DNA from: a virus
IMG/VR virus record: IMGVR_UViG_3300046168_000072
Span: 57,276-121,275 of that record
Length of the DNA stretch: 64,000 nucleotides
Direction: 5' to 3' (one strand)
Shown: positions 1 through 64,000 of the stretch, in pieces
How positions within the stretch are numbered: the stretch's first letter is position 1
How the letters are laid out: each line of letters opens with the position of its first letter
Program-made: the position numbers and the translations under genes
The notes under the pieces: generated by a model
What the model saw: the letters and a program-made list of their open reading frames with translations, nothing else
The model's database searches: none
Told to the model about the DNA's origin: nothing

Positions 1-3000
1 GATGTTGTGATAGGTGAATCATATTTTATCCAGAACTCAACTGTAAAATCATTTGATCCAAAATTAGCTGGATAAAAATGTAACAACCTACTAGTACTGA
101 AAAATAAAGTACTTTCGCCGAACAAGGTTTCAGAATTATCAATAAATGATTGATTGCTTACATTGTTTGGATTAGTGATTGTTCTGTTATTATCGCTTTT
201 ATCTTCAACTGTTCCTCCAGAAGATGCTTGTAGATGAAAATCAACTTCGCTGCAAGTTGGTTGATCTCCTGGAAAACCACATGGGTTAGCTAGTAAATTT
301 GCTGGCGGGGTGAAGTTGCCTGTATATACCGCTTTTTTGCTGATGCGAATATCTTGCATCTTACCGTCAAAGTGTGGAATTGTATTAGCAGGTGCCGAAT
401 GGGTCTGATGCCCAATTTTAAGCATATTGTTTGAATTCTCATTATTTACAGGCACAGCAGCAGGAGTTGAAGTGTCTTTTTGGCTACCATCAACATACAA
501 GCACATTGTTTTTCCATCCCAAGTAGCCGCAAGATGTACCCACTTGTTTAGAATATCAGCATCATTTACTATATGCCCTACGCCAACGTTCTGGCCACTC
601 CCGTTATATATTATAAAGATAAAACCTTGGGCATTTACTCCAAGTTTGAAACCGTGACTGCTTGAAGTGGCTGCGCTTGTTGAAAGGAGAGGTATAAACC
701 TCCTACCTAACCAATCTGTAGTGATCGCATCAACAAAAACCCAGCATTCTATTGTAAAAGGTGATGAGTAATTATTTATCCATTTAAATGTAGTATTATC
801 GCCGACGCTTAAAGCATCTCCGTTTCCATCGAAATTCATTGTGCCGCCGCCAAATAGCGTGGCAGTATTGTCTACAACTGTATCGCCAACAGTTGTTACT
901 GCGTGTTGGTTGTCGCTCTTATCAGCGATAGTTTCTCCAGCAGCTGGTTGAAGATGTAAGGCTACTTGATTGCAGTTTGGTTGATCGGGAGCCAATGTAC
1001 ATTCAAAATACCCAGTAATAGAAGCGTCTCTGTCAATAAATACAGTTTCCTGAGCATTTGTTTTTGGGAAGTTCGGTAAATCAGACCTCCATTCTTTAAA
1101 AGTGCAAGATCCGATATTCGGACCGCTAAACGCTTGAGCTCTGATATTTATGTTTTGATCTCCAGCGAACATGCCCCATTTGAATGTGGTCTCATCTATT
1201 ACGACAGTATTTCGCTCTTGATTTAAGTTTGAGTCGGCAAACAAACATACATCATGCACAAAATCGTGAATATTTGTTTGATTATTTAATCCAGCGCTAA
1301 ATGAAGTACTGGCGTTGTCCGCTAAAAATTGATCTTTATATTCTGTGTATTGATTGTACTCCTCGAGATTTGAAACGCAAGCAGGCGCTTCTGAGGGCGG
1401 AGCAACCGTATCTGCTCCAACTTTAACCCATTCTCCGTTACAACCAATATATAAATCACACCCAACGGTAACCAATTGACCGTCAACGGGATTATCTGGC
1501 AAATCAGTTATATCGTCGACAGAGTCTGCTCCATCACTTGAAGAAGAACTGCCTCCATAATATATGGCGTCTCCGTTATCAATAATGTCTTGAAGTGAAC
1601 TTGCTCCGTCAAAAAATTCCCAAGTAGAGTTGCCTGCAAGAAGAGTGTTAGAGTCTCGGTTATAAAAAGAGCCGTTAGTACCGCTAGCATCATTATTAAA
1701 TCCAACCCGCCAGTTCAAAAAATCATAAAATATCTGATCAGTTGAGCTTGTTCCGTTAATGTAATAAAATCTACCAGCCAAAACCTGATCTAGTGTAGAA
1801 GCTGCACCTCTTATAATTATCGAGTCAGGTAATTCACCTGAAAAGTTACTAAAGTCCTTTATGTAATCATTGTTGTTTAATGATGAGCCAGTAGATGGAG
1901 AAGAACCATCTCCGCCACCCGCTGGCAAATCAACATACTCTATCGTTTGACCGTCATCACTAACTTTCAAGTATTGGCCCGAGCCTTCGGTTAAAGCGCT
2001 TGGGGTGTCAGTTAAACCTGCAAAGGTAGAGGATCCTCCGCCAGCCCCAAAGTATAGAGCTCGACCACTCGATATGTATTCTTGTATTGAATCGAATTCT
2101 TTTCTGACATGTTGATCTGCAGAAATGCTCAAGTGAGATCCATCGACTGAATCAAATCTTATATACCACCTTTTGCTTATTAAGTTATTTGTTTCATAAC
2201 TAAACTGTTGACTAGTTACATCTCCGTTGGAATTGTAACTGGTTACCCACGCCGCAAAATCTAGCTGTATTAAATGGTCGTTTCCGTTGGTAGTTGTAGC
2301 ATTTATGTCTTTTATTAAAATTGCATCAGGTATTTGCACTCCGCTACCAATAAGTGGTATATTATCGATGTTATCTTGGATTTGATTAACGGCGCTGATA
2401 GGAGAACTGCCACCTGAAGAAGAACCATCTCCGCCAAAATAAATTGCATGACCATTATCAATTACTTCTTGGAGTGAGGTCGCATTATTATAGTAAGAAG
2501 CATTCTCACTAGTGAATTGCCCATTAAATATTGCATTACTTCCCGTTGAATCATTTTTAAAATATGCCATACGAGAATGCCCATCATATTCATGAAACGT
2601 ATACTTGATTAAATCAGTTGATTGGGGACCTGAAAATTCATAGAACCGCCCCACAACAGGTGAACCTAGGCCATTTTTTACAACAATCATATCTGGTAGC
2701 GTTCCTGCAAAATTAGACGTCTCTATAATTTGTAAGTTTTTACCTATACCGCCGCTTCCGCCACCTGCTGGCAAATCAACATACTCTATCGTTTGTCCGT
2801 CATCACTGACTTTCAAGTATTGGCCCGAACCTTCGGTTAAAGTGCTTGGGGTATCAGTTAAACCTGCAAAAGTCGAGGATCCTCCGCCGCCTGCAGAACC
2901 TCCGCCAAGATAAATTGCTCTGTTAGCATCTATAAATTCTTTTAATGTTGGCTTGTTGGTTATTGCAGATGGAATTTTAGAAAAGTCTATACTTGTACTT

Positions 3001-6000
3001 GAATTGTCAACCTCGACATATGAATCCCAGGTTCCATTGGCATTGTTTTCAAAATTAATGCTATATCTTTCTGATCCACCTATGTTCATTTCATATTGGA
3101 TAAGTTCACTCGGTGTTGACCTTCCAAAAAAACCTTCAAAAGTAAAAAATCTTGTTTGGATTTTGGATAAATTAGTACCTCTTAATATTGGAACATTAAT
3201 TTTGTCAGGAATAATTTCGGAAAAGTTACTTTTTGCGATTACGTCAGCATCAGATCCTATTCCACCGACGGATCCTCCTCCGCCTCCACCAGCAGACTTT
3301 GATACAGACAAAAAGCTAAAATTATCATCTATTGCCCATGATAGACTGGTATTGTTAGAGTATACTCTGCATCTCAAATAAAGAAAATCACCTTGATCCA
3401 AAGATAAATTATCAAGATATAAATGATTATTTAATGTTGTTCCATTGCCTGTATCTTTTGCTTCTCTAGTTTCTTGTATTAATACATTTGTACCATCGGC
3501 CTTAATGAGTTGCAGAACTGTATGAAGAAAGCTTACATTATCCCTCCAGAGATTATTGCCTGCTGTTACTGGACGTATATTAAATGATACATCATACAAA
3601 CCATCCTCTGGCACTAATATTCCGACTGTGTTTTGAGTGGTATCTGTGTGTATCCAATTTTTAGAATCAGTTGCTAATTGGTTAATGTCTAAATCGACAT
3701 CTGCTTCGGGATGCGCAATGCTTGAGCTTGATGAAACTTGAGCCCTACAAAATTCATAATTAGAAGAATCACCGCCGACTCCTCCTCCGACTGACCCTTC
3801 AGTAGTCACATAATAATCAAATTCTACTCCATTAAAATTCAGATGAGTATCATTAGCATTACTTCCATTTGCAACTTTAAATCCATTCTGAACTATGATT
3901 GAGGAGGTGTCAAATGTTCTAAAAGTGTCATGCGATCCATCAATAGCTCTCCATGAATAAAATGTATCAGGCTTATCTTTTAACATTATCGCATGAGCCT
4001 TGTGGTCGTTTCTTCCAAATATTTCCACGCGAACTGGAGTAAATCCAAGATCTATGGTTTGTTCCCCGTTATTGGCAACACTATTTCCTGTATATGTTCC
4101 TTTTTGAATTATGGCCTCTCCTCCGCCTCCTCCGCCACCATAATAAATCGCACGATTATTTTCAATAAACCATTTTAATGAATTTGTGGCGCTTGGTACA
4201 TCTTGAAAGTTTGTATGGCTACTGTACAATTGTGAGTAATCACCATTTGAGTTGTTGTTGAATGCAAATCCTAAAAATACACCTCCTTGATTTATATCTC
4301 TACATTCATAAAATATATCATTGTCAACACCATTTGTTGAATGCGGTTCATGTACAAATTTTAAATGCAATATTGCTTCTGATCTGTCAGCTGCTTCTGT
4401 GCTTATTGGAGAATGAGGCCATACAATTGCATCAGGTAAATCCGTGTAAAAATTAGATTTATCTTGAATAACTCGCAAAGAACTTGCACTTCCACCACTT
4501 AAAGATCCGCCACTTAAAGATCCGCCTCCACCAAAATATAATGCTCGACCATTATTTATAATATCCTGCAGGTTACTGTCGTCTGGGTGCAATATATGAT
4601 TTGTATTTGTAAGAGTATTCTGTAAACTTCCAGACACATCATCAATAAAGCTAAAAATTTTACTGGATCCATCTGAATTCTGCTGTCCATTATGATACTG
4701 GATTATGTGTGGGTCTTGGGTTGTAATAACAGCTTTTAAATCGTAAACTCTTGGATTATCGTTTTCAACAATAATGGCGTCAGGTACTTTTTCAGTAAAA
4801 GTCTCTATAAAGCTTTTGATGTATGAGTTATTTTCAGCAGCCCCGACATCACTACTTCCGCCGCCTCCTCCGCCTCCAGCAGGCATATCAACCCACTCTA
4901 ATCCATCAGCAGTTGATTGTAAAATTTTACCATCATCGTAAACATTTGGAGTATCAGATAAGCCAGTAAAAGTTAAAGAGCTACCATTAACTGGATAAAT
5001 CTTTTCCCAGTTTCCAGCATGCGCCATATAAGCAGCGCCCTCACTATGAACATGTGCAAACATGCCATGATGCTCGGAGGCAGAAGGAAGGTCGGAAATC
5101 GTTGAATAAGCAAGCCAATCTATTTCTTGAGAAGATATTTGCCCGCTTAAAGAACTATACTGAACTGCATCTTCACTATTATTAACTTGCAAAAATTTAC
5201 CAGAACCGCCGACATAAGAAGTAGGTGTGTCAAATAAACCAGTGATTGATAATATGTCTCTGTCTCCACCTAAATCTAAAACAGTAACATCTGTTTGAGC
5301 GTATTCAAAAGTAGTAGCAGATTGTGATTCTCCAACATAACTTACAACTTTAAAAGTCATTTGGTTTTGACTTTGTACTGCAGTTTTAACAGAGCCTCTA
5401 GCTCCTCCCTGATCGTTTCCAACGATTGAACCAGCATAATTTGATCTAGACTCAAAGCGCTGTCCTACATAATCGCCAGCAGTAAACTCAATGCCAATTC
5501 TTGTTTGTTTTGATCTAAAAACACCGCCTTCTGCATTTATTAAATACTTTCCAGCTGGCAGCGTAATTTCATTGTTGCTCAAACTTAAATTTTTAATTCC
5601 TGAATGACCTTGCAATTGCGTAATTTGACGATCATTCCATCCTTGTTGTGGTTGAGCGGTTTCGAGACCAATCAAAACTGTTGCGCCGCCAAACCCAACG
5701 AAAGAACCTGTTCCAAAAAGAGGGTTTACAAATTCAAGGCTATTTTCGGCAGCATTTACTTGCAAATATTTTCCAGAATGACCAACAAAAGAAGATGGCG
5801 TATCAGTTAAACCAGTAAAATCAACAATTGGATCAGGCAAATTAGCGTATTCTATCCCGCTTTCATCGTCTGAGACTTTCATAAACTTACCAGAAGCACC
5901 TGCATAAGAAGTGGGAGTGTCAACTAACCCACTAAATGAAAAATTAGGCACAGTTGGAAAAATTTGCACCCAATCGTTTCCATGAGCTATATAAGCGGAA

Positions 6001-7649
6001 CCAGAATTACCTCCTAGCTCGTCTATAGATACATAAGCAAACATTCCTGGATGATTGCTAGCATTAGGCAAATCGCCCCTTCTTAAATAACTATTCCAAG
6101 ATATTTCTTGCGAAGAAATTTCTCCGCTAATATCAATAAATTCAACACCATCTTCAGTGTTATTAATTCTTAAATATTTACCAGAAGAATTAACATAACT
6201 TGTAGGGGTATCATTTAAGCCTGTAAAATCAACAGAAGGAGAAGGAATATCAACATACTCAACAGCATTCGCGGCATTATTAATTTTTAAAAATTTATCT
6301 GCAGCAAAAGAACTTGGAGTGTCGGAAAGACCAGTAAAAGAAACAAGTCCATTATTGATATCTGCATATTCAATTCCAACATGAGTAGAGCGCAAAAACT
6401 TGTTTGATTCATATCCGCTTGGGGTATCTTTTAATCCAGTAAAGTATTCTGAGCCAGTAAAATTATAAGTGACATCTCCACCTCCAGGAGCAACAGGATT
6501 CCAGGCCAAGGTATTTTGATCGGTGAGTTGTAAATAACCACTCGTAATCGGAGTACTGGGTCTGTCATCAACGTCTTCCAAAAACTTGACGCCTGTAAAT
6601 TCTAGGCCATCTCCAGCTTGATTACCTCTGACAAATTTGACTGAAGTAATATTAGAAGGTGTGTCCGTCAAGCCAGTAAAATCAAAAACTGGATCGTCAA
6701 TAGGGACAAATTCAAGCCCAGTTTCATTCGCTTGCAAGTATTGCCCAGAAACATAACCAGTTGGAAATCCTTGTATGCCAGTTAAATTAAGTCCAGTAAT
6801 TAATTCATAGTTTCCAATGATTCCGCTCGTTAAATTATCATAAGAAGTGTTTGCTTGAAAAGAATTTAAAAGGCTGAGATCTCTTAAGGCCTTGTCTCCG
6901 ATGACTAAATCAGCTTTAGATCTAATACTTTCTAATACATTATAGATAGCATCAAAACTAAAAAAACTTTTGTTATTATATAGGTCTTGGGCCGCTAAAT
7001 AATTTTTAGCAACTAACTGATTTGAAAAATTATATAAATTATGTTCTCCATCAACAACTATTTCATTAAAAAATCGAGCATCATTAGATACAGCAATTGT
7101 TAAATAAGAAGTTGAATCTTTGATATTATTTAAGGCATTAAAAAGATCATCAGGAGTTTTTAAAATTGTTTGAAAATTATCGCTGGCAATATATAAGTCT
7201 TGGCGTACAGGAACAAAATAAACATCTTTAAAATAATAATCTATTCCACCAAAATTAACTATAAAATCATCCCAATGCGACAAAACTGCTGTAACATAAT
7301 TAATTTCAGTATCACGATCATTTAATCCAATAGTCCATGTAACGTCTTTGGTAAAACCAAAAGATGAATATTGCTTGGTTTTTGTTGTATCGCTTGGATT
7401 AGCTGGATTTAAAAAATTAATCCAATCAGTATTTGGTGCTGTTTCTGGAGCTTTAAATTCATCTTTATTAAACTCTTGTAGTATAACACTTGATTGAAGA
7501 GTGCCAATATCACCACTGGAATAATACGGGACTGGATTACCTTCCGAATCTCGAGCGCCAATATTTTCCTGCCCCGTAACCTTTCCCAAATAAAATTTAG
7601 GAATATTAAGAGCAGAATCGGTATTATCGAATCCAGTTATTATAGACAT
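1..7649 (-). CDS. Giant modular tail-fibre/adhesin protein, C-terminus beyond left edge
   Basis: The frame is open from an ATG at 7649 to the window edge, giving at least 2,549 codons with no stop. Residues 1-270 form a unique head beginning MSIITGFDNTDSALNI. About ten copies follow of a fibre repeat of the form FTGLxDTPSSxxGxSGKFLKVN (coding positions about 6680 down to 1990). At least six modules carry SLQEVIDNGxAIYFGGG-like motifs (near 4550, 4150, 2920, 2460, 2075 and 1580). The distal part has LamG/concanavalin-like folds: FTIECWVFVD near 745, DIRISKKAVYTGNFTPP near 335 and FTVEFWIKYD near 30. The LTDTPS repeat is common in tail fibres of T4-like and marine phages; LamG domains bind carbohydrate. 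Its ATG overlaps the stop of the upstream gene (TAATG). The likely role is host-surface or glycan recognition. No frameshift is seen over 7.6 kb. Confidence 0.85.
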   Translation of the reverse strand, partial: MSIITGFDNTDSALNIPKFYLGKVTGQENIGARDSEGNPVPYYSSGDIGTLQSSVILQEFNKDEFKAPETAPNTDWINFLNPANPSDTTKTKQYSSFGFTKDVTWTIGLNDRDTEINYVTAVLSHWDDFIVNFGGIDYYFKDVYFVPVRQDLYIASDNFQTILKTPDDLFNALNNIKDSTSYLTIAVSNDARFFNEIVVDGEHNLYNFSNQLVAKNYLAAQDLYNNKSFFSFDAIYNVLESIRSKADLVIGDKALRDLSLLNSFQANTSYDNLTSGIIGNYELITGLNLTGIQGFPTGYVSGQYLQANETGLEFVPIDDPVFDFTGLTDTPSNITSVKFVRGNQAGDGLEFTGVKFLEDVDDRPSTPITSGYLQLTDQNTLAWNPVAPGGGDVTYNFTGSEYFTGLKDTPSGYESNKFLRSTHVGIEYADINNGLVSFTGLSDTPSSFAADKFLKINNAANAVEYVDIPSPSVDFTGLNDTPTSYVNSSGKYLRINNTEDGVEFIDISGEISSQEISWNSYLRRGDLPNASNHPGMFAYVSIDELGGNSGSAYIAHGNDWVQIFPTVPNFSFSGLVDTPTSYAGASGKFMKVSDDESGIEYANLPDPIVDFTGLTDTPSSFVGHSGKYLQVNAAENSLEFVNPLFGTGSFVGFGGATVLIGLETAQPQQGWNDRQITQLQGHSGIKNLSLSNNEITLPAGKYLINAEGGVFRSKQTRIGIEFTAGDYVGQRFESRSNYAGSIVGNDQGGARGSVKTAVQSQNQMTFKVVSYVGESQSATTFEYAQTDVTVLDLGGDRDILSITGLFDTPTSYVGGSGKFLQVNNSEDAVQYSSLSGQISSQEIDWLAYSTISDLPSASEHHGMFAHVHSEGAAYMAHAGNWEKIYPVNGSSLTFTGLSDTPNVYDDGKILQSTADGLEWVDMPAGGGGGGGSSDVGAAENNSYIKSFIETFTEKVPDAIIVENDNPRVYDLKAVITTQDPHIIQYHNGQQNSDGSSKIFSFIDDVSGSLQNTLTNTNHILHPDDSNLQDIINNGRALYFGGGGSLSGGSLSGGSASSLRVIQDKSNFYTDLPDAIVWPHSPISTEAADRSEAILHLKFVHEPHSTNGVDNDIFYECRDINQGGVFLGFAFNNNSNGDYSQLYSSHTNFQDVPSATNSLKWFIENNRAIYYGGGGGGGEAIIQKGTYTGNSVANNGEQTIDLGFTPVRVEIFGRNDHKAHAIMLKDKPDTFYSWRAIDGSHDTFRTFDTSSIIVQNGFKVANGSNANDTHLNFNGVEFDYYVTTEGSVGGGVGGDSSNYEFCRAQVSSSSSIAHPEADVDLDINQLATDSKNWIHTDTTQNTVGILVPEDGLYDVSFNIRPVTAGNNLWRDNVSFLHTVLQLIKADGTNVLIQETREAKDTGNGTTLNNHLYLDNLSLDQGDFLYLRCRVYSNNTSLSWAIDDNFSFLSVSKSAGGGGGGSVGGIGSDADVIAKSNFSEIIPDKINVPILRGTNLSKIQTRFFTFEGFFGRSTPSELIQYEMNIGGSERYSINFENNANGTWDSYVEVDNSSTSIDFSKIPSAITNKPTLKEFIDANRAIYLGGGSAGGGGSSTFAGLTDTPSTLTEGSGQYLKVSDDGQTIEYVDLPAGGGSGGIGKNLQIIETSNFAGTLPDMIVVKNGLGSPVVGRFYEFSGPQSTDLIKYTFHEYDGHSRMAYFKNDSTGSNAIFNGQFTSENASYYNNATSLQEVIDNGHAIYFGGDGSSSGGSSPISAVNQIQDNIDNIPLIGSGVQIPDAILIKDINATTTNGNDHLIQLDFAAWVTSYNSNGDVTSQQFSYETNNLISKRWYIRFDSVDGSHLSISADQHVRKEFDSIQEYISSGRALYFGAGGGSSTFAGLTDTPSALTEGSGQYLKVSDDGQTIEYVDLPAGGGDGSSPSTGSSLNNNDYIKDFSNFSGELPDSIIIRGAASTLDQVLAGRFYYINGTSSTDQIFYDFLNWRVGFNNDASGTNGSFYNRDSNTLLAGNSTWEFFDGASSLQDIIDNGDAIYYGGSSSSSDGADSVDDITDLPDNPVDGQLVTVGCDLYIGCNGEWVKVGADTVAPPSEAPACVSNLEEYNQYTEYKDQFLADNASTSFSAGLNNQTNIHDFVHDVCLFADSNLNQERNTVVIDETTFKWGMFAGDQNINIRAQAFSGPNIGSCTFKEWRSDLPNFPKTNAQETVFIDRDASITGYFECTLAPDQPNCNQVALHLQPAAGETIADKSDNQHAVTTVGDTVVDNTATLFGGGTMNFDGNGDALSVGDNTTFKWINNYSSPFTIECWVFVDAITTDWLGRRFIPLLSTSAATSSSHGFKLGVNAQGFIFIIYNGSGQNVGVGHIVNDADILNKWVHLAATWDGKTMCLYVDGSQKDTSTPAAVPVNNENSNNMLKIGHQTHSAPANTIPHFDGKMQDIRISKKAVYTGNFTPPANLLANPCGFPGDQPTCSEVDFHLQASSGGTVEDKSDNNRTITNPNNVSNQSFIDNSETLFGESTLFFSTSRLLHFYPANFGSNDFTVEFWIKYDSPITT

Positions 7650-8617
7650 TAGTTATGATATTGAACAGTGAAAGTTACTGATGTGCCTGCAAGCAATCCC
7701 TGACTCGGAGTTTCAAACGGACTCTGATAGTTAAGGACATGCTCTAAATTAACACTCGTTGATGAAGCTTTTTCTAAACGAGCTAAACCATCGCTGCTTG
7801 AAGCGGAATAAGAATCAGGATTAGGATATGTCGATGGATAGTTTACCCAAATATTTCCTTGAGGACTAGAGTTGCTGATAATTGTAAAATCAGTAAATCC
7901 AAAAGCAGATGGACGATAATCAGTTCCACCAATACTTGCCAAGGATTTTTCTAAAGTTGAAATTTCTCCACTAATCGTAATTTGTTGTGTCGTTGGAGCT
8001 GCAGTCGTAGTCGTACTTGTTGTAGTTGTTGGAAAAGCTGTTGTAGTACTCGTAGTTGTTGGAAAAGCTGTTGTAGTACTCGTAGTTGTTGGAAAAGCTG
8101 TTGTAGTACTCGTGGTTGTTGGAAAAGCTGTTGTAGTACTCGTAGTTGTTGGAAAAGCTGTTGTAGTACTCGTAGTTGTTGGAAAAGCTGTTGTAGTACT
8201 CGTGGTTGTTGGAAAAGCTGTTGTAGTACTCGTAGTTGTTGGAAAAGCTGTTGTAGTACTCGTAGTTGTTGGAAAAGCTGTTGTAGTACTCGTAGTTGTT
8301 GGAGCCGCTGTAGTAGTCGGTGCCTGTGTTGTAGGTGCCTGAGTAGTAGGTGCCTGAGTTGTAGGTGCCTGAGTCGTTGGAGTAGCTGTTGTAGTAGTCG
8401 TAGTTATCCCTGGAAAAGCTCCATCAATTATGTGTCCTTGATTATTAACCTGTACAGAAATCACTCCAGCATTACCAGATACGCTAGATATAGAATACCA
8501 TAAATTATTACCGCTCCAAGTGTCAGTAAGTTGTGCGTCAACATACAAGCCAGTCAATGGGAAGTTATTGTTTTCTATTGCTCCTGAAACGTCAAAATAT
8601 AATTGTGTATTGTTCAT
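7649..8617 (-). CDS. Virion fibre protein with FPTTTSTTTA mucin-like stalk
   Basis: This 322-residue protein has three parts: a beta-rich head (about 1-75), a Thr/Pro/Ser stalk (about 75-210) and a beta-rich C-terminal domain (about 215-322) starting near QQITISGEIS. The stalk opens with APTTQ-type pentapeptides and continues as nine copies of a decapeptide FPTTTSTTTA coded by a 30-bp repeat. Such linkers look like O-glycosylated mucin stalks; that reading is inference. It lies between two other fibre genes with almost no spacing. Antisense frames through the repeat are open but are artefacts of the repeat. The exact structural role is unknown. Confidence 0.8.
   Translation of the reverse strand: MNNTQLYFDVSGAIENNNFPLTGLYVDAQLTDTWSGNNLWYSISSVSGNAGVISVQVNNQGHIIDGAFPGITTTTTTATPTTQAPTTQAPTTQAPTTQAPTTTAAPTTTSTTTAFPTTTSTTTAFPTTTSTTTAFPTTTSTTTAFPTTTSTTTAFPTTTSTTTAFPTTTSTTTAFPTTTSTTTAFPTTTSTTTAFPTTTTSTTTTAAPTTQQITISGEISTLEKSLASIGGTDYRPSAFGFTDFTIISNSSPQGNIWVNYPSTYPNPDSYSASSSDGLARLEKASSTSVNLEHVLNYQSPFETPSQGLLAGTSVTFTVQYHN
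8024..8297 (-). repeat. 30-bp tandem repeat, nine units
   Basis: Nine near-identical 30-bp units encode FPTTTSTTTA in the fibre gene. Units differ only by single transitions (for example CGTAG or CGTGG), so the array arose by recent expansion and may change length by recombination. Confidence 0.85.
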
Positions 8618-8629
8618 CTTTAAATTGTT

Positions 8630-10147
8630 TTATTCATTTGATTGGTAATAAATTTCTGTAGAAGTATTTGAAAAGTTTTCGGTAGCAGAACCCTGACCTT
8701 CTTGAGCATGAGTATAATAAGCACGGCTATAATATATTGAAAAATTAGTTGCATCAAAGTTTGGAACAGTATCTCCTTGGCCTGCTACAGCCTGAGTAAA
8801 ATAACCCTGAATAGTAGGCGCCTGAGTCGTTGGTGCCTGTGTTGTAGGTGCCTGAGTCGTTGGAGCTGCTGTAGTAGGTGCCTGTGTTGTAGGTGCCTGA
8901 GTCGTTGGAGCTGCTGTAGTAGGTGCCTGTGTTGTAGGTGCCTGAGTCGTTGGTGCCTGAGTCGTTGGTGCCTGAGTCGTTGGTGCCTGAGTTGTAGGTG
9001 CCTGAGTCGTTGGTGCCTGTGTTGTAGGTGCCTGAGTCGTTGGTGCCTGTGTTGTAGGTGCCTGAGTCGTTGGAGCTGCTGTAGTAGGTGCCTGTGTTGT
9101 AGGTGCCTGAGTCGTTGGTGCCTGAGTTGTAGGTGCCTGAGTCGTTGGTGCCTGAGTCGTTGGTGCCTGTGTTGTAGGTGCCTGAGTCGTTGGTGCCTGA
9201 GTTGTAGGTGCCTGAGTTGTAGGCGCCTGAGTCGTTGGTGCCTGTGTTGTAGGTGCCTGTGTTGTAGGTGCCTGAGTCGTTGGTGCCTGTGTTGTAGGCG
9301 CCTGAGTCGTTGGAGCTGCTGTAGTAGGTGCCTGAGTTGTAGGCGCCTGAGTCGTTGGTGCCTGTGTTGTAGGTGCCTGTGTTGTAGGTGCCTGAGTCGT
9401 TGGAGCTGCTGTAGTAGGTGCCTGAGTTGTAGGCGCCTGAGTCGTTGGTGCCTGTGTTGTAGGTGCCTGTGTTGTAGGTGCCTGTGTTGTAGGTGCCTGA
9501 GTTGTAGGCGCCTGAGTCGTTGGTGCCTGTGTTGTAGGTGCCTGTGTTGTAGGTGCCTGAGTCGTTGGAGCTGCTGTAGTAGGTGCCTGAGTCGTTGGAG
9601 CTGCTGTAGTAGGTGCCTGTGTTGTAGGTGCCTGAGTCGTTGGTGCCTGAGTCGTTGGTGCCTGAGTCGTTGGTGCCTGTGTTGTAGGTGCTATCGTTGT
9701 GGTTGTCGTTGTAGTAGTGACAGGGATAATACCCTCTCTAATGTCTAAATTAACAGTAAAGCAACCTTTCAATAAAGTATATACAAGTGCGTCATCGTTT
9801 CTATGAACAACACTTATGCCATAAAAATAAGTTCCCTCTAATAAATCTTTAGTATCATTATGCAAAAGCACCACACGCGCCTTGCCTTCTGAAGAATTTA
9901 ATAAAGTAATTCCTCCTGAAGTGCCTGTAGGAGGATGCTCACTATCTTTTAAAATAACAGCTTTAGAATCAGGATGAATATCCTTTTTCTTGATTGTAAA
10001 AAATACTAAATAGTTATCTAAATTAAGAGCTTGGCCATCTAAATCAAGATCTAAATCAAAAGAAACAGCATCACCACGATATATCGACAAGCAATCGTTT
10101 AAAGGCTTGACGCATGGTGTGGGGCATGAGTTTTTGATATCAGACAT
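8630..10147 (-). CDS. Virion fibre protein with about 59 APTTQ repeats
   Basis: The protein has 505 residues. The N-terminal domain (about 1-143) starts MSDIKNSCPTPCVK and contains IYRGDAVSFDLDLDLDG, which resembles the beta-sandwich attachment domain of baseplate/BppU-type proteins. A Thr run leads into a stalk of about 59 pentapeptides, mostly APTTQ with interspersed APTTA. The tail (about 447-505) holds two tandem copies of a roughly 26-residue motif, F/YTxAxxGQGxxxxNF..T...IYY. The architecture (attachment head, long Pro/Thr stalk, small duplicated tip) suits a virion spike or fibre. The stalk supplies well over 100 Thr residues that could carry O-glycans; no glycosylation can be seen from DNA. 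Confidence 0.82.
   Translation of the reverse strand: MSDIKNSCPTPCVKPLNDCLSIYRGDAVSFDLDLDLDGQALNLDNYLVFFTIKKKDIHPDSKAVILKDSEHPPTGTSGGITLLNSSEGKARVVLLHNDTKDLLEGTYFYGISVVHRNDDALVYTLLKGCFTVNLDIREGIIPVTTTTTTTTIAPTTQAPTTQAPTTQAPTTQAPTTQAPTTAAPTTQAPTTAAPTTQAPTTQAPTTQAPTTQAPTTQAPTTQAPTTQAPTTQAPTTQAPTTQAPTTAAPTTQAPTTQAPTTQAPTTQAPTTQAPTTAAPTTQAPTTQAPTTQAPTTQAPTTQAPTTQAPTTQAPTTQAPTTQAPTTQAPTTQAPTTQAPTTQAPTTQAPTTQAPTTAAPTTQAPTTQAPTTQAPTTQAPTTQAPTTQAPTTQAPTTQAPTTQAPTTQAPTTAAPTTQAPTTQAPTTAAPTTQAPTTQAPTTQAPTIQGYFTQAVAGQGDTVPNFDATNFSIYYSRAYYTHAQEGQGSATENFSNTSTEIYYQSNE
8803..9693 (-). repeat. 15-bp tandem repeat, about 59 units (APTTQ/APTTA)
   Basis: The array codes pentapeptides APTTQ with scattered APTTA. 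Larger blocks of several units recur (for example near 9060-9240 and 9300-9560), so expansion happened at more than one scale. Every third position varies between a few synonymous bases. Confidence 0.88.
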
Positions 10148-10156
10148 ACCAAGACC

Positions 10157-10507
10157 TTAACGAAGGTGACTTTCGTTTATAATAAAATTGTAATCGCCGC
10201 CTTCTATTTTAGGCCTTGCGTATTTATAGTGCCAACTATTTGAATAGGTTATTTCAGATTCATCAACATTTGCGAAATTAGCACTAAATAATTCAGACCA
10301 ATTATCTCCATCGTTAGAAACGTCTATCTTAAAATCTCCACTTGCTAAATTACCACCAACTGGCACAATTTGATAGCTATGCCAAGAAAAATCTCTTACT
10401 AAAACCGATTCTCCAGTTAAATTTGTGTTGCCGCTTGTCTGAACTGCGAAAGTTCCAGCAGGTATTTCATCTGCTTTACCTATATAACGAATATGTTTAT
10501 TTTTCAT
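10157..10507 (-). CDS. Small virion-associated beta-rich protein
   Basis: This 116-residue protein begins MKNKHIRYIGKADEIPAG and reads like a compact beta-sandwich. It contains DFKIDVSNDGDNWSELFSANF, in the style of discoidin- or fibre-associated domains of phage structural proteins. It is the first gene of the minus-strand fibre block (10507 down to 1), and the next gene starts 9 bp after its stop. A perfect 8-bp inverted repeat lies immediately upstream of its ATG. I do not recognise a named family; the structural role is inferred from position and composition. Confidence 0.6.
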   Translation of the reverse strand: MKNKHIRYIGKADEIPAGTFAVQTSGNTNLTGESVLVRDFSWHSYQIVPVGGNLASGDFKIDVSNDGDNWSELFSANFANVDESEITYSNSWHYKYARPKIEGGDYNFIINESHLR

Positions 10508-10531
10508 CCTAATGATATATTATTCATTAGG
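10508..10531 (-). promoter_or_regulatory. Inverted repeat abutting the start codon of the fibre block
   Basis: The sequence reads CCTAATGA, an 8-nt A/T loop, then TCATTAGG, so the two arms are perfectly complementary. The right arm ends 1 bp from the ATG at 10507 and contains the only SD-like AGG. It could be an operator for a late regulator or an RNA hairpin hiding the ribosome binding site. No clear sigma70 promoter was found here. Confidence 0.4.
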
Positions 10532-10566
10532 AAATACACTTAATTTTAAAGTTTTGGAGCTTTAAA
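10532..10566 (-). terminator. AT-rich hairpin downstream of nrdB
   Basis: Just after the nrdB stop the minus strand reads AATTTAAAG, then CTCCAAAA as loop, then CTTTAAAATT, an imperfect 9-bp stem with one bulged A. It separates the nucleotide-metabolism gene from the fibre block. The stem is almost free of GC and has no long U tract, so termination activity is uncertain. Confidence 0.3.
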
Positions 10567-10568
10567 TT

Positions 10569-11582
10569 TTAAAAATCGTCCTCTAGATTTCCAGATTGCT
10601 GATATTCTCTCACTCTTCTTTCAAAGAAGTTGCCCATTGCTTGAACGTCTACAACTTCACTTAACCAAGGAAATGGATTTTTATCACTAGGAAAGCGATA
10701 GTCTAAACCAATACCTTCTAATCTTCTATTACCAATATAATGCATATAATCAACAAACATTTCTGCATTTAAACCCAAAATTCCTGTTGGTAACACATCA
10801 TGAGCGTATGCAATCTCAAGCTCAACAGCCTTTTTCATATGTTCAACGAACTCATTTTGTATTTCTTCAGTCCAGATTTCGGGGTTTTGTTCAATTAATG
10901 TATTAATTAAATATGTACCAAATGCAATGTGAGAACTTTCATCTCTTAATGTATATTTAATTTGATCTGACACGCCTTGGAGTTTATTTTGTCTACCAAG
11001 GGCAAGAAGCATAGCAAATCCACTGAAGAAAAATGTACCTTCGCATACAATCCAGTATGTTAAAAAGTTACGAAGGATTTCTTGTTTACCCTCTATGCTT
11101 TGCGGATCAAAATCCTGACGACTAATATCATCAGTGATGCTCATTAGAAAATCGTCTTTCGCTTTAATGCTAGGGATGGTTTCGTAAGCTTTGAATACTT
11201 CGTCTATCTCTAAGTCTAGACTATCGCATACATATACTACGGTAAGATTGTGAAGGCTTTCTTCAAACGCTTGACGCAAAATATACTGACGACACTCAGC
11301 ATCCGTAACGTATCGAAAAGCAGAAAGAAGCAAGTTATTACCAACGAGAGACTCACTTCCCGCAAAAAAGCCAAGGCAACGTTTAACCAAGAGTTTTTCA
11401 TCTTCTGTGATTTCATTGTTTTTCCATTGTTTGATATCTTCTTGCATGCCAATTTCTGTAGGCATCCAGTTGTTCGCACAACTTTTTAAAAATAAATCCC
11501 ATGCGTATTTGTGTTTGTGGGGTAGTATTCTATTTACTCCTGCGATGTTATTACTTAGTAGTTCTCCTGTTTTATCACTCAT
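10569..11582 (-). CDS. nrdB: Ribonucleotide reductase beta subunit, class Ic-like
   Basis: NrdB is the radical-generating subunit that pairs with NrdA to make dNDPs for phage DNA synthesis. The 337-residue length fits the family. Metal ligands are visible as E77 (FFAGSES), E108 and H111 (FEESLH), E181 (VCEGTFF), and E215 and H218 (RDESSH). Two positions differ from the classic enzyme: the first ligand is Glu rather than Asp, and the residue four after H111, where the radical Tyr normally sits, is V115 (HNLTV). This combination resembles subclass Ic (Chlamydia type, Mn/Fe cofactor) more than Ia; the subclass is inferred. It has its own consensus promoter and lies about 30 kb from nrdA, which is unusual for the pair. 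Confidence 0.96.
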   Translation of the reverse strand: MSDKTGELLSNNIAGVNRILPHKHKYAWDLFLKSCANNWMPTEIGMQEDIKQWKNNEITEDEKLLVKRCLGFFAGSESLVGNNLLLSAFRYVTDAECRQYILRQAFEESLHNLTVVYVCDSLDLEIDEVFKAYETIPSIKAKDDFLMSITDDISRQDFDPQSIEGKQEILRNFLTYWIVCEGTFFFSGFAMLLALGRQNKLQGVSDQIKYTLRDESSHIAFGTYLINTLIEQNPEIWTEEIQNEFVEHMKKAVELEIAYAHDVLPTGILGLNAEMFVDYMHYIGNRRLEGIGLDYRFPSDKNPFPWLSEVVDVQAMGNFFERRVREYQQSGNLEDDF

Positions 11583-11597
11583 AATATATGTATAACG

Positions 11598-11626
11598 ATA
11601 ATACCACGGAACTAGATCTGTGTCAA
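11598..11626 (-). promoter_or_regulatory. Sigma70-type promoter of nrdB
   Basis: On the minus strand TTGACA (11626-11621) is separated by exactly 17 bp from TATTAT (11603-11598). The nrdB ATG lies 15 nt past the -10 box, so the leader is only about 9 nt and there is no strong SD. The near-perfect consensus indicates recognition by the host housekeeping polymerase early in infection. Confidence 0.8.
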
Positions 11627-11633
11627 CTAAATT

Positions 11634-12068
11634 TTATCGCCTTTTACTTGGTATAGCGTAAAAACCAACCACCATAAAGCATAAATCCATGAAAGATGAT
11701 AACATTAAACCGCCTGTCATTTGAACCATCTCCCAATCTTTCGCGCCAAAAACAAAACTAAAAAATCCAAATCTTGCTCCATCTCCTTTAGGAACAATTA
11801 TATCATAACTAATTGTTGGATTGTGTGCATAAAATATCATTAAATAACACATTGTGAATGTGATCGCCATGAATAAAACGCGGCGAGTAACTTTAACGAA
11901 TGGGTCAGAAGCCGTTTCGTTTTGATTTTTGATTAGCGCTTCTAGCATCATATTATCTCTAGCCGCTAAAATCATTTGATCTTGACGTTTTTGCTCTAAC
12001 CAAGCATTAATTAAATTACAGGCCAGCTTAATGCCAGCACCAATGATAGTGTTAATAATAGGACCCAT
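11634..12068 (-). CDS. Small membrane protein, putative holin
   Basis: The 144-residue protein starts with an amphipathic helix (MGPIINTIIGAGIKLACNLI). A charged stretch (about 26-58, EQKRQDQMILAARDN) follows, then two hydrophobic spans at about 66-83 (VLFMAITFTMCYLMIFYA) and 121-138 (LMLSSFMDLCFMVVGFYA), and a basic tail (PSKRR). Short three-helix holins of marine phages have this general organisation, but no diagnostic motif is seen. No endolysin gene is adjacent. It sits between nrdB and the glycan cassette. Confidence 0.5.
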   Translation of the reverse strand: MGPIINTIIGAGIKLACNLINAWLEQKRQDQMILAARDNMMLEALIKNQNETASDPFVKVTRRVLFMAITFTMCYLMIFYAHNPTISYDIIVPKGDGARFGFFSFVFGAKDWEMVQMTGGLMLSSFMDLCFMVVGFYAIPSKRR

Positions 12069-12082
12069 AAATGGGTTTACAC

Positions 12083-13075
12083 TTAATATCCTTCAGATTC
12101 GCTGCAATTTTGCATTTGATCATAGATCCAGGCATATGTTTTTTCAAGACCATCTTCTAATGTAATAGAAGGGGCCCAGCCTAAAACTTCTTTGATCATA
12201 GTGTTGTCGCTATTTCGACCACGAACACCTTGAGGCGCATCAAGATTATAATTTCTTTTTAGTTTAATGCCGCCGATTCCTTCAACAATATCAACAAGTT
12301 GATTGATGGATACCATGCGATCACTTCCAAGATTTAATGGGCGAGAATCACCTTTTTGCCACATCAATTCCATGCCAGTGATACAATCATCAATAAACAT
12401 GAACGAACGAGTTTGCTCACCGTCCCCCCAGATTTCAATTTCATGCTTGCCGCTCATCTTGGCTTCAATAACCTTGCGACAAATTGCAGCAGGAGCTTTT
12501 TCACGACCACCACGCCATGTTCCAAATGGGCCATAGACATTGTGGTAACGACAAGTACGGGAATCGATATTAAAATCTTTTCCGTAATAATAAGTAATCA
12601 ATTCACTAAATAATTTTTCCCAACCATATCCATCATCTGGATTTGCTGGAAATACGTCTGATTCTTTGAGCGCTTGAGATGATTCATCTTTAATCTCAGA
12701 TTGAATTGCAGCTGGATAAACACAAGCAGTAGAGCTATAAAGAACTTCTTTAACGCCGTTATCTCTTGCGGCCATCATCATATGAGTCTGAATTAAAACA
12801 TTTTCCATGCAGAGAGCTTGATTATTTTCGACAAAACCCATGCCGCCCATATTGCAAGCAAGATTATAAATACGATCAACACCAACACTTAAGTTATGGC
12901 AATGATCTTTTTCCTGTAGATTGCAATCTGCATGATTCTCAGCGCCATCAAATGTCTGATACCACATGTCTGAGGGTTTAATATCAGCGGCAACAACTTC
13001 ATGCCCTTGCGCCAATAAATCTTTAACTAAATAACCAGCGATAAAACCGCCTGCTCCTCCAACTAATATTTTCAT
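12083..13075 (-). CDS. gme: GDP-mannose 3,5-epimerase (GME-like)
   Basis: This extended SDR protein (330 residues) closely follows the plant GDP-mannose 3,5-epimerase, which converts GDP-D-mannose to GDP-L-galactose or GDP-L-gulose. The family signatures are present: NLACNMGGMGFVENN, C118 in SSTACVYP, Y150 and K154 in YGWEKL, GPFGTWRGGREKAPAAICRK with the conserved lysine K193, GDGEQTRSFMFIDDC, and GVRGRNSDN near the C-terminus. An NAD-binding GGAGGFIAG loop lies at 6-14. It shares its substrate, GDP-mannose, with gmd at 46.3 kb. It leads the long minus-strand glycan cassette in position but is transcribed from genes to its right. A different NDP-sugar epimerase is possible but less likely, given the GREKAPA and GRNSDN blocks. 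Confidence 0.9.
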   Translation of the reverse strand: MKILVGGAGGFIAGYLVKDLLAQGHEVVAADIKPSDMWYQTFDGAENHADCNLQEKDHCHNLSVGVDRIYNLACNMGGMGFVENNQALCMENVLIQTHMMMAARDNGVKEVLYSSTACVYPAAIQSEIKDESSQALKESDVFPANPDDGYGWEKLFSELITYYYGKDFNIDSRTCRYHNVYGPFGTWRGGREKAPAAICRKVIEAKMSGKHEIEIWGDGEQTRSFMFIDDCITGMELMWQKGDSRPLNLGSDRMVSINQLVDIVEGIGGIKLKRNYNLDAPQGVRGRNSDNTMIKEVLGWAPSITLEDGLEKTYAWIYDQMQNCSESEGY

Positions 13076-13085
13076 TAATTCTTGA

Positions 13086-13640
13086 TTAATTCTTGACTAA
13101 AACAAATTGATCTTTGAAGAGATTGAATTTAGCAATATCAGCAGTATTGGATCTAAACTCGTCTACAGCTTTAACAACACCAAAATCTAGAGTTTCAATT
13201 TGATACTTACCTTCTTGATAATCATCACCACAAATTGCTCCACCAGTAGAAATTTTAGGCCACCACAAGTTTAAATCTTCTTTTACGAATTCATAACTAT
13301 GATCGCCATCAATATAAACCCAGTCAATTGAACCATCTTCAAAAGAACTAGCAGCTTGAGCGGAAAAGTCTCTGATAATATTCACTCTTTCGTTTCCTGA
13401 AAATTTTGCAACAACGCTATCGTGTATAGCATCCATTTCATCTTGTGGCGCTGCATGCCAACGAGCAGGCACATTAGTGATGCTTTTCCATGGATCGATT
13501 AAATGTAACTTTTTAACTGACTTTTTTAAGATTTCAGATGAAAAATCACCTTTCCATACGCCTATTTCTGCGCAAACAGCATCGTTTTTTATAAAGTTAA
13601 GTGTTTGATTCATGTCATATAAATTATATTGGTAGCTCAT
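13086..13640 (-). CDS. Class I SAM-dependent methyltransferase (Methyltransf_24-like)
   Basis: The product is about 184 residues from the ATG at 13640 (MSYQYNLYDMNQ), which lies 1 bp after the upstream stop. A longer in-frame start at 13694 would overlap the sulfotransferase gene. Motifs include the SAM-binding AEIGVWKGDFSSEIL, LHLIDPWK, and the acidic DWVYIDGDHSYEFVKEDL followed by GGAICGDDY. This pattern belongs to the Methyltransf_24 group often found in polysaccharide and surface-glycan clusters. It probably O-methylates a sugar, but the acceptor is unknown. Confidence 0.8.
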   Translation of the reverse strand: MSYQYNLYDMNQTLNFIKNDAVCAEIGVWKGDFSSEILKKSVKKLHLIDPWKSITNVPARWHAAPQDEMDAIHDSVVAKFSGNERVNIIRDFSAQAASSFEDGSIDWVYIDGDHSYEFVKEDLNLWWPKISTGGAICGDDYQEGKYQIETLDFGVVKAVDEFRSNTADIAKFNLFKDQFVLVKN

Positions 13641-13641
13641 T

Positions 13642-14229
13642 TTAAAAATTATAGTTATATTTTTCGATATCTTCTTGGTATATATTATACACAAGTTTTT
13701 TGGTTTCTTCTATGTATAATTGTTGATAATTTTGATTGTTTGTTGAGTTAGTTTTTGGCAAAGGTTTTGAATGCAATTTCAAACGAGATAAAATCGCAGC
13801 ATAATCTTGTTGAATATTTTCAAAGCGACCAATAAGGTCAATCGACTGATCGATAAAATAACCAAACGGTTGAAAGTGGATACCAGATTCAAAAGACCCT
13901 TTTTCTCGTTTCATTAATTTCATAAAATCAGGTATATGATTGACAAATTCACCAAAACTCATTTGATTTGCAGCGTCCGATATAATACTGTTTCTTTTGT
14001 ACCAGCGGTGGCCTTCCTTCAATTTACGAAAATATTTATAAGCCGAAACTATTCGATCATATGGATTACGAACAAAAGTAAATGAAAAATAATCAAGATA
14101 TTCGGAATGATAAGACATCGGAGAATGCCCCGAAAACCCTACGGACTTTAATTCCAATTGCTGATTTATTGAACTGCCCGCGCATTTCGGGATATGCACA
14201 AAAATACATTGTCTATCGTGTGATATCAT
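13642..14229 (-). CDS. Sulfotransferase (Sulfotransfer_2-like) 1
   Basis: PAPS-dependent sulfotransferase of 195 residues. The 5'-phosphosulfate loop is CIFVHIPKCAGSSI near residues 8-21. The 3'-phosphate site is FTFVRNPYDRIVSAYKYF near 50-67, with the Arg and Ser typical of the family. The C-terminus (EDIEKYNYNF) matches the ends of the sister proteins in this cassette. The family transfers sulfate to carbohydrate hydroxyls (chondroitin or HNK-1 type enzymes). The start overlaps the upstream stop as TAATG. The acceptor sugar is unknown. Confidence 0.88.
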   Translation of the reverse strand: MISHDRQCIFVHIPKCAGSSINQQLELKSVGFSGHSPMSYHSEYLDYFSFTFVRNPYDRIVSAYKYFRKLKEGHRWYKRNSIISDAANQMSFGEFVNHIPDFMKLMKREKGSFESGIHFQPFGYFIDQSIDLIGRFENIQQDYAAILSRLKLHSKPLPKTNSTNNQNYQQLYIEETKKLVYNIYQEDIEKYNYNF

Positions 14230-14932
14230 TAGTCGGCATACACCATAGTTTTATTACATTTTGGAAGGTCGGGGATATTGAAACCGTCTCGCTTCATGTG
14301 CTCTATTAAATTGTTAGTCATCTTTCCGCAATCTAAGCTTTCTGCTATATTAATATAATTTACGGGACTAGTATATAGATTTTTAATCGGCGCTTCTCTC
14401 ATCAAGGGATATAATTTAGCTAATGGATAATGTTCTTCAAGGACGGGGTTTAAATATAAAGATTCGATAATTTCTTTTTTTATCCATTGTGGCTGGAATA
14501 TCTGATGATGGTTTCTTTTTTGTATTAATTCATAGCCGCTGATATTTTGAGTGATGTTTGAGTACGCTGTTTCAGCATCAGAGTTTTTTGTGAACATAAA
14601 CCCGCCGATCTCTGGAGTATTATGCTGATATAGATCTTGTATAATTTTTTTGTTTTAAAATCAAGAATATATTTATCATCTTGCGCCCACCATATAAATT
14701 CATTAGGCTGAGTTACAGAAAGCAGGGTTCGGATCGTAGGTTTTACGGCACTGTCAGTTTGTAATAGCTTGACTTTATCTGCACCGTATTGATCAACTAA
14801 ATGATCAGGTTTAATATTATTCCATGGAACATAAAAAACAAAAGGATTATCGGGCCAGTGTTTAAAATACGTATATAAAACATATTCCATAACCGGCATA
14901 TTGCGATCAAAGGTAAAACAAATAGCTTTCAT
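14229..14932 (-). CDS. Glycosyltransferase-like protein, interrupted by one frameshift
   Basis: Two overlapping frames form one protein of about 234 residues. The N-terminal part begins MKAICFTFDRNMPVMEY and runs to WWAQDDKYILDFKTKK. At the A7 run (14645-14651 on the plus strand) the frame must gain one A to continue IIQDLYQHNTPEIGGFMFTKN and on to the C-terminus NKTMVYAD. The QDDKYI segment looks like the acidic motif of GT-A glycosyltransferases; the family is not assigned. The indel is either a sequencing error or a phase-variable tract. The ATG overlaps the upstream stop by four bases. Confidence 0.6.
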
Positions 14933-15591
14933 TTATTAATATTGAATTTTAGCACAGGCTTATCTTTCCATGGATTGATTTGCGCTGGCAAGATGCCGCA
15001 TTTTTCTAAATATTTAGCTATAGCAAGATCTTCGTATATATCATAGTTTCTAATTTCTGAAAGCTCATAAAAATGTTTGAATTTGTTCAATGATTTAGAA
15101 CTAAGGAAATAAGTTGTACCTCCATCAATCCAATCTACATACTTGCCATTATATCTTTTATTGTACCAAGGAGAATCCTCTCTAACTCTTCCTATATGCC
15201 AGCCCCGCTTACCTTCTCCCCGCATTAACTTGAAGCCTGCATAATCAAGTCTACCTAATGAATCTATCAATGCTTGCTCGCGCACCTGATTCCAACGCAT
15301 AAAATCAACATCATCATCTATCTTCCAAAAGTAATCATATTGATTTCCATAATTATTGGTAGCTAAATATTTATAAATGCCAAACATTTTCTCTGGCAAA
15401 TCTTCATATAAATCACGAGATTTAATTTGAATAACATTTTTTTCTAGCTGTTTTTCTTCTTGGCCACCAACAAAGATTAAATAATCACCAAGGTTCCATT
15501 TAGCAACACGAACTTTTATATCTTCAATCCTGTGGATATATTTATGGCAGCACACAAAAACTTTAAATATTTTTCTATAAGAACTTTGCAT
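14929..15591 (-). CDS. Glycosyltransferase, GT31/galactosyltransferase-like
   Basis: The product is about 220 residues from the ATG at 15591 (MQSSYRKIFKVFVCCHK); a TTG two codons upstream is less likely. A DDD metal-binding motif is seen in YFWKIDDDVDFMRW, then WIDGGTTYFLSSKSL, and an acidic NYDIYEDLAIAKYL near the C-terminus. The last resembles the EDV/EDL motif of GT31 beta-galactosyl and beta-GlcNAc transferases. It probably extends a glycan using a UDP-sugar. Donor and linkage cannot be read from the sequence. Confidence 0.75.
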   Translation of the reverse strand: MQSSYRKIFKVFVCCHKYIHRIEDIKVRVAKWNLGDYLIFVGGQEEKQLEKNVIQIKSRDLYEDLPEKMFGIYKYLATNNYGNQYDYFWKIDDDVDFMRWNQVREQALIDSLGRLDYAGFKLMRGEGKRGWHIGRVREDSPWYNKRYNGKYVDWIDGGTTYFLSSKSLNKFKHFYELSEIRNYDIYEDLAIAKYLEKCGILPAQINPWKDKPVLKFNINK

Positions 15592-15599
15592 GGTCAATT

Positions 15600-16322
15600 T
15601 TATAGTCGCATTCTAGAAGCCCAAAAAGGAAATTGAGGTCTAAAAGTTTTGCCATTTCCGTCAGCTTCGTTTTGTTTTAAGAGCTCTGCCCCGTATTTTT
15701 TGCATACAACGCTAAAAATAGATTGGTCATGGCGATTCTCTATAAAGCCTTCATGCTGAGAAAGGTTGCTATAGTGGTCAGTAAAAAGATTTCGATCAGA
15801 TTTTAAAGCATTCAAGCAAGTCTGGTAAATCATATTAACATGTTTACAGTTTTTCATAAATGCTATCCCTGCAATGAGCTGAGGTGATAGAAAAATTTCT
15901 GACTCAATACTTACATTAAAAAAATCAAAAATTTGATTGGTTGTCCATGCGTACTCTGGGTATGCTGGTTGGGGATGAACTAATAATCCATAATCAGATT
16001 TATTTATTGTATCAATGTATTCAAAAAATCTTTTTTTCCCTTTTGGGTTTATTGTTGATCCAGAATCTAAATAAAGTAATAAATCATCTTTATCTATTTT
16101 GTCAAGTTTTTGTTTGATAATCTGAGGTTTCCATATCCAATAGCCGCCGCCTTTTTTAGTTGACAATATATTGGCGTATTCTTTTCGAAAATCTTCATAT
16201 AGGTCTTCTGGTCCAAAAGCTTCTACACTGTCAAATTCTCTAAAATCAATTGCTTCTTGTTTAATTCTTTCTTTTGACTTTTTAAATCTGTCGTCGCCAT
16301 AAGTTATAAAGTGTAATTTCAT
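15600..16322 (-). CDS. Glycosyltransferase-like protein with GGGYWIWKP motif
   Basis: The product is about 240 residues from the ATG at 16322, which overlaps the preceding stop as ATGA. The protein shows LSTKKGGGYWIWKPQII, then an acidic DLLLYLDSGST (a likely DXD equivalent) and RHDQSIFSVVCKKYG. This set is typical of a family of bacterial and phage capsule-type glycosyltransferases with GxGYWIWKP and RHDQS signatures. Biochemical function is not established for close relatives that I know of. Confidence 0.7.
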   Translation of the reverse strand: MKLHFITYGDDRFKKSKERIKQEAIDFREFDSVEAFGPEDLYEDFRKEYANILSTKKGGGYWIWKPQIIKQKLDKIDKDDLLLYLDSGSTINPKGKKRFFEYIDTINKSDYGLLVHPQPAYPEYAWTTNQIFDFFNVSIESEIFLSPQLIAGIAFMKNCKHVNMIYQTCLNALKSDRNLFTDHYSNLSQHEGFIENRHDQSIFSVVCKKYGAELLKQNEADGNGKTFRPQFPFWASRMRL

Positions 16323-16947
16323 ATTAGCCAATGATTAAATTGTTTCATCTTTTGTATTTTGCCTTCTATGGAATTTACACAATTATAATGAACAATAGAT
16401 GGTTCTAGTTTTTTATTGTATTTATACCAACGATACCCATTAGGAAAAGAATCTTGATCAAGCTTATGAACTTTTACATGAGAGTATTTATCTGATTGTA
16501 ATTTAGTGTGAATATAATTTTGATCACTTTGTTCGCCGTCTAAGACAAGCTTCTCACTCGTGTCAAAAAGATCTATTGTTAAAACAGAAGGCTTAACCAT
16601 ATAAAAGCCCGTGCAAAGCCTGCTAAAGTCATTCTGCCCAACAATATCAAAATCATCAAGCAGCCCATATATATATTCTACAGGATCTTTCAGGTAAAAA
16701 ATATCTAAATCAGTGCAAAAAACGGTATAACCTTGTTTTAGTAATTGATGAGTATAGTCTAATTTTTTATATACAGTATCAAGAAACCTTGACTTTGCCA
16801 GTCTCCCGATTTTGTGTCAACATTTATAATTTCGACACTAGAAATAATTGAATCAAAGGACGATATATTGGAACAAAAATTGTCATGAATGGACTTATAT
16901 TTATCATCGCCCGAACTAATCACTGAAATTAATTTTAAGTTGTTCAT
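16319..16947 (-). CDS. Nucleotide-sugar transferase (GT77/Nucleotid_trans-like), one frameshift
   Basis: The ATG at 16947 (MNNLKLISVISSGDDKY) overlaps the preceding stop as TAATG. The first frame ends shortly after SGDWQSQGF. Adding one T in the TTT run (plus-strand AAA at 16784-16786) lets it continue as LDTVYKKLDYTHQLLKQG, then TVFCTDLDIFYLKDP with a DXD-type motif, LCTGFYMVKPSVL, and on to the stop at 16319. The restored protein is about 209 residues. The hexapeptide CTDLDI followed by LKDP is characteristic of the Nucleotid_trans fold. It is probably a pentosyl- or hexosyltransferase. Confidence 0.68.
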
Positions 16948-18328
16948 TAGCAAAAAGGATAAGGCTCATCGAAAGAAACATAATGATATCGCTTTTCATC
17001 CCAAACATAATGATCTACTAGTGTTGACGGACCGTAAGGATATCTCGGATAAAATAAAGGCGCATATATTTTAGTAGCATTAGATAAAAATGCCGCCCAC
17101 CAAGAAAACGTAGAATTTGCAACACATATTTGATCAGAAGAAGATATAAAGCGAAATCATCCCAAGGAGACTCAGAAATAATTTCATGATTATATTTATT
17201 AAATTGAGTAAAGTAAGAATCTTTTGGAGAGTCTGTGACTAAATAGATCTTAGAAGGCTTGGCATGATCAATGCATTTTTTATAAAAAGAAAAAGGTAAT
17301 AGCCAGCCATAATTTTTGAAGTCACCAATTCTGATGTGTATAACTAAATCGTTGTCTTCTGCTTGGGGTGAAGGTTTGCTGAAATTAAGCCACTGCTTGA
17401 TATTTATTTTGTGAGGTTGATAATATTCATATCTTTGAAATTCTCCTTGAACAATCAACTTACAAGGATTATGGTCGACCCCATGAATCCTGTGAGATAA
17501 TTCTTGCGGGCTATGAGCAACATTAAACTCGGGCTGTTTAATTATTTTTCCATTAACTTTTTGTTTTAAGTTTGGAAAATTATGAATATATTTTTCAATA
17601 TCAGCGCCCTTAACTTCGGCATTTAGATGGTAGCCAAAACGTTCAGCCAAAATTCTGCCTATACAATAAGTAAATAAGTGGTTCCCAAACCTACTCCATT
17701 TAGTATATTTTACTTTGACCATTTTTTTATAATTAAGAAATTTTAAATCGTTTGAGTAAACACACTCTAATATATTAAGAGACTCTTTATTTAAAATTTG
17801 ATTTTTATCCCTATTAACGCCTTGATTTTTATGAGGTATATCAGTGGTGACTCCAAATGTAGATAAAATTTTAGGTAGTTCGTCACTAATGTTTTCTAAC
17901 CGAACCAAGTGATCCACAAGAAGAGTGTTTTCAAAATAAAAAGCGTTCCATTGAAGTTGGAAATGTAAATTTATTTTATTGGGGTTAGATTTTTTTGTTA
18001 AGTTTTTTTGTACAAAATCATTGATATCAGAGCATGGATCTATTCGATTTTTTTTAGAAAGATAAAAATAAGCCGAAATGAATTTATCTAAAGGATGTCT
18101 AGATATTCCAAATGTTGTTAAGCTGAGCCATTCTTTGGTATTTAAGTAAATATCGGCAAATTTCATCCATTCTTTTTTGTCGTCTTTTTTGACGACGGCT
18201 CTATCTTTAAGGATGTTTCTGGTGATGCTGGTTTGAGCCGCCTTGTTAATAGGAACATAGGCGAACTGACCAAGTCTATCAAAAATAACAGGATTGGGAA
18301 GCTTGAGGAGATATTCAAATTTATCCAT
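16947..18328 (-). CDS. Sulfotransferase-GT11 fusion, frameshifted near the C-terminus
   Basis: Residues 1 to about 200 are a Sulfotransfer_2-like domain: GQFAYVPINKAAQTSITRN as phosphosulfate loop, FGISRHPLDKFISAYFYL as 3'-phosphate site, and an end (NDLKFLNYKK) typical of the stand-alone sisters. Directly after it, MVKVKYTKWSRFGNHLFTY starts a GT11 alpha-1,2-fucosyltransferase-like domain with VIHIRIGDF. Near 17143 a missing T shifts the frame. Restored, it reads FALYSSSDQICVANSTFSWW and stops at 16947 (EPYPFC). ANSTFSWW is the GT11 C-terminal signature. The protein would be about 460 residues. Either it is a true bifunctional enzyme or two genes were joined by loss of a stop at the KK/MVK junction. 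Confidence 0.75.
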
Positions 18329-19118
18329 TTGGGAAAACCTCTAAATGAGCTTTTGATTTTGCAGAATCTTCAGAAAGGCCTTGTGATATTAGATGCCACT
18401 TTTTATTGAAATATGCTTTTCCTAAATGACTTGTAAATTGTTTAGGATTTTTATCGTGATCTAGGTGAAAGCCAATTGTTTGAAGGCAAAATTTAATTGA
18501 TTTACCTAGCCTTGATAATCTCCTAGCTATATCAAAGTCTTCTCCACCCCAACCTTTAAAATTTTCATCTAAACCCCCAACTTCATAGAAATCTTTTCTT
18601 CTGCAGGACCAATTTCCTCCGTGCATTCTTCTTGCAACAGTGTCTTTCCCGTCAAAAAGATAGGGTTTCTCTTTTTTTTCGATAAATCGAGATCTCCTGT
18701 CCTTATTAGATAGAGATCTGATGAATCCAAAATCGCTCTTGATTAAATCTTTAGTCACAAGGTGAACTTTATCCATTGGTATTGAGGGGTAGGAGCCTGC
18801 TACCACATTGTTTTCGAATTGTAAATGAGAATGGATGTGATCTGGAGACCATATAATATCTGAATTACCAAAAATTAATCTATCTCCAGTTGCTAGTTCG
18901 GCACCGCGATTCCAAATATATGCAAGCCTATAACCCTCATTTGGACGGCTGAAATATCGTATCCCTTCTTTCTCTAAATATTCTATTGTACCGTCCGTTG
19001 ATCCATCATCTGCTATAATGATTTCAAAATCTTTTTCTGTTTGATAGCGCAAGCTTTCAATGCTTAGCTCTAATGAAGGTAAGTTATTGTAGGAGGAGAG
19101 GATTATCGAAGCTTTCAT
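18321..19118 (-). CDS. GT2 glycosyltransferase with galactosyltransferase-type C-terminus
   Basis: The 265-residue protein has a GT2 N-terminus: SIILSSYNNLPSLELSIESL, then FEIIIADDGSTDGT. A C-terminal Glyco_transf_7C-like block reads GGLDENFKGWGGEDFDIARR, as in chondroitin-polymerase and beta-1,4-GalT-like enzymes. RRMHGGNWSCRRKDF precedes it and is typical of the acceptor region. It is likely a polymerising or extending transferase using UDP-Gal, UDP-GalNAc or UDP-GlcNAc. It overlaps the fusion gene by 8 bp. Confidence 0.85.
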   Translation of the reverse strand: MKASIILSSYNNLPSLELSIESLRYQTEKDFEIIIADDGSTDGTIEYLEKEGIRYFSRPNEGYRLAYIWNRGAELATGDRLIFGNSDIIWSPDHIHSHLQFENNVVAGSYPSIPMDKVHLVTKDLIKSDFGFIRSLSNKDRRSRFIEKKEKPYLFDGKDTVARRMHGGNWSCRRKDFYEVGGLDENFKGWGGEDFDIARRLSRLGKSIKFCLQTIGFHLDHDKNPKQFTSHLGKAYFNKKWHLISQGLSEDSAKSKAHLEVFPNG

Positions 19119-19136
19119 TACCCAAATTCATAACAG

Positions 19137-19808
19137 CTAATCATAGCTAATACTATCTCCTTTCTTGTTTTTATTCCATTTTTTGATATTATTTTTTTCG
19201 TTCCATTCTCTACCTATATGATTAAATACGCCGTTAAAATGCACTCGTTTGATGTTTTTAAAATGATCTTTTTGTTGTTTTCGCTTGTTGCAGTGGTAGT
19301 CGATTAGTAGTTGCTCAGGGTCTTGTTTGGTTGAATTAATCGAATAAGGGTAGTAAACTTGATCTATAAAGAACTGCTTACTCCACATAGAAGGGTGAAA
19401 AGAAAATTCAAACAAATGATTGGCGTGAAAACCAATATAATCATAATCACTATCTATCAATTCTTGAATGTTAAAACTGATGTCATGATTTTTATCATCT
19501 TCTAGCCAAAAAACATAACCTCTATCATTGAGATTGTTTATGTTATTGTAACATTGATTTGTGAGTGTGTTTGCGGCTGTAAAAAAACAGGACTTGGGGG
19601 GTTGACTAATAACACAATCAATATTATTAGTTATTGATTTAAAATTTTTGTAAGTTTCGGTCTGGTCGCCAAGCGCAGGGTCAATATTAATAAACCACTT
19701 AGCTTTAATGCCTTGAGAACGCAAATCTTCTGAGAAGCTTAAAAGACATTCGCTGTGCAGCGATGGCCTGCAGATTGCGGTAGTTAATATATAAAGATCG
19801 TAATTCAT
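19137..19808 (-). CDS. Probable glycosyltransferase, family unassigned
   Basis: This 223-residue protein begins MNYDLYILTTAICRPSLHSE. A GT-A-like acidic motif, GYVFWLEDDKNHD, lies near residue 100, and a His-rich stretch (YIGFHANHLFEFSFHPSMW) follows. Its C-terminus (VHFNGVFNHIGREWNEKNN) is rich in Asn and Lys. Context among glycosyltransferases and the LEDD motif support a nucleotide-sugar transferase. The stop lies 18 bp upstream of the next gene. Confidence 0.55.
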   Translation of the reverse strand: MNYDLYILTTAICRPSLHSECLLSFSEDLRSQGIKAKWFINIDPALGDQTETYKNFKSITNNIDCVISQPPKSCFFTAANTLTNQCYNNINNLNDRGYVFWLEDDKNHDISFNIQELIDSDYDYIGFHANHLFEFSFHPSMWSKQFFIDQVYYPYSINSTKQDPEQLLIDYHCNKRKQQKDHFKNIKRVHFNGVFNHIGREWNEKNNIKKWNKNKKGDSISYD

Positions 19809-20507
19809 TTAGCCAGACCTCTCATGTGCAATATTTTGCAATTTTTAAATAAAGACCCGTTCGTTTTTAACTCACCATATCTAAGGTTGTAAATTTTTGA
19901 ATCTAGCTCAAAAATAGAAACATTATCTACGCACTCTTTGAGGTTTTTGAATTTTGGTTTTGCTTTTTTATATTTGAACCGTAATAAATTATTAAATGCT
20001 CCTTGGTCGCAAATCTTCTCAATTCCTTTTTTTTTCATCTTTTTTACAGAATCAAACCAATGACTGATGAAGACGGAGGTGTCTTCTAGGTAAGTATTGA
20101 ATCCAAAAACACCTGTATTGTAAGCTGTTGGATGAATGAATTCTCGGGCGCAAGCAAAATTATTGTAGTTTAAAAAATCGAATAACTCAGAAATGTCACC
20201 TTTAATTTCAGTATCAGTATCAATGAAGAAAGTTTTATCATAAGGAGATCGAGAAATGCACTCGACTTTTGGTAAAAGACCAACATCATTTTTCTGGTAA
20301 ATAATGTTAGTTCCATCAAACTTTTTATCTAGCAATTCTTGGTAATCCCGTGAAAACGGTAATAGGCAGTGTTGGGTTATGCTTTTTTAAAGAACGAAAA
20401 GAATGCATGAGCTCTTTTAAAATCCTCTTTTTGTTTGGGTTAAATTTTTGTTTAGCTGGAGAAGAAAGGGGGTCAAAAGCTCCATAAATTATGCCACAGT
20501 CTTTCAT
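19805..20507 (-). CDS. Glycosyltransferase-like protein, one frameshift, paralogue of 21406-22212
   Basis: The N-terminal frame starts MKDCGIIYGAFDPLSSPAKQ and runs to PITVFTG. Removing one G from the GGG run (plus-strand CCC at 20347-20349) restores DYQELLDKKFDGTNIIYQKN. It then continues through SPYDKTFFIDTDTEI, a DXD motif, to the C-terminal KILHMRGLAK. The restored length is about 233 residues. The next-but-one gene has the same order: LFTDYEDLL, SPHDKTVFLDCDTQV, LISREFHNPDILNTGFF. The pair is therefore a duplicated GT-A family with an FxDTDTE metal site. Confidence 0.62.
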
Positions 20508-21419
20508 TTTATGAATGCCCTATACACTTCTTTGATTTCTTCTTGTAAATATTTTTTATAGCCATTCCACCAGCTTATGTTTTTATGCCTTAGTTCCTCT
20601 AGCTGTTTTTGGTTTGACGTATAATACTTTATTAATTCATAAGCTTCATTACTGCATTCAGCTTTCGGCCACTCAAAGCCTATGTCTCCTACGGTCATTA
20701 AAGGGTGATCTTCTCCGTACCAAGACTTGTATAGATCGTAATCTTGCAAATGGCTAAATTTTTGAATGATCGGTATTGCTCCAGCCTCTAAAGCTTCGTA
20801 TGTACGATAACATTCTAAATTAAAATTACCCCTAAAACTGGGAATAAAATGAGACTCAAGCATCAAGTCTCGATAATCTGCGACGTTTAAGCTTTCTGGA
20901 GCATCCCAAAAAGATATGTCATGAAGATGATACGGTGTTAGCTCTTCTAGTTTTGAGATCGTTTTTCGCCTACCTGATTTTTTTGCAGTTCCAGCAAAAG
21001 ACCAATTATATTTTCTAAAATTATTTGATTGCGCCAAAGATTTAGATTCTTTATTAAAAACCATCCCAGAATCCAGCTTTGTAACCAAGCGGAAACGTAA
21101 ATAAATTTTCTTGAGAGAAATCAGGGTTAAAATAGTTTCTAAAGATAAATTGGCAAGACTTTTCCATATAAACACTCAGGTCTTGTTTAGTAGGTAGATG
21201 TTCGTCTTTTAGGTTGATTAAAATAAAATCTATACCTTTGTTTAAATAAGGTCGAAACTTACATAACTGGGGATTATCTGTGACAATAATTGAATTTTCT
21301 CCGACAAAACCCCTCTCTCGATAAATGAACTCAAAGTCGGGCGAAGAGAAGAATATTTCTTTTAACCAATTAGACTCCCAGGTGGCATTAGTTTTGAGAA
21401 TAACATTAATTTGTTTCAT
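20504..21419 (-). CDS. Exostosin/GT47-like glycosyltransferase, one frameshift
   Basis: The N-terminal frame starts at the ATG at 21419 (MKQINVILKTNATWES) and reaches LFTFPLGYKAGFWDG. Removing one T at the T5 run (plus-strand A5 at 21056-21060) continues it as FNKESKSLAQ. The next frame carries WSFAGTAKKSGRRKTI, then FIPSFRGNFNLECYRTYEAL and EAGAIPIIQKF. F.P.GN..LECYR..EAL.AGAIPI is the exostosin/GT47-type C-terminal nucleotide-sugar site. The restored length is about 305 residues. Exostosins polymerise heparan-type chains in animals; the linkage here is unknown. Confidence 0.7.
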
Positions 21420-22212
21420 CACCAGTATTAAACTTAAGAGTGTTTAGTCTCCATAGGTTTCTAAAATGCAAGATCATGGTTTGAGATAAATCAAAGCCTG
21501 ACCTCTTGTTGGTTAAATACTGTTTTTTTCCCTGCAATTATAAATGTTATTATCTATAACTGAATAATCAAGCCCATGAAGACTTTCTTGTATTTTTTTT
21601 AACTTTAGGATTGGGGTCTTTAATTTTTAACAACTTTAATAAATGATTGAGTTCCCCTTGGTCATCTGGTAATTTGTTTCCAAAAGTTTCACCTTTTTTA
21701 TGGCGCTCAATAAGCAAGTCTTTTTTTGCAAGCATACGCTCTAGCCACGTAGATAAAAGCTTAAATCCGAAGCCTCTTGATCCATTAACCGCAAAAAAGC
21801 CTGTGTTCAAAATGTCAGGATTATGGAACTCTCTAGATATCAGGAAATCCTTAGAACTTAATTCTTTGAAAATTTCAGGAAAAGGATAATTAACTTGGGT
21901 GTCACAATCAAGGAATACAGTTTTGTCATGAGGAGAATTATTCAAAGCATGAACCTTAGGAATAAAGCCCCAATCATTTTTAATTTCAATAACTATATCA
22001 ACATCTAAATAGTTTTCTAGCAAGTCTTCATAATCCGTAAATAATGTGACGGGTATTTCTGGGTGGTGCTTCTTAAAGCTCAAAAAGGAATGCATAAATT
22101 CAAGGTTAATCCTTTTATTGGAAGAGTTGAATTTAAATGGAGCGGGTGATTTTTCAGGATCAACCGCCACATAAACGACTCCCTTTTCTAAAAATAGACC
22201 GTCTTTATGCAC
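21406..22212 (-). CDS. Glycosyltransferase-like protein, two frameshifts
   Basis: I chose the GTG at 22212, which overlaps the upstream stop; an ATG at 22245 would overlap by 41 bp. Motifs are GVVYVAVDPEKSPAPFKF, VTLFTDYEDLL, SPHDKTVFLDCDTQV (DXD), ISREFHNPDILNTGFF and KLPDDQGELNHLLKL. After PKVKK, removing one A from an A8 run (plus-strand T8 at 21593-21600) continues IQESLHGLDYSVIDNNIYNC. Adding one A to an A7 run (T7 at 21523-21529) then continues QYLTNKRSGFDLSQTMILHF to the stop at 21406. It overlaps the next start by 14 bp. It is a paralogue of the gene at 19805-20507. Confidence 0.62.
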
Positions 22213-23915
22213 TTTTGCTTTTGATTTGAGAATACTTATTTTCATAAAAATCACTAATGCTTTCATCTAAATCTGATGGTTTGGCTAATGGATTTTTAAA
22301 CATTGAAATTTCTCTAATCAATAGTTCAGATATATGCAATGCCAAAAGAAATGGAGATTTTTCTTTATAAAAACTTTCGAATTTCGGGTTGCCGTTATTT
22401 ATTAATATAGTGAAGTCTGATATGTCATCTACTTTCGACATGGACTTTTTTTGCTCTTCTCCGAAATCGATAATTCGATACCTTAGTCTTTTGGACTTCT
22501 TAAGTTTTTGATTTCTGTATTTATTCCAGAGTGGTGGTATATTATTTTCAGGCTCAGGCTCCTCTTCCTCTTCTTCCTCTGGCTCTGGCTCAAAAGTCCA
22601 TTCTTTGTCGATTGTTAATTCTGCGAAGCGCTCTAATTGTTTACGTTCCTCCTCTTCTTCTGTCAGTCAAATCTTCATCATCGTCTTCTTCCTCTTCGTC
22701 TTCCTCTTCGTCTTCCCAGAGGTCCGAAAAATCTTCATCATCAAAGTATTCAGCAAGCATACTTGAAACCTCATTAGCGAGCGCATCAAGTATATTCATC
22801 TTTTCTTCTTGATTCAACTTGATATATTCAACAATCCATTCAATTATAACTTTATAAACTCGAGTATAAAAAGGTATCGTTACTGGGTGATCATTGCGCA
22901 AACCATGATGTGATAAATCTTTTGCAGGCATGCCAGTATTGTCCATAACTTCAGATAGTTCATCACAAGAAATAAATCCAATCAACTGATTAAACACATT
23001 ATAAATTTTATCTCTGTTTTCAATCTCTTCATTATTTTTAATTTCCAACCAATCCAAAGTTGAATCAAGCATATCTTGATCTGACAGATGGAATGGACAA
23101 ATCTTGACTTTTGAAATAATATCAATATTTTTAAGAGGATGGTTTTTGATAATGCCACGGTTATAAATTAGTGATAGTCTAAATTCAATATTTCCAGTTT
23201 TGGTTTCCCCGTAGTAATCATAATCAAATGTGCGACGGATAATTGGAATATTGGAACCAGGGAGTTTGTAGGAAAAATCTAAACTTTTGCCGTTTAAATA
23301 AATATTTAATTTTTTACCTTCTTTTTCTAGCTGCGGCAATAAAAACCCGAAAAATGTACAAAGCTCTCCTTTGATTGCGCCAGATGGCCAGCCATCTTTT
23401 TGAATGTTTTCTTTAAGTGTAACAATTGTTATTTTGGTACCTGATTCGGTTTCGATAGAACAATCTTCTGGGAGTATTTCTGTTAAAGAAGGGGAATATT
23501 CGTTTAAAAACTCGACCCCAGAAGGTTTATACTCAATTAAAAAACACTTGCCATGTACGTTTTTTGTTTCAATGGTCCAATGTATATTTGTTTCGTGCGA
23601 AAGTTTATCATTGGCTAATTTACCGCCAATTCCCATTTGACCGAGTTTTACGCCTGCACCCCCAGTCAAATCATAAGAATTACCGAAAACAAAATACTTT
23701 TCGAATCCACTCATACCATTCTCATCTTTTAAGTGATCAAATCCCTGCCCATCATCAATTATTATAGCGCTAGACTCATTAAAATCTATTTTGCAAAAAG
23801 TCGCAAAGTTTTGAATTGAATTTTTAACAAGCTCTGTAAAAGCTTGAGGTATATTAACAGTAGATTGCAAAAGTCTACTGAGATTTGCTCCTGTTTTAAT
23901 TTGTATATTTTCCAT
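22205..23915 (-). CDS. GHKL-fold ATPase (MORC/Hsp90/MutL-like), one frameshift
   Basis: The N-terminal ATPase is clear: N-box E28LVKNSIQN, D54-DGQGF for the G1 box, and G92QMGIGGK for the G2 box. A long beta-rich region with IGFISCDELSEVMDN and an acidic stretch (EDEEEEDDDEDLT) follows. Near 22665 one base must be dropped so the protein continues EEEERKQLERFAELTIDKEW, then a PEPEEEEEEEPEPENNIPPLW linker, SKRLRYRIIDFGEE, and a folded tail (MSKVDDISDFTILINNGN) to the stop at 22205. About 569 residues result. GHKL ATPases drive DNA gyration, mismatch repair, chaperone or MORC-type DNA compaction. No topoisomerase domain is seen. Its place inside a glycan cassette is odd; function unknown. Confidence 0.75.
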
Positions 23916-23925
23916 AATAGCTATA

Positions 23926-24811
23926 TTACACTATATAATCCCAGCTAAAAGAATTTAATACCTCCAAGTTTTCTTTTTGAGGGGCACCTTGATTTCTCGG
24001 TAAATCCACAAAGCCATCATAATCTATATCATGACTATATTTAAAATGTAAATCAAATTCCGATAGGTTATATTTTTTATTAGACCAATGCTCTATCGAT
24101 TCTTTACATAAATCATTTAATTTAAAATGCAAAAAGCCTAAATCATTAAAGTCCATTTTAATAATTTTACATTTATTTTTTTTTAATGAATTTAGGGTGG
24201 TGCAAACTAATATTATTAATAAATTCATTGCAAGATGTCTTGTATATGTATTTATTTACAACATCAACCAAACCATCTAAACAATTTACTTTTTTAAGGT
24301 TTGGTGTCTTTGGGTTCAAAAAACAAGATTCCATAGCTTTCCATTTCATAATGCAAAAATCATAAGAACAAAAAACTTTAAGAACGTCTTTCAGTGATTT
24401 AAAATTTTTTGAATATAGATACTCGTCAAGATCTATGGTTGAGACCCAGTCAAAATCATGTGAAAAAACGTTTTTGAAGTTAAATAAAGCAGAGCCTTGG
24501 ATCTCTAACCAAGGTTGCATTGGATCTTTTGGGGATTCTGTTTTATTTTCCAATCTTGAAAAGATAACTTTATCTTTGTATTTTGTTTTTAGCCTCAAAT
24601 AAAAATCACAGATATCTTCTTCTTTTATATATTTTAACTCTGATATATTTATTCTCCTTTTGGTATCTTCATGTGGTTTTATAAGATTGTAATCGCTTGA
24701 TTCATATAAAAATATTTTATCAACACCAAAGTTTAAATGATGCTGAATCCATTCTTCTATATGGTAAATGGATTTTCTAAAAAAAAATGTAGAAGCTATC
24801 GCGGTTTTCAT
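23926..24811 (-). CDS. GT92/DUF23-like glycosyltransferase, one frameshift
   Basis: The protein begins MKTAIASTFFFRKSIYHIEE and carries EEWIQHHLNFGVDKIFLYES. It then has FDWVSTIDLDEYLYSKNF, where DLDEY is the metal site of the GT92 (DUF23) family. The first frame ends at HHPKFIKKK. Removing one A from an A9 run (plus-strand T9 at 24176-24184) continues NKCKIIKMDFNDLGFLHFKL to the C-terminus FSWDYIV, giving about 295 residues. GT92 enzymes in animals add beta-1,4-galactose to core fucose. Long homopolymer position makes either phase variation or base-calling error plausible. Confidence 0.72.
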
Positions 24812-25278
24812 TTTAAATACAAAAGTTCAGTTCTATTTTGTTTTACAAGTTTAGCCTTATCTTTCATGAATAATTCTATGTCTTTTTTATTTTGCTTGAA
24901 ATCTTTCACCTTTACTGGATTGATGGCTATACAGAAATGTTTGATTGTATACTTGGAGAAATCGATAGACTCTAAAACTTCAAGAGCAATATCAGGGTCA
25001 AGTATGGATAAAAAATCGATAGATGTTGGAGAATCAAATAAAGATTTGTAAACTTTGTGCCCCAAATATTTTTTACCCACAAATACATTGGAGTCTTTTG
25101 TGTTTTTGAATGGGCTAATTTCTAAGCATATTAAATCTTTTGCGAAGTTTGTTTCGCGCAAAAACCAACGGTCACTTAACCATTTACTTGTTGAGTTGAC
25201 GACTTCGTCGCTATCAAGCTTTATTAAATTAATGATATGCTTATTCGAACCCTCAAGATGTGATATTAAATTTTCCAT
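24808..25278 (-). CDS. Truncated FkbM-like methyltransferase relative
   Basis: The 156-residue protein resembles the C-terminal half of FkbM-family methyltransferases. SPTSIDFLSILDPDIALEVL corresponds to the family's IDFLKIDxEGxExEVL block, followed by SIDFSKYTIKHFCIAI. The acidic SAM-binding and IDxEG residues are changed (ILDPD), and the usual N-terminal DVGAxxG loop is not obvious. It may have lost activity or bind a different ligand. It overlaps the GT92-like gene by 4 bp (ATGA). Confidence 0.5.
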   Translation of the reverse strand: MENLISHLEGSNKHIINLIKLDSDEVVNSTSKWLSDRWFLRETNFAKDLICLEISPFKNTKDSNVFVGKKYLGHKVYKSLFDSPTSIDFLSILDPDIALEVLESIDFSKYTIKHFCIAINPVKVKDFKQNKKDIELFMKDKAKLVKQNRTELLYLK

Positions 25279-26012
25279 TTTCGAGCTTTGATAAAAGAAT
25301 CTTTTTTGTATTCCGCTTCTTTTTTTGTGTTTGGGTGCCAGACGTATGTTTCTTCTTCTATTGGGCCACGTTTAACCAGTGGCTTGCTTAAAGCTAATAA
25401 CGAAAGCTCATTGTAATTATAGTCTTGATCGGCAGTATTATCTATAATTAATTCATCGCCAAGCTTATGGGGTTGAGGTGTCGGTTGATTATGTAGTAAA
25501 AATTGATTAAAGTTTTTCTGGTCAGAACCTTTAATTTCCCGTGTGTTTAAAAACCTATCAAGATAATTGATTGTTTTGTAATTGCTTCTGAAAAATACCC
25601 AGCCCATGCAACATGTAAAACCAAAAGCCTCACGAACTTCTGGTGGAAATGCCCCATTATGCCTTACGGTTGATACGATAATATCCTGGCCGTTAGCTTC
25701 AATCAAATCAGGTATAGGATTCTTTAGCCAAAGAGCATCCGTGTCAGAATGAATAATATCAAAACCATCCTCTAGATACTTTTTGAATATAAAAGTTCGA
25801 CGCATTGTATGCTTGCATCCAGAAATCCAATCGTCGCTAAATTCATCAAGAACTCTTGAATGACATCCGTGAGATTTTAAATATTCGTCAGACTCAGGAT
25901 CTAAACATAATACTTCATAATTGTCGATAGATAAAGCTTCTAGGTGCTTGACCCAATTAAGAGCTATCTCTCTGTAAGGATAATTGCAGAACGATATAAT
26001 TTTAAGATTCAT
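25266..26012 (-). CDS. Nucleotide-sugar transferase, GT77/Nucleotid_trans-like
   Basis: The product is about 248 residues from the ATG at 26012 (MNLKIISFCNYPYREIALNW); a start five codons upstream would lengthen the overlap. The signature FDIIHSDTDALWLKNPI holds the DXD metal site of the Nucleotid_trans family (plant and algal GT77 relatives). FGFTCCMGWVFFRSN and GSDQKNFNQFLL match the conserved downstream blocks. It is expected to transfer a pentose or hexose from an NDP-sugar. It overlaps both neighbours by about 11-13 bp. Confidence 0.8.
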   Translation of the reverse strand: MNLKIISFCNYPYREIALNWVKHLEALSIDNYEVLCLDPESDEYLKSHGCHSRVLDEFSDDWISGCKHTMRRTFIFKKYLEDGFDIIHSDTDALWLKNPIPDLIEANGQDIIVSTVRHNGAFPPEVREAFGFTCCMGWVFFRSNYKTINYLDRFLNTREIKGSDQKNFNQFLLHNQPTPQPHKLGDELIIDNTADQDYNYNELSLLALSKPLVKRGPIEEETYVWHPNTKKEAEYKKDSFIKARKWKI

Positions 26013-26640
26013 ATTCAAATAAGTCAAAGTCGTTTTTATAGTAGTTATACACTTTATCTTTTAACTCATCTGTCCATGAAGAGTTTACTTTAAACGTTCT
26101 AGAATTATATGCGTGAGGCAGTTGATATTCAAACATGTTTAAGTCTTCACATGCTTTTTTAAAGTCTTGGTTTAAGCTTTCAAACCGACCTGTAAAATCA
26201 CAAGTGAAATCGGAGCTGATTTTATCTGTAAAGTAATGGCCGCCATTTAATTGAGGAAAGAACTCGAATTGTGGCAATGTATGGTATTCATCATATTCAC
26301 TCCATAAATTTTGATGGTCTTTGCGATAATCAAGATCAGTAGTTAATAGCACATATTCTTCGAACGATACCGCGCGTTCTTTATTGTAAAAAGACAGGTC
26401 ACCTTCTTTTTCAAATTTAAGTTGCCCCCATTTCCAGGCAGAAACTAAACGATTATATGGATTGCGAACAAATGAAAATACATAATAATCAAGATGCTGA
26501 TTTAAAAACCTAGAGAAACCACGTTTTCTTAATACTTTCTGGGGTATATCTGGGTCAATTTCTCGTAAAAACCTTTCTACAGATGTGCCTGCAGCTTTTG
26601 GAATATGAATGAATATACATTTATGCTTGTGACTAATCAT
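26002..26640 (-). CDS. Sulfotransferase (Sulfotransfer_2-like) 2
   Basis: The 212-residue protein opens MISHKHKCIFIHIPKAAGTS, with the phosphosulfate-binding loop at about 10-20. FSFVRNPYNRLVSAWKWG near 54-71 is the 3'-phosphate site. FTGRFESLNQDFKKACEDL later in the chain recurs in its sisters (GRFENIQQDY, GRFENLQEDF), so the family has been amplified within the cassette. It overlaps the upstream glycosyltransferase by 8 bp. Confidence 0.88.
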   Translation of the reverse strand: MISHKHKCIFIHIPKAAGTSVERFLREIDPDIPQKVLRKRGFSRFLNQHLDYYVFSFVRNPYNRLVSAWKWGQLKFEKEGDLSFYNKERAVSFEEYVLLTTDLDYRKDHQNLWSEYDEYHTLPQFEFFPQLNGGHYFTDKISSDFTCDFTGRFESLNQDFKKACEDLNMFEYQLPHAYNSRTFKVNSSWTDELKDKVYNYYKNDFDLFEYES

Positions 26641-27415
26641 TGCTAAACCTTTTTGTTTTGCGACCTCTCCAGTTTTTTCTACCCTCTCCCAGGTGAATCG
26701 CTTGAAAGCGTCTTGGAAAAACTTCTATTCCTGAATTTATGCGAGCGGTAATTTCGTCTGGATGCTTATCTTCTCTGCAAAATTGTTTTTTAAATTCTGT
26801 GTCTGGGTAGGCCGCAGTAATTGATCGTTTGAATAAGTATTTTGGATTATAAAGGTAACCTTGGAAATAACCGTCAAGCATATTGTTTCTATAGTATTTT
26901 TTCGCATTCTTGGAGTCAGTAAAATCGCCATACTTATCATAATCAATACGCCAACATCCGTATAAAGTATCATTTTTCAAAGTACAGTCATGAAGGTGTT
27001 GTTGAAAATCTTCTGGTATTAAAATATCACTATCAATAGAAATGACAAAGTCAGAGTTGGATAAATGATTTAATAATTTAGATTGAACAAATCTAATAGC
27101 ACCACCTTTATCAAAGGTAACTTTCTTATATTTTGGCGGCAATAACCTTAAGTTTGGATTATCATTAGTCAAAAAAGCGTCATCTCCAATAAAAGGCATT
27201 TGCTGGTGTTCTGGTAGGCATAAACCTGGAACCAAGGGGTAAAATACTAATTCAATATTATCTAAATTAAAATTATTAATCAATGCAATTGTGTCTTCGT
27301 CATCTTCCTGAGTAACAATATACCATTTTCGAAATAGAGTATGGTTTTTCTTTATAGAGAAATACAGAAAATCGCTATAATTTTTAGAAACTGTTATGCC
27401 GTAAATATTGTTCAT
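26633..27415 (-). CDS. GT-A glycosyltransferase with ISIDSDILIP motif
   Basis: The 260-residue protein begins MNNIYGITVSKNYSDFLYFS. It has FDKGGAIRFVQSKLL followed by FVISIDSDILIPEDF, a DXD-like metal site. CWRIDYDKYGDF, YFQGYLYNPKYLF and FPRRFQAIHLGEGRKNW follow; the last contains the C-terminal His seen in many GT-A enzymes. Exact CAZy family is not clear. The ATG overlaps the stop of the preceding gene by four bases. Confidence 0.7.
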   Translation of the reverse strand: MNNIYGITVSKNYSDFLYFSIKKNHTLFRKWYIVTQEDDEDTIALINNFNLDNIELVFYPLVPGLCLPEHQQMPFIGDDAFLTNDNPNLRLLPPKYKKVTFDKGGAIRFVQSKLLNHLSNSDFVISIDSDILIPEDFQQHLHDCTLKNDTLYGCWRIDYDKYGDFTDSKNAKKYYRNNMLDGYFQGYLYNPKYLFKRSITAAYPDTEFKKQFCREDKHPDEITARINSGIEVFPRRFQAIHLGEGRKNWRGRKTKRFSND

Positions 27416-28308
27416 AAGCTATGATAAACCTCTGAGTGATAAAAATCATGTAAAAATTTATCGTAAGTAAATAGGTTTTTTGAATTTAATTGTTTTAAAT
27501 ATGAATTGGCTTCAATTAATTTATTGATAAATAAATCTTTACTTGAGAAAAAATAGTTTAATTCATCTGTGGATTTGTAAAATAATGGGTAAGACTCACC
27601 TAAGTACTCTTCTATTGGTTCTATTCGGTTTACAATAATAGGAGTTTCTGTTGTAATGCATTCAATAATCGTATTGCTGGCCGCACAGTCAAAATATTTT
27701 TGAAAAACAAAAGAAGATGTTAGCAATTTGTCATATTCTTTATCGTCAAATTCTCTTGAGCACGAATCAGGCCCAATCAAAATCTTATTTTTTATAAAAT
27801 TTGCAAAAGAGTATTGATTAAAAAAATCAATATTCCTATAATTAGAGCCAATATGCAAAGCAGAATAGTTGAAATTATTAATATTCCATTTTATATTGTA
27901 TTCTATCGGATGTAGTAAGTTTGAAATTGGCAGGCCTTTAAAGTCTGGCAAGCTTAAGTAATGTCTTTTTTGATAATTAGTTAGAGTGAAAATACCTTTA
28001 AGATTTTTAAGGCAAAGTTGTAGATCTGGATTATGAATATGATTTAATAGCGAAAAATTATATTCTGACCTCACCTGCTTTGGGGGCTCATGAATGAAGG
28101 CTACCCATGGGCATTTTTCATATATCTTCTTGCGATGAGAATCTTCTTTATACAAAAAAACTCTTTCAAAAAAAGGCTCTAAGAAAGCAGAGCCACTCAA
28201 ATTTGGGCAATGATTATTTAGCTCCTGTATAACGCGACGCCAGCCAAACCTGTGATGTGGATACAAGTTTAATGTTTCTTGTGGGATTTGTATTTTTGAA
28301 AAAAACAT
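27412..28308 (-). CDS. GT-B (GT4-like) glycosyltransferase
   Basis: The product is about 298 residues from the ATG at 28308 (MFFSKIQIPQETLNLYPHH), which overlaps the preceding stop as TAATG; a longer start at 28335 is less likely. WVAFIHEPPKQ occupies the N-terminal Rossmann half. The C-terminal half contains YDKLLTSSFVFQKYFDCAAS, then NTIIECITTETPIIVNRIEP, a variant of the GT4 EAxxxGxPVI donor site. EYLGESYPLFYKSTDEL matches the usual tail of family members. Retaining GT-B activity is inferred. Confidence 0.68.
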   Translation of the reverse strand: MFFSKIQIPQETLNLYPHHRFGWRRVIQELNNHCPNLSGSAFLEPFFERVFLYKEDSHRKKIYEKCPWVAFIHEPPKQVRSEYNFSLLNHIHNPDLQLCLKNLKGIFTLTNYQKRHYLSLPDFKGLPISNLLHPIEYNIKWNINNFNYSALHIGSNYRNIDFFNQYSFANFIKNKILIGPDSCSREFDDKEYDKLLTSSFVFQKYFDCAASNTIIECITTETPIIVNRIEPIEEYLGESYPLFYKSTDELNYFFSSKDLFINKLIEANSYLKQLNSKNLFTYDKFLHDFYHSEVYHSL

Positions 28309-29399
28309 TATCTTAAAAAGATATTCAAAAAACAATTATCCAAATAGGTTTGTTCTAAGTGGAGGGAATGCATTTGGTCATTGCGATGATTAAAGTCAAG
28401 CAAAGTTTGACTTGCCGCTTCAAATAGATTTTTGATATTTGATTTGCTTTTGATATTATCCCAGTCATCGATGAAGCCGTTATGTTTTAAAGAGGGGTTG
28501 ATGGTAATTCTTGGTTTGTTGTATATTGAGGATAAAATTCTTACGTGAAGACTAGTGCTTATAGTAAGGGCGGATTCTGAGATTAAATTACAAATGTCCC
28601 AAACATTAAGGCTGTTAAAAAAATGTAACCTTTTAGGAAGTTTTCCTTTAAAGCACTTTATGTATTGAGCTCGAGAGTCGTGAAAAGGAGCAGATCCAGC
28701 CATAAAAAAAACCACATCTAAATTATATTCCTTCGAAATCAGTATGATTTGATCAAAAATGCATGAAGCATTAGAAGCTAAAACCGCCGAATTTATTTGC
28801 ACCGCTAGATATTTAGAACCAAAACTTTGAGTGCGTTTCTTGGAAATAAGATTGTCAAAAAAATGTTTTGTTAAGACCGCGCAATCAGGAATATGTAAAC
28901 CGTGATCAATTTTATTATTAATTAAAATATCGAGAGAGCTTTTATCTCGAAAGGATAAGAAATCAAAATCCATTAAATTGACTACAGAGTCTTCGGTAAC
29001 TCCACCTATAGAATTCGCGACAAAAAGGCCTGGGTTCTTGAAGTCGCGCTTGCTTAAAAGATAAGGGAATTTTATGTTTTTACCATTAAGTTTTGATAAC
29101 TCTAAATTATGCTTAGAGCTACTAGAGTTGGGATTAAAACATTTTAATGCGGATTCTTTTTTTACATGCCCTACTTGTCCTCCAACATGAATTAAGTGAA
29201 CTGTTTCATCTGAGTCAAAAAAATCAGTTATCGAAAGAACCTTGTGGCCTTGGTATTGACGCATGTCTCGAGAAAAAATATCACAAACAAAAATTGGTAT
29301 ATTTACATCTTTCAGTAAATTACCGACAATATGCGGGAATAGCATATCGCCAAAATTATGTCTGCCAAAAGCGCCGTATAGTATAATTTTTTCGCTCAC
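28308..29399 (-). CDS. Polysaccharide pyruvyl transferase-family protein
   Basis: The 363-residue protein starts at GTG 29399 (TAGTGA overlap). YGAFGRHNFGDMLFPHIVGN at the N-terminus is the hallmark of the PS_pyruv_trans family (CsaB/WcaK type). GLFVANSIGGV, FDFLSFRDKSSLDIL and HIPDCAVL follow, then STSLHVRILSSIYNKPRITI near the C-terminus, where family members keep a HxxR/H site. These enzymes add ketal pyruvate to surface glycans, or act as related glycosyltransferases. It implies an anionic cap on the product. Confidence 0.8.
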   Translation of the reverse strand: MSEKIILYGAFGRHNFGDMLFPHIVGNLLKDVNIPIFVCDIFSRDMRQYQGHKVLSITDFFDSDETVHLIHVGGQVGHVKKESALKCFNPNSSSSKHNLELSKLNGKNIKFPYLLSKRDFKNPGLFVANSIGGVTEDSVVNLMDFDFLSFRDKSSLDILINNKIDHGLHIPDCAVLTKHFFDNLISKKRTQSFGSKYLAVQINSAVLASNASCIFDQIILISKEYNLDVVFFMAGSAPFHDSRAQYIKCFKGKLPKRLHFFNSLNVWDICNLISESALTISTSLHVRILSSIYNKPRITINPSLKHNGFIDDWDNIKSKSNIKNLFEAASQTLLDFNHRNDQMHSLHLEQTYLDNCFLNIFLR

Positions 29400-30091
29400 T
29401 AATCAAGTATTGTTTTAATACGATCTCTATTTTGAATAATGACAGAATCTTTAACGCTTAAGCTATTGGAGTTTTGAGATCCAAACATACCGCACCTGTC
29501 ATTATAATAATAAGGTAATGTGAATATACTTACATCAGAACTTTCCCACGCAAGATGCCTAAATGAACCCTGGTCGTGCTCATGATCTACTAAATCGTTT
29601 TCGTATAAACGTTTCCATTCAGAAATAAAAGAATCTGTGGTTGTATTTTTTCGCCAATATATTACATCGCAATTCCACTCTCTAAAACAAGAGGGGGCAT
29701 TTGTTTTCATCTCGTGTTGATAAGGAGCATGGACCATCGCGAAATCATATTTACTTAATAGACTAAAAGGTTCTAGAACTTTTTCGTTTAAAGCATATGT
29801 ATCGCAACCAAGGTATAAATTATAATCATGATCTGTCTCCAGCATAGCCCGCATCTTGACAAGCATTTGACCTCTTTTATGAATACGATTTTTAAGTGTG
29901 TTTGGGACAATAAATTCAGTTGTATGAACTTTATCAAAGACTGAATCTATTTTTTGATTTGTATTTGTATAAAGTTCTACTGAAACATTTGGAATGTATT
30001 TTTTAAAGCTTTTTGCAGAAATAATTGATTCTTCAATATATTGACCGCCATCATGGTCTGAATTTACGTAAATTAATTTTACTTTATTCAT
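29399..30091 (-). CDS. GT-A glycosyltransferase-like protein
   Basis: The 230-residue protein begins MNKVKLIYVNSDHDGGQYIE. Its donor site appears as YNLYLGCDTYALNEKVL, where CDTY replaces a strict DXD. Later it has NCDVIYWRKNTTTDSFISEW and DHEHDQGSFRHLAWES, the DQGSF/R block of GT8- and nucleotid_trans-like enzymes. A sugar transferase is likely; the family is not assigned. Confidence 0.62.
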   Translation of the reverse strand: MNKVKLIYVNSDHDGGQYIEESIISAKSFKKYIPNVSVELYTNTNQKIDSVFDKVHTTEFIVPNTLKNRIHKRGQMLVKMRAMLETDHDYNLYLGCDTYALNEKVLEPFSLLSKYDFAMVHAPYQHEMKTNAPSCFREWNCDVIYWRKNTTTDSFISEWKRLYENDLVDHEHDQGSFRHLAWESSDVSIFTLPYYYNDRCGMFGSQNSNSLSVKDSVIIQNRDRIKTILD

Positions 30092-30753
30092 TTATTATGA
30101 AATCCAATCATTTGCACATTATGTACTAAACCCCAATCTCCTAGTAATTCAATATCAAATCCTAATTGTTTAGCTAAATATTCATAAAATGAAATGTGTT
30201 GATGATACGGATCTTGAAGTAAATAAGTGTTTAGCTTAGTTTTTTTATCGTTAACATGACACAATGTATCCAAGGAAGGGCAGTCGAAGATTGTAAAATA
30301 AAATACCCCAGTTTTAGCCATGTGTTTTTTTGCTTTGATTAAGCATAATTGTATCAAATTCATCGGCAGGTGAGTGAATACAGAGTGCGCAAACATAAAA
30401 TCAAATTCAACATTAAACTTCTCAAATTCAAAAAAATCACTAGAAATAAAAGTTGGATTTTTACTTATTAATGAGTCATCACTAATTTCATGTTTAATTC
30501 CTAGATTTATTAAGGATTGATTAATATCTATGCCAAAATACCTTTCCTTATCCAGGAAAGGTATAGCTTTAGAGCCTAACCTTAGGCATCCGCAACCAAT
30601 GTCTAGTAATCTAGAAGAAGGAGTCATTCCTTGAGAGACTAAAAAATCAAACTGGAGTTTAGACATGCCGTCCCAATTTTTGCCTATGCCTTCTCGAGGT
30701 TTAGTATATTGTTGGTTTTTGTCGTATGGTAATTTTAATATTTTTTTATTCAT
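30088..30753 (-). CDS. Class I SAM-dependent methyltransferase
   Basis: This protein of 221 residues has motif I as SRLLDIGCGCLRLGSKAIPF, followed by RYFGIDINQSLINLG (acidic motif II) and FMFAHSVFTHLPMNLIQLCL. This is the Methyltransf_11/25 pattern. Its N-terminus (REGIGKNWDGMSKLQFDFL) resembles small-molecule and sugar methyltransferases in O-antigen loci. It probably caps a sugar. The start overlaps no neighbour; the sulfotransferase gene ends 5 bp upstream. Confidence 0.8.
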   Translation of the reverse strand: MNKKILKLPYDKNQQYTKPREGIGKNWDGMSKLQFDFLVSQGMTPSSRLLDIGCGCLRLGSKAIPFLDKERYFGIDINQSLINLGIKHEISDDSLISKNPTFISSDFFEFEKFNVEFDFMFAHSVFTHLPMNLIQLCLIKAKKHMAKTGVFYFTIFDCPSLDTLCHVNDKKTKLNTYLLQDPYHQHISFYEYLAKQLGFDIELLGDWGLVHNVQMIGFHNK

Positions 30754-30758
30754 GTGAT

Positions 30759-31379
30759 TTATTCCCCAAATTTATATCCAAAATACTCGATGTCCTGTGC
30801 ATATTTTTCCGCAACAATTTCTCTGCTTTCATCATCGTAGTATTCGGTGTAATGTTTGTGGTTTGATTTGTTTTTGTGTGGAAGTTGTTGGCGAGGAATG
30901 CCGATTTTGTCGCAAACGATATCGAAATCTTCTTGTAAGTTCTCAAATCTTCCAATAAAGTTTAAATCTAATACACCATCAATAAGAAAATAATCAACTT
31001 GTGGAATAAAATGAGATTTTTGAAAATGAGTATAATCAGAAAATGATTTATTTGAGATCAAACGAACAAATGTACTAAAATCTAAATCCTTGGGATGAAC
31101 CATTCGATTTGGGTTAGGCTTCCACATAGCGGTGCCATGCTTCAAGAAAACAAACTCAGAAGCTATTTTTGACCAAGGGCTCCTTACAAAAGAAAATTTA
31201 AAAAAAGAATCATAACTCGAAACTGTTTCTTTATAATCGGAGGCTCGATAATGATCTATTTCCCTGTTTTTGTCATCTATGTATGGGGGGAGGACATTAT
31301 AGTTTAAAGCTTTATGAATTGAATGCCCAGCAGTTCTTGGGACATGAATAAATATGAACTTATGATTATTGTCGATCAT
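30759..31379 (-). CDS. Sulfotransferase (Sulfotransfer_2-like) 3
   Basis: This 206-residue protein shows HKFIFIHVPRTAGHSIHKAL for the phosphosulfate loop; the usual Lys after Pro is Arg here (PRTAG). FFKFSFVRSPWSKIASEFVF is the 3'-phosphate site with R and S conserved. NFIGRFENLQEDFDIVCDKI and the tail AQDIEYFGYKFGE match the sister genes. The K-to-R change in the loop is a point to test for altered activity. Confidence 0.85.
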   Translation of the reverse strand: MIDNNHKFIFIHVPRTAGHSIHKALNYNVLPPYIDDKNREIDHYRASDYKETVSSYDSFFKFSFVRSPWSKIASEFVFLKHGTAMWKPNPNRMVHPKDLDFSTFVRLISNKSFSDYTHFQKSHFIPQVDYFLIDGVLDLNFIGRFENLQEDFDIVCDKIGIPRQQLPHKNKSNHKHYTEYYDDESREIVAEKYAQDIEYFGYKFGE

Positions 31380-31381
31380 TT

Positions 31382-32251
31382 TTATTTATAATTAAGAATT
31401 GCATTTTCTAAAGCTTCTGTCACGGTTCTTATTTTTATGTATTTTTCAACTTTTGATGTATCAAGAACGCAGTTTGATCTTGGGGTAATAACATGTTCGC
31501 TGAAAGATTCTAGGCTATCAAAAAATTCAAAGTCTTTATTTGATAAATTATACTTCTTGATTAACTCAACAACATCTTTTGTCGTAACGCTCCCTTTGTT
31601 TGTAATATTATAAATTCCATGAGGAACTTTTTGTTCAAGCAAATCAATTGCGTATTTTGCAAAATCCCTTCTGTGGGATAAAGAATTTGCTACGTTTAAT
31701 AATTTGTCGTAAGAAAGTAATTTTGTCAAATAATTTCTTGGTGATTTATGTTCGTCAAAAGGTATTCGCAACCTAAAAAGGTACGACCTTGGATTATGTT
31801 TAAGTATCATTTTTTCACATAAAGCTTTTGTTCCGCTGTAAAAACTGCCGTTTTGAAAATCAAAATTAGAATCATCTTCTTCGGAAAACTTTTTTGAATA
31901 TCCATTGTATATGCAACCAGAAGATATTTGAACTAAAGTAGAATAGGTAGTTGTGCAAAAATTAGCTAAATTAGTAGGGAAAATGACATTGCCCATAATA
32001 GTATCCGCTTTATTTAACTCACAAGCATCAACATTTGGCTTGCCTATGTGCCCCGCGCAGTTGATTATAACGGCATTTTTAAAAGACTTATCGTAACTAT
32101 TATAATGCATATGCGCATAGTTCGTGAACTCCTTAAAATTAGTATAATCTAAATCAGACCTACTTAAAGCTAAATATTTTAGACTTCTTGACTTCAATTC
32201 TTTTATAATAGCCTCTGCTATGTATCCATTCTTTCCCAATACTACGTACAT
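31382..32251 (-). CDS. RmlD-like NDP-sugar reductase/epimerase (extended SDR)
   Basis: This 289-residue protein has an N-terminal NAD(P)-binding loop (VLGKNGYIAEAII), NCAGHIGKPNVDACE, VQISSGCIYNGYSKKF and the catalytic YSGTKALCEK (YxxxK). A RmlD-type order follows: SLSHRRDFAKYAIDLL and GIYNITNKGSVTTKDVVELI. RmlD reduces dTDP-4-keto-L-rhamnose; relatives make other deoxysugars. No rmlA, rmlB or rmlC is in this window, so the substrate is uncertain and may be supplied by the host or by genes elsewhere. Confidence 0.72.
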   Translation of the reverse strand: MYVVLGKNGYIAEAIIKELKSRSLKYLALSRSDLDYTNFKEFTNYAHMHYNSYDKSFKNAVIINCAGHIGKPNVDACELNKADTIMGNVIFPTNLANFCTTTYSTLVQISSGCIYNGYSKKFSEEDDSNFDFQNGSFYSGTKALCEKMILKHNPRSYLFRLRIPFDEHKSPRNYLTKLLSYDKLLNVANSLSHRRDFAKYAIDLLEQKVPHGIYNITNKGSVTTKDVVELIKKYNLSNKDFEFFDSLESFSEHVITPRSNCVLDTSKVEKYIKIRTVTEALENAILNYK

Positions 32252-32254
32252 AAA

Positions 32255-33142
32255 CTAATAACACTTCTCCTGAAAATTAATGTGAAAATTTGGTATACCT
32301 TTATATAGGCAAAACTCATTGAATCTGCTAAAGTTTTTAAATAAAAAATTTGTATACTGTAATAAGTAAAAATCCACTAATGCTTCTTTAGCTATGTTTA
32401 TGCGTCCGTACTTTTCTTCCATTTTAATTTGTATCTCTGTGGACTGCTCGCCTTTTTCGTGGCCAGTACCACAACCTGGAGGAGCAAAGTATCTTTCAGT
32501 TACGATTGTATTTCCGTATTCTTTTTCGAACAAATCAACGAACTGCTTTGAATCTGTAGCAACAAAAAACTTATAATTATCGCAGGCTTTTAAAAATGCA
32601 CGTGGTGAATCAAATAATACATGATCTATTTTTTCTTTATAAATATCAAAGATAGTTTGAATTGCATTTCTTTTCCCCTGGAAACGATTTGAGTCTCCAG
32701 TTATTGGCGGCAAAACTTCTCCGTTTGATGTTCGGGCATGAACTCCAACTACATAATTTCCAGTAAAGTATTTTTCGCGCATGCTATCAATTTCAGCAGC
32801 AATACTTCTGTGAACATTTATGCGATCAAATGTATCATAAAATTTTTTTGACTCTTCTTGCGATTTAAGTGGGTTTTTGATTACCAATCTAGAATCAGAA
32901 TGTTGTTCGGCATCTTTTTTCAGCTGATCTATATATTCCTCATTGACAATGACTTCTGTGTCTGTATCAATGTGATGAAAATATTCAGCAAACAAGTTAC
33001 TATCACCTTTGCTGGCCCAATGCCCGCGCATATCAATTAGTATGCCTTTATTATTCTGCTCGCAATACATTAAAGCATTTGTGAGATGCCATAAGGTATC
33101 GCCCCATCCAGTGTCACGAGAAAAATAATAATAATTATTCAC
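32255..33142 (-). CDS. NodZ/FUT8-like (GT23-type) fucosyltransferase candidate
   Basis: The 295-residue protein begins MNNYYYFSRDTGWGDTLWHL. It has the GDP-fucose-site pattern YVVGVHARTSNGEVLPP (H-x-R in the family's HxRxxD/HxRRxx position) and YKFFVATDSKQFVDLFEKEY, corresponding to the FLATDD motif of NodZ/FUT8. GTGHEKGEQSTEI and KEALVDFYLLQYTNFLF match the downstream region. GT23 enzymes add alpha-1,6-fucose to GlcNAc. The assignment is by motif order only. GDP-fucose would come from gmd and fcl at 45.4-47.4 kb. Confidence 0.65.
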   Translation of the reverse strand: MNNYYYFSRDTGWGDTLWHLTNALMYCEQNNKGILIDMRGHWASKGDSNLFAEYFHHIDTDTEVIVNEEYIDQLKKDAEQHSDSRLVIKNPLKSQEESKKFYDTFDRINVHRSIAAEIDSMREKYFTGNYVVGVHARTSNGEVLPPITGDSNRFQGKRNAIQTIFDIYKEKIDHVLFDSPRAFLKACDNYKFFVATDSKQFVDLFEKEYGNTIVTERYFAPPGCGTGHEKGEQSTEIQIKMEEKYGRINIAKEALVDFYLLQYTNFLFKNFSRFNEFCLYKGIPNFHINFQEKCY

Positions 33143-33939
33143 AATATAATCTTCTCATCTCCATATTTATCAAACATTTCTTGGTAGTTAGGTATCTTAT
33201 TGTATGCTTTTTTACCAAACACTCTTCTGCCTGTATCCAGGAAGTTTTTAACATTATCGTAATCAACTTCTACATTAAGGTATGCAATCATATTATCAAA
33301 CTGCGCAAGCCTTTGTTCGTAAGTTTCTAAACCATAAAGATCTTCATATTTAGAAACGTAAGCGTCAGGAGGAAGTAGCTCATGGTAGTGCGGTAAATAT
33401 TTTTTATACCATTTGATTCTTCTTTGAATCGGCGGCTCTTCTAGATCTTGATAATCAAATGAGTCAACTTTTGCTTTATGTTCTTTTTGCTCACCTAACT
33501 GCCAAACTTGAACTTGATTTGCTAGCTGCCATGAAACTGCAGGATAAAATGCACTTTCTCTGTATTGATATATAATTTTTATACCATGTGCCGCGCAGTA
33601 ATATATAAAGTTTTCATTACCAACTTCAGAGACTGTACACCAAACATGTTTAACGCCATCAAATACGAAAAATAAATCATCAAGAAATTCCCAAAGCTTT
33701 TCTCGATTTTCAGAAATGTTATTAAATTTATTAAAGTATGGTATATGGTCTGACTTTGGAAGGTTGTCAGGGTTCATATCATGGTCTTCAATAATCTTAG
33801 CATATCTTGGGTTATGCTCAAGGTCACCAGTGAGAGAGGATAATGGCTCATGAACAATGCGATCATTTTTATTAAGAGCGGCAATTAGACTCGTGGTTCC
33901 CGCTCTTTCTTGACCAAAAATTACAAATTTAGAATCCAT
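33139..33939 (-). CDS. Sulfotransferase family 1/3-like protein
   Basis: The product is about 266 residues from the ATG at 33939 (MDSKFVIFGQERAGTTSLIA); the TTG two codons upstream is a poorer start. GQERAGTTSL is the phosphosulfate P-loop. HGIKIIYQYRESAFYPAVSW contains the R and S of the 3'-phosphate site. Unlike its neighbours it lacks the HIPKxAG form, so it is a separate lineage of sulfotransferase. The C-terminus (VFGKKAYNKIPNYQEMFDKY) is typical of P-loop Sulfotransfer_3 proteins. Overlap with the next gene is four bases. Confidence 0.78.
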   Translation of the reverse strand: MDSKFVIFGQERAGTTSLIAALNKNDRIVHEPLSSLTGDLEHNPRYAKIIEDHDMNPDNLPKSDHIPYFNKFNNISENREKLWEFLDDLFFVFDGVKHVWCTVSEVGNENFIYYCAAHGIKIIYQYRESAFYPAVSWQLANQVQVWQLGEQKEHKAKVDSFDYQDLEEPPIQRRIKWYKKYLPHYHELLPPDAYVSKYEDLYGLETYEQRLAQFDNMIAYLNVEVDYDNVKNFLDTGRRVFGKKAYNKIPNYQEMFDKYGDEKIIL

Positions 33940-34615
33940 AATCAAAATAAACTAAATCTTCTGCGAAATGTTTTTCTATATAATCTTTACTGTACGTTGA
34001 ATAGTAGTCTTGATAGCTTGTTTTCTTTTTGTATTCTGCACTACTGTTTTTTCTCCAATCATCAAAGCCTTTGCGGCTTTTAAACTTAAGTGTTGTTTGA
34101 AGCTGGAACAAACATTCTTGCATGTCTTCCACTTTGAAAAATTTATCTATTTCAACTCTGCCTTGATAAGTGACTCTACTTAAATTGGTGTCGTAATATC
34201 CAGCATGAAATTCTTTAATAGCTTTTTCCTCATAAGCGTAATTGATGAAACCATCAAAATCATCATTGATATAATATTCATGAAACTTTTTAACATATGG
34301 CATTTTGGGCGAATCAATATTATTCTCTACAAAATAATCATATTTCCAGCCGCCAAGATATGAGAACATAGAAACAACACGATCAAAAGGATTGCGTACT
34401 ATTGTAAATTTAAAATAATCTTTATAATCAGGAACTTCCCAAAGTATTCCATTGATAGCTCTCTCGCATGTAGTTTTATATTTGCTATCATAATCTTGTT
34501 GGTTTTGATTATTTTCGTAATCAGACTCTATATTCGATAAAAGATAGTGCTTGATAAATGTGCCCCCAGACTTTGGAATGTGTACGTAAATAAATTTATG
34601 ATCGTGACTATACAT
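33929..34615 (-). CDS. Sulfotransferase (Sulfotransfer_2-like) 4
   Basis: The 228-residue protein opens MYSHDHKFIYVHIPKSGGTF with a complete HIPKSGG phosphosulfate loop. FKFTIVRNPFDRVVSMFSYL is the 3'-phosphate site. The C-terminal AEDLVYFDYGF again matches the sister genes. It overlaps the Sulfotransfer_1/3 gene by 11 bp, so two sulfotransferases of different lineage are translationally coupled. Confidence 0.88.
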   Translation of the reverse strand: MYSHDHKFIYVHIPKSGGTFIKHYLLSNIESDYENNQNQQDYDSKYKTTCERAINGILWEVPDYKDYFKFTIVRNPFDRVVSMFSYLGGWKYDYFVENNIDSPKMPYVKKFHEYYINDDFDGFINYAYEEKAIKEFHAGYYDTNLSRVTYQGRVEIDKFFKVEDMQECLFQLQTTLKFKSRKGFDDWRKNSSAEYKKKTSYQDYYSTYSKDYIEKHFAEDLVYFDYGF

Positions 34616-35459
34616 TGATCTTGTCCATGACTGCAGGATTATCTAAGTTATCAAGCAAGAACTGTTTTCCGTCTTCGCCGCAAAGATGGCACAGATAAAA
34701 GTCTTTATTATCTTCACCTTTTTGAAAGCAAGCTTGGTAATTCGCGTTCCATACCCATTGTAAAGGTTTATGATGATCTGTGACGTTTGTCTTGGCGTAT
34801 GCATAGCCATACATATCTTGGTCAATGAAGTCTTTACGCTCTCCAAGTATCTCTAGAACTGGATTATCAATCAAGCCATGCTCTTTTAAGAAATCAACAA
34901 TCGTATTTTGATCTGGTAAAACTTCAACCATTTCAGATACAATTTTACGACTCATGATGTAACAACCAAGATTTAAATTATATTTTGGAATATTACGCTG
35001 AGTTTTTTCATTAAACCAGTAAACATCTTCGTCTTCAGGAATAGCTTTAAGGTATTCTTTTAAAAATATTTCATTCTTTTTAACCACCGCCTCGTTAAAG
35101 CCATACTGCATCATAAACTCATCATCTTTGTGATACTCAAAAATATCAGGCGCGGTTTTACTTACGACCATATCAAGATCAAGCAATGCAAATTTATCAT
35201 AATCACTTTTTAAAAACTCATGCAAAAATAAAATTTTGACAAAAGTACTTTTTTGATAATGACTAAAGCTATACTGATGTATATCTTGATAACCAGGAAA
35301 ATCTGCCATTGATATAATTTTTAAATCACATCCAATTTTTTCTGCATATTTTTCAATAGAACCAAGGCAATGAGGCACCCATGCCATATCTTTGTATCCA
35401 GGATTTGCAAAGTCAGTATCCTTTGGCAAATCGTTGATTACATAAATTACATTACTCAT
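34608..35459 (-). CDS. GT8-like glycosyltransferase
   Basis: The 283-residue protein begins MSNVIYVINDLPKDTDFANP. The donor and metal site is YDKFALLDLDMVVSKTAPDI (DLDM, a DXD motif), then KYNLNLGCYIMSRKIV (the NxG block) and FYLCHLCGEDGKQFLL with the C-terminal His of GT8-type enzymes. It is likely a retaining galactosyl- or glucosyltransferase. The ATG overlaps the previous stop by four bases. Confidence 0.72.
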   Translation of the reverse strand: MSNVIYVINDLPKDTDFANPGYKDMAWVPHCLGSIEKYAEKIGCDLKIISMADFPGYQDIHQYSFSHYQKSTFVKILFLHEFLKSDYDKFALLDLDMVVSKTAPDIFEYHKDDEFMMQYGFNEAVVKKNEIFLKEYLKAIPEDEDVYWFNEKTQRNIPKYNLNLGCYIMSRKIVSEMVEVLPDQNTIVDFLKEHGLIDNPVLEILGERKDFIDQDMYGYAYAKTNVTDHHKPLQWVWNANYQACFQKGEDNKDFYLCHLCGEDGKQFLLDNLDNPAVMDKINV

Positions 35460-36391
35460 AATCTAGTCACCTCCAAATTTTCATCAAGCAAGCCCCAGTT
35501 ATCTGGATTAGGATTATCCAGTAGCTTATTTCTGACATCAAGAGAATTGGTTTTCCTGGCTCCCTCTTGTTGTGCATGTGGCTGCGTGGTATCATTCGCG
35601 GCTCCATCATCACGACCATGAAATTGATGATAAAAATCAGCATCAATAGCTAAGCATAAATTGTATATTTCTTCTTTTGCAGCTATACGATTTAAAAATT
35701 CTGTATCCATACTGTTCATATACACAAGCTTTTCATTAAAGCCTTTATGTTCTATATAACATTCGCGTTCTACCATCATAACCCCAACAGCACCCCCATA
35801 AAAAGGGAAAACTTCTTTGTTTGGCATCAGTCTGCTATAATGATTATGTTCATGGCAAACCTCGACCTTATGGGAAAGCTTTTGATCATAAATAAAATCA
35901 CGAAAAACAGAATGATGAGATTGGTTTTCGTCTAAGTTTCGGCGGCTACAAAAAGAAGCTCTGGGCCATTTCCAACCATAATCTTTCACTTCGAATTCGT
36001 GATAAAACCAATCCATAAAACGCTGACCTATTAATGTATCTTGATCGATACGCGCAAAATGCTTCCCTTGCATCTGGCGGAATCCTACATTCATAGCATG
36101 TACTTCTGAAAATGGCGAATCGCCTTGATGTTTGTCAGCAATATCAGGTGGAACTGTTACAATATTCAAAAGATTTTTAGTTTCTGGAACTAACCTACCA
36201 AGAATATCATCTTTCATTGGCTTGTTTCTTGAGCACCAATCAACCAGGATAACTTCAGACTGATCTTCGACATTATTTTTACGAATAATCTCGCAAGCAT
36301 GATTTACAGTATTAATGCACCTTCCTACAGAATCACCGTTATAATTATCATTACGAGAACAAACTATATATGATATTTTTTTTTCGCTCAT
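35456..36391 (-). CDS. GT2-like glycosyltransferase
   Basis: This 311-residue protein starts MSEKKISYIVCSRNDNYNGD, with SEVILVDWCSRNKPM as donor-binding loop. HAMNVGFRQMQGKHFARIDQD supplies the acidic site (RIDQD). VFPFYGGAVGVMMVERECY and MDTEFLNRIAAKEE complete the GT-A core. Predicted to be inverting. It lies between a GT8-like gene and an unassigned protein with fucosyltransferase features. Confidence 0.7.
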   Translation of the reverse strand: MSEKKISYIVCSRNDNYNGDSVGRCINTVNHACEIIRKNNVEDQSEVILVDWCSRNKPMKDDILGRLVPETKNLLNIVTVPPDIADKHQGDSPFSEVHAMNVGFRQMQGKHFARIDQDTLIGQRFMDWFYHEFEVKDYGWKWPRASFCSRRNLDENQSHHSVFRDFIYDQKLSHKVEVCHEHNHYSRLMPNKEVFPFYGGAVGVMMVERECYIEHKGFNEKLVYMNSMDTEFLNRIAAKEEIYNLCLAIDADFYHQFHGRDDGAANDTTQPHAQQEGARKTNSLDVRNKLLDNPNPDNWGLLDENLEVTRL

Positions 36392-37038
36392 GTTTCTGGA
36401 ACTAATCGTTTACAATTAAACGCAAATACTCTTTGTGGATTTGGAACAACTACTTGCTTGCCGCCAATCTGCTTTAGCATATTCATGTATGTAGAGCCTG
36501 GCGTCGAAATATGTTTATCTAAATGTTTTAAACAATGAAAATTAATACTTGGTCTATATTCTTCTTCTATATTAGTATTATATGTATTCGGAACAATGTA
36601 AAAAACTTTATTCATCCAGTTAAATACGTCATGTAACTTTAATAAAATGTCTTCTGAGTCTGTGACTACAAAGAAGTTTGCTTGTCTTGCGTTAATTTGC
36701 ACTTTATTCATTTGAGCAATATAAACATTTAGATTAGATACTTTTTCTGATTCTAATATAACGCCCCAAGTATGTTCTGTTATTCGTTTATTTACTCTTA
36801 TAATTTCTTCGATAGCGGGCTCTGGCATGGAGCTTAAACTGTGAATTTGATTGTTGAATTTATAAGCTTCGTATTCCATTGTTAGGCTTGTGATTTTTTT
36901 TTGTTCTGTATAGTATAATTGAGAGTTTAAATAATTCAATTCATTATCTAAATAACGATGAAGATTATCAATTTTTTTTTGATAACCTCGTTTAATTTTA
37001 CACAGATATTTCTTACTTTGTCCTAAAAAATCAATCAC
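36388..37038 (-). CDS. Coiled-coil protein with fucosyltransferase-like C-terminal half
   Basis: This gene starts at GTG 37038 with a GTGA overlap. Residues about 10-80 are basic and helical (KKYLCKIKRGYQKKIDNLHR) and may be a coiled coil. The C-terminal half contains ARQANFFVVTDSEDILLKL and HISTPGSTYMNMLKQIGG. These resemble the FxATD and S-GST-xxML elements of NodZ/O-FucT-like GT-B enzymes, and the FVATDS of the gene at 32255. A full HxRxxD site is not seen. It could be a degenerate or partner subunit; function is uncertain. Confidence 0.45.
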   Translation of the reverse strand: MIDFLGQSKKYLCKIKRGYQKKIDNLHRYLDNELNYLNSQLYYTEQKKITSLTMEYEAYKFNNQIHSLSSMPEPAIEEIIRVNKRITEHTWGVILESEKVSNLNVYIAQMNKVQINARQANFFVVTDSEDILLKLHDVFNWMNKVFYIVPNTYNTNIEEEYRPSINFHCLKHLDKHISTPGSTYMNMLKQIGGKQVVVPNPQRVFAFNCKRLVPET

Positions 37039-37124
37039 GTAGGAGGAGCTGGTGGAGTTTTATGAATCAACAAAGCTAGCTTCTTTACTAAGAGTTTAGC
37101 ACCTTTTTTTATTAAAAGAGACAT
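37035..37124 (-). CDS. Tiny cationic hydrophobic peptide (29 residues)
   Basis: An ATG at 37124 opens a 29-codon frame MSLLIKKGAKLLVKKLALLI followed by HKTPPAPPT and a stop that overlaps the next GTG start (ACGTGA). The peptide alternates Leu/Ile with Lys and would form an amphipathic helix with a Pro-rich tail. The tight overlap with the downstream start supports translation. It has no clear SD, and the function is unknown. Confidence 0.35.
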   Translation of the reverse strand: MSLLIKKGAKLLVKKLALLIHKTPPAPPT

Positions 37125-37165
37125 AGCTTACGGTAACCACAATGAAATCACATTAAAACGTAAGC

Positions 37166-37657
37166 TTATCCAGAACTAATCATTAATGCACCGTTACTGA
37201 CCCAGACTCTACCTTTTGTGTTTGGGTTTGACTTTGGTAATGCGTCATAATTTAAAACTATATGAGCTCCACTTAGACAAGAAGATCCATTTACATGAAG
37301 GCTATAGAGGGGGTCATCAATATTGACTCCAACTTTTCCACTATCAGTCACCACAAATGTTGTAATATTTCCAGTGCCAATAGTTGCTTCGTTTTCTAAA
37401 AAACCGCTATTTCCTGTAAGGGTTAAATATATTCCGCTTTGACCGCTAAACCGAGAATGACCAAGGGTTCCAACGGGCATCCAGTCATAAGTATTATCCT
37501 CGCCTGTTTTTTCATAAAATTGATTGTCAAGCGAATTTAGATAATTTGTGCCAACTATACCAGCCGCTTTAGAGCTTCCACTGGGATGACCTTCATCTGT
37601 TATAATTGGGCGTCTAATCCCAAGATTGTTGTTTACGAAATCTTCAAAAGCGCCCAT
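37166..37657 (-). CDS. Tail-fibre-type virion protein
   Basis: The 163-residue protein begins MGAFEDFVNNNLGIRRPIIT. It has FVVTDSGKVGVNIDDPLYSLHV, the recurrent GxVGIxxxxPxxxLHV motif seen just before chaperone or adhesin tips in phage tail fibres. The C-terminus (KGRVWVSNGALMISSG) looks like a short tip. It follows the large fibre gene with a 2-bp gap. It is a candidate distal fibre or adaptor. Confidence 0.65.
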   Translation of the reverse strand: MGAFEDFVNNNLGIRRPIITDEGHPSGSSKAAGIVGTNYLNSLDNQFYEKTGEDNTYDWMPVGTLGHSRFSGQSGIYLTLTGNSGFLENEATIGTGNITTFVVTDSGKVGVNIDDPLYSLHVNGSSCLSGAHIVLNYDALPKSNPNTKGRVWVSNGALMISSG

Positions 37658-37659
37658 AA

Positions 37660-40587
37660 TTAATCCTCCGATACAGCGAATTGAGCTGGGTTATTAACCG
37701 CAGTATTTGCTGCTCTATTTAATTTATCTAAGTTAAAAATGTAATCTCCATTAGAATTTGTTACGCCTAATGAATCACAAATGGTAAATTTATTATCTAA
37801 ATCATAAGTATTGTCTAGTTGGACACCATCACTATACGATTGATAAGAGTATATAGTTCCTTCATTTGGGCCAGAACCACCTTCACTAATATTTTCCATA
37901 TTGACATTATTTGGATCACCAACAGACGTACCTATTTCAGCCAGGCCTGCGCCAAGACTAGTTGGTGAGGCCGTAATGGTTCTTGCGGAAAAACCTTCTA
38001 GTGTGTAATTTGGATTTGTAGATATTGTTGTAGTAGTAATACCAGCTAAATTATCTCCACTAACTTGCCAATTAAAAGTGCCTTTAGTGTCTAAATCATC
38101 AACCGTAATTCGAAAAGAATTTGAATTTGTATTTGTGCCTGCTGATGTCTGATTTAAGTCGGAAGCAACAGTTTGATTAGAGTCAGTATCTAATGTTGGA
38201 TTATTCAGCATTAGCTGAGAAGAAACTAAGTTAAAATTATCTGATATTCCTGCAGGAGAACTAGATAGAGGAGAAGCTAAACCATTAATTGAGAAAGTTA
38301 AAGCGTCGTTCGCAATATTAACTACTGTAGAATCAGACGAAACAGCTCCATTGGAAGTTTTAGTTGCTGTGATCGTAAAGTTGTTAGTAGAAATATTATA
38401 ACCACCGTTTATTCTATTGACTGTTTTACTGTTTTCGTAATCGTTTGGATCAGTAATACTGAGCTGACCATTAGAAGAATAAACTATCGTGTCAAAATTT
38501 GTTACAGTATTAGCAATGATGGATGATTCAGATCCTTTCAGGGCTTGTTGACTTGCTGGATAAGCAATGGAAGAGATCGTAACTGATGGAGAGCTATTGT
38601 TTAAGGATACAGAATTATTAGAACTGAATTCATCGCCAAATATATTATAAAATGAATTGCTTGGTGTAGCTTTAATTCCTACAGTGCCATTTCTGCTAGC
38701 TTCATCTGTAACTGTAATAGGGACAGTATATCTAAATACGCCACCTCCTAGATCCGTGGAAGAATAATTTGACGCAGACTGCCCTTCGCTTAATCCGTAA
38801 TTAGAAATCTGTAAATTAACTCGGTTTGAATCGCTGTCATTTAATTGAACATCAATATATGCATTGATTATATCGCCACCTTTTACTTCACTTACGCCAA
38901 CAATGTTTGGAGATTGAGCAGAAGTTGCTGTAGAATCAAAAGATATTGCACTAATTTGAGGAGGATTTGCAATTTTAATTTTCACATTATCTGAATCAAC
39001 TGCTCCATTATTTACGCGAACAGCTTCAATGGCGACATTATCTTGATCTGAATAAACACCATCTACATAAGAAACGGTTTTGGGGTTTTCAAAAGTTCCG
39101 CTGTTAGATATTAATATATCATTTGTCAGTCCAGAATATAAAACTGTATCTCCATTATTATCGTTCCAATTAGAAATTGTATTAGAAAACGTAGTAGACT
39201 CTCCATCTCTTAAGCCATCCGAACGCCCATTATAAGAAGAAGGGTCACTAGCAGAAATTGATGGATAATTTTGATCAAGATTAATTTGATTTGAGGAAGA
39301 TGTAAGAGCACCTGAAGTGCCAAAAGCATTTCTGGCAATGATATGAATACCCTCTGCGCCGTTTCTCGAATTAGTAATCGTGATTGGAATAGTAGCTGTA
39401 TAGTTACCATCGCCCGTATCAGTCAAAGAATAATTCGATTCAGTTATTCCATCAGAAATTCCAGAGTTTAAAACTTTTATTACATCAACATCGTCAGTAT
39501 CAAAAACTGCAAAAACATTAATTTGATCGTCTCCTTTTAAATGTGTTAGACCTAAACGCGTACCATTTTTAGGAGTAGCGTTTGAAATGCTATCAACAAT
39601 TAAAGATATAGGAGTAGGGCCACCCCCAAGTTCATTTAATGCAATGATGGAACCTGCCCCATTAGCTTGCCCGCTAATAAAATCTCTGCCAGTAAATGAA
39701 AGATTATCTAAATAACCTTCGAATCTTCTAGTATAACTTCCAAGCTCAGTAATTTGATTATCTGGTATTCTTATACCATCAATAAAACCAGAACCCATGT
39801 AAGAATCACCTGGACCATCCCAACGTAAATAAACTTTTAAATCTGAAGCTGTATCAACTTCAATTCCAGATAAATAAGTATCTGAAGTTGGAGTGTTATA
39901 ATAAGTTTTGGTAGTTGGCCCAAGATTATTTTCGGCATTAGAGAAAAAAGCAAATTGAGTTCCAGCTCCCCCACTAACGCCTTGAGAAACTTGACCTGTG
40001 AAACTAATAGAAAGAGTATTTCCTGATTCACTTACTCCAATATTAGATCCACCAGCGATAGATTTTAATTTTAGATCTGTACTTTCTATACCGCTAACTA
40101 AACCTAATCCACTACCAACATTTGAGGCTGTAGTCGCTTCAGTTTGACCAGTAAAATTAATAAATAACGAATCTGAAGATTCTGATATAGACAAAAAATT
40201 ACCAACTTCAATTGATTTTATTTTAAGATCAGAGTTAAGCTCGCCGCTAACCAGACCAAGCCCAGTACCAATATTTGAAGCGGAAGTATGGGTTAAATCC
40301 TCAGATATGCTAATCAAAGCTTCATTCTTGTCGTTCTCTGCAATTGATATTCCTGAGCCACCAAAAAGAGTTTTTAAATTTAACGTACTTCCAGAAATAG
40401 ATTCACCAACAGAAATGCCTCGACCAAGACTATTAATTTCATTTAAATAACCGCTAAATAAATGTTGTTTTTCTATTTGAACAACGCGTAAATTTAAAAG
40501 ATTATTGGGTTCAGCCTCTGCTATAAAAACATCATCATCGGCCAAAGACTTAACCTTGGGTAACTCACTGGGTCTTAAATTAGCCAT
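37660..40587 (-). CDS. Large virion structural protein with Ig-like modules
   Basis: This 975-residue protein begins MANLRPSELPKVKSLADDDV. Residues about 100-200 hold two copies of a repeat, SNIGTGLGLVSGELNSDLK then SNVGSGLGLVSGIESTDLK. The central and C-terminal parts alternate beta-sandwich modules. Two roughly 100-residue copies share a ...ES.I..NT..N...TVLYS order followed by (E)NPKTVSYVDGVYS or ENSKTVNRINGGYN. Ig-like and cadherin-like modules of this kind are common in tail and baseplate proteins of marine phages. No frameshift is present. Confidence 0.78.
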   Translation of the reverse strand: MANLRPSELPKVKSLADDDVFIAEAEPNNLLNLRVVQIEKQHLFSGYLNEINSLGRGISVGESISGSTLNLKTLFGGSGISIAENDKNEALISISEDLTHTSASNIGTGLGLVSGELNSDLKIKSIEVGNFLSISESSDSLFINFTGQTEATTASNVGSGLGLVSGIESTDLKLKSIAGGSNIGVSESGNTLSISFTGQVSQGVSGGAGTQFAFFSNAENNLGPTTKTYYNTPTSDTYLSGIEVDTASDLKVYLRWDGPGDSYMGSGFIDGIRIPDNQITELGSYTRRFEGYLDNLSFTGRDFISGQANGAGSIIALNELGGGPTPISLIVDSISNATPKNGTRLGLTHLKGDDQINVFAVFDTDDVDVIKVLNSGISDGITESNYSLTDTGDGNYTATIPITITNSRNGAEGIHIIARNAFGTSGALTSSSNQINLDQNYPSISASDPSSYNGRSDGLRDGESTTFSNTISNWNDNNGDTVLYSGLTNDILISNSGTFENPKTVSYVDGVYSDQDNVAIEAVRVNNGAVDSDNVKIKIANPPQISAISFDSTATSAQSPNIVGVSEVKGGDIINAYIDVQLNDSDSNRVNLQISNYGLSEGQSASNYSSTDLGGGVFRYTVPITVTDEASRNGTVGIKATPSNSFYNIFGDEFSSNNSVSLNNSSPSVTISSIAYPASQQALKGSESSIIANTVTNFDTIVYSSNGQLSITDPNDYENSKTVNRINGGYNISTNNFTITATKTSNGAVSSDSTVVNIANDALTFSINGLASPLSSSPAGISDNFNLVSSQLMLNNPTLDTDSNQTVASDLNQTSAGTNTNSNSFRITVDDLDTKGTFNWQVSGDNLAGITTTTISTNPNYTLEGFSARTITASPTSLGAGLAEIGTSVGDPNNVNMENISEGGSGPNEGTIYSYQSYSDGVQLDNTYDLDNKFTICDSLGVTNSNGDYIFNLDKLNRAANTAVNNPAQFAVSED

Positions 40588-40810
40588 GATCTATGTTCCT
40601 TTCGTTTTCTACCTTAGATCTAACATCTACAGTATCTCTGGTTTTGATATTTAATAATATATTGTCTTTATTTTCCGTGCCTATTAACAGGTCATCTTCA
40701 TTCCTTAATAACTGAGACTCTCTTAAATAAAAACCTTTATCATCAAAAGTCACCTTGCCAGATTTAATTTTATTGTTATAATTCGATGGGCTTTTATTGA
40801 TTTTAGACAT
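40580..40810 (-). CDS. Small hypothetical phage protein
   Basis: This 76-residue hydrophilic protein begins MSKINKSPSNYNNKIKSGKV and overlaps both neighbours by 8 bp. GKVTFDDKGFYLRESQLL and NKDNILLNIKTRDTVDVRS suggest a small beta protein. No family is recognised. Its place between the RHH gene and the large fibre suggests a fibre-associated or regulatory role. Confidence 0.5.
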   Translation of the reverse strand: MSKINKSPSNYNNKIKSGKVTFDDKGFYLRESQLLRNEDDLLIGTENKDNILLNIKTRDTVDVRSKVENERNIDHG

Positions 40811-41015
40811 GATTCGTGTCCTCCTCTTTATTTTGCGTGGGATAGGTATTATTAACCTTGAGGTTATAATAGGGAGCTAAATCTTTAATGATGTACTCGA
40901 CTCCCCTACGCATTAATTCTGATACAGAATACCCTGTTTCGTCAGAAATCGCTTTAAGCGCATTCTTTTGATTGGTATGTAGCCAAAATTCTATTTTCTC
41001 TTTGTTGTCTTTCAT
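40803..41015 (-). CDS. Ribbon-helix-helix transcriptional regulator
   Basis: The 70-residue protein contains KIEFWLHTNQKNALKAISDE followed by TGYSVSELMRRGVEYIIKDL. This is the short beta-strand plus two-helix layout of RHH/CopG repressors, including the helix turn (G-Y-S-V-S-E-L). Such proteins bind as dimers to repeated palindromic half-sites. A pair of perfect 11-bp repeats sits 15 bp upstream of its start, so autoregulation is likely. It may also govern the structural genes that follow. Confidence 0.78.
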   Translation of the reverse strand: MKDNKEKIEFWLHTNQKNALKAISDETGYSVSELMRRGVEYIIKDLAPYYNLKVNNTYPTQNKEEDTNHV

Positions 41016-41029
41016 GAAAAAAGCTTGAA

Positions 41030-41051
41030 TATATACATGTTATATACATGT
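41030..41051. promoter_or_regulatory. Tandem 11-bp operator-like repeats
   Basis: TATATACATGT occurs twice in direct succession (41030-41040 and 41041-41051). Each has the palindromic core ACATGT, and together with flanking bases the second lies in a perfect 14-bp palindrome ATATACATGTATAT (41042-41055). The 11-bp pitch places successive sites on one DNA face, as RHH dimers require. The site lies between the RHH start and the nrdA stop. Confidence 0.6.
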
Positions 41052-41084
41052 ATATTCTATACAAAGAGAACTATTTTTTAAATA

Positions 41085-43547
41085 TTATTGACAGCTTTCG
41101 CAAATTTCACCGTTTTTCATAGCTTCGATACTGCAAGCTGATGGCTCAGATTCGGATTCTGACTGAGTTTCATTAGATTTTTCGACTTTACTTGCCGCTC
41201 TATTCCTTAAGTAATATGTAGTCTTTAATCCAGCTTCCCAGCTAGCCATATAAATATCATTTAAATATTTTAAAGATGTCGTTTTATTGTATAAATTAAA
41301 ACTAACTGCTTGATCGATCCATTTTTGTCGCACAGAGTTGCATTCAATTAATTTTAACATGTCACGATCAAAAGCTGTCTTATACTTTTCTTTGAGGTCG
41401 TTGGGAATTTTGTCATTTAAGAGCGATAAATCGCCATCAACGCTCTTTACCATTGTTGATATTTCAATAGACCATAAGTCTCTATTTTTCATATCATTCA
41501 CGAAGTGTTCATTGGTAATAAAAAAGTTTCCACTTTTATTTTCATAAACAAACAGAACGGAAAAGTTTGGCTCGATACTTTGTTCTATCCCATTGATATA
41601 ACCAATAGTGGCAGTTGGGGCAATAGCCATAACATTAGAATTTCTCATTCCAAATTCAGAGATATGCTTTCTGACTTTAGTCCATTCGTTTAAAGACTCT
41701 GACGACTTAAGTTTATTACCTCTATAATCCATTAAGTTGTTGTGAGAATCAACAGGCAAAATATCCTGACTCCATAATGATCCTTGATAAGTTTCATAAG
41801 ACCCTTTTTCTTTTGCTAGTTTTGAGCTGGCATAAATGGCGTGACAAGAATAAAACTCAAATAATTTATCATTAAACTTCACGGCTTCATCGCTATCGAT
41901 TTGAATGTCAAGCATATGAAGTATATCATGAAGTCCCATCATTCCTAATCCAATAGGCCTATGTCTTAGATTAGAATTAGCCGCTTCTTTTGTTGGATAA
42001 AAATTTAAATCAATAACATTATCTAAAATTCTAATTGCTGTATGAATGGTTGATTCTAATTTTTTATAATCAATCGCATAATTAGATGAGCCATGAGTTG
42101 TTTTTTCAATTAAATGATTTTTTAAATTCACTGACCCTAGATTGCAGACTGCTGTTTCGCCAATTTCAACTTTTTCTCCGCTTTTATATTTGGAGGATTT
42201 AGTATGTAATGTAATCTCCGTACAAAGATTTGAGCTGCGAACTGCTCCTTCGTGTTGGTTTGTATACCTAATATTGCATGGATCTTTAAATGTATTCCAT
42301 GGATGAGATGTTTCAAATAATACCTTGAGCATTTTTTTCCATAGCTCTTTGGCAGGAGTTATTCTATAATTTTTTATCAAACCCTCTTCTGCATCTTCGC
42401 ATAACTTATTGTAGCGATTATCAAATTCTGCCCCAAAACAATCGTGAAGACTTTTACCATTTTCATCTTCAGTATCTCTAGGATCAAAGAAATACCAGAC
42501 ATCTTGATTTTTTACTCGACGCATGAACTCATCAGGAATCCAAGAAGCGGTATTCATATCATGGCATCGAAGTCGATCATCACCAGTGTTTCTTCTGAGA
42601 TTTAAAAAGTCTTCAAAATCCAGGTGCCAAGGTTCTAGGTATGCACAGCCAGCACCTGGCCTTTTACCTCCTTGATTAACTGCTACCAGAAGATCGTTGT
42701 ATATTTTAAGCCAAGGAACAAGGCCGCTAGATATGCCATTAGTTCCCTGAATATGAGAGCCTGTAGAACGAAAAGGGGTAACATCGAGACCAAGGCCACC
42801 AGCGTACTTTGATTTGCGAGCTTCTTGCCAAGCACCGTCAAAAATACCGTCAATGCTATCATCAAAAGTATTAAGGTAGCAAGAACTAAGCTGTGAGTGA
42901 GTAGTTCCACTGTTAAAGAGAGTTGGAGTTGAGGGGGTGTATAAAAATTGACTAAATAAGTTATAAAATTCTATAGCCTTTTCATTTTTGTTTTCTTCGT
43001 TTATCGCAAGACCCATAGCCACGCGCATCCAAAAAGCTTGTGGGGATTCCATTACTTTTCCATCTTGCCTAATAAAATAGCGATCATACAGAATTTGTAT
43101 GCCTAGATATTTAAATTGATCATCTCTTCTGATCTTTAAAGCTTCTGATAGCATTTTTAGATCAAAATCAAGTAGCGATGCAGATAATCTACCTTCCTTG
43201 ACTAATTTTTTTATGTTTTGAATGAAAGCTTTCCTATACTGAAGCTTGAATGTATCTGAATCAACACCTTCTTTAAACACTTCTTTGTATAAGCAGTTTA
43301 ATAATAATTTGGCGGCAGCATATGAGTAGCTAGGTTCTTTTTCAATTTTTTCTCGAGCTGAAAGGATGAGGGCTTTATCAATTTCAGAGGTAGTGATTTT
43401 ATCATATAATTGAAGTTGCGCGTCGAGTACGATTTCGCTAGCAGATACTTCTGGCATGTCTTCACATGCTCTTTGCGCACTAGCATTAATTTTATCAACT
43501 TCAAAATTTTCTAGTCTACCGTTTCTTTTTTTTACTTTAATGTTCAT
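41085..43547 (-). CDS. nrdA: Ribonucleotide reductase alpha subunit, class I
   Basis: NrdA holds the catalytic site that reduces NDPs. At 820 residues it is full length. It has an N-terminal ATP cone (IKVKKRNGRLENFEVDKINA), C223 in SQLSSCYLN, the NxCxE site N440-L-C442-T-E444, and the redox partner C468 in ETAVCNLGSVNL. TTYYLRNRAAS carries the radical-transfer tyrosines, and the C-terminal swinging cysteines are CESC at 816-819. The intact ATP cone indicates dATP control. It is read from its own promoter, next to the sugar-dehydrogenase gene and 30 kb from nrdB. Confidence 0.97.
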   Translation of the reverse strand: MNIKVKKRNGRLENFEVDKINASAQRACEDMPEVSASEIVLDAQLQLYDKITTSEIDKALILSAREKIEKEPSYSYAAAKLLLNCLYKEVFKEGVDSDTFKLQYRKAFIQNIKKLVKEGRLSASLLDFDLKMLSEALKIRRDDQFKYLGIQILYDRYFIRQDGKVMESPQAFWMRVAMGLAINEENKNEKAIEFYNLFSQFLYTPSTPTLFNSGTTHSQLSSCYLNTFDDSIDGIFDGAWQEARKSKYAGGLGLDVTPFRSTGSHIQGTNGISSGLVPWLKIYNDLLVAVNQGGKRPGAGCAYLEPWHLDFEDFLNLRRNTGDDRLRCHDMNTASWIPDEFMRRVKNQDVWYFFDPRDTEDENGKSLHDCFGAEFDNRYNKLCEDAEEGLIKNYRITPAKELWKKMLKVLFETSHPWNTFKDPCNIRYTNQHEGAVRSSNLCTEITLHTKSSKYKSGEKVEIGETAVCNLGSVNLKNHLIEKTTHGSSNYAIDYKKLESTIHTAIRILDNVIDLNFYPTKEAANSNLRHRPIGLGMMGLHDILHMLDIQIDSDEAVKFNDKLFEFYSCHAIYASSKLAKEKGSYETYQGSLWSQDILPVDSHNNLMDYRGNKLKSSESLNEWTKVRKHISEFGMRNSNVMAIAPTATIGYINGIEQSIEPNFSVLFVYENKSGNFFITNEHFVNDMKNRDLWSIEISTMVKSVDGDLSLLNDKIPNDLKEKYKTAFDRDMLKLIECNSVRQKWIDQAVSFNLYNKTTSLKYLNDIYMASWEAGLKTTYYLRNRAASKVEKSNETQSESESEPSACSIEAMKNGEICESCQ

Positions 43548-43564
43548 TTGTGAGTATGGGAAAT

Positions 43565-43593
43565 ATCATAGCATAAAAAGCTTGGTAATACAA
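43565..43593 (-). promoter_or_regulatory. Sigma70-type promoter of nrdA
   Basis: On the minus strand TTGTAT (43593-43588) is followed after exactly 17 bp by TATGAT (43570-43565). The nrdA ATG lies 17 nt further on. This gives the reductase a promoter independent of the upstream glycan genes. Confidence 0.65.
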
Positions 43594-43622
43594 GCTAAAT
43601 ATGCAGAAGAGTTATTAACAAT

Positions 43623-44453
43623 TTATTTTTTGACTGCTGATTCTGATTTTGCCCAGTCTAGATCTTCTCTAACATCAAGATTTACTTCCCAGGCAGACTT
43701 CAGTAACTTAGGGTCTAAGCCATTTTTTTCAAAAGTTTTTATCAGGGCATTGATATCTTTAGGGAAGCAAGTTCCGCCAAAACCTTTATCTCCATCATGG
43801 CCAGGGACTTGAAAGTGAGATTGACCAATCCTTCTGTCTGTAATAACACCATTAACGATTGCATGCCAGTCAAGGCCCAACTTGCTGATCAAAGCATAAA
43901 CTTCATTAAAAAAGCTAACCTTTGTTGCGAAAAAACAATTAGCGATATACTTTACTGATTCAGATTCATCACTCTTCATTAATACAGTCTGAACGTTTGG
44001 AAAAGCTTGATTGAATAATTTAATCACTTTACCTCCCACGCTTTTCTTTTTTACGTAACCAACGATATGTCGATCTGCATTCAAGAAATCTTCTTTCGCA
44101 AATTTTGCAGTAAGGAACTCAGGAGAATGAACAATATTTAAATTAGGATGTTGTGCCTGCAACGATTTAGTAGTGCCAATTGGAACCGTAGATTTTATAA
44201 TAAAAGTAGCTTTTGATCCAATAGAATCAATTTCATCAAAACAAGATTCTATAATTGACAAATTACAATCTGCACCCATAGCATCTTTCATGGGAGTTGG
44301 CACACTAACAAAGACGAAATCTTGAGAGAGAGTATCTTCCAAAGAGTTTTTGGAAATATCTAGATTTTTATCAAATACTTTTACGTCATATTGTTTAAAT
44401 CCGTTTGCTACTGCGGAGCCAACGAAGCCATTGCCGATTACGCCAATTTTCAT
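43623..44453 (-). CDS. Short UDP-glucose/GDP-mannose dehydrogenase-family enzyme
   Basis: The product is 276 residues from the ATG at 44453 (MKIGVIGNGFVGSAVANGF). It has the NAD loop GNGFVG, KSTVPIGTTKSL, and the catalytic Cys in DKGFGGTCFPKDINALI. Family members oxidise UDP-glucose to UDP-glucuronate, or GDP-mannose to the uronate. The usual length is about 400-450 residues; here the C-terminal nucleotide-binding domain is missing and the protein ends soon after the central helix (WEVNLDVREDLDWAKSE). Short phage forms may be active as dimers with a different substrate. It overlaps the epimerase gene by four bases. Confidence 0.82.
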   Translation of the reverse strand: MKIGVIGNGFVGSAVANGFKQYDVKVFDKNLDISKNSLEDTLSQDFVFVSVPTPMKDAMGADCNLSIIESCFDEIDSIGSKATFIIKSTVPIGTTKSLQAQHPNLNIVHSPEFLTAKFAKEDFLNADRHIVGYVKKKSVGGKVIKLFNQAFPNVQTVLMKSDESESVKYIANCFFATKVSFFNEVYALISKLGLDWHAIVNGVITDRRIGQSHFQVPGHDGDKGFGGTCFPKDINALIKTFEKNGLDPKLLKSAWEVNLDVREDLDWAKSESAVKK

Positions 44454-45361
44454 TGTGGTTTGTTGGCCTCTACCCAATCTTCAAATACTTGAACTGGCTT
44501 CCATTTTAATAAAGTTTTAGCTTTTGTATTATCAGCCAAAGTTTCACGAGCTTCTCCAGGTCTAGCATCAATAAAAGTATGTTGACCGTCAACTAATTTA
44601 ACAATATCAAGAACGGAATGATTTTTTCCAGTCCCCAGATTAAACATTTCTCCAATGATTTTTTTGTTTTTTGATTCACCTGCTAAATACATAGCTTCAA
44701 CAATATCTTTAACATATGTATAATCTCTAGTCTGTAATCCATCTCCAACAACAGTCATTGATTTTCCAGCTTCTTTTTGTCTAAAAAATAATCCCACAAC
44801 AGGAGCATAATCCCCAGACAAAGGTTGGCGTTCGCCGTAAACATTGAAAAATCTAAATAAAACAGTTTCAATTCCAAAAAGTTTGGTATACATTTTGCAT
44901 AATTCCTCACAATTAGCCTTGCTTACTGAATATGGATTCAAGCAGTCATTGGGCATATCTTCTCTTAGTGGGATAGGATTAGCTAAACCGTAGCAAGAGG
45001 AAGTTCCAGCAAACATTACTCTTTTACAGTTGTTTAATCTGGCTGCTTGAAGAACATTTACTGTGCCAAGAGAATTATTTTTAACTGCATCAGATGGGTC
45101 TTGAACACAAATCTGAATGCGAGAACGGGCAGCTAAATGAAAAACTAAATCAACTCCTTTAAATAAAGGCTCTAGTTTGTCAAAATCACAAATATCAACT
45201 TTATGATTTTCGGTATCGTCTCTCCAATTAAATTGAGAATTGGCAGTAGAAGATTCATCGTCAACAACGATAACTTCGTGCCCAGCGCTTAATAATCTTT
45301 CAACCAAGTGACTGCCTATAAAGCCAGCACCTCCTGTAACTAAACATTTTTTCTTAGACAT
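44450..45361 (-). CDS. NDP-sugar epimerase/decarboxylase (extended SDR)
   Basis: This 303-residue protein has CLVTGGAGFIGSHLVERLL as the NAD loop, AGTSSCYG, and the YSVSKANCEEL catalytic pair. RFFNVYGERQ and VGDGLQTRDYTYVKDIVEAM follow, all standard for UDP-glucose/UDP-glucuronate 4-epimerase or WbpP-type enzymes. Being next to the dehydrogenase, it may turn a UDP-uronate into UDP-GalA or act on UDP-GlcNAc. It starts 17 bp after the fcl stop. Confidence 0.82.
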   Translation of the reverse strand: MSKKKCLVTGGAGFIGSHLVERLLSAGHEVIVVDDESSTANSQFNWRDDTENHKVDICDFDKLEPLFKGVDLVFHLAARSRIQICVQDPSDAVKNNSLGTVNVLQAARLNNCKRVMFAGTSSCYGLANPIPLREDMPNDCLNPYSVSKANCEELCKMYTKLFGIETVLFRFFNVYGERQPLSGDYAPVVGLFFRQKEAGKSMTVVGDGLQTRDYTYVKDIVEAMYLAGESKNKKIIGEMFNLGTGKNHSVLDIVKLVDGQHTFIDARPGEARETLADNTKAKTLLKWKPVQVFEDWVEANKPQ

Positions 45362-45378
45362 GTATTACTATACACAAT

Positions 45379-46335
45379 CTAACAATCAATTTTCAAATTT
45401 TTTATAAACCAACTGTAAGTTTTTTCGATTCCTTGTTTTAAATCATATTTTTGCCTAAAGCCCATCGATTTTATTCTCGTGTTATCCATTTTTTTTCTGA
45501 ATGTACCGTCTGGCTTTGATGAATCAAATACTACATCGCCTTGATAGCTTAAGCATGATTTGATTATTTTTGTAAGTTCTAATATAGAAACCTCATCATC
45601 TGAACCACAGTTTAAATGCGATACACCTTCGGAATAAACCTTATCTGCTGATACATTTTCTAAACAATAAGTTACAGCTTCAGCCAAGTCGTCAACAAAA
45701 AGAAACTCTCTTAAGGGCTTTCCGCTGCCCCAAACCTCTACAGATTGAGCGCCTGATTCGCGAGCGCAATATATTTTATTTATTAAAGCTGGCAATACAT
45801 GTGATGTTTGTAAATCGAAATTATCTCTTGGTCCATATAGATTGCATGGCATTACGGAATAAAAATCGCTACCATATTGTTTGTAAAAACTTTCGCACAT
45901 TTTAAGTGCAGCTATTTTTGCAATAGCATATGGCTCATTTGTGATTTCTAATTCTCCAGTCAATAAGTATTCTTCTTTAATTGGTATTTTTGCATCACGT
46001 GGATAAATACATGAAGAGCCTAAATTAATTAATTTTCCCACAGAATGATCATGTGATGCTTTTATGATATTCGATGCAATCTGTAAATTATCATATATGA
46101 AATCTGCACGATATGTATTATTAGCTAATATACCTCCAACTTTTGCGGCGCATAAAATAACATAATCTATCTCTTCATTTTTAAAAAAAGTATCAACAGC
46201 TTTTTGATTCAATAAATCAAGATCTTGTCTTGTTCTTGTTGTTATGTTTGTGTAGCCTTTTGATTTTAAATTATCAACAACCGCAGAACCAACCATTCCA
46301 CGATGACCAGCTACGAAGATTTTTTTATCTTTCAC
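45379..46335 (-). CDS. fcl: GDP-L-fucose synthase
   Basis: Fcl (WcaG) performs the epimerisation and NADPH reduction of GDP-4-keto-6-deoxymannose to GDP-L-fucose. The start is GTG 46335, overlapping the gmd stop as GTGA; a longer frame would overlap gmd by 111 bp. Signatures are KKIFVAGHRGMVGSAVVDNL, CAAKVGGILANNTYRADFIY, NLGSSCIYPR, YAIAKIAALKMCESF (YxxxK) and WGSGKPLREFLFVDDLAEA. Length (318) is normal. Together with gmd it forms a complete GDP-fucose pathway from GDP-mannose. Confidence 0.94.
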   Translation of the reverse strand: MKDKKIFVAGHRGMVGSAVVDNLKSKGYTNITTRTRQDLDLLNQKAVDTFFKNEEIDYVILCAAKVGGILANNTYRADFIYDNLQIASNIIKASHDHSVGKLINLGSSCIYPRDAKIPIKEEYLLTGELEITNEPYAIAKIAALKMCESFYKQYGSDFYSVMPCNLYGPRDNFDLQTSHVLPALINKIYCARESGAQSVEVWGSGKPLREFLFVDDLAEAVTYCLENVSADKVYSEGVSHLNCGSDDEVSILELTKIIKSCLSYQGDVVFDSSKPDGTFRKKMDNTRIKSMGFRQKYDLKQGIEKTYSWFIKNLKIDC

Positions 46336-47384
46336 TGAGAGAGTAATTTGTAATCGTTTTCGTACATTTTTTTGACAAGACCCAAGAATCCAGTTTTTCT
46401 TTTCCAGCCCATTTCTTGTTCTGCAAGAGAGCAGTCGCCACATAATTTATGAACTTCTGCAGGGCGATAAAATTTAGGGTTTACCTGAAAAAGTAAATTG
46501 CCATCTTTTGTATAATACTTTTCATTGTCTTCTGTACCCTTGGATATAAATTCTATACCTGCGCATTTTAAACTTTCATCAAGAAATTCTCTAACGCTGT
46601 GCATCTCGCCACTAGCTAATACATAATTTTTAGGCCGCTCTTGATTTAACATCATCCATACGCCTTCCATGAAATCTTCAGCATCAGTCCAGTCGCGCTT
46701 TGCATCGATATTTCCTAATTCTAATATTGGGATTTCTTTTTCCGCTTCAAGCGCATGCTTAATCTTGGCAACGCTATGACTAATCTTACGGGTTACAAAG
46801 TCTAAACCTCTTCTTGTGCCTTCGTGATTGAAAAGCCAGCCTTGTATTGCATACAGACCATAGGACTCGCGGTAAACTCTGACGATATGTCGAGCAGCAC
46901 ACTTTGCTGCGCCGTATGGAGATTGTGGACGCAAAGGATGCTCTTCATTTTGTGGGGTACAAACGACATCACCAAACTCTTCGGATGAACCAGCATTATA
47001 AAAACGACAGTGGGGAGCAAAGCGACGAATTGACTCTAGGATATGAAGGACTGAGTCGGCATCAGTATCCCATGTTTGTATCGGATAATCCCAGCTTCCT
47101 GCCACGAAAGATTGGGCGGCGAAGTTAATAAAGTAATCTGGTTGAATATCAATAATTACATCACGCATACTGTGCGCATCATTCAAATCCATATTGATCA
47201 ATTGGAATCGCGGCTCATTTTCTAAATGCAAAATGTTTTCATGGTTTTTTACGCTTAATCGGCGAACTGCTCCGTAAATCATGAAATCCGTTTTACCAAA
47301 TTCTTCTTGAAATAGCTTTAATAGATAGTCAGCCATATGACTACCGTCTTGACCTGTTACTCCAGTTATAATTATCTTTTTCAT
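46332..47384 (-). CDS. gmd: GDP-mannose 4,6-dehydratase
   Basis: Gmd catalyses the first step from GDP-mannose to GDP-L-fucose or GDP-rhamnose. The ATG at 47384 lies 1 bp after the GT11 stop. The protein (350 residues) has KKIIITGVTGQDGSHMADYL, NFAAQSFVAGSWDYP, NAGSSEEFG, SPYGAAKCAARHIVRVYRES (YxxxK), NHEGTRRGLDFVTRKI and GNIDAKRDWTDAEDF. All are family hallmarks. GDP-mannose must come from the host. Confidence 0.96.
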   Translation of the reverse strand: MKKIIITGVTGQDGSHMADYLLKLFQEEFGKTDFMIYGAVRRLSVKNHENILHLENEPRFQLINMDLNDAHSMRDVIIDIQPDYFINFAAQSFVAGSWDYPIQTWDTDADSVLHILESIRRFAPHCRFYNAGSSEEFGDVVCTPQNEEHPLRPQSPYGAAKCAARHIVRVYRESYGLYAIQGWLFNHEGTRRGLDFVTRKISHSVAKIKHALEAEKEIPILELGNIDAKRDWTDAEDFMEGVWMMLNQERPKNYVLASGEMHSVREFLDESLKCAGIEFISKGTEDNEKYYTKDGNLLFQVNPKFYRPAEVHKLCGDCSLAEQEMGWKRKTGFLGLVKKMYENDYKLLSQ

Positions 47385-47385
47385 T

Positions 47386-48165
47386 CTATAATTGAATCCA
47401 TTCTTGAGGTTTTGTATTAGATGTATCTTCTCTATCGCCAAACCATTGTTTTGGGAATACTACTTTTTTATTTTTATCTTGATTAAGCCATGCACCCATC
47501 CAGCTAAAAGAGCTGTTTGCAATAATATTGTTTTTACATAAACTCATAAATTTTAAATCATTGATATTTGAATTATCTTCCATGAATACCATTTTTTCAA
47601 ATTTAAAATTTTCTTTGCACCAACTTATGTCATCAGAGAATATAAAAAGGTTTCCTTTAGGTTGAATAATATCAAGAGCTTTTTGGTAATAATCAATTGG
47701 TTGAATAGTATGTATATGGGGTACGTTTAAATAATCGCCGCGCCTAACATGTAAAGAACAAGAGTCTTTAAAGTTAAAGTCGTGATCAATATTAAAATCA
47801 ATACAAGATAAGATGTCTTCTCTTATATCTTGTATGTATTTTTCATTCTGCCAATAGCCAACAAAATAATAAGAATACTGATCGTTATAATCAAAATTTA
47901 AATAAGAACGCGGTTCATTAATAACCTGTTGAGGTTTTGATTGAAATTTATTAACAACCTCTTGAGTAATTAGTGGTATTTCTATATTTAATAAATTAGG
48001 TAAACAAAAATCCCTAACGTCAATTCTTTTATCCAGATAATTTTCGTGTTGAAAAAAACTAATATCATAATAAACTTTTGTATTATTTTTTTTAGAAAGT
48101 GAATGACCAAAAGCCCATTGGAATAGTTGATTGCAAAGGCCGCCTTGTATTTTAATTATTATCAT
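47386..48165 (-). CDS. Alpha-1,2-fucosyltransferase-like (GT11)
   Basis: The product is about 259 residues from the ATG at 48165 (MIIIKIQGGLCNQLFQWAFG). It has the GT11 motifs I (HVRRGDY, in CSLHVRRGDYLNVPHI), II (FIFSDDISWCKENF) and III (IIANSSFSWMGAWLNQ). GT11 covers the FUT1/FUT2 H-antigen enzymes and bacterial WbwK/FutC. The gene is directly upstream of gmd and fcl, so its donor is made in the same operon. It overlaps the FkbM gene by 14 bp. Confidence 0.9.
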   Translation of the reverse strand: MIIIKIQGGLCNQLFQWAFGHSLSKKNNTKVYYDISFFQHENYLDKRIDVRDFCLPNLLNIEIPLITQEVVNKFQSKPQQVINEPRSYLNFDYNDQYSYYFVGYWQNEKYIQDIREDILSCIDFNIDHDFNFKDSCSLHVRRGDYLNVPHIHTIQPIDYYQKALDIIQPKGNLFIFSDDISWCKENFKFEKMVFMEDNSNINDLKFMSLCKNNIIANSSFSWMGAWLNQDKNKKVVFPKQWFGDREDTSNTKPQEWIQL

Positions 48166-48802
48166 TATTAAATGTTTTATTGAAGCATACAATGTTTGAA
48201 TATTGATAGTGATCTTCGAAATTTTCTATAGTTGTCATCCCGTTTTTGTTTAAATAAGAAAAGCTATGAAATCCCATTTCTTTTAAATAATTTATAATTT
48301 CAAGTAAACTAATTCCTGCATCTTTGAATGTCCCACCGTATTCGAATTGTATTATTTGAACTATATTTAATCTTTCACCGAAACCTTTTATTACATTAAA
48401 TTCGAAACCTTCAGTGTCTATTTTTAGAAAATTTATTTTATCGATATTATTTTTGTCTACATAGCTTTTTGCAGTTCTTGTTTTAAAGATTTGTACAGAA
48501 CTATTTTTTTTGGTAGTTCCGCTTCTATCAACGAAGGATTGATAATCATCAAAATAGTTTAATTCACACTCTTTATTGGAAAGCCCGAAGTCATTAAAAA
48601 AGCTTTTAGAATTTTTATTCTCCAGATGCTTCAATTGATTCATGAATTTTTTGTTTGGATCAAAGTAATGTACATCGCAGGTACAATTTCTGAATAAACT
48701 GTCATTCCTACAGCCTACATCAAAAACAATAGAAAGATCGCTTTTTATTTTGTTGAAGAAATATAATTCTCCGTTCGTATTTGCATTACAATTATTAAAC
48801 AT
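48152..48802 (-). CDS. FkbM-family methyltransferase A
   Basis: This 216-residue protein has the SAM loop SIVFDVGCRNDSLF and CDVHYFDPNKKF (acidic motif II). The family signature INFLKIDTEGFEFNVIKGFG and IIQFEYGGTF follow. FkbM enzymes O-methylate sugars or polyketides and are frequent in phage and surface-glycan clusters. A short 2-bp gap separates it from the second FkbM gene. Confidence 0.88.
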   Translation of the reverse strand: MFNNCNANTNGELYFFNKIKSDLSIVFDVGCRNDSLFRNCTCDVHYFDPNKKFMNQLKHLENKNSKSFFNDFGLSNKECELNYFDDYQSFVDRSGTTKKNSSVQIFKTRTAKSYVDKNNIDKINFLKIDTEGFEFNVIKGFGERLNIVQIIQFEYGGTFKDAGISLLEIINYLKEMGFHSFSYLNKNGMTTIENFEDHYQYSNIVCFNKTFNNDNN

Positions 48803-48804
48803 CT

Positions 48805-49419
48805 TTATCTAATATACAGGGCGTCACCCCATTCGTATTGAGTCATATAGGTTTCTTTTCTTTCGAATGAAAAATCAGACAAAAACTCATCAATTTCATT
48901 GATTAAGCAGCAGTCTTTGTATATGTAGTTAGTGTTCACTTCGGTATAAATGTATTTTACGGATGATAGGGTGTCGCCGAAACCTTTTAATGCAAGCAAT
49001 TCAGCGCCTTGGATATCTAAATTGATAAAATCAAAATTTTTGATATTAATTGAGTTTTCTCGCATCAAAGTATCCATTCTTTTTGAATTTACTTTTATAG
49101 TTTCGGTTACATGTATTTGTGGATGATGAATCTTATGCAAATGCAAATCTAATATTGAGCTAGATTCTCCATTGTTCGTTAAATTAAAGTTATAAACTTG
49201 ATCGTCTTTATCTAAGATTGCATATTGAAAGATCCTTTCTGAATCAGATATTAATGATTGGTTGTGTTCGACGAGTTTAGGGTTAGCCTCGATCCATATA
49301 ATGTCGTTAATGTTGTTCGCTAAATAACCTTCTCGCTCTTCCATTTTGTGAGCACCAATATGGATAACTCCATTAGGCGATCCATATTTAGATACAATGT
49401 TTGAAAATTTTATATACAT
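48805..49419 (-). CDS. FkbM-family methyltransferase B
   Basis: The 204-residue protein has GSPNGVIHIGAHKMEEREGY as SAM loop, DIIWIEANPKLVEHN as acidic motif II, and NFDFINLDIQGAELLALKGF, a variant of the ID-x-EG signature. KYIYTEVNTNYIYKD follows. Sequence divergence from FkbM A suggests a different acceptor. Its start overlaps the GT2 stop by one base. Confidence 0.87.
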   Translation of the reverse strand: MYIKFSNIVSKYGSPNGVIHIGAHKMEEREGYLANNINDIIWIEANPKLVEHNQSLISDSERIFQYAILDKDDQVYNFNLTNNGESSSILDLHLHKIHHPQIHVTETIKVNSKRMDTLMRENSINIKNFDFINLDIQGAELLALKGFGDTLSSVKYIYTEVNTNYIYKDCCLINEIDEFLSDFSFERKETYMTQYEWGDALYIR

Positions 49420-50060
49420 TATAGTATTTGGCTTATATTAAATGATTTAGTGTTAAAATTACTTTCTTGATGTAGTCTGTGAAGAACTAGGTAATCGGGA
49501 ATGTTATAAAATTTATACTCTTTTCTTATAAGCTTAAGCCAGTAATCATAATCTATTAAGCCGTCTAAAGATTCATCCCACTCTATTCTTAAATCTTTTT
49601 TAAAAATTGCACTGCAGCTAATAATTTGATTAACACCTCCGAGGGAAAGTCTGATAATGTCATCATTTCCTGAAGTAATACTAGGTTGACCTGTAATTTG
49701 ATTGTTTTCGTTTATATATTTACAAAAAGTACCTATGCAATCATATTCATTTGTTAAATATATTTGCTTTTCTAATTTTTGTGGTAGCCAAATATCGTCA
49801 TCATCTTGGGTTGCGCACCAATCATATCTAGCTTCTTTTATTAGTTTGTTGAGGGTTTTAGCTTTACCCTTATCTTCTTTATAGTCGAACACTTTAATCC
49901 TGTCGTCATTATAGGAGCTTACGATATTTTTTGAGGAATCGGTTGTCCCATTAAAGCCGATTAGAAGCTCCCAGTCTTTGAACGTCTGATTAATAATTGA
50001 ATCAATGCTTTGGCTGATATATTTTTCGCCATTGTAAACTGCTAGAAGAATTGAAATCAT
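49419..50060 (-). CDS. GT2 glycosyltransferase
   Basis: This 213-residue protein starts MISILLAVYNGEKYISQSID, has WELLIGFNGTTDSSKNIV and YDWCATQDDDDIWLPQKLEK. The QDDDD site is the DXD metal motif of inverting GT2 enzymes. GLIDYDYWLKLIRKEYKF and YLVLHRLHQESNF complete the fold. It is short but intact, and belongs to the GT6-GT11-gmd-fcl operon. Confidence 0.87.
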   Translation of the reverse strand: MISILLAVYNGEKYISQSIDSIINQTFKDWELLIGFNGTTDSSKNIVSSYNDDRIKVFDYKEDKGKAKTLNKLIKEARYDWCATQDDDDIWLPQKLEKQIYLTNEYDCIGTFCKYINENNQITGQPSITSGNDDIIRLSLGGVNQIISCSAIFKKDLRIEWDESLDGLIDYDYWLKLIRKEYKFYNIPDYLVLHRLHQESNFNTKSFNISQIL

Positions 50061-50740
50061 GATCTAATTTCTTTGTGGTTTTTATCAAGCGCTATAAGCC
50101 TTGGGGTAAATGGAGGTTTTAAGCTTTCTCCATAACAGTAACCTGGATCTAATATTTTCGTTGGTGGATTGTCGATAAAGTATCTATTTATATGAGACTC
50201 GTCGTGCCATATGGCAATGATATCATTATTGTAATCTTGTTGTATATTTTTAGATAAAATTTGAGACATTTTGAGGTACTCTTTCTTGCTGCCCTCCATT
50301 GAAACCTCCAGCAAAATACTGCATGCTCTCAAATTGAGAAACATAAGCTAATGAATTTGGATTTGTTTCTGGAGTTCCACGGCGCCCGTAAAGCCCTGGG
50401 TGCTGCGTAGCAACTCGATCACTTAATATTTCATCGGATACATCATTACAAAACTTCATATCGGCATCACAATAAAATAAATAATCCATATCATTGAAGT
50501 GATGCGAGTTCCTAGAAAAGATTTTTATATCTACCTAAAGTCATCCATGGCCATTCCTTATGAGTCGTATCAATTAGGTTTATTGGTCTAATAGAGCTTG
50601 CTTTAATGGATTTATGATTAGTGAAAATAAAATATTCTACATTTTGATTTGGCAAAAAAATGTTTATCTGCACTAGCCAATAAATCATCTAAGAATGAAA
50701 TATATTTATTTGTAGCGATTATAATGAGGCCTATCTTCAT
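50057..50740 (-). CDS. GT6 (ABO/alpha-1,3-Gal(NAc)-transferase-like) enzyme, three frameshifts
   Basis: The ATG at 50740 (MKIGLIIIATNKYISFLDDL) lies 1 bp after the upstream stop. Single-base insertions at an A7 run (50654-50660), a T5 run (50522-50526) and a CCC run (50292-50294) break the frame. Removing them restores the order: NVEYFIFTNHKSIKA, EWPWMTLGRYKIFSRNSHHF, DYLFYCDADMKFCNDV with DXD, ATQHPGLYGRRGTPE, QYFAGGFNGGSKKEYL, IIAIWHDESHINRYF, PTKILDPGYCYGES, and ALDKNHKEIR at the end. These are the diagnostic GT6 blocks of human ABO and GGTA1. The restored length is about 227 residues. GT6 transfers Gal or GalNAc alpha-1,3 to galactose, typically next to alpha-1,2-fucose. Confidence 0.85.
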
Positions 50741-50741
50741 A

Positions 50742-51458
50742 TCAGTTAGACGCTAAGATAAAATCAATACATTTGTGTTCTATAGAATTAACTCCTTGCC
50801 TCTTATTGCATGTAACATTGTTTGAGATATAACTGAAATCATTATGCCAAACTGTATTATGCTTATCGAAGTGTATCTTTACGCCAGCTTCTTTAAGGCG
50901 CATAGAGAATTCTACATCTTCATTATGGGTAAAACCTCTAAACATGCCGTAAAAAGGGATATCATTATCCCAACATATTTTATTTAACAAAGACCTTTTG
51001 CTTACTGAGAAAGCTCCGCTTTGATAGAAAGTCACATCTTCTGATTCAAAGTCATAATCGACCATCATATGCGAAGGTAAGTAGGTAGCTCTATCCCAGT
51101 ACCTGCTTCCATCAGGCAGTAAAACTTTATTGCCCATAATTTGCCAGTCAGGGTTTTTTTTACAAAAATTCTTGAATTTAACTGCCCAATCTACATCAAA
51201 TATTATATCATCATCGCAGTGAACAAGTATATCTCCAGTAGTATTTTTGGTGCCTATGTTTTTTCTTGCGCCCAGGAATTCTTTCTTCTCCTCATCGCTA
51301 ACCGCATTTACATTCAGGCTGGACAGGTCAGGTATATTATTCCCGACAACGCATATTTCGTGATCGAGTTTATTTTTGCATGTTCGATTTATTGAATTTA
51401 TGCAATCAATTAGTTTTTCAGGCTTATCCCCAATGGTTAATATTACAAAAGATATCAT
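50742..51458 (-). CDS. GT2-like glycosyltransferase, first gene of the operon
   Basis: The product is about 238 residues from the ATG at 51458 (MISFVILTIGDKPEKLIDCI). DILVHCDDDIIFDVDWAVKF carries the acidic metal site. FYQSGAFSVSKRSLL and FRGFTHNEDVEFSMRLKEAG give the acceptor and ED catalytic blocks. A GGGAG sequence precedes the start, but the predicted transcript begins only about 5 nt before the ATG. It opens the minus-strand glycan operon that continues to 43.6 kb. Confidence 0.83.
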   Translation of the reverse strand: MISFVILTIGDKPEKLIDCINSINRTCKNKLDHEICVVGNNIPDLSSLNVNAVSDEEKKEFLGARKNIGTKNTTGDILVHCDDDIIFDVDWAVKFKNFCKKNPDWQIMGNKVLLPDGSRYWDRATYLPSHMMVDYDFESEDVTFYQSGAFSVSKRSLLNKICWDNDIPFYGMFRGFTHNEDVEFSMRLKEAGVKIHFDKHNTVWHNDFSYISNNVTCNKRQGVNSIEHKCIDFILASN

Positions 51459-51469
51459 CGAGTCTCCCG

Positions 51470-51498
51470 ATAATAACAAATTCAAAATGAAAAATCAA
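51470..51498 (-). promoter_or_regulatory. Sigma70-type promoter of the second glycan operon
   Basis: On the minus strand TTGATT (51498-51493) and TATTAT (51475-51470) are 17 bp apart. The -10 box ends 11 nt before the ATG at 51458, so the leader would be only about 5 nt. It would drive the GT2-GT6-GT2-FkbM-FkbM-GT11-gmd-fcl-epimerase-dehydrogenase run. Confidence 0.6.
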
Positions 51499-51529
51499 GT
51501 AAAATTTTCGCGCAATTTTTATTTCTTTA

Positions 51530-51557
51530 TTGACATATATGAAATATATTATATAAT
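51530..51557 (+). promoter_or_regulatory. Consensus sigma70 promoter
   Basis: TTGACA (51530-51535) and TATAAT (51552-51557) are both perfect matches, 16 bp apart. The transcript would start near 51564 and enter the gene at 51702 with a leader of about 140 nt. Confidence 0.72.
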
Positions 51558-51665
51558 ATGATCATATCATTCTTTATACTTCATATATAATATATATTAT
51601 GAAATATAATATTAAAATATTATTATTACGTTAGTAATACGTTCCAACTTTTTTTTCAAATATAC

Positions 51666-51694
51666 TTGACTTTTTATTTATCCTATAGTATAAT
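51666..51694 (+). promoter_or_regulatory. Consensus sigma70 promoter giving a leaderless mRNA
   Basis: TTGACT (51666-51671) and TATAAT (51689-51694) are 17 bp apart. The ATG at 51702 is only 7 nt past the -10 box, so the predicted start site coincides with the start codon. The junction reads TATAATCCGCAACATG; a near-identical one occurs at 56337. Confidence 0.72.
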
Positions 51695-51701
51695 CCGCAA
51701 C

Positions 51702-51962
51702 ATGGTAAAGAAAATATCTCTAAATAAAAAATTTTATTATGTGCAATGCGGAGACTGGGATTCGGTTACTGTAGCTTCCTCTCATAAGGAAGCTTGCTTG
51801 AATGCTATGGAGAAAGCATTAGATCAATTCACAAAAGAAGAGATTGAGCTGACCGAAGTAATGGTTTCTTCTAATTGTGACGGAATATTAAATAATGAAG
51901 AAAATTCAACAGAAGGTTTTCTTTCAGAAAGAATCATAGAAGAATTATCCCATGAATACTAA
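51702..51962 (+). CDS. Conserved-looking small phage protein, leaderless start
   Basis: I place the start at the ATG at 51702 (MVKKISLNKKFYYVQCGDWD). The reading frame extends upstream only through promoter DNA. The 86-residue product has an aromatic beta segment (FYYVQCGDWDSVTVASSHKE) and an acidic helical rest. No family is recognised. It heads the plus-strand early operon and overlaps the kinase start by 11 bp. Confidence 0.65.
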   Translation: MVKKISLNKKFYYVQCGDWDSVTVASSHKEACLNAMEKALDQFTKEEIELTEVMVSSNCDGILNNEENSTEGFLSERIIEELSHEY

Positions 51963-52526
51963 TTTTATAATCGGAATTTGCGGAAACGCAAGAAGCGGCA
52001 AAGATACATTTTGTGAATATGCAAAACAATTTCTTTCGAGGAAAAAAGTTGCAGCAGCTAGAACAGCTTTTGCCGACGAATTAAAAAAAGATTTAGATGA
52101 TCTTTGCAGACACAAAATCGGAATAAGCGCATTTACTCAAGATACAAAGAAAAGGAAATCATTAGGCCTTTACTTGTTACATACGGAACCGAGGTAATTA
52201 GAAAGATGGATGAAAACTGGTGGATCAATAAACTCGAGCAAACACTAGGAGTCCATCAGCACATGAATATACTCCCGATTATTACCGATGTAAGGTATCC
52301 AAATGAATTAGAGTGGATCAAGAACAAACACAATGGAGTTATGATTCATGTAACAAGAAAAGGAATTAAACCTGCTAACGCAGAAGAAAAGAAAAACAAC
52401 GCATTTTTAAAGACTAATTCCGATTACAGAATCATGTGGCCAACATTCGGTGAAGATGAAATAGATCAAGCCGACAAATTCGTTAGAAGAGTTATGAATA
52501 AAATATACAAGACAAAAATTAAATGA
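51952..52526 (+). CDS. Deoxynucleoside monophosphate kinase, one frameshift
   Basis: The kinase phosphorylates dNMPs to dNDPs for phage DNA, like T4 gp1. The P-loop is IIGICGNARSGKDTFCEYA near residues 6-23. After FTQDTK the frame breaks. Adding one A in the AAA run at 52146-52148 restores KEKEIIRPLLVTYGTEVIRK, then ENWWINKLEQTL, ITDVRYPNELEWIK and VMIHVTRKG. The restored length is about 191 residues. A frameshift in such a core gene argues for sequence error rather than regulation. Confidence 0.82.
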
Positions 52527-53098
52527 ACCTCAACGATCAAGAACTCATAAATTCTATACAAAAAGATGAAAATGTTAACTCTTGTTTGCTAGAGTTAATA
52601 AACAGACATAGCGGAATATTTTATGATATAGTGAATAAATTTGTTCCACCAAACTCTCCAGTTGTAATAGAGAAGATTTATTCAGCGAAAGAGATTTGCA
52701 TATTTATATGAGCGCGCTCAAATACGACCCAGAAAGAGGGGCTAAATTCTCGACATTCTTGGGTGATCAAACAAAATGGCTTTGCTTAAACACCTTAATA
52801 AAGAGAAAAAGCGCAATATAGATCATAAAACAGTTGAGGAAATAAACAAGGTCAAACAATTTAGAAGATGACGATAAGATAGATATCCATTTATTAAATG
52901 AAATATTTTTCATCATAGATAGGCATCCAGACTCTCGTGTAGCGAAAGTTTTCAAAATGAGATACAGGGATGGACATAACCATAAGTTGCTTCCGTGGAG
53001 ATTGATAGCTCCTCATGTAAAAATGAGTATACAGGGCTGTATAAACTTGCACGAATCAGTAATTTTAGATATTAAAAAGAAACTAGTAAACAAATAAC
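52523..53098 (+). CDS. Sigma-factor-like protein, about three frameshifts
   Basis: The start is MNLNDQELINSIQKDENVNS. The frame shifts near 52670 to give EDLFSERDLHIYMSALKYD and PERGAKFSTFLGDQTKWLC, a sigma region 2-like segment (typical form: D-x-xRGxxFxTY). It shifts near 52807 to LIKRKKRNIDHKTVEEIN and near 52850 to NNLEDDDKIDIHLLNEIF. The C-terminus has VFKMRYRDGHNHKLLPWRLI and MSIQGCINLHESVI, matching a region 4 helix-turn-helix. Restored length is about 190 residues. It could direct late transcription; the assignment rests on motif order. Confidence 0.6.
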
Positions 53099-53101
53099 AT
53101 T

Positions 53102-53520
53102 ATGAATAACGTAACATTATCAGGTAGATTAACCAAAGACCCAGAATGCAAAGAATTCGACGGAGGAAAAGCCGTATGCGATTTCACTATAGCCGTTAAT
53201 GGCTATAAAAAAGAGGACACTTTGTATATTAAAGTGAAAGCATGGATGCTAGAGCTAGAAGTTGCTCAAAGTATTGCAGTAAAGGGAGCCTTATTAATGT
53301 AGCTGGCAGCTTGAGAGAAAACGCATGGAAGGATAAAGAAGGGAATTCAAGAAAAGAAGTTTTTATATTAGCTTCTGATATCGAGTTCGTTCAAAAGCCT
53401 CAGGATGATGTAAGTAAAACCGCCACCCAGCAATCCCAGAAATCAGCAGACCGTGAACCCACTCCAGTTCAATCAGTTGAAGTAGTTAATGAGGAAGATT
53501 TAGAGCAAGTGCCATTTTGA
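53102..53520 (+). CDS. ssb: Single-stranded DNA-binding protein, one frameshift
   Basis: The OB-fold SSB begins MNNVTLSGRLTKDPECKEFD with AVCDFTIAVNGYKKEDTLYI. Adding a G at 53244-53245 restores VKAWDARARSCSKYCSKGSL, then INVAGSLRENAWKDKEGNSR and VFILASDIEFVQKP. The C-terminus is acidic with an aromatic end (NEEDLEQVPF), the usual protein-docking tail. The restored length is about 139 residues. It lies with the kinase in an early replication operon. Confidence 0.88.
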
Positions 53521-54599
53521 TGAATAAAATTATATTTAAATCTCCAATTAATAACGTTTCTTTTGGAAATGTTTCACTAAACATAATGAGAGAGCTCTTC
53601 AAAAGAGAGCTTAGCATTGCCCATTTTCCAATAGGTAATTTTGAAGCTAGTGTGTATGATAAAATACAAATTGAATTTAGAGACTGGCTCCAGAACTGCA
53701 TTAACAATAGGTTTAAAATTTTAGATAAAAACTCTCCTACAGTTCAGCTATGGCACATAAATGGTAGCGAGAATAGAATAACAGCAAAAAGTCACTTAAT
53801 TACTTTTTATGAAGTAGATGAGCCTACTGAGGCAGAAAAAAACATAGTGAACATACATGATTCGGTTATGTTTAGTAGTTCTTATGCCGCAAAAATATTC
53901 AAATCCTTAGGGTGTGAGAATGTCAAACACATACCAATAGGTTTTGATCCAGACTTCGGATTAACAAACAAAAAGTACCTAGAAGGTAAAATCCATTTTG
54001 GATTAATGGGTAAGTTTGAAAAAAGAAAGCATACCGCAAAAATCCTTCGGATGTGGGCAAGAAAGTACGGTAACAATTACAATTATCAATTATCTTGTTG
54101 TATCAATAATCCATTCATGAAGCCAGAGCAATTGAATCAATTAATTCATCAAGCGCTTGACGGTAAGCAATACGGTAATATCAATTTTCTACCTTTCCTT
54201 AAAACTAATTCTGAAGTTAATGAATTTTTAAATGCTATTGATATAGATCTAGGTGGTTTAAGTGGAGCAGAGGGCTGGAACCTACCCTCTTTTAACGCTA
54301 CAGCTCTTGGGAAATGGAGTGTTGTGCTAAATGCTACCTCCCATAAAGATTGGGCAAATGATCAAAATTCTATTTTAGTAGAGCCTACAGGTAAAATCCC
54401 ATGCTACGATGGCATTTTCTTTCATCAAGGTCAGCCATTCAATCAAGGCAATATTTATGACTTTAATGAAGATGAAGTTATTTCAAAAATGGAAGAAGCT
54501 GAAAAAAAATGCAAAAATCAAAACGCAGAAGGTTTAAAACTACAAAATGAATTTTCTTATGGAAAAACAGTTAATAAAATACTAGAATATATCCAATAA
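53520..54599 (+). CDS. GT-B (GT4-like) glycosyltransferase
   Basis: The product is 359 residues from the ATG at 53520, which overlaps the ssb stop. VKHIPIGFDPDFGLTNKK and KIHFGLMGKFEKRKHTAKIL form the linker and donor-domain start. SGAEGWNLPSFNATALGKWS is the EGxxxPxxEAxxxG-type site of retaining GT4 enzymes. Such proteins often modify phage DNA bases or glycans; here the proximity to ssb leaves both possible. It is intact. Confidence 0.78.
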   Translation: MNKIIFKSPINNVSFGNVSLNIMRELFKRELSIAHFPIGNFEASVYDKIQIEFRDWLQNCINNRFKILDKNSPTVQLWHINGSENRITAKSHLITFYEVDEPTEAEKNIVNIHDSVMFSSSYAAKIFKSLGCENVKHIPIGFDPDFGLTNKKYLEGKIHFGLMGKFEKRKHTAKILRMWARKYGNNYNYQLSCCINNPFMKPEQLNQLIHQALDGKQYGNINFLPFLKTNSEVNEFLNAIDIDLGGLSGAEGWNLPSFNATALGKWSVVLNATSHKDWANDQNSILVEPTGKIPCYDGIFFHQGQPFNQGNIYDFNEDEVISKMEEAEKKCKNQNAEGLKLQNEFSYGKTVNKILEYIQ

Positions 54600-54617
54600 C
54601 AATTATTATAAATTATT

Positions 54618-54806
54618 ATGACAATGCTAAGAGTAGAACAAGATAGAGTTATCCTTTGCTGTGGTGGAAAGAAATGCCCCAAGCTTTCTAAAAATAAAGA
54701 AGGTATGATTGAAATTGTAGATGATTTCGGTGGCAAAATTACCATCAAAGAAGAGCAAGCAGCATTAATTGAACCAGCACTAAAAGAAGTCAATAAGTTG
54801 AAGTGA
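54618..54806 (+). CDS. Small phage protein with CCGGKKCP motif
   Basis: This 62-residue protein has RVILCCGGKKCPKLSKNKEG, a possible Cys-rich metal site, followed by VDDFGGKITIKEEQAALIEP. It starts 18 bp after the glycosyltransferase stop and overlaps the next gene as GTGA. No function can be assigned. Confidence 0.6.
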   Translation: MTMLRVEQDRVILCCGGKKCPKLSKNKEGMIEIVDDFGGKITIKEEQAALIEPALKEVNKLK

Positions 54807-55111
54807 CTATTGTATTGGTTGCTTTATCCTGCCTAGGATTAACTTTTATATTAAAGTACGGAACTATATTATTATGGTTTCGTACTTTTTTATGCAAGCT
54901 TAAATTTTTTGACGAGCTTTTTAAATGCTCTTTATGTTTGGGATTTTGGGTTGGATTCATACATATGATCTTCTTCTACTGCACAGAATGGAACAATGTA
55001 TATTACATGCTGCCTTTCATGTCTTCTGGATTCTGCTGGCTATTCGACTCGATTGTTTCATATTTGCAAACAGCAGAATTACTAATGGATAAAAAATTGG
55101 AGGAAAAATAA
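54803..55111 (+). CDS. Membrane protein with FKCSLCLGFWVG motif (DUF1360-like)
   Basis: The start is GTG at 54803. The 102-residue protein has hydrophobic spans at about 3-20, 49-62 and 67-85, with the conserved motif LFKCSLCLGFWVGFIHM between the first two. This Cys-x-x-Cys-x-GFW arrangement is typical of DUF1360-type small membrane proteins found in phages and spore formers. Function unknown. Its stop overlaps the next ATG (TAATG). Confidence 0.6.
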   Translation: MTIVLVALSCLGLTFILKYGTILLWFRTFLCKLKFFDELFKCSLCLGFWVGFIHMIFFYCTEWNNVYYMLPFMSSGFCWLFDSIVSYLQTAELLMDKKLEEK

Positions 55112-55453
55112 TGCCTATATACGTTTATAAACATCCTGAGCATGAAGAATACATAGAAGTATTTTCAAGGAATGAATGACAAACACGAATATACTGATGA
55201 ATTCGATGTTGAATGGAAACGTGTTTTTCTCTCCCCAAATGCTGCTATTGATTTAGAAACTAATCCTTATGATAAACAAGCCTTTATTGATAAAACTAAA
55301 TCTGGCGGAACAATGGGAGATCTTTGGGATCGTAGCGCAGAACTTAGTCATAAGCGCGCAGAGCAAAACGATGGAATTGATCCTTACAGGAAGAAATACT
55401 TCAAGGAATACTCTAAAGCTCGCAAAGGAGCAAAACATCATTTAGATCAATAG
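55111..55453 (+). CDS. Small conserved phage protein (FmdB-like start), one frameshift
   Basis: The ATG at 55111 is preceded by GGAGG (55099-55103). It opens MPIYVYKHPEHEEYIEVF. Removing one T from the TTTT run at 55162-55165 continues it as QGMNDKHEYTDEFDVEWKRV, then GGTMGDLWDRSAELSHKRA and KARKGAKHHLDQ. The restored product is about 114 residues. The order MPxYxYxHP...VFQGMND...EWxRV...WDRSAELSxKRAE recurs in marine T4-like phages, I believe, without a known function. It ends one base before the convergent fibre gene. Confidence 0.7.
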
Positions 55454-56278
55454 TTAAGGAGCTGGTGTTGTAGTAGTAGTTGTGGTGGTAGTAGTAGTTG
55501 TAGTTATTGACGAACCAAATTGATAAACTAAAACTGCCACCTCCCCATCATCAATTCCAGCCCCATTGGATATCCTATAAATATCTAAGTCTACACTTGA
55601 TGCAGATTTGTTTATATCAAGATACAGGCCGTTAGCGCCAAATGAACTGTTTTGTATAGTCGTAATGACATGATAGACACTTTGATTAGAAAAAGAACTA
55701 GAGAAGGTTAATGTGTACTTCCCTTGACTATTACGAGTAACTGAAATTTCAGGAGATCCAAACCAAGATGGATTATCGCCTAGAAAAACAACCCCTGCGT
55801 AAGTCGATGGAATGACTTGATTGCCACTTATAGAGACACTTTCTTCGAATATCCCGCTTTTTGCATTCGCTACACTAAAATTAGATTGACTACCTGTTAT
55901 CGATCCACTTTCTAAATTTATCCCAGCGTTATTCCTGATATTCAACTGATCTTCAAAATATATTTGCCCCCCAGTTACCTGCAAGACTCCTAATGGATCT
56001 GCTGTTGAATTTCTTGGGCTCGATATAGGAAAGCCAACCTTAACTGCTCCAGCTATAAGATTGTTTGGGGTATATATATTATCATTCTGAACTAGTAAAC
56101 CTTGTTGTCCAGAAATATCAATATTATTATCAAAACGCTTCCATCCACTCAAAACTTGATTATCATAATAAATTCCAGAAATCTGATTTTCATTACCTAT
56201 TATTTGTCCCTGTAAATCTCCAGATAACACATTAAATGTGTTTTGTAAATTATCGATTTGTTTAAATTTAATGCCCAT
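55454..56278 (-). CDS. Virion-type protein with C-terminal Thr tract, inserted on the opposite strand
   Basis: The 274-residue protein begins MGIKFKQIDNLQNTFNVLSG and has fibre-like beta segments (GVLQVTGGQIYFEDQLNIRN, ESGSITGSQSNFSVANAKSG). It ends in a run of about 13 Thr followed by PAP. It lies alone on the minus strand inside the plus-strand operon, convergent with the upstream gene and divergent from the next. This suggests an added gene with its own regulation. AGGA precedes the ATG. A structural role is likely. Confidence 0.68.
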   Translation of the reverse strand: MGIKFKQIDNLQNTFNVLSGDLQGQIIGNENQISGIYYDNQVLSGWKRFDNNIDISGQQGLLVQNDNIYTPNNLIAGAVKVGFPISSPRNSTADPLGVLQVTGGQIYFEDQLNIRNNAGINLESGSITGSQSNFSVANAKSGIFEESVSISGNQVIPSTYAGVVFLGDNPSWFGSPEISVTRNSQGKYTLTFSSSFSNQSVYHVITTIQNSSFGANGLYLDINKSASSVDLDIYRISNGAGIDDGEVAVLVYQFGSSITTTTTTTTTTTTTPAP

Positions 56279-56313
56279 ATCCTATTGTCCTTTTAATTAT
56301 ATACACTTTTTCA

Positions 56314-56342
56314 TTGAATTTTGCTTTAATATATTCTATTAT
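56314..56342 (+). promoter_or_regulatory. Sigma70-type promoter giving a leaderless mRNA
   Basis: TTGAAT (56314-56319) and TATTAT (56337-56342) are 17 bp apart. The ATG at 56349 follows the -10 box by 6 nt. TATTATCCGCAAATG closely matches TATAATCCGCAACATG at 51689. Confidence 0.68.
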
Positions 56343-56348
56343 CCGCAA

Positions 56349-56891
56349 ATGAGTATTTCAATCTACAAACCTAATTCTAAAAATTCTGGTTCTGGTTTCT
56401 CTTTCCAAATCGGAATAGGCAAAAATCAAGAGCCAGCTTTATTCATAAAGTCAATTCTTCAAGCGACATGGGACGACAAGGCAAAACAAGGCTCGTTCAA
56501 AAATAATATCGATAATCCAGACAAAAATATTACCGTTAAATTCTCGGAATATGAAGTTGGTCATATTATTCATGCAATGCGAACTAGATCAACCTACACA
56601 ACATACCATTCATATGAAAATGATAGAACAAATATTAAATTCATGCCGTGGAATAAGAAAGCAAAAAAATCCGTAAAAGGTTCGGACGGTCAATGGAAAG
56701 ATGAATGGGTAGAGGTTGATGCTTTCAGTGTTTCTTTTGTTCGTAATGGTAATCAAAACTTCGTAATCGGCTTAGAGCCTGGGGAAACAGAAACAGTCAT
56801 GGAGTTTCTTCGTTTTTATTTAAACGACTTATTCTCCATGAGGCTAAAAAGACAGATTTCTGAAATTCAAAAATCTAAAGCAGCTAAGTAA
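56349..56891 (+). CDS. Hypothetical protein, possible ssDNA-binding fold
   Basis: The start is the ATG at 56349 (MSISIYKPNSKNSGSGFSFQ), right after the promoter. Of 180 residues, the core reads NITVKFSEYEVGHIIHAMRT, RSTYTTYHSYENDRTNIKFM and FSVSFVRNGNQNFVIGLEPG. This alternation of basic beta strands recalls PC4/whirly-like nucleic-acid-binding proteins in phages, but I cannot confirm it. The ATGA overlap couples it to the next gene. Confidence 0.6.
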   Translation: MSISIYKPNSKNSGSGFSFQIGIGKNQEPALFIKSILQATWDDKAKQGSFKNNIDNPDKNITVKFSEYEVGHIIHAMRTRSTYTTYHSYENDRTNIKFMPWNKKAKKSVKGSDGQWKDEWVEVDAFSVSFVRNGNQNFVIGLEPGETETVMEFLRFYLNDLFSMRLKRQISEIQKSKAAK

Positions 56892-59800
56892 TGAAGAAGA
56901 AAAAGATAGTTTTTCACAGTAATCACTCTAAAGCTTTTACTGGCTTTGGAAAAAACACAAAAAATGTATTACGCTATCTTTTTAAAACTGGAAAATATGA
57001 AATAGTTGAATTTGCAAATGGCTTACATTGGGGCGACCCTTACCTTAAAAATATGCCCTGGAAAACCATAGGCTCACTGCCTGATGACCCAGAGTTATTA
57101 CAAAAGCTAAATCAAGACCCACAGCTTGGAAGAGCTGCAGGCTATGGCGCACAAATGGTTGATAGAGTTATTTCAGAAGAAAAACCTGATCTTTATATAG
57201 GCTCGGAAGATATATGGGCGTTCAATGGCTATACAGAAAAAGCGTGGTGGAATAAAACAAACTGTATGATATGGACCACATTGGACAGCTTGCCAATTTT
57301 ACCAGATGCAGTAAATAAAGCTAGCAAAATTAAAAATTACTATGTATGGTCATCTTTTGCGGAAAAAGCTTTAAATGAGGCAGGGCATAATCACGTAAAA
57401 ACTCTTCACGGTGCGATTGATTGCTCTACATTTTATCGTCTTGAAGATCAACAGAGATTGGCAATGAGAAATTATCATCGCATCAATCAAAATGACTTTA
57501 TTATTGGTTTTGTGTTTAGAAACCAACTTCGAAAAAGCGTACCAAATTTATTAGATGGTTTTAAAATTTTTATTGACCAAAATCCAGAAGCTAACGCTAA
57601 ACTTTTACTACATACTCATTGGGCAGAAGGATGGGACATCCCTAGATTTCTTAATGAGAAAAAGATTAATCCAAATCTTATACTAACAACATATTTTTGT
57701 GAGTCTTGTGGTTCTTATGAAATAAGAAGTTTTACTGGACAACAACAGCAATGCAAATCATGCGGGGCAAAAACATTAAATACAACTAACACAAAACAAG
57801 GAGTTAACGAAACACAACTCAATGAGATTTATAATTTAATGGACGTCTATTGTCACCCCTTTACTAGTGGTGGTCAAGAAATACCAATACAAGAAGCTAA
57901 ATTAACTGAATTGATAACTTTAGTAACTAATTATAGTTGCGGCGAAGATAGTTGCAATGAAGAAAGTGGAGGTATTCCTTTAGAATGGTCAGAATACAGA
58001 GAGCCTGGCACACAATTTATTAAAGCAAGCACTTCTCCATTCTCCATAGCCAAAAATCTCAAAAAGGTTTATAACATGAAGCCTCATAAAAGATTGTCAC
58101 AAGGCAAAAAATCAAGAGAATATGTAATTAAAGAATACAGTGATCGATCAATAGGTCAAAAGCTCGAAAAAATTATCGATGAAATGCCTGAAGTGAATTG
58201 GGATTTCGATTTATCTTTTAAACCCAGAAACCCCAACTACAATCCTCCATCTTCAAAAAATGATAGCGAGTGGATTAAAGATCTGTATAAAAATATTTTA
58301 AACAAAGAAGTTGATGAACAGGATTCGGGACATCAACATTGGATGCAAAGGCTGAAAACGGACATGAACAGAAATTCAGTTCTGGAATACTTTAAGTCAG
58401 TAGCTCAAAAAGAAAACACAGAACAAAATAAAATATCTTTACAGGATTTGATAGAAGACCAGGAAAAAGCAAGCGCCTTATTCGTTTGCTCTGGAGATTT
58501 TAACCTGATTTTTGCAGCAACATCTTTATTTGAATCACTTCACGAGAAGTATAAAGAAACTGATCTTTACTTTGCTTGTCACCCTCAATTTTTTCCCATA
58601 TTAAACGGGAACCCTTATATTAAAAAGTGCTTGCCAATTGCAGATCAAATGAAAAATGAATTATCCATGCTCAATAATGGTTTCGATTATTATTTTAACC
58701 TAGATAACACTATACTAAAAAATATAAGTTTATAAAATGCATTTTGTTCAAAACATGTCGAATTGTCTTGGTTTAGAATCCAAGAAGCCTTTTATACAAG
58801 AATCCTTCTTTCCTGTAACACCTGAAAGATACATAACAATATGTACTGAAAATCATCAAAGCAAACAATGGGATCATTTTCAAGAATACATAGATTTAAT
58901 AAAACCTATTTTACATCGCGATAATATTGAAATCGTTGAAATTGGATCTAATAAAATTCAATTGCAAAAAATTATATCATTAAAAAATATAACAACTGCA
59001 AATCAATGGTCTTTTATAATTAAAAATTCCTTGTGTCATATTGGACCAGAAAACTTTATGAGTAGTTTAGCTGCATTTCACCATGTGCCTTCCGTATCTC
59101 TGTTTTCAAATACAACGTCCAATTACTCTAGCCCAAATTGGGCGGGCTCAGAATACAAAACTCATGCTATAGAGGTAACTTCAAAAAACAAAACTGCTTC
59201 TTTTTCTGCCACAGAAACTCCAAAAACAATCAATCAAATAAGCGCCGAAGAAGTTGCAGCGCAAACTCTTTCGTATCTCTCTCTTGAAAATGATTTTTCT
59301 AAATATGATGTTTTTTATATAGGGCCCGCTTATCATATGGCTAATTTAGAAATCATACCCGATTTTATACCTGAGCCAAATTTTTTCCCAAGTAGTCTTC
59401 TAAATATTAGATTAGATTATCATTTCAATACAGAACTGCTTTCTCACTTTGCGAATAGCAGAACATTATCACTAATTAGTGATAGAGAAATACCAATTGA
59501 AAAATTGCAACCAATCAAACAGAAAATTAATAAGATCTTTCTTCAAGTAGATGAATCGTTTGATATAAAATACGCTAAAGATCTACAAAGCAAGAGGTTT
59601 TAAAGTCGAGCTTGTTATCAAAAAAGATGCGAACATTAATAATACTAGATTAAATTTCTTTGACTGGAAAGTTCCAGAACCTTTAAATAGCAATAAAAAA
59701 AGTATTGACAATCAAGATAAAATATGCGATACTACCAGATATAAAAGTTCAAAAATGATTTTCTCTAAAAAAGGCCAGTTTTCCTCCAAGATTTGTTTTG

Positions 59801-59895
59801 ATAAAAATATATCAATCCACCAAGACCAAATGATTTTAGATGAAGATGAATTTTGGGCTTCTTCTCATCATTATAAATTATACAACATAAATTAG
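56891..59895 (+). CDS. Three-part GT4-DUF4214-GT9-like protein, two frameshifts
   Basis: Residues 1 to about 450 are a GT4-type GT-B enzyme: NDFIIGFVFRNQLRKSVPNL, a CESC...CKSC zinc-ribbon insert, and CHPFTSGGQEIPIQEAKLTE as donor site. SEWIKDLYKNILNKEVDEQD to VLEYF fits DUF4214. A GT9-like Rossmann half follows (ALFVCSGDFNLIFAATSLFE). Removing one T near 58729-58731 joins it to KMHFVQNMSNCLGLES and the second GT9 half (IIKNSLCHIGPENFMSSLAA). A second indel near 59595 extends the tail (GFKVELVIKKDANINN) to the stop at 59895. About 1,000 residues result. Alternatively the 58737 frame is a separate gene. Confidence 0.62.
59705..59733 (+). promoter_or_regulatory. Possible internal promoter
   Basis: TTGACA (59705-59710) and GATACT (59728-59733) are 17 bp apart, inside the 3' end of the large glycosyltransferase gene. 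It could supply the annealing-protein gene at 59897. Only the -35 box is strong. Confidence 0.3.
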
Positions 59896-59896
59896 T

Positions 59897-60633
59897 ATGG
59901 CAAAACCTAAAGTAGATAATTCGTTCGGCCCAGAATCTTATCAAAGAGATGAAAATGGTCTATTAAAAAATATACAATATGTCTTCCATGAAGACGGATC
60001 AATAGATTGGAGAAAAATGGTTAATGATAAACATCTTTTTCCGAATGCGCAAGCTTTTAATGGTAGCCCTCCTAACTCTATCGAGGGTAATACCTGACAA
60101 TAAATTATTGATTAAATTAGCTGGCATTAAAGAATTAGCTAGATTAAGAGGTTTTTCTGATATTACTTATGAAGTAGTAAAATGCGAACTTGATCATGTG
60201 GCAGTGATTTGCACAATGGTTTTTATTCCTAATTATGAAACAGATGCTAAACCAATTGTTTTTCAGGGATATGGCAAATGCGACTCTAGATAATACCCAT
60301 GATTTTGGTCAAAATTTTCTTGAGACAATGGCTTGCAATCGAGCATTTGTTCGTTGCGTAAGAAACTTTTTGAATATTCATATTGTTGGCGCTGATGAAA
60401 TAGGTAAAAACGACAATAAATCATCCAAAAAAAGTTCAGGCCCTCCTTCTTTGTCGCCACAATCTATGATAGCGACTTCATATGATAAAAATTTTGAAGA
60501 GTTTAAAAGTGATTTGAGAAAGCTTTGGGCTAAAGATGTTTACAAAAATAAAGAAGCTGGTCATTGGCAAGACTTCAATGATATTCCAATCAAGGAAGCT
60601 AGGATATTAATTAAATTAATCAAAGAAGTTTAA
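59897..60633 (+). CDS. Putative Rad52/ERF-like single-strand annealing protein, two frameshifts
   Basis: The protein begins MAKPKVDNSFGPESYQRDEN with FHEDGSIDWRKMVNDKHLFP. A shift near 60090 continues LLIKLAGIKELARLRGFSDI, and one at 60273-60274 continues ANATLDNTHDFGQNFLETMA, then CNRAFVRCVRNFLNIHIVGA. The RAFVRxVRNFL block after a beta-rich core resembles annealing proteins of the Rad52/ERF/Mgm101 group. The restored length is about 245 residues with a Lys/Ser-rich linker. ssDNA annealing would fit beside the SSB, but the assignment is tentative. Confidence 0.55.
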
Positions 60634-60642
60634 CTTTTCAAG

Positions 60643-60671
60643 TTGATTTTTTACGCTTTTTAGAGTAATAT
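60643..60671 (+). promoter_or_regulatory. Promoter of the tandem fibre genes
   Basis: TTGATT (60643-60648) and TAATAT (60666-60671) are 17 bp apart. The leader to the ATG at 60699 contains a 6-bp hairpin (60674-60694), unlike the leaderless promoters elsewhere. Confidence 0.5.
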
Positions 60672-60673
60672 AG

Positions 60674-60694
60674 TCAAGCTAGGTTTTTGCTTGA
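60674..60694 (+). promoter_or_regulatory. 5' leader hairpin with SD-like AGG in the loop
   Basis: TCAAGC (60674-60679) pairs with GCTTGA (60689-60694) around the loop TAGGTTTTT. The only SD-like bases before the ATG at 60699 are in this loop, so folding may modulate translation of the fibre gene. Confidence 0.4.
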
Positions 60695-60698
60695 TTAT

Positions 60699-62490
60699 AT
60701 GATCATTTCTTCTATAGATTACAGTAACCTGCCATCTCCTTTATATACTGATGGCTTAACTGGAGAATATGCGTTACAGCCTTACTTAAACTTAGGCGGT
60801 TCTTCACGTGGAAGCATTAAGTTGAGACGTTTTTCTGTTTCCGTGGAGGAGTTGAGTGAGGAAGTTAGGCCGACTGGAGTACCGACTGGAGTATCAGGCA
60901 AAATTCAAACTTTTGCGCTAGATACCAACGATCTTTATGAAAAAGGACCTAATAACTTTCAGTACGGTGAAGATGGAAAATCAAGTTACAATGAAGAAGC
61001 TCTTAGTGGAGTAGATGTTTACGAAAAGTATGACGGACCCCCTAATTTAGTAATGGGTCTACCTGTGAAGCTGCAAAAAGTTTACTTCATGGGAGAGCGA
61101 AGAACCAAAGAAGGATACCCAGTTAACTGCAAAAGCGGAAAGTACAATGCTCGAGTCGATGCTTATAGCGCTTATTTTTTATGCGCAGACCCAATTAGAC
61201 AAAAGCAAGGTCTCACAAAACAATCTTAAATCGGGCTGCATTATAAATAAGAGAGGCCATTACGGAGCCCTAGATGGATCAAACTGTAACTGGTCTCAAT
61301 TCGATATTGGCAGTAGTTATAGTACAACCTCTGGATCAGATTTTTTCTCCGTCATCGCAAATAATACTTACCCCTCTTACATTCAAGGCGGGTTCTATTT
61401 TATACATGATGATGAAGGATCTGAGGTAAGCGGTCACTTTGATGCTAGGACTGGTTGGAGTGGATACTCTTTTAGTGATAATAATTTTAAATTATCATTT
61501 GATGCAACTACTGGGCACGGTTCTGGCACTATAGTTAATTATGAAATTATTAGTGGTTCTGGTTCTGGCGATAACGAAAATCAATATGAAGAAGGAGAAT
61601 TTGCCCCTAAGACTGGCGCTTTTAAATTCAGGCATAACTTAAGAATTCATTCTATATCTGAAGGAGAGTTTAAAGATGATTATTATCCCCTACAAAAAAC
61701 TTATTACGCAAACACAAATACTCTAGTAGTACAAATTTCAAGAAACAGTATCTTGGACACTCTAGGTTTTAATATGTATTCTGGTGATGTCTTGGTAGAC
61801 GTTGGCTCATGGACCGCGAATCCAATATCTGGATATCCTGCAAGCGGAGAACATTCAGCAACAGGAGACAATCCACAGCTTCAATTGACTGGCCATTATA
61901 TTACGCATGACGATTATCACCCTTATCTACAAGTTGGTGACCCAAATAGCACTCCTATATTTAGTTTTCTTCCAGGCTTTAGTTTGCCAAATGGTCGGCC
62001 AAATAGATTTCTACCATTTGCGCTCAAAAATAACAGATCTGCGATAGCTGTCCCTATGTTTTTTTTAGGGGAAAAAACAGCAGCCGAAAACATCACAAAT
62101 GCAAGTGGAAAAGTGCTAGTAGAAGCTACAGGTTCATTCACAGGAGAGTTAGTAGAAACAGGTCAACCTATCTCAAGTTATAGGTATCTCAAAGATTACT
62201 CAGGTTATCATAATGAGTTGGATTACTCTGGATTTTACGACAATAATATATTTTCTGATGAAGTTTTGGCTGTGGGATACGAAGGCGAGGCCATTACAAC
62301 AACCACTACCACTACAACTACCACCACAACTACTACTACAACAACCACTACAACAACCACTACCACAACCACTACCACAACCACTACCACTACCACAACC
62401 ACTACCACAACAACTACTACAACAAGCACAACAATAGCACCTACAACTACAACCCTAGAGCCCCCCTTAACTACCACAACTCAACCTTAA
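60699..62490 (+). CDS. Fibre/adhesin protein with Thr43 tail, one frameshift
   Basis: The start is the ATG at 60699 (MIISSIDYSNLPSPLYTDGL). The first 172 residues are nearly the same as the next gene's N-terminus. At the AAAA run 61201-61204 one extra A breaks the frame after FLCADPIRQ; dropping it continues SKVSQNNLKSGCIINKRGHY, aligning with the paralogue's KTGCYINKRGHY. The C-terminal region is beta-rich (GEFAPKTGAFKFRHNLRIHS; DYSGYHNELDYSGFYDNNIF) and ends in 43 Thr then a mixed TTSTTIAPTTTT tail. The restored length is about 596 residues. It is likely a virion surface protein. Confidence 0.75.
62296..62424 (+). repeat. ACN repeat coding 43 consecutive Thr
   Basis: The tract mixes ACA, ACC and ACT without a strict period. 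The amino acid is uniform while the third base varies, which points to selection on the protein rather than a simple microsatellite. Similar shorter tracts end the gene at 55454-56278 and open the stalk of 8630-10147. Confidence 0.85.
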
Positions 62491-64000
62491 TGCATATATC
62501 CTCTATAGATTACAGCAACCTGCCATCTCCTTTATATACTGATGACGTAATTGGAGAATATGCGTTACAGCCTTACTTAAACTTAGGCGGTTCTTCACGT
62601 GCCAGTCTTAATTTGAAGCATTTTTCTGTTTTTGTTGAGGAGTTAAGTAAAGAAGCTAGGCCGATTGGAGTATCGACTAAAGCAGCAAAAAAAATTCAGA
62701 CCTTTGCGCTAGATACCAACGATCTTTATGAAAAAGGACCTAATAACTTTCAGTACGGTGAGGACGGAAAATCAGGTTACAATGAAGAAGCTCTTACTGG
62801 AGTAGATGTTTACGAAAAGTATGACGGACCCCCTAATTTAGCAATGGGTTTACCTGTGAAGCTGCAAAAAGTTTACTTCATGGGAGAACGAAGAACCAAA
62901 GAAGGGTATCCAGTTGATTGCGAAAGCGGCCAATACGCGCCTATGGTAGACAGTTATAGCTCCTATTTTTTGTGCTCAAATCCAATCAGGCAGAGCAAAA
63001 TCTCACAAGATTCAGAGTCTGGCAAAACAGGGTGCTATATCAATAAAAGAGGCCACTACGGATCTTTAAGTGGTACGGAACATGACTGGTCTGATTTTGA
63101 TATAGGAAGCCAAAGTCTTTTTCACAAAAGGTATCTCAGTTCATACCCAGCATATTTTTATCAAAGCGGATCGTCTTTCGCTTCTGGTTTAGAATCTAAT
63201 GGAAAGATTAAGTATGGTGTAAGTGGTTATCTAGATTCAACAGGAAGCCCTATTGATGATCCACACTATTTTAATGCATTTCAACAGTCAGGCGGAGGAA
63301 TGTTAACTTCAGGATGCAGACAATTAAAGCTTCAAGGATATCATGGAATCAATTTTGAATATGTTACAGGCTTAAATAGTACAGGCTATAAATTTGGCTT
63401 AAATATGCAGGAATACTTAAAGTATCCAGGTGAAGATATATGGGAAGTTATCAATGCCGACCCATCCGTATACTCCCCAGTCGATACGATAAAAGAATCT
63501 GGAGGATGGGATTATTGTAATATTACTGACCCCCGTTTTGCTCAAAATTATCTCTACGGTGATGACAGACATTACTATGATTTTTATCCTATTTTGCCAG
63601 GAAGAAGGTCGATTAACGAAATCAATAGCTATCCAGGAAGGATACCTAGATGGGTGGGCACCTCAACTCAGTTTGGTGGATTCGGTGGGACAGGTCCCTG
63701 GATTTACGCATCATTTAATTTTTTAAAAAATAATCATATTGCTTCTGGATTTTTAAGCACTGGATATGATTCAGGTAGTAACAGCCATGTTTTTCATATG
63801 TCGAAAAGCGGCATAATCAGCAGTTTAAAATACGATTTAAAAAAAGTTCCATTTAATTTTTTAAAACCTAATTATTCGTACAATACAGGCATGGCTACAG
63901 ACCCAACTGTTCCTACTCATGAGTTTTCAACGGGCGAATATCCAGTCGAAGAAGTTGAATTAGAAACAATGGGTTTAGGTGATTCGGAATCTATTGATTT
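62490..64000 (+). CDS. Paralogous fibre/adhesin protein, open at right edge
   Basis: The ATG at 62490 overlaps the upstream stop (TAATG). The frame runs unbroken for at least 503 codons to the window end. Residues 1-190 match the preceding gene: SSIDYSNLPSPLYTDDVIGE, LYEKGPNNFQYGEDGKSGYN and VYFMGERRTKEGYPVDCESG. After NKRGHYGSL the sequences diverge into a different beta-rich region (YFNAFQQSGGGMLTSGCRQL). A shared attachment head with different tips is the likely arrangement. Because this copy is in frame, it shows where the upstream copy is broken. Confidence 0.75.
   Translation, partial: MHISSIDYSNLPSPLYTDDVIGEYALQPYLNLGGSSRASLNLKHFSVFVEELSKEARPIGVSTKAAKKIQTFALDTNDLYEKGPNNFQYGEDGKSGYNEEALTGVDVYEKYDGPPNLAMGLPVKLQKVYFMGERRTKEGYPVDCESGQYAPMVDSYSSYFLCSNPIRQSKISQDSESGKTGCYINKRGHYGSLSGTEHDWSDFDIGSQSLFHKRYLSSYPAYFYQSGSSFASGLESNGKIKYGVSGYLDSTGSPIDDPHYFNAFQQSGGGMLTSGCRQLKLQGYHGINFEYVTGLNSTGYKFGLNMQEYLKYPGEDIWEVINADPSVYSPVDTIKESGGWDYCNITDPRFAQNYLYGDDRHYYDFYPILPGRRSINEINSYPGRIPRWVGTSTQFGGFGGTGPWIYASFNFLKNNHIASGFLSTGYDSGSNSHVFHMSKSGIISSLKYDLKKVPFNFLKPNYSYNTGMATDPTVPTHEFSTGEYPVEEVELETMGLGDSESID

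Follow-up and report, generated by a model that had tools for sequence, protein, structure and literature searches.

Why would a bacteriophage devote tens of kilobases to genes for building and decorating sugars, and where would the finished glycan be placed? The question is raised by a 64,000-nucleotide stretch of DNA, hereafter called the window, which forms the terminal 64 kb of an IMG/VR phage record 121 kb long. The original prediction for this locus was that Thr-rich stalk proteins and a nearby set of glycan genes together create a mucin-like coat for the virion. The Thr-rich proteins and the glycan cassette both exist; the observation is partly confirmed and its interpretation partly supported.

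The window was compared across a lineage of 17 records, its own included, of large phages whose habitat is probably marine. Some of these are near-duplicates: G032 lies inside G033 (99.9%), G031 lies inside G034 (99.1%), and G031 to G035 form a single close group, such that the 13 records carrying the core cassette represent about eight or nine distinct groups. Completeness is established for 0 of the 17 records, and gene absences are therefore provisional. These phages seem to infect Verrucomicrobiota, as all seven phage DUF1501 copies group with 17 Verrucomicrobiota rows in a tree (support 100/100). One copy is nested inside Opitutales metagenome-assembled genomes (MAGs; support 99/98), and an Opitutales bacterium is the likely host as judged from this single gene family.

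The Thr-rich coding regions are tandem DNA repeats built from 30-bp (scores 550 and 1028) and 12-bp (score 144) units, and chance is excluded as their origin. Genes for the Thr-rich proteins and for the cassette reside on the minus strand unless marked (+). The product of 7649-8617 carries eight exact copies of FPTTTSTTTA, where nine had been counted, along with nine FPTTT and four APTTQ units, and has no homolog in 16 relatives. Its neighbor (8630-10147) does carry the expected APTTQ array, although with 51 APTTQ among 58 APTT units rather than about 59 copies, and has a homolog only in relative G003 (58%). Database searches with the N terminus of this protein gave no significant match. Its fold model is of low confidence (pLDDT 52) and yields weak matches in which phage baseplate chains first appear at ranks 13, 15, and 16, from which the protein might possibly be attached to the baseplate. 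Also as predicted, a terminal Thr13 tract is present in the product of 55454-56278 (phrog_16570, a PHROG without assigned function) and a Thr43 tract in that of 61147-62490 (+), whose sole PHROG match is on its Thr-rich end, but both are located outside the 7649-51458 region to which they had been assigned. The label "virion-type" for these proteins is mostly conjectural.

Each sugar-nucleotide enzyme named in advance was recovered, beginning with a GDP-mannose 3,5-epimerase (GME; 12083-13075) at the edge of the variable cassette interior, which matches structure 8sg0 (322.6 bits, E 3.5e-95) and whose product would make GDP-L-galactose. The others are a GDP-mannose 4,6-dehydratase (gmd; 46332-47441, PF16363, 3.2e-102), a GDP-L-fucose synthase-like protein (fcl; 45379-46443, 440 bits to NF047922, below the 500-bit cut-off), and a UDP-sugar dehydrogenase of the UDP-glucuronate type (43623-44477, PF00984, 1e-24; TIGR03026, 1.8e-50, 171.9 of 189.8 bits). 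Also present are an RmlD-like sugar reductase (31382-32251, PF04321, 4.1e-25; rmlD, 59.8 bits, below cut-off) and a protein with many PDB relatives that can be called at the class level as an NDP-sugar epimerase or dehydratase (44450-45361, PF01370, 4.6e-61).

A family scan of 47 window ORFs identified 15 glycosyltransferase-type genes, comprising 11 above Pfam cut-offs, two with weaker Pfam matches, and two recognized by PHROGs. About 24 such domains had been proposed, a number neither reached nor excluded given that about a dozen cassette genes match no family. All the specific families proposed are supported. These include GT6 (50057-50344, a short ORF matching only the C-terminal part, profile positions 233-312 of 313; PF03414, 7e-17), GT11 fucosyltransferase-like (47386-48192, PF01531, 2.2e-27), NodZ-like or GT23-type fucosyltransferase (32255-33142, PF05830, 1.2e-15; NodZ structure 2hhc, 2.2e-11), GT31-like galactosyltransferase (14929-15597, PF01762, 3.4e-5, barely above cut-off), RXYLT1/GT47-like (20504-21175, PF24785, 7.5e-10; no homolog in 16 relatives), and GT92-like (24173-24811, PF13704, 1.1e-6; PF01697, 4e-6) genes. 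Three more are of the GT2 type (18321-19118, PF00535, 8.9e-23, also galactosyltransferase-like by PF02709, 2.7e-11; 49419-50060, PF00535, 2.7e-25; 50742-51485, PF13641, 1.1e-6). Three match the nucleotide-diphospho-sugar transferase family PF03407: 25266-26027 (3.8e-15), 29399-30091 (weakly, 2.9e-4, below cut-off), and 16319-16600 (9.2e-6, above cut-off), which retains a C-terminal part of what is a protein of about 256 aa in four relatives. The remainder are 19805-20335 (phrog_1962, 4.9e-7) and two genes at higher window coordinates, 53517-54599 (+; phrog_2170, 2.3e-17), which is outside the cassette, and 56891-58735 (+), which pairs a DUF4214 domain (PF13946, 1.1e-6) with a weak group 1 glycosyltransferase match (PF00534, 8.4e-4, below cut-off). 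The "several" methyltransferases expected proved to be four (13086-13694, PF13578, 1.4e-19; 30088-30753, PF13847, 1.4e-8; and two FkbM genes starting at 48152 and 48805 within 48152-49419, PF05050, 4.6e-14 and 2.4e-15), and a polysaccharide pyruvyltransferase is encoded by 28308-29399 (PF04230, 7.3e-16).

Six sulfotransferase domains had been proposed, and five genes exceed the Pfam cut-off for Sulfotransfer_2 (PF03567): 13642-14229 (3.8e-17, with 5' and 3' PAPS-motif-like stretches), 17018-18328 (2e-5, residues 21-201 in the N-terminal part of a 436-aa ORF), 26002-26640 (9.4e-15), 30759-31379 (4.3e-20), and 33929-34615 (2.7e-17). The sixth (33139-33945) is a candidate only, with a Sulfotransfer_3 match at E=0.15, a fold model of pLDDT 62, and no fold-search match at E<=0.001; it has homologs of 78-90% identity in 12 relatives. 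Sulfotransfer_2 matches total 90 and occur in all 17 lineage records, with 1-11 per record, where some matches share one frame and so are not equivalent to genes. The window's record also encodes, elsewhere, the PAP-clearing enzyme CysQ (232.2 versus a curated cut-off of 228.8) and a pyrophosphatase. All eight relatives recruited by CysQ carry it together with a pyrophosphatase and an APS-kinase-like/nucleotidyltransferase fusion, and have 2-11 Sulfotransfer_2 matches each. None of these three genes was found in the eight records recruited with gene 33139, which were selected on the cassette itself.

From these sequence comparisons, the cassette is a conserved frame with a variable interior, resembling an O-antigen locus. 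The frame includes the NodZ-like gene, the candidate sulfotransferase, the sulfotransferase at 33929-34615, and three genes without a significant family (starting at 34608, 35456, and 36388 within 34608-37038), of which 35456 is weakly GT2-like (E 0.041). The NodZ-like gene, the 33929 gene, and these last three are present in all 13 core records. Among 27 interior genes of the window, 14 lack any homolog of >=50% identity in the 12 other core records, and eight are present in at least eight of them. Interior genes of other kinds include a GHKL-ATPase-like gene (22641-23915, PF13589, 2.9e-5, barely below cut-off) with homologs of 71-89% identity in 10 relatives, and a probable single gene that is split here into two overlapping frames (14229-14932) and corresponds to a protein of about 234 aa in five relatives; neither it nor an intact relative matches a family. 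Just outside the cassette is a gene for a small membrane protein (11634-12068), whose homolog in G003 has three segments.

Family matches uphold the view that this phage has the genes to make a complex anionic glycan, one that is sulfated and uronate- and fucose-capable. Our leading reading, held tentatively and at somewhat less than even confidence, is that a soluble phage pathway builds a sulfated L-fucose glycan and attaches it, within the cytosol of the host, to proteins of the virion, where the substrates and product are inferred from enzyme families and genome context. GDP-mannose would be converted to GDP-L-fucose by gmd and fcl and to GDP-L-galactose by GME, making L-galactose a probable component, while the UDP-sugar dehydrogenase would supply uronic acid. 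The NodZ-like fucosyltransferase and other transferases would assemble the chain, to be capped by methyl-, pyruvyl-, and several sulfotransferases. CysQ could remove the sulfotransferase by-product PAP, and the pyrophosphatase could remove pyrophosphate. Neither an acceptor protein nor an initiating protein glycosyltransferase was identified in this analysis.

The next-best reading, possible but less probable, is that phage enzymes act on host lipid-linked intermediates and use host exporters to remodel a host surface polysaccharide, thereby blocking rival phages or grazers. Authors of cyanophage studies have interpreted similar cassettes as host-surface modification (P-SSM2, jumbo cyanophages, and S-SCSM1), and the O-antigen-like architecture fits. 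Furthermore, a Verrucomicrobiota isolate makes sulfated exopolymers, indicating that such surfaces are possible in this phylum. Against this, a Bac_transf-type lipid-carrier initiator was found in 0 of 17 lineage records by a search that detects it in 9 of 14 control genomes, and a crude hydropathy count found that the cassette of the window encodes no multi-span membrane protein. Among ORFs of >=80 aa, at least three hydrophobic segments were counted in 15 of 1692 across the lineage versus 10 of 119 in host-type loci; where a record has both GME and NodZ (ten records), no such ORF lies between the two. These absences favor a cytosolic pathway and make a virion-protein acceptor plausible. In addition, Sulfotransfer_2, the one sulfotransferase family searched, is rare in Opitutales-type MAGs (2 of 17), and the cassette seems large for exclusion.

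A mucin-like coat, in which Thr residues of the APTTQ and FPTTTSTTTA stalks would be the main sites of O-linkage for the glycan, we consider improbable. Stalks and cassette do occur together in the window's record and in G003, but these are the only two of 13 core records with Thr-rich repeat proteins; Thr-rich proteins are absent from ten others, and in G006 the only match is borderline and nonrepetitive. Relatives with the cassette and no Thr-rich structural gene therefore exist, which is strong but not final evidence given that the records may be incomplete. A 163-aa gene (37166-37657, no Pfam or other family) and a 975-aa tail-family gene (37660-40587, phrog_15433, 1.9e-52, no Pfam) inside the cassette both have homologs in stalk-less relatives, and the tail gene has them in five core records of >100 kb (G006, G008, G009, G028, and G029). 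A Thr-rich pattern appears in at least 120 viral stretches, and Sulfotransfer_2 was detected in 0 of 50 poly-Thr virus records, 0 of 2 with the APTTQ pattern, and 0 of 50 in a further control set. GT2 genes are somewhat more common in poly-Thr records, but not significantly (16/50 versus 9/50, p=0.165; 10/11 versus 6/11 for records >=80 kb, p=0.149). In the proposal that the phage decorates its own fibers, a virion-protein acceptor is plausible, but Thr/Pro stalks as the partner of the cassette are not supported; where present, stalks may be one acceptor, not the required one.

More doubtful still is a role for the sugars or sulfate in modifying nucleotides or the DNA of the phage. DNA glucosylation by phage glycosyltransferases is known, and one paper invokes sulfo- and glycosyltransferase systems of phages for the glycosylation and sulfation of nucleotides, but the thymidylate-synthase family, which includes dCMP/dUMP hydroxymethylases, occurs in 0 of 17 lineage records, and several sulfo-, methyl-, and fucosyltransferases would exceed any such need. 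Least credible is that the cassette is mostly nonfunctional acquired "stuffer," an idea raised for cyanophage LPS genes and compatible with several window genes that are frame-broken relative to homologs and with the truncated GT6 match, because the 62-95% identity of genes 32255-37038 over 13 records and the conservation of GME Cys/Lys motifs in all 10 relatives sharing >=60% identity point to selection.

The scale of this locus was not known to have a described precedent, and many of its transferases were assigned to families that build mucins in animals. Its scale is not unprecedented, since cyanophages P-SSM2 and S-SSM7 have large LPS gene clusters, and in the published set of S-SCSM1 consecutive ORFs encode gmd, fcl, and GME, alongside NodZ, an alpha-1,2-fucosyltransferase, and five glycosyltransferases; the enzyme families therefore imply no tie to animal mucins. 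S-SSM7 matches the present GME at 42%, but searches of a phage collection returned nothing for the NodZ-like protein of the window or for gene 33139. Cyanomyoviruses also differ in likely host and, by the G003 terminase (best-ranked match 23% over 90%), in phage lineage. Glycosylation of mycobacteriophages reportedly involves a few transferases and no sulfation. These too are phages of bacteria, with glycans described on their capsid and tail-tube proteins (Freeman et al. 2023, as cited in PMC12619734). Sulfotransferases of viral contigs are already in print as auxiliary metabolic genes (PMC10829341, PMC8290583, PMC13079714), where they appear as gene categories rather than as a repeated set in one glycan cassette; one metagenome paper ties such enzymes of phages, together with glycosyltransferases, to the modification of nucleotides or proteins. 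Stenotrophomonas phage DLP6 encodes a protein homologous to the APS-kinase-like/nucleotidyltransferase fusion and has a Sulfotransfer_2 protein, but the latter is a single match, and annotation of the 15 kb around it shows no glycan cassette.

Chloroviruses and mimivirus likewise encode glycosyltransferases and nucleotide-sugar enzymes. Accounts of chloroviruses describe gmd/GMER (a fucose synthase), at least eight putative glycosyltransferases, and cytosolic assembly, the last of which we infer for the present phage, along with a conserved core carrying virus-specific outer sugars. These are eukaryotic viruses whose glycans are proven, whereas the present glycan is predicted, and the word "sulfotransferase" is absent from the main text of the chlorovirus and mimivirus glycosylation reviews. 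Fucose and L-galactose cassettes are already published for marine cyanophages, and it is the expansion of sulfotransferases (0 Sulfotransfer_2 in P-SSM2 and S-SSM7) that sets the present lineage apart. Its conserved outer genes and variable interior suggest a common core glycan bearing strain-specific outer sugars, in a serotype-like manner.

A large glycan gene cassette extends from 12083 to 51485 in the window, where family searches covered 47 open reading frames (ORFs), ten of which were also compared with PHROGs. These searches supported 15 genes of glycosyltransferase type: 11 score above Pfam cut-offs, two match more weakly, and two were recognized through PHROGs. Two of the 15 (53517 and 56891, named as all genes are here by start coordinate) fall outside the cassette. 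The original prediction of about 24 glycosyltransferase domains was neither reached nor excluded, because about a dozen cassette genes have no family match. All six transferase families that it named were recovered, including GT6, for which a short ORF at 50057-50344 matches just the C-terminal quarter of the profile. Also present are four methyltransferases (several had been expected), one pyruvyltransferase, and sugar-nucleotide genes, among them a predicted "GME-like" gene that strongly matches GDP-mannose 3,5-epimerase (GME; E 3.5e-95). Its Cys and Lys motifs, which we take to be catalytic, are kept in the window and in all ten relatives compared. Five Sulfotransfer_2 genes account for most of the six sulfotransferases proposed, and the sixth (33139-33945) is unproven, with a Sulfotransfer_3 match at E=0.15 only and no hit at E<=0.001 when its structural model (pLDDT 62) was used for a fold search.

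Several other genes deserve mention. The product of 18321-19118 matches PF00535 and PF02709, which are presumably also shared by GT27, the polypeptide GalNAc-transferase family that initiates mucin-type glycans. Genes 34608 and 35456 had no meaningful match in the PDB, and the RmlD-like gene 31382 had distant phage matches only. Split or short frames at 14229-14932, 16319-16600, 22205-23915, 51952-52526, 53102-53520, and 59897-60633 correspond to single longer frames in relatives. Like the shortened GT6 match at 50057-50344, they stem either from indels introduced during sequencing or assembly or from genuine decay. A GHKL-ATPase-like gene inside the cassette (22641-23915) has no obvious tie to glycan synthesis; its homologs in 10 relatives are mostly about 574-590 aa, and it is shorter here. 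A small conserved membrane-type protein (11634-12068) is encoded next to the cassette, with NrdB on one side and GME on the other. It has homologs in 10 relatives, and the homolog in the 194 kb relative G003 carries 3 hydrophobic segments.

A common core is recognizable in 13 records, the window's own included (about 8-9 distinct groups). It comprises the NodZ-like gene 32255, the candidate sulfotransferase 33139, the sulfotransferase 33929, genes 34608, 35456, and 36388, NrdA/NrdB, and a block of gmd, fcl, and epimerase genes. The UDP-sugar dehydrogenase (UGD) and GME genes also belong to this core where the contig reaches, although UGD was not found in record G008, and the gmd position lies past the contig end in G009. 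In the ten records with both markers, an interior of 17-33 genes separates GME from the NodZ-like gene. The window has 27; for 14 of these, none of the other twelve core records offers a homolog of at least 50% identity, and 8 are present in at least eight of those records. UDP-galactopyranose mutase-like ORFs were noticed by eye in the variable interiors of G003 (93912-94976) and G006 (54929-55921). A conserved core with a variable interior is the pattern of O-antigen loci, and the locus is organized like a serotype locus. Published passages on chlorovirus glycans likewise describe an inner core that is conserved and outer sugars that are specific to each virus.

Sulfotransferases are repeated in this lineage. 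A CysQ search yielded eight related contigs, each with 2-11 Sulfotransfer_2 matches. With gene 33139 as query, eleven loci were retrieved. Eight of these lie in further records that each carry 1-5 matches; these eight were picked via the cassette itself and are therefore no independent test. The CysQ, pyrophosphatase, and fusion genes described below were found in none of them, which may be due to their status as fragments. Altogether, the 17 records of the lineage, the window's own included, hold 90 Sulfotransfer_2 matches in 1.52 Mb (59 per Mb), although the number of genes is lower because some matches share one reading frame. Nor are all records independent: G032 lies within G033, G031 lies within G034, G030 overlaps G009, and G031-G035 form one close group. 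No Sulfotransfer_2 match occurred among 50 virus records chosen by an unrelated ATPase motif (53 stretches found; no control genome matched), nor in cyanophages P-SSM2 and S-SSM7, and 17 Opitutales-type metagenome-assembled genomes (MAGs) of the likely host group gave 2 matches in about 39.8 Mb (L078 omitted). Away from this lineage, the family is sparse in the phage collection as well: tblastn with sulfotransferase gene 30759 retrieved three records, with 1, 1, and 2 matches.

Four of the five Sulfotransfer_2 genes have stretches resembling both PAPS-binding sites, and 30759-31379 has the 3' site only, as judged with what we take to be the motif definition. The part of the record beyond the window contributes a CysQ that scores over the NCBI curated cut-off, an inorganic pyrophosphatase, and an RfaE-domain-II-like nucleotidyltransferase. 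The substrate that CysQ hydrolyses is PAP, which PAPS-dependent sulfotransferases leave as a by-product. A fusion of APS-kinase-like and nucleotidyltransferase-like parts (positions 10455-11279 of L004, a stretch of this record outside the window) is conserved at 77-96% in 8 relatives and has homologs at 38-40% in Stenotrophomonas, Xanthomonas, and Clavibacter phages. Its APS kinase match is partial (47.5 bits with Pfam; 42 of 138.7 bits with NCBIfam), and because of the weak NCBIfam match we do not claim PAPS synthesis by the phage. Instead of PAPS, the product of the fusion may be some other, unusual activated group. A sulfatase (PF00884, 8e-52) was found in the variable interior of G006 (locus L039, record positions 68801-70186), but the family occurs in one of 17 records, so there is no general sulfatase partner.

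The original prediction placed the glycan on Thr-rich stalk proteins as a mucin-like coat. The tandem Thr repeats are all real: 8630-10147 encodes 51 APTTQ within 58 tandem APTT units, 7649-8617 has eight copies of FPTTTSTTTA, and Thr13 and Thr43 tracts occur in 55454-56278 and 61147-62490, although these last two genes lie outside the range of 7649-51458 assigned to the system. Long opposite-strand open frames (poly-Val, Cys/Arg-rich) cross the repeats at 62235-62477 and 8777-9748, and we read these as repeat artefacts, not genes. The N-terminus of the stalk protein 8630-10147 had no sequence match in the PDB, and immunoglobulin-type domains led the weak fold matches of its structural model (pLDDT 52). 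A scan of relatives gave 11 pattern stretches, none of them confirmed. Resemblance to a baseplate BppU-like domain is therefore a lead only. A PHROG "major tail protein" match of 61147-62490 was set aside because it falls on the Thr-rich end.

Examined in both directions, co-occurrence of stalks and cassette was negative. By a criterion of at least 13 Thr per 40 residues, Thr-rich repeat proteins number four in the window's record and six in G003; G004 and G006 have 1 borderline, non-repetitive match each, and 13 of the 17 lineage records have none. Stalks thus accompany the core cassette in 2 of 13 records, or 2 of 7 when only core records above 100 kb are counted, and tail gene 37660 has a homolog in each of the five stalk-less records of that size (G006, G008, G009, G028, and G029). 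Conversely, at least 120 viral stretches show the Thr-rich pattern; 80 of them were listed (78 distinct contigs), and none of the 50 records tested has a Sulfotransfer_2 match (no control genome matched, though the family did match in lineage records). GT2 genes were present in 16 of 50 poly-Thr and 9 of 50 comparison records, a trend that points toward the mucin-like coat but is not significant overall (p=0.165) or in any of three size classes. In mucin-type glycoprotein systems, a Pro/Thr/Ser-rich acceptor stands beside the glycan machinery, whereas that pairing is not upheld in this lineage, where no Thr-rich repeat protein was found in 11 of the 13 core records. On the strength of this two-way comparison, the mucin-like coat is rejected as the main account. 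The most suitable reading is that stalks and cassette, both present in the window, were inherited separately. The cassette is real and unusual, but was over-read as a mucin coat.

Where, then, does the glycan go? Bac_transf, the initiating polyprenol-phosphate sugar transferase, was found in none of the 17 records (9 of 14 control genomes were positive). By a crude hydropathy scan, ORFs with at least three hydrophobic segments make up 15 of 1692 in the lineage versus 10 of 119 in host-type loci, and no multi-span protein of the flippase, polymerase, or exporter type appears in the window's cassette. In both respects the locus differs from Wzx/Wzy or ABC-exported capsule and O-antigen loci, and the encoded pathway looks soluble, which would suit an acceptor located in the cytosol, for instance a protein of the virion. 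Decoration of the virion is accordingly the reading that we tentatively favor, and we regard it as close to, though short of, an even chance. Remodelling of the host surface is plausible but somewhat unlikely, as it must contend with the same missing initiator and multi-span proteins; a soluble pathway could nevertheless piggy-back on host lipid-linked intermediates, and the sulfated exopolymers attributed to a Kiritimatiellae isolate in a passage of one report (PMC7356697) fit this route. That the glycan or sulfate modifies nucleotides is very improbable, even though one published passage links phage sulfo- and glycosyltransferases with such modification, because thymidylate-synthase-family (hydroxymethylase) genes expected for DNA hypermodification occur in none of the 17 records (9 of 14 control genomes positive).

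The likely host is suggested by a DUF1501 protein of Opitutales type, whose N-terminus looks Tat-like by eye and which is encoded outside the window at L004:11343-12623 (record positions 51343-52623) and with homologs in G003, G004, G006, G007, G009, and G010. The family presumably belongs to the sulfatase/alkaline-phosphatase clan, and the protein is possibly a periplasmic phospho- or sulfo-hydrolase. The phage's own protein shares 64-74% identity with copies in Opitutales and other Verrucomicrobiota MAGs and at most 41% with the remaining matches listed, mostly from Planctomycetota. In a tree of 46 rows (of 80 loci, 41 entered and 39 were kept), every one of the seven phage copies falls with the 17 Verrucomicrobiota (100/100), and one branches from within the Opitutales MAGs (99/98). 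The copy in G009 seems to have been acquired separately.

Members of the Verrucomicrobiota are described as specialized consumers of fucosylated and sulfated algal polysaccharides (PMC8857213). This diet would favor a virion bait, the opposite of the host-surface reading to which sulfated exopolymers (PMC7356697) lead. Particles coated with an imitation algal sulfated fucan or galactan would offer the host its own food, an idea that we consider improbable. If it were true, the cell's machinery for binding or taking up polysaccharides would capture the virion, and the variable outer sugars and sulfation would follow differing host preferences.

The window forms the end (57,276-121,275) of a record of 121,275 bases. 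Its relative G003 has a 4557-aa ORF, which we interpret as the tape measure. A terminase-like gene is also present in G003; out of 50,697 phage records, the best-ranked match to this gene has 23% identity over 90% of its length. The gene has matches in 76 phage records, chiefly those of Bacillus and Lactococcus phages, and all 15 listed have Gram-positive hosts. Together, the tape-measure-like ORF and the distant terminase match point to a lineage of large tailed phages that has few representatives in the phage collection and is, as judged by the terminase of G003, not of the T4-like cyanomyovirus type. NrdA was dropped as a marker for placement because it is too widespread. We infer that the phage is marine because of its likely host and because the cassette resembles those of cyanophages.

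So-called "LPS clusters" of unsettled function have been known in marine phages since the cyanophage genomes. Like those cassettes, the present one unites gmd, fcl, GME, and several glycosyltransferases in a large tailed phage. Passages of the report on cyanophage S-SCSM1 describe gmd, fcl, and GME in consecutive ORFs together with NodZ, an alpha-1,2-fucosyltransferase, and five glycosyltransferases, which its authors assign to cell-wall synthesis and modification (PMC9602691). GME matches occur in 160 records of the phage collection (E up to 1e-5, other epimerases counted; best 43%) and gmd matches in 240. The sugar-nucleotide part is therefore of a known kind. Virus-encoded sulfotransferases are also already in print, as excerpts of three papers indicate (PMC10829341, PMC8290583, PMC13079714), but a limited search of open-access PMC literature found none that describes several sulfotransferases in a phage glycan cassette. 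What is new here is that sulfotransferases recur within a single glycan cassette and that the phage also encodes CysQ, along with serotype-like variability and a different phage-host pair. From its genes alone, the system also resembles the autonomous virion glycosylation of chloroviruses, which likewise combines a virus-encoded GDP-fucose pathway with soluble glycosyltransferases.

This lineage thus represents a chemically distinctive and testable form of the marine-phage LPS cluster, and its conserved GME, NodZ-like, and Sulfotransfer_2 genes provide handy enzymes to assay. If the product resides on host cells, infection would yield a sulfated polysaccharide. If it resides on virions, this would be a bacterial virus with a chlorovirus-like sulfated glycan coat, which would affect its receptor recognition, charge, and decay.

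Follow-up and report, generated by a model that had tools for sequence, protein, structure and literature searches.

A GDP-mannose 3,5-epimerase of bacterial affinity in the sulfotransferase-rich glycan cassette of a tailed phage

Why would a phage encode GDP-mannose 3,5-epimerase (GME or GM35E), an enzyme whose counterpart in Arabidopsis thaliana, by contrast, has an ascorbate and cell-wall role? The question is raised by an open reading frame in a 64,000-nucleotide stretch of DNA from a marine virus (the window), which corresponds to bases 57276-121275 of a 121,275-base IMG/VR virus record. The minus strand encodes it as a complete frame (the plus strand has 14 stops); the catalytic codons are given approximately:

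12083..13075, minus strand: GDP-mannose 3,5-epimerase (GME/GM35E), 330 aa
12722-12724 (about): codon of Cys118
12626-12628 (about): codon of Tyr150
12497-12499 (about): codon of Lys193
12215-12217 (about): codon of Arg287

The original prediction called this a GME in a phage, and the viral setting holds up. The record has a tail-sheath match and a close relative of 194.5 kb (whose GME is 88% identical) has a terminase, which together make the virus a tailed phage; ribonucleotide reductase and dNMP kinase are also present in the record. A search for the T4 gp23 capsid protein returned zero matches anywhere, and its control was equally silent. The gene has the same setting in at least 13 other viral contigs, and because the setting recurs in this way it is no assembly accident.

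The identity of the enzyme also stands: sequence, diagnostic residues, predicted fold and phylogeny all mark the product as a genuine GDP-mannose 3,5-epimerase. In a phmmer search of the PDB, the plant GMEs of Myrciaria and Arabidopsis are the top matches (E 6e-95 to 2e-91, 322-310 bits), whereas the next family, UDP-glucose 4-epimerase, scores 92 bits and other NDP-sugar SDRs score no higher; identity to Arabidopsis GME is 44-46%. No GME model was among the matches in an NCBIfam scan. Two other identities were considered for the frame and rejected: GDP-L-fucose synthase (GMER/Fcl), since the protein has K193 and R287 instead of His and Lys and scores 119 bits against the Fcl model's cut-off of 500, and UDP-glucose 4-epimerase (GalE), since it scores 79.5 bits against a cut-off of 262 (TIGR01179) and has the extra Cys/Lys pair.

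The motifs named in the original prediction are all present: Cys118 in STACVYP, Y150xxxK154, GGREKAPAA (containing K193) and GVRGRNSDN (containing R287). The NAD-binding motif GxxGxx[GA] occurs as G7-AG-G10-FI-A13, the GxxGxxA form seen in Arabidopsis, and the [ST]...YxxxK triad of oxidation and reduction (S143, Y174, K178) is represented by T116, Y150 and K154. Thr116 stands in place of the usual Ser143, but Thr is allowed in an [ST]-Y-K triad, and six sister viruses have the same residue. The acid, C145, and the base, K217, correspond to C118 and K193, invariant in 15/15 rows of the query group; the Cys-priming Arg (R306), the diphosphate Arg (R243) and Asn203 correspond to R287, R223 and N179. 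The catalytic and substrate-contact positions checked (N179, E192, K193, R223, R287) are all kept. GMER/Fcl resembles GME in its SDR fold, Cys acid, YxxxK and double C3/C5 epimerisation, but acts on a 4-keto-6-deoxy sugar, forms a separate clade and has a Cys/His pair plus Lys where GME has a Cys/Lys acid-base pair plus Arg (PMC8787198). The Fcl of the same phage (45379-46332) has Cys107, His177 and Lys279, a full match to the GMER set; both forms thus occur in one genome. Fold agrees with family: in a PDB comparison of an AlphaFold2 model built from a 40-row alignment (mean pLDDT 85.4, pTM 0.86), Arabidopsis and Myrciaria GME chains make up the top 14 matches (TM 0.83-0.88, 44-45% identity), the best being Arabidopsis GME 2C54 (TM 0.88). 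Arabidopsis GME (2C5A/2C59) shares all catalytic positions with the phage protein, Thr replacing Ser143.

Phylogeny was the check that had been proposed, and placement in another NDP-sugar epimerase clade was looked for and not found. Two trees were built, one of 165 rows and a careful one of 57. The phage protein belongs to the GME clade, which separates from the SDR outgroups, Fcl and UDP-GlcA epimerase among them (support 98/93; 97 in the larger tree), and within that clade it falls among bacterial GMEs (100/99). The comparison with the plant enzyme had implied a plant link, but the query virus group joins GMEs of marine Verrucomicrobiota (100/100), namely Opitutales MAG.200 and Akkermansiaceae UBA4589. 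These share all catalytic residues with the phage enzyme and are 70-73% identical to it, but are chromosomal: of the three relatives on bacterial contigs, two (L029, L031) adjoin glycosyltransferase genes and one (L030) adjoins rpoC. Also cellular is the GM35E of Methylacidiphilum fumariolicum, the first characterised bacterial enzyme, which by the paper's description belongs to the same family and has the same diagnostic residues (PMC6678494). The simplest reading of these sequences is that the phage GME was acquired from, or exchanged with, a Verrucomicrobiota-like donor, in a transfer that may have run either way. It could instead be vertical inheritance within one old phage family that also includes the cyanophage GMEs, and both kinds of GME do occur in large tailed phages, as part of glycan cassettes. 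We consider this very improbable: cyanophage GMEs form a different clade together with most other viral rows, a single clade of the query and cyanophage groups is rejected (AU test p = 0.000235), and the query group nests with Verrucomicrobiota at full support. The trees thus indicate that phages gained GME more than once.

A phage GME is not in itself new, as had been implied, and viral GMEs are common. A literature search on virus-encoded GDP-fucose or GME found nothing; the 2022 genome paper on cyanophage S-SCSM1 reports a GDP-mannose-3,5-epimerase (PMC9602691). The gene order there is Gmd-Fcl-GME, then GT11 and NodZ. The S-SCSM1 protein (QFG06381, MK867354) and genes of other Synechococcus and Prochlorococcus phages share with the query the GME catalytic set and a glycan cassette, in which Gmd, Fcl, GT11 and NodZ likewise neighbour GME or are co-resident with it (one to three GT11 genes in each of six GME-bearing cyanophages checked). 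They differ in being only about 41% identical to the query and in their separate clade (AU p = 0.0002). In a tblastn search of GenBank phages, 37 records reached at least 38% identity, every one of them from a cyanophage or an uncultured marine phage. Many of these matches are labelled UDP-glucose 4-epimerase (e.g., GU071095, GU071098, MK799832, KU686204) or "NAD-dependent epimerase" despite clear GME homology. The present analysis fixes an identity for a gene that is mostly mislabelled UDP-glucose 4-epimerase in public phage records. Homologue scans found the catalytic Cys kept in 88/89 other viral rows and 80/80 bacterial rows. Two viral homologues depart from the pattern at the aligned catalytic positions, L130 with Val for Cys and L162 with His for Lys; they may be enzymes that have altered or lost their activity, or else products of misalignment. 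What is new here is that the phage lineage and the origin of its GME are both separate, and that the setting, rich in sulfotransferases, is unusual.

That setting was described in the original prediction as a glycan cassette with sulfotransferases, and both parts are borne out, with five window ORFs above the Pfam cut-off for sulfotransferases:

11634..12068, minus strand: 144-aa protein, predicted by eye from its hydrophobic stretches to be a membrane protein; constant GME neighbour in 13 sister contigs
13086..13694, minus strand: methyltransferase (Methyltransf_24), upstream GME neighbour
13642..14229, minus strand: sulfotransferase (Sulfotransfer_2)
17018..18328, minus strand: weak N-terminal Sulfotransfer_2 domain, barely above cut-off; C-terminal half putatively glycosyltransferase-like by eye
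26002..26640, minus strand: sulfotransferase (Sulfotransfer_2)
30759..31379, minus strand: sulfotransferase (Sulfotransfer_2)
32255..33142, minus strand: NodZ-like (GT23-type) fucosyltransferase candidate (PF05830, E 1.2e-15), possible GDP-L-fucose/GDP-L-galactose user
33929..34615, minus strand: sulfotransferase (Sulfotransfer_2)
43623..44477, minus strand: UDP-glucose dehydrogenase-like (NDP-sugar dehydrogenase) protein
44450..45361, minus strand: NDP-sugar epimerase/decarboxylase-like SDR without the GME/GMER Cys and base
45379..46332, minus strand: GDP-L-fucose synthase (Fcl/GMER) with Cys107/His177/Lys279; open to 46443, true start uncertain
46332..47387, minus strand: frame that stays open to 47441, with MKKIIITGVTGQDG as its likely start
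47386..48192, minus strand: GT11 (alpha-1,2-fucosyltransferase family), candidate GDP-L-fucose/GDP-L-galactose user

Also represented in the window are methyltransferases and the GT2, GT92, GT47-like and pyruvyl-transferase families. Another branch from GDP-mannose (Gmd, Fcl), which lies 32 kb from GME and is not adjacent to it, and the GT11 and NodZ-type fucosyltransferase-like enzymes give a more specific context than the one first proposed. A sequence search with GT11 against the PDB gave no match, nor did a PHROGs search with the 144-aa membrane protein. A P-loop protein at 33139-33945 (minus strand), starting FGQERAGTTSLIAALN, is sulfotransferase-like by eye and has no Pfam match.

Comparison among sister viruses separates GME from its surroundings. 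It is 84-96% identical across 13 sister contigs (some near-identical), and in all of them it adjoins the membrane protein, itself 76-92% identical; the methyltransferase beside it is only 46-57% identical, the first sulfotransferase 59-83%, and glycan genes further away are absent or relocated. Being better conserved than its shuffled neighbours, GME is a stable member that borders a variable cassette. When the query GME is paired with those of ten sister viruses, dN/dS comes to about 0.02-0.10 (dS is near saturation in several pairs), and the gene is under strong purifying selection. Among sister records, Sulfotransfer_2 is found in 12/12 and Fcl in 11/12 of those searched (67-90% identical), the exception being a 37-kb fragment; GT11 exceeds the cut-off in 3/9 records of the query virus family.

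What, then, might the enzyme do for the phage? Family, catalytic residues, fold, selection and context are computed here, and from them we infer activity, product ratio, L-galactose as product, its acceptor, its sulfation and the benefit to the phage. The best explanation as a whole, in which we have good confidence, is that an active GME makes mainly GDP-L-galactose, a rare sugar in activated form, for a phage-remodelled surface glycan, alongside GDP-L-fucose from Gmd and Fcl. GME would draw GDP-D-mannose from the host pool and oxidise C4 with bound NAD+ (Thr116/Tyr150/Lys154); Lys193 (the base) and Cys118 (the acid, which Arg287 primes) would then epimerise C5 and C3, and re-reduction of the ketone would yield mainly GDP-L-galactose and some GDP-L-gulose. 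Gmd and Fcl would convert GDP-mannose to GDP-L-fucose, so that, with GME, the phage would make two closely similar GDP-L-sugars. Since fucosyltransferases accept GDP-L-galactose (PMC8787198), both sugars are likely donors for GT11/NodZ-type enzymes, and GT11 and the NodZ-like protein are candidate users of GDP-L-galactose. GME alone leaves the product ratio unfixed, and the 3/9 count for GT11 means that it is not the sole user in the query family. These and other cassette transferases would build or decorate a surface glycan, which, to judge from the cassette content, may plausibly be sulfated and methylated afterwards, and the surface of the infected cell (or the virion) would be remodelled, for example so that other phages are blocked. 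The phage enzyme is also a candidate biocatalyst for GDP-L-galactose.

Other functions can be weighed against this one. GMEs give GDP-L-gulose and GDP-D-altrose as side products, the GME homologue BlmG is tied to L-gulose (PMC8787198, PMC6678494), and products are not separable by sequence, so the biologically used product could be GDP-L-gulose (or GDP-D-altrose), in line with the proposal made for BlmG when bleomycin is synthesised. We find this unlikely, because the residues for both epimerisations are all present, characterised enzymes yield mainly GDP-L-galactose, and fucosyltransferase-like genes suit L-galactose (6-hydroxy-L-fucose) better than L-gulose. NDP-sugar SDRs also shift specificity readily, and the phage's UDP-glucose dehydrogenase-like protein and additional epimerase-like SDR would fit a GME-derived enzyme acting on a different NDP-hexose of the cassette; retention of N179, E192, K193, R223 and R287 under strong purifying selection makes such a change quite improbable. 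A plant-like role in ascorbate synthesis has only homology to the plant enzyme in its favour and is scarcely credible: the nearest relatives are bacterial, 2/3 of them beside glycosyltransferase genes, and no GDP-L-galactose phosphorylase or galactono-lactone enzyme occurs among roughly 45 scanned record proteins. In this subset of the record's ORFs, the earlier statement that no ascorbate genes lie nearby holds.

The original prediction also connected GME and the sulfotransferases to algal sulfated polysaccharides. Co-occurrence in the virus family stands, but nothing connects the sulfotransferases to L-galactose: Sulfotransfer_2 is above cut-off in 0/6 GME-bearing cyanophages and 4/11 other viral records, versus all of the sister records, and the query family has several such genes. 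The association is a feature of the query virus group and is much weaker elsewhere. Sulfated exopolymers are produced by some marine Verrucomicrobiota (PMC7356697), and the sulfotransferases would therefore be accounted for equally well by a host with a sulfated surface as by algae; the algal link is suggestive only. A bolder idea, which we hold as rather doubtful, is that large tailed phages of Planctomycetota/Verrucomicrobiota-type hosts build their own sulfated L-galactose/L-fucose glycan, with the GDP-L-sugars and several sulfotransferases phage-encoded; if true, such a glycan would resemble algal sulfated galactans and fucans in its building blocks.

Several genes of the same record touch on host and sulfation. 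Outside the window, a gene for a DUF1501 protein (Pfam 377 bits; L191:13343-14623, minus strand, about 51343-52623 of the record) belongs to a family that is frequent among Planctomycetota and Verrucomicrobiota. It had no match among 50,697 GenBank phage records, and its best cellular matches are 57% identical in Planctomycetota and 53% in Verrucomicrobiota, which suggests a PVC-type host. Verrucomicrobiota as the host phylum, favoured by a small sample, was dropped when the wider sample gave the better match in Planctomycetota. A gene whose product joins an APS-kinase-like and a nucleotidyltransferase-like domain (L191:12455-13279, plus strand) has homologues in Stenotrophomonas, Xanthomonas and Clavibacter phages (38-40%) and in six sister viruses (82-96%). 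It is possible that this gene supplies PAPS to the sulfotransferases; it is above the Pfam cut-off, but PAPS synthesis is not claimed because the phage homologues bear other labels. A literature search for phage sulfotransferase plus APS kinase found nothing. PAP is a by-product of sulfotransferases, and an inositol monophosphatase-family protein (L190:6290-7075, minus strand) might act as a PAP phosphatase of the CysQ type. In the window, putative tail-type proteins (7649-10147, minus strand; 61147-62490, plus strand) contain long tracts of Thr/Pro/Gln repeats (TTTTTTAPTTQAP...), which are possible targets of virion glycosylation.
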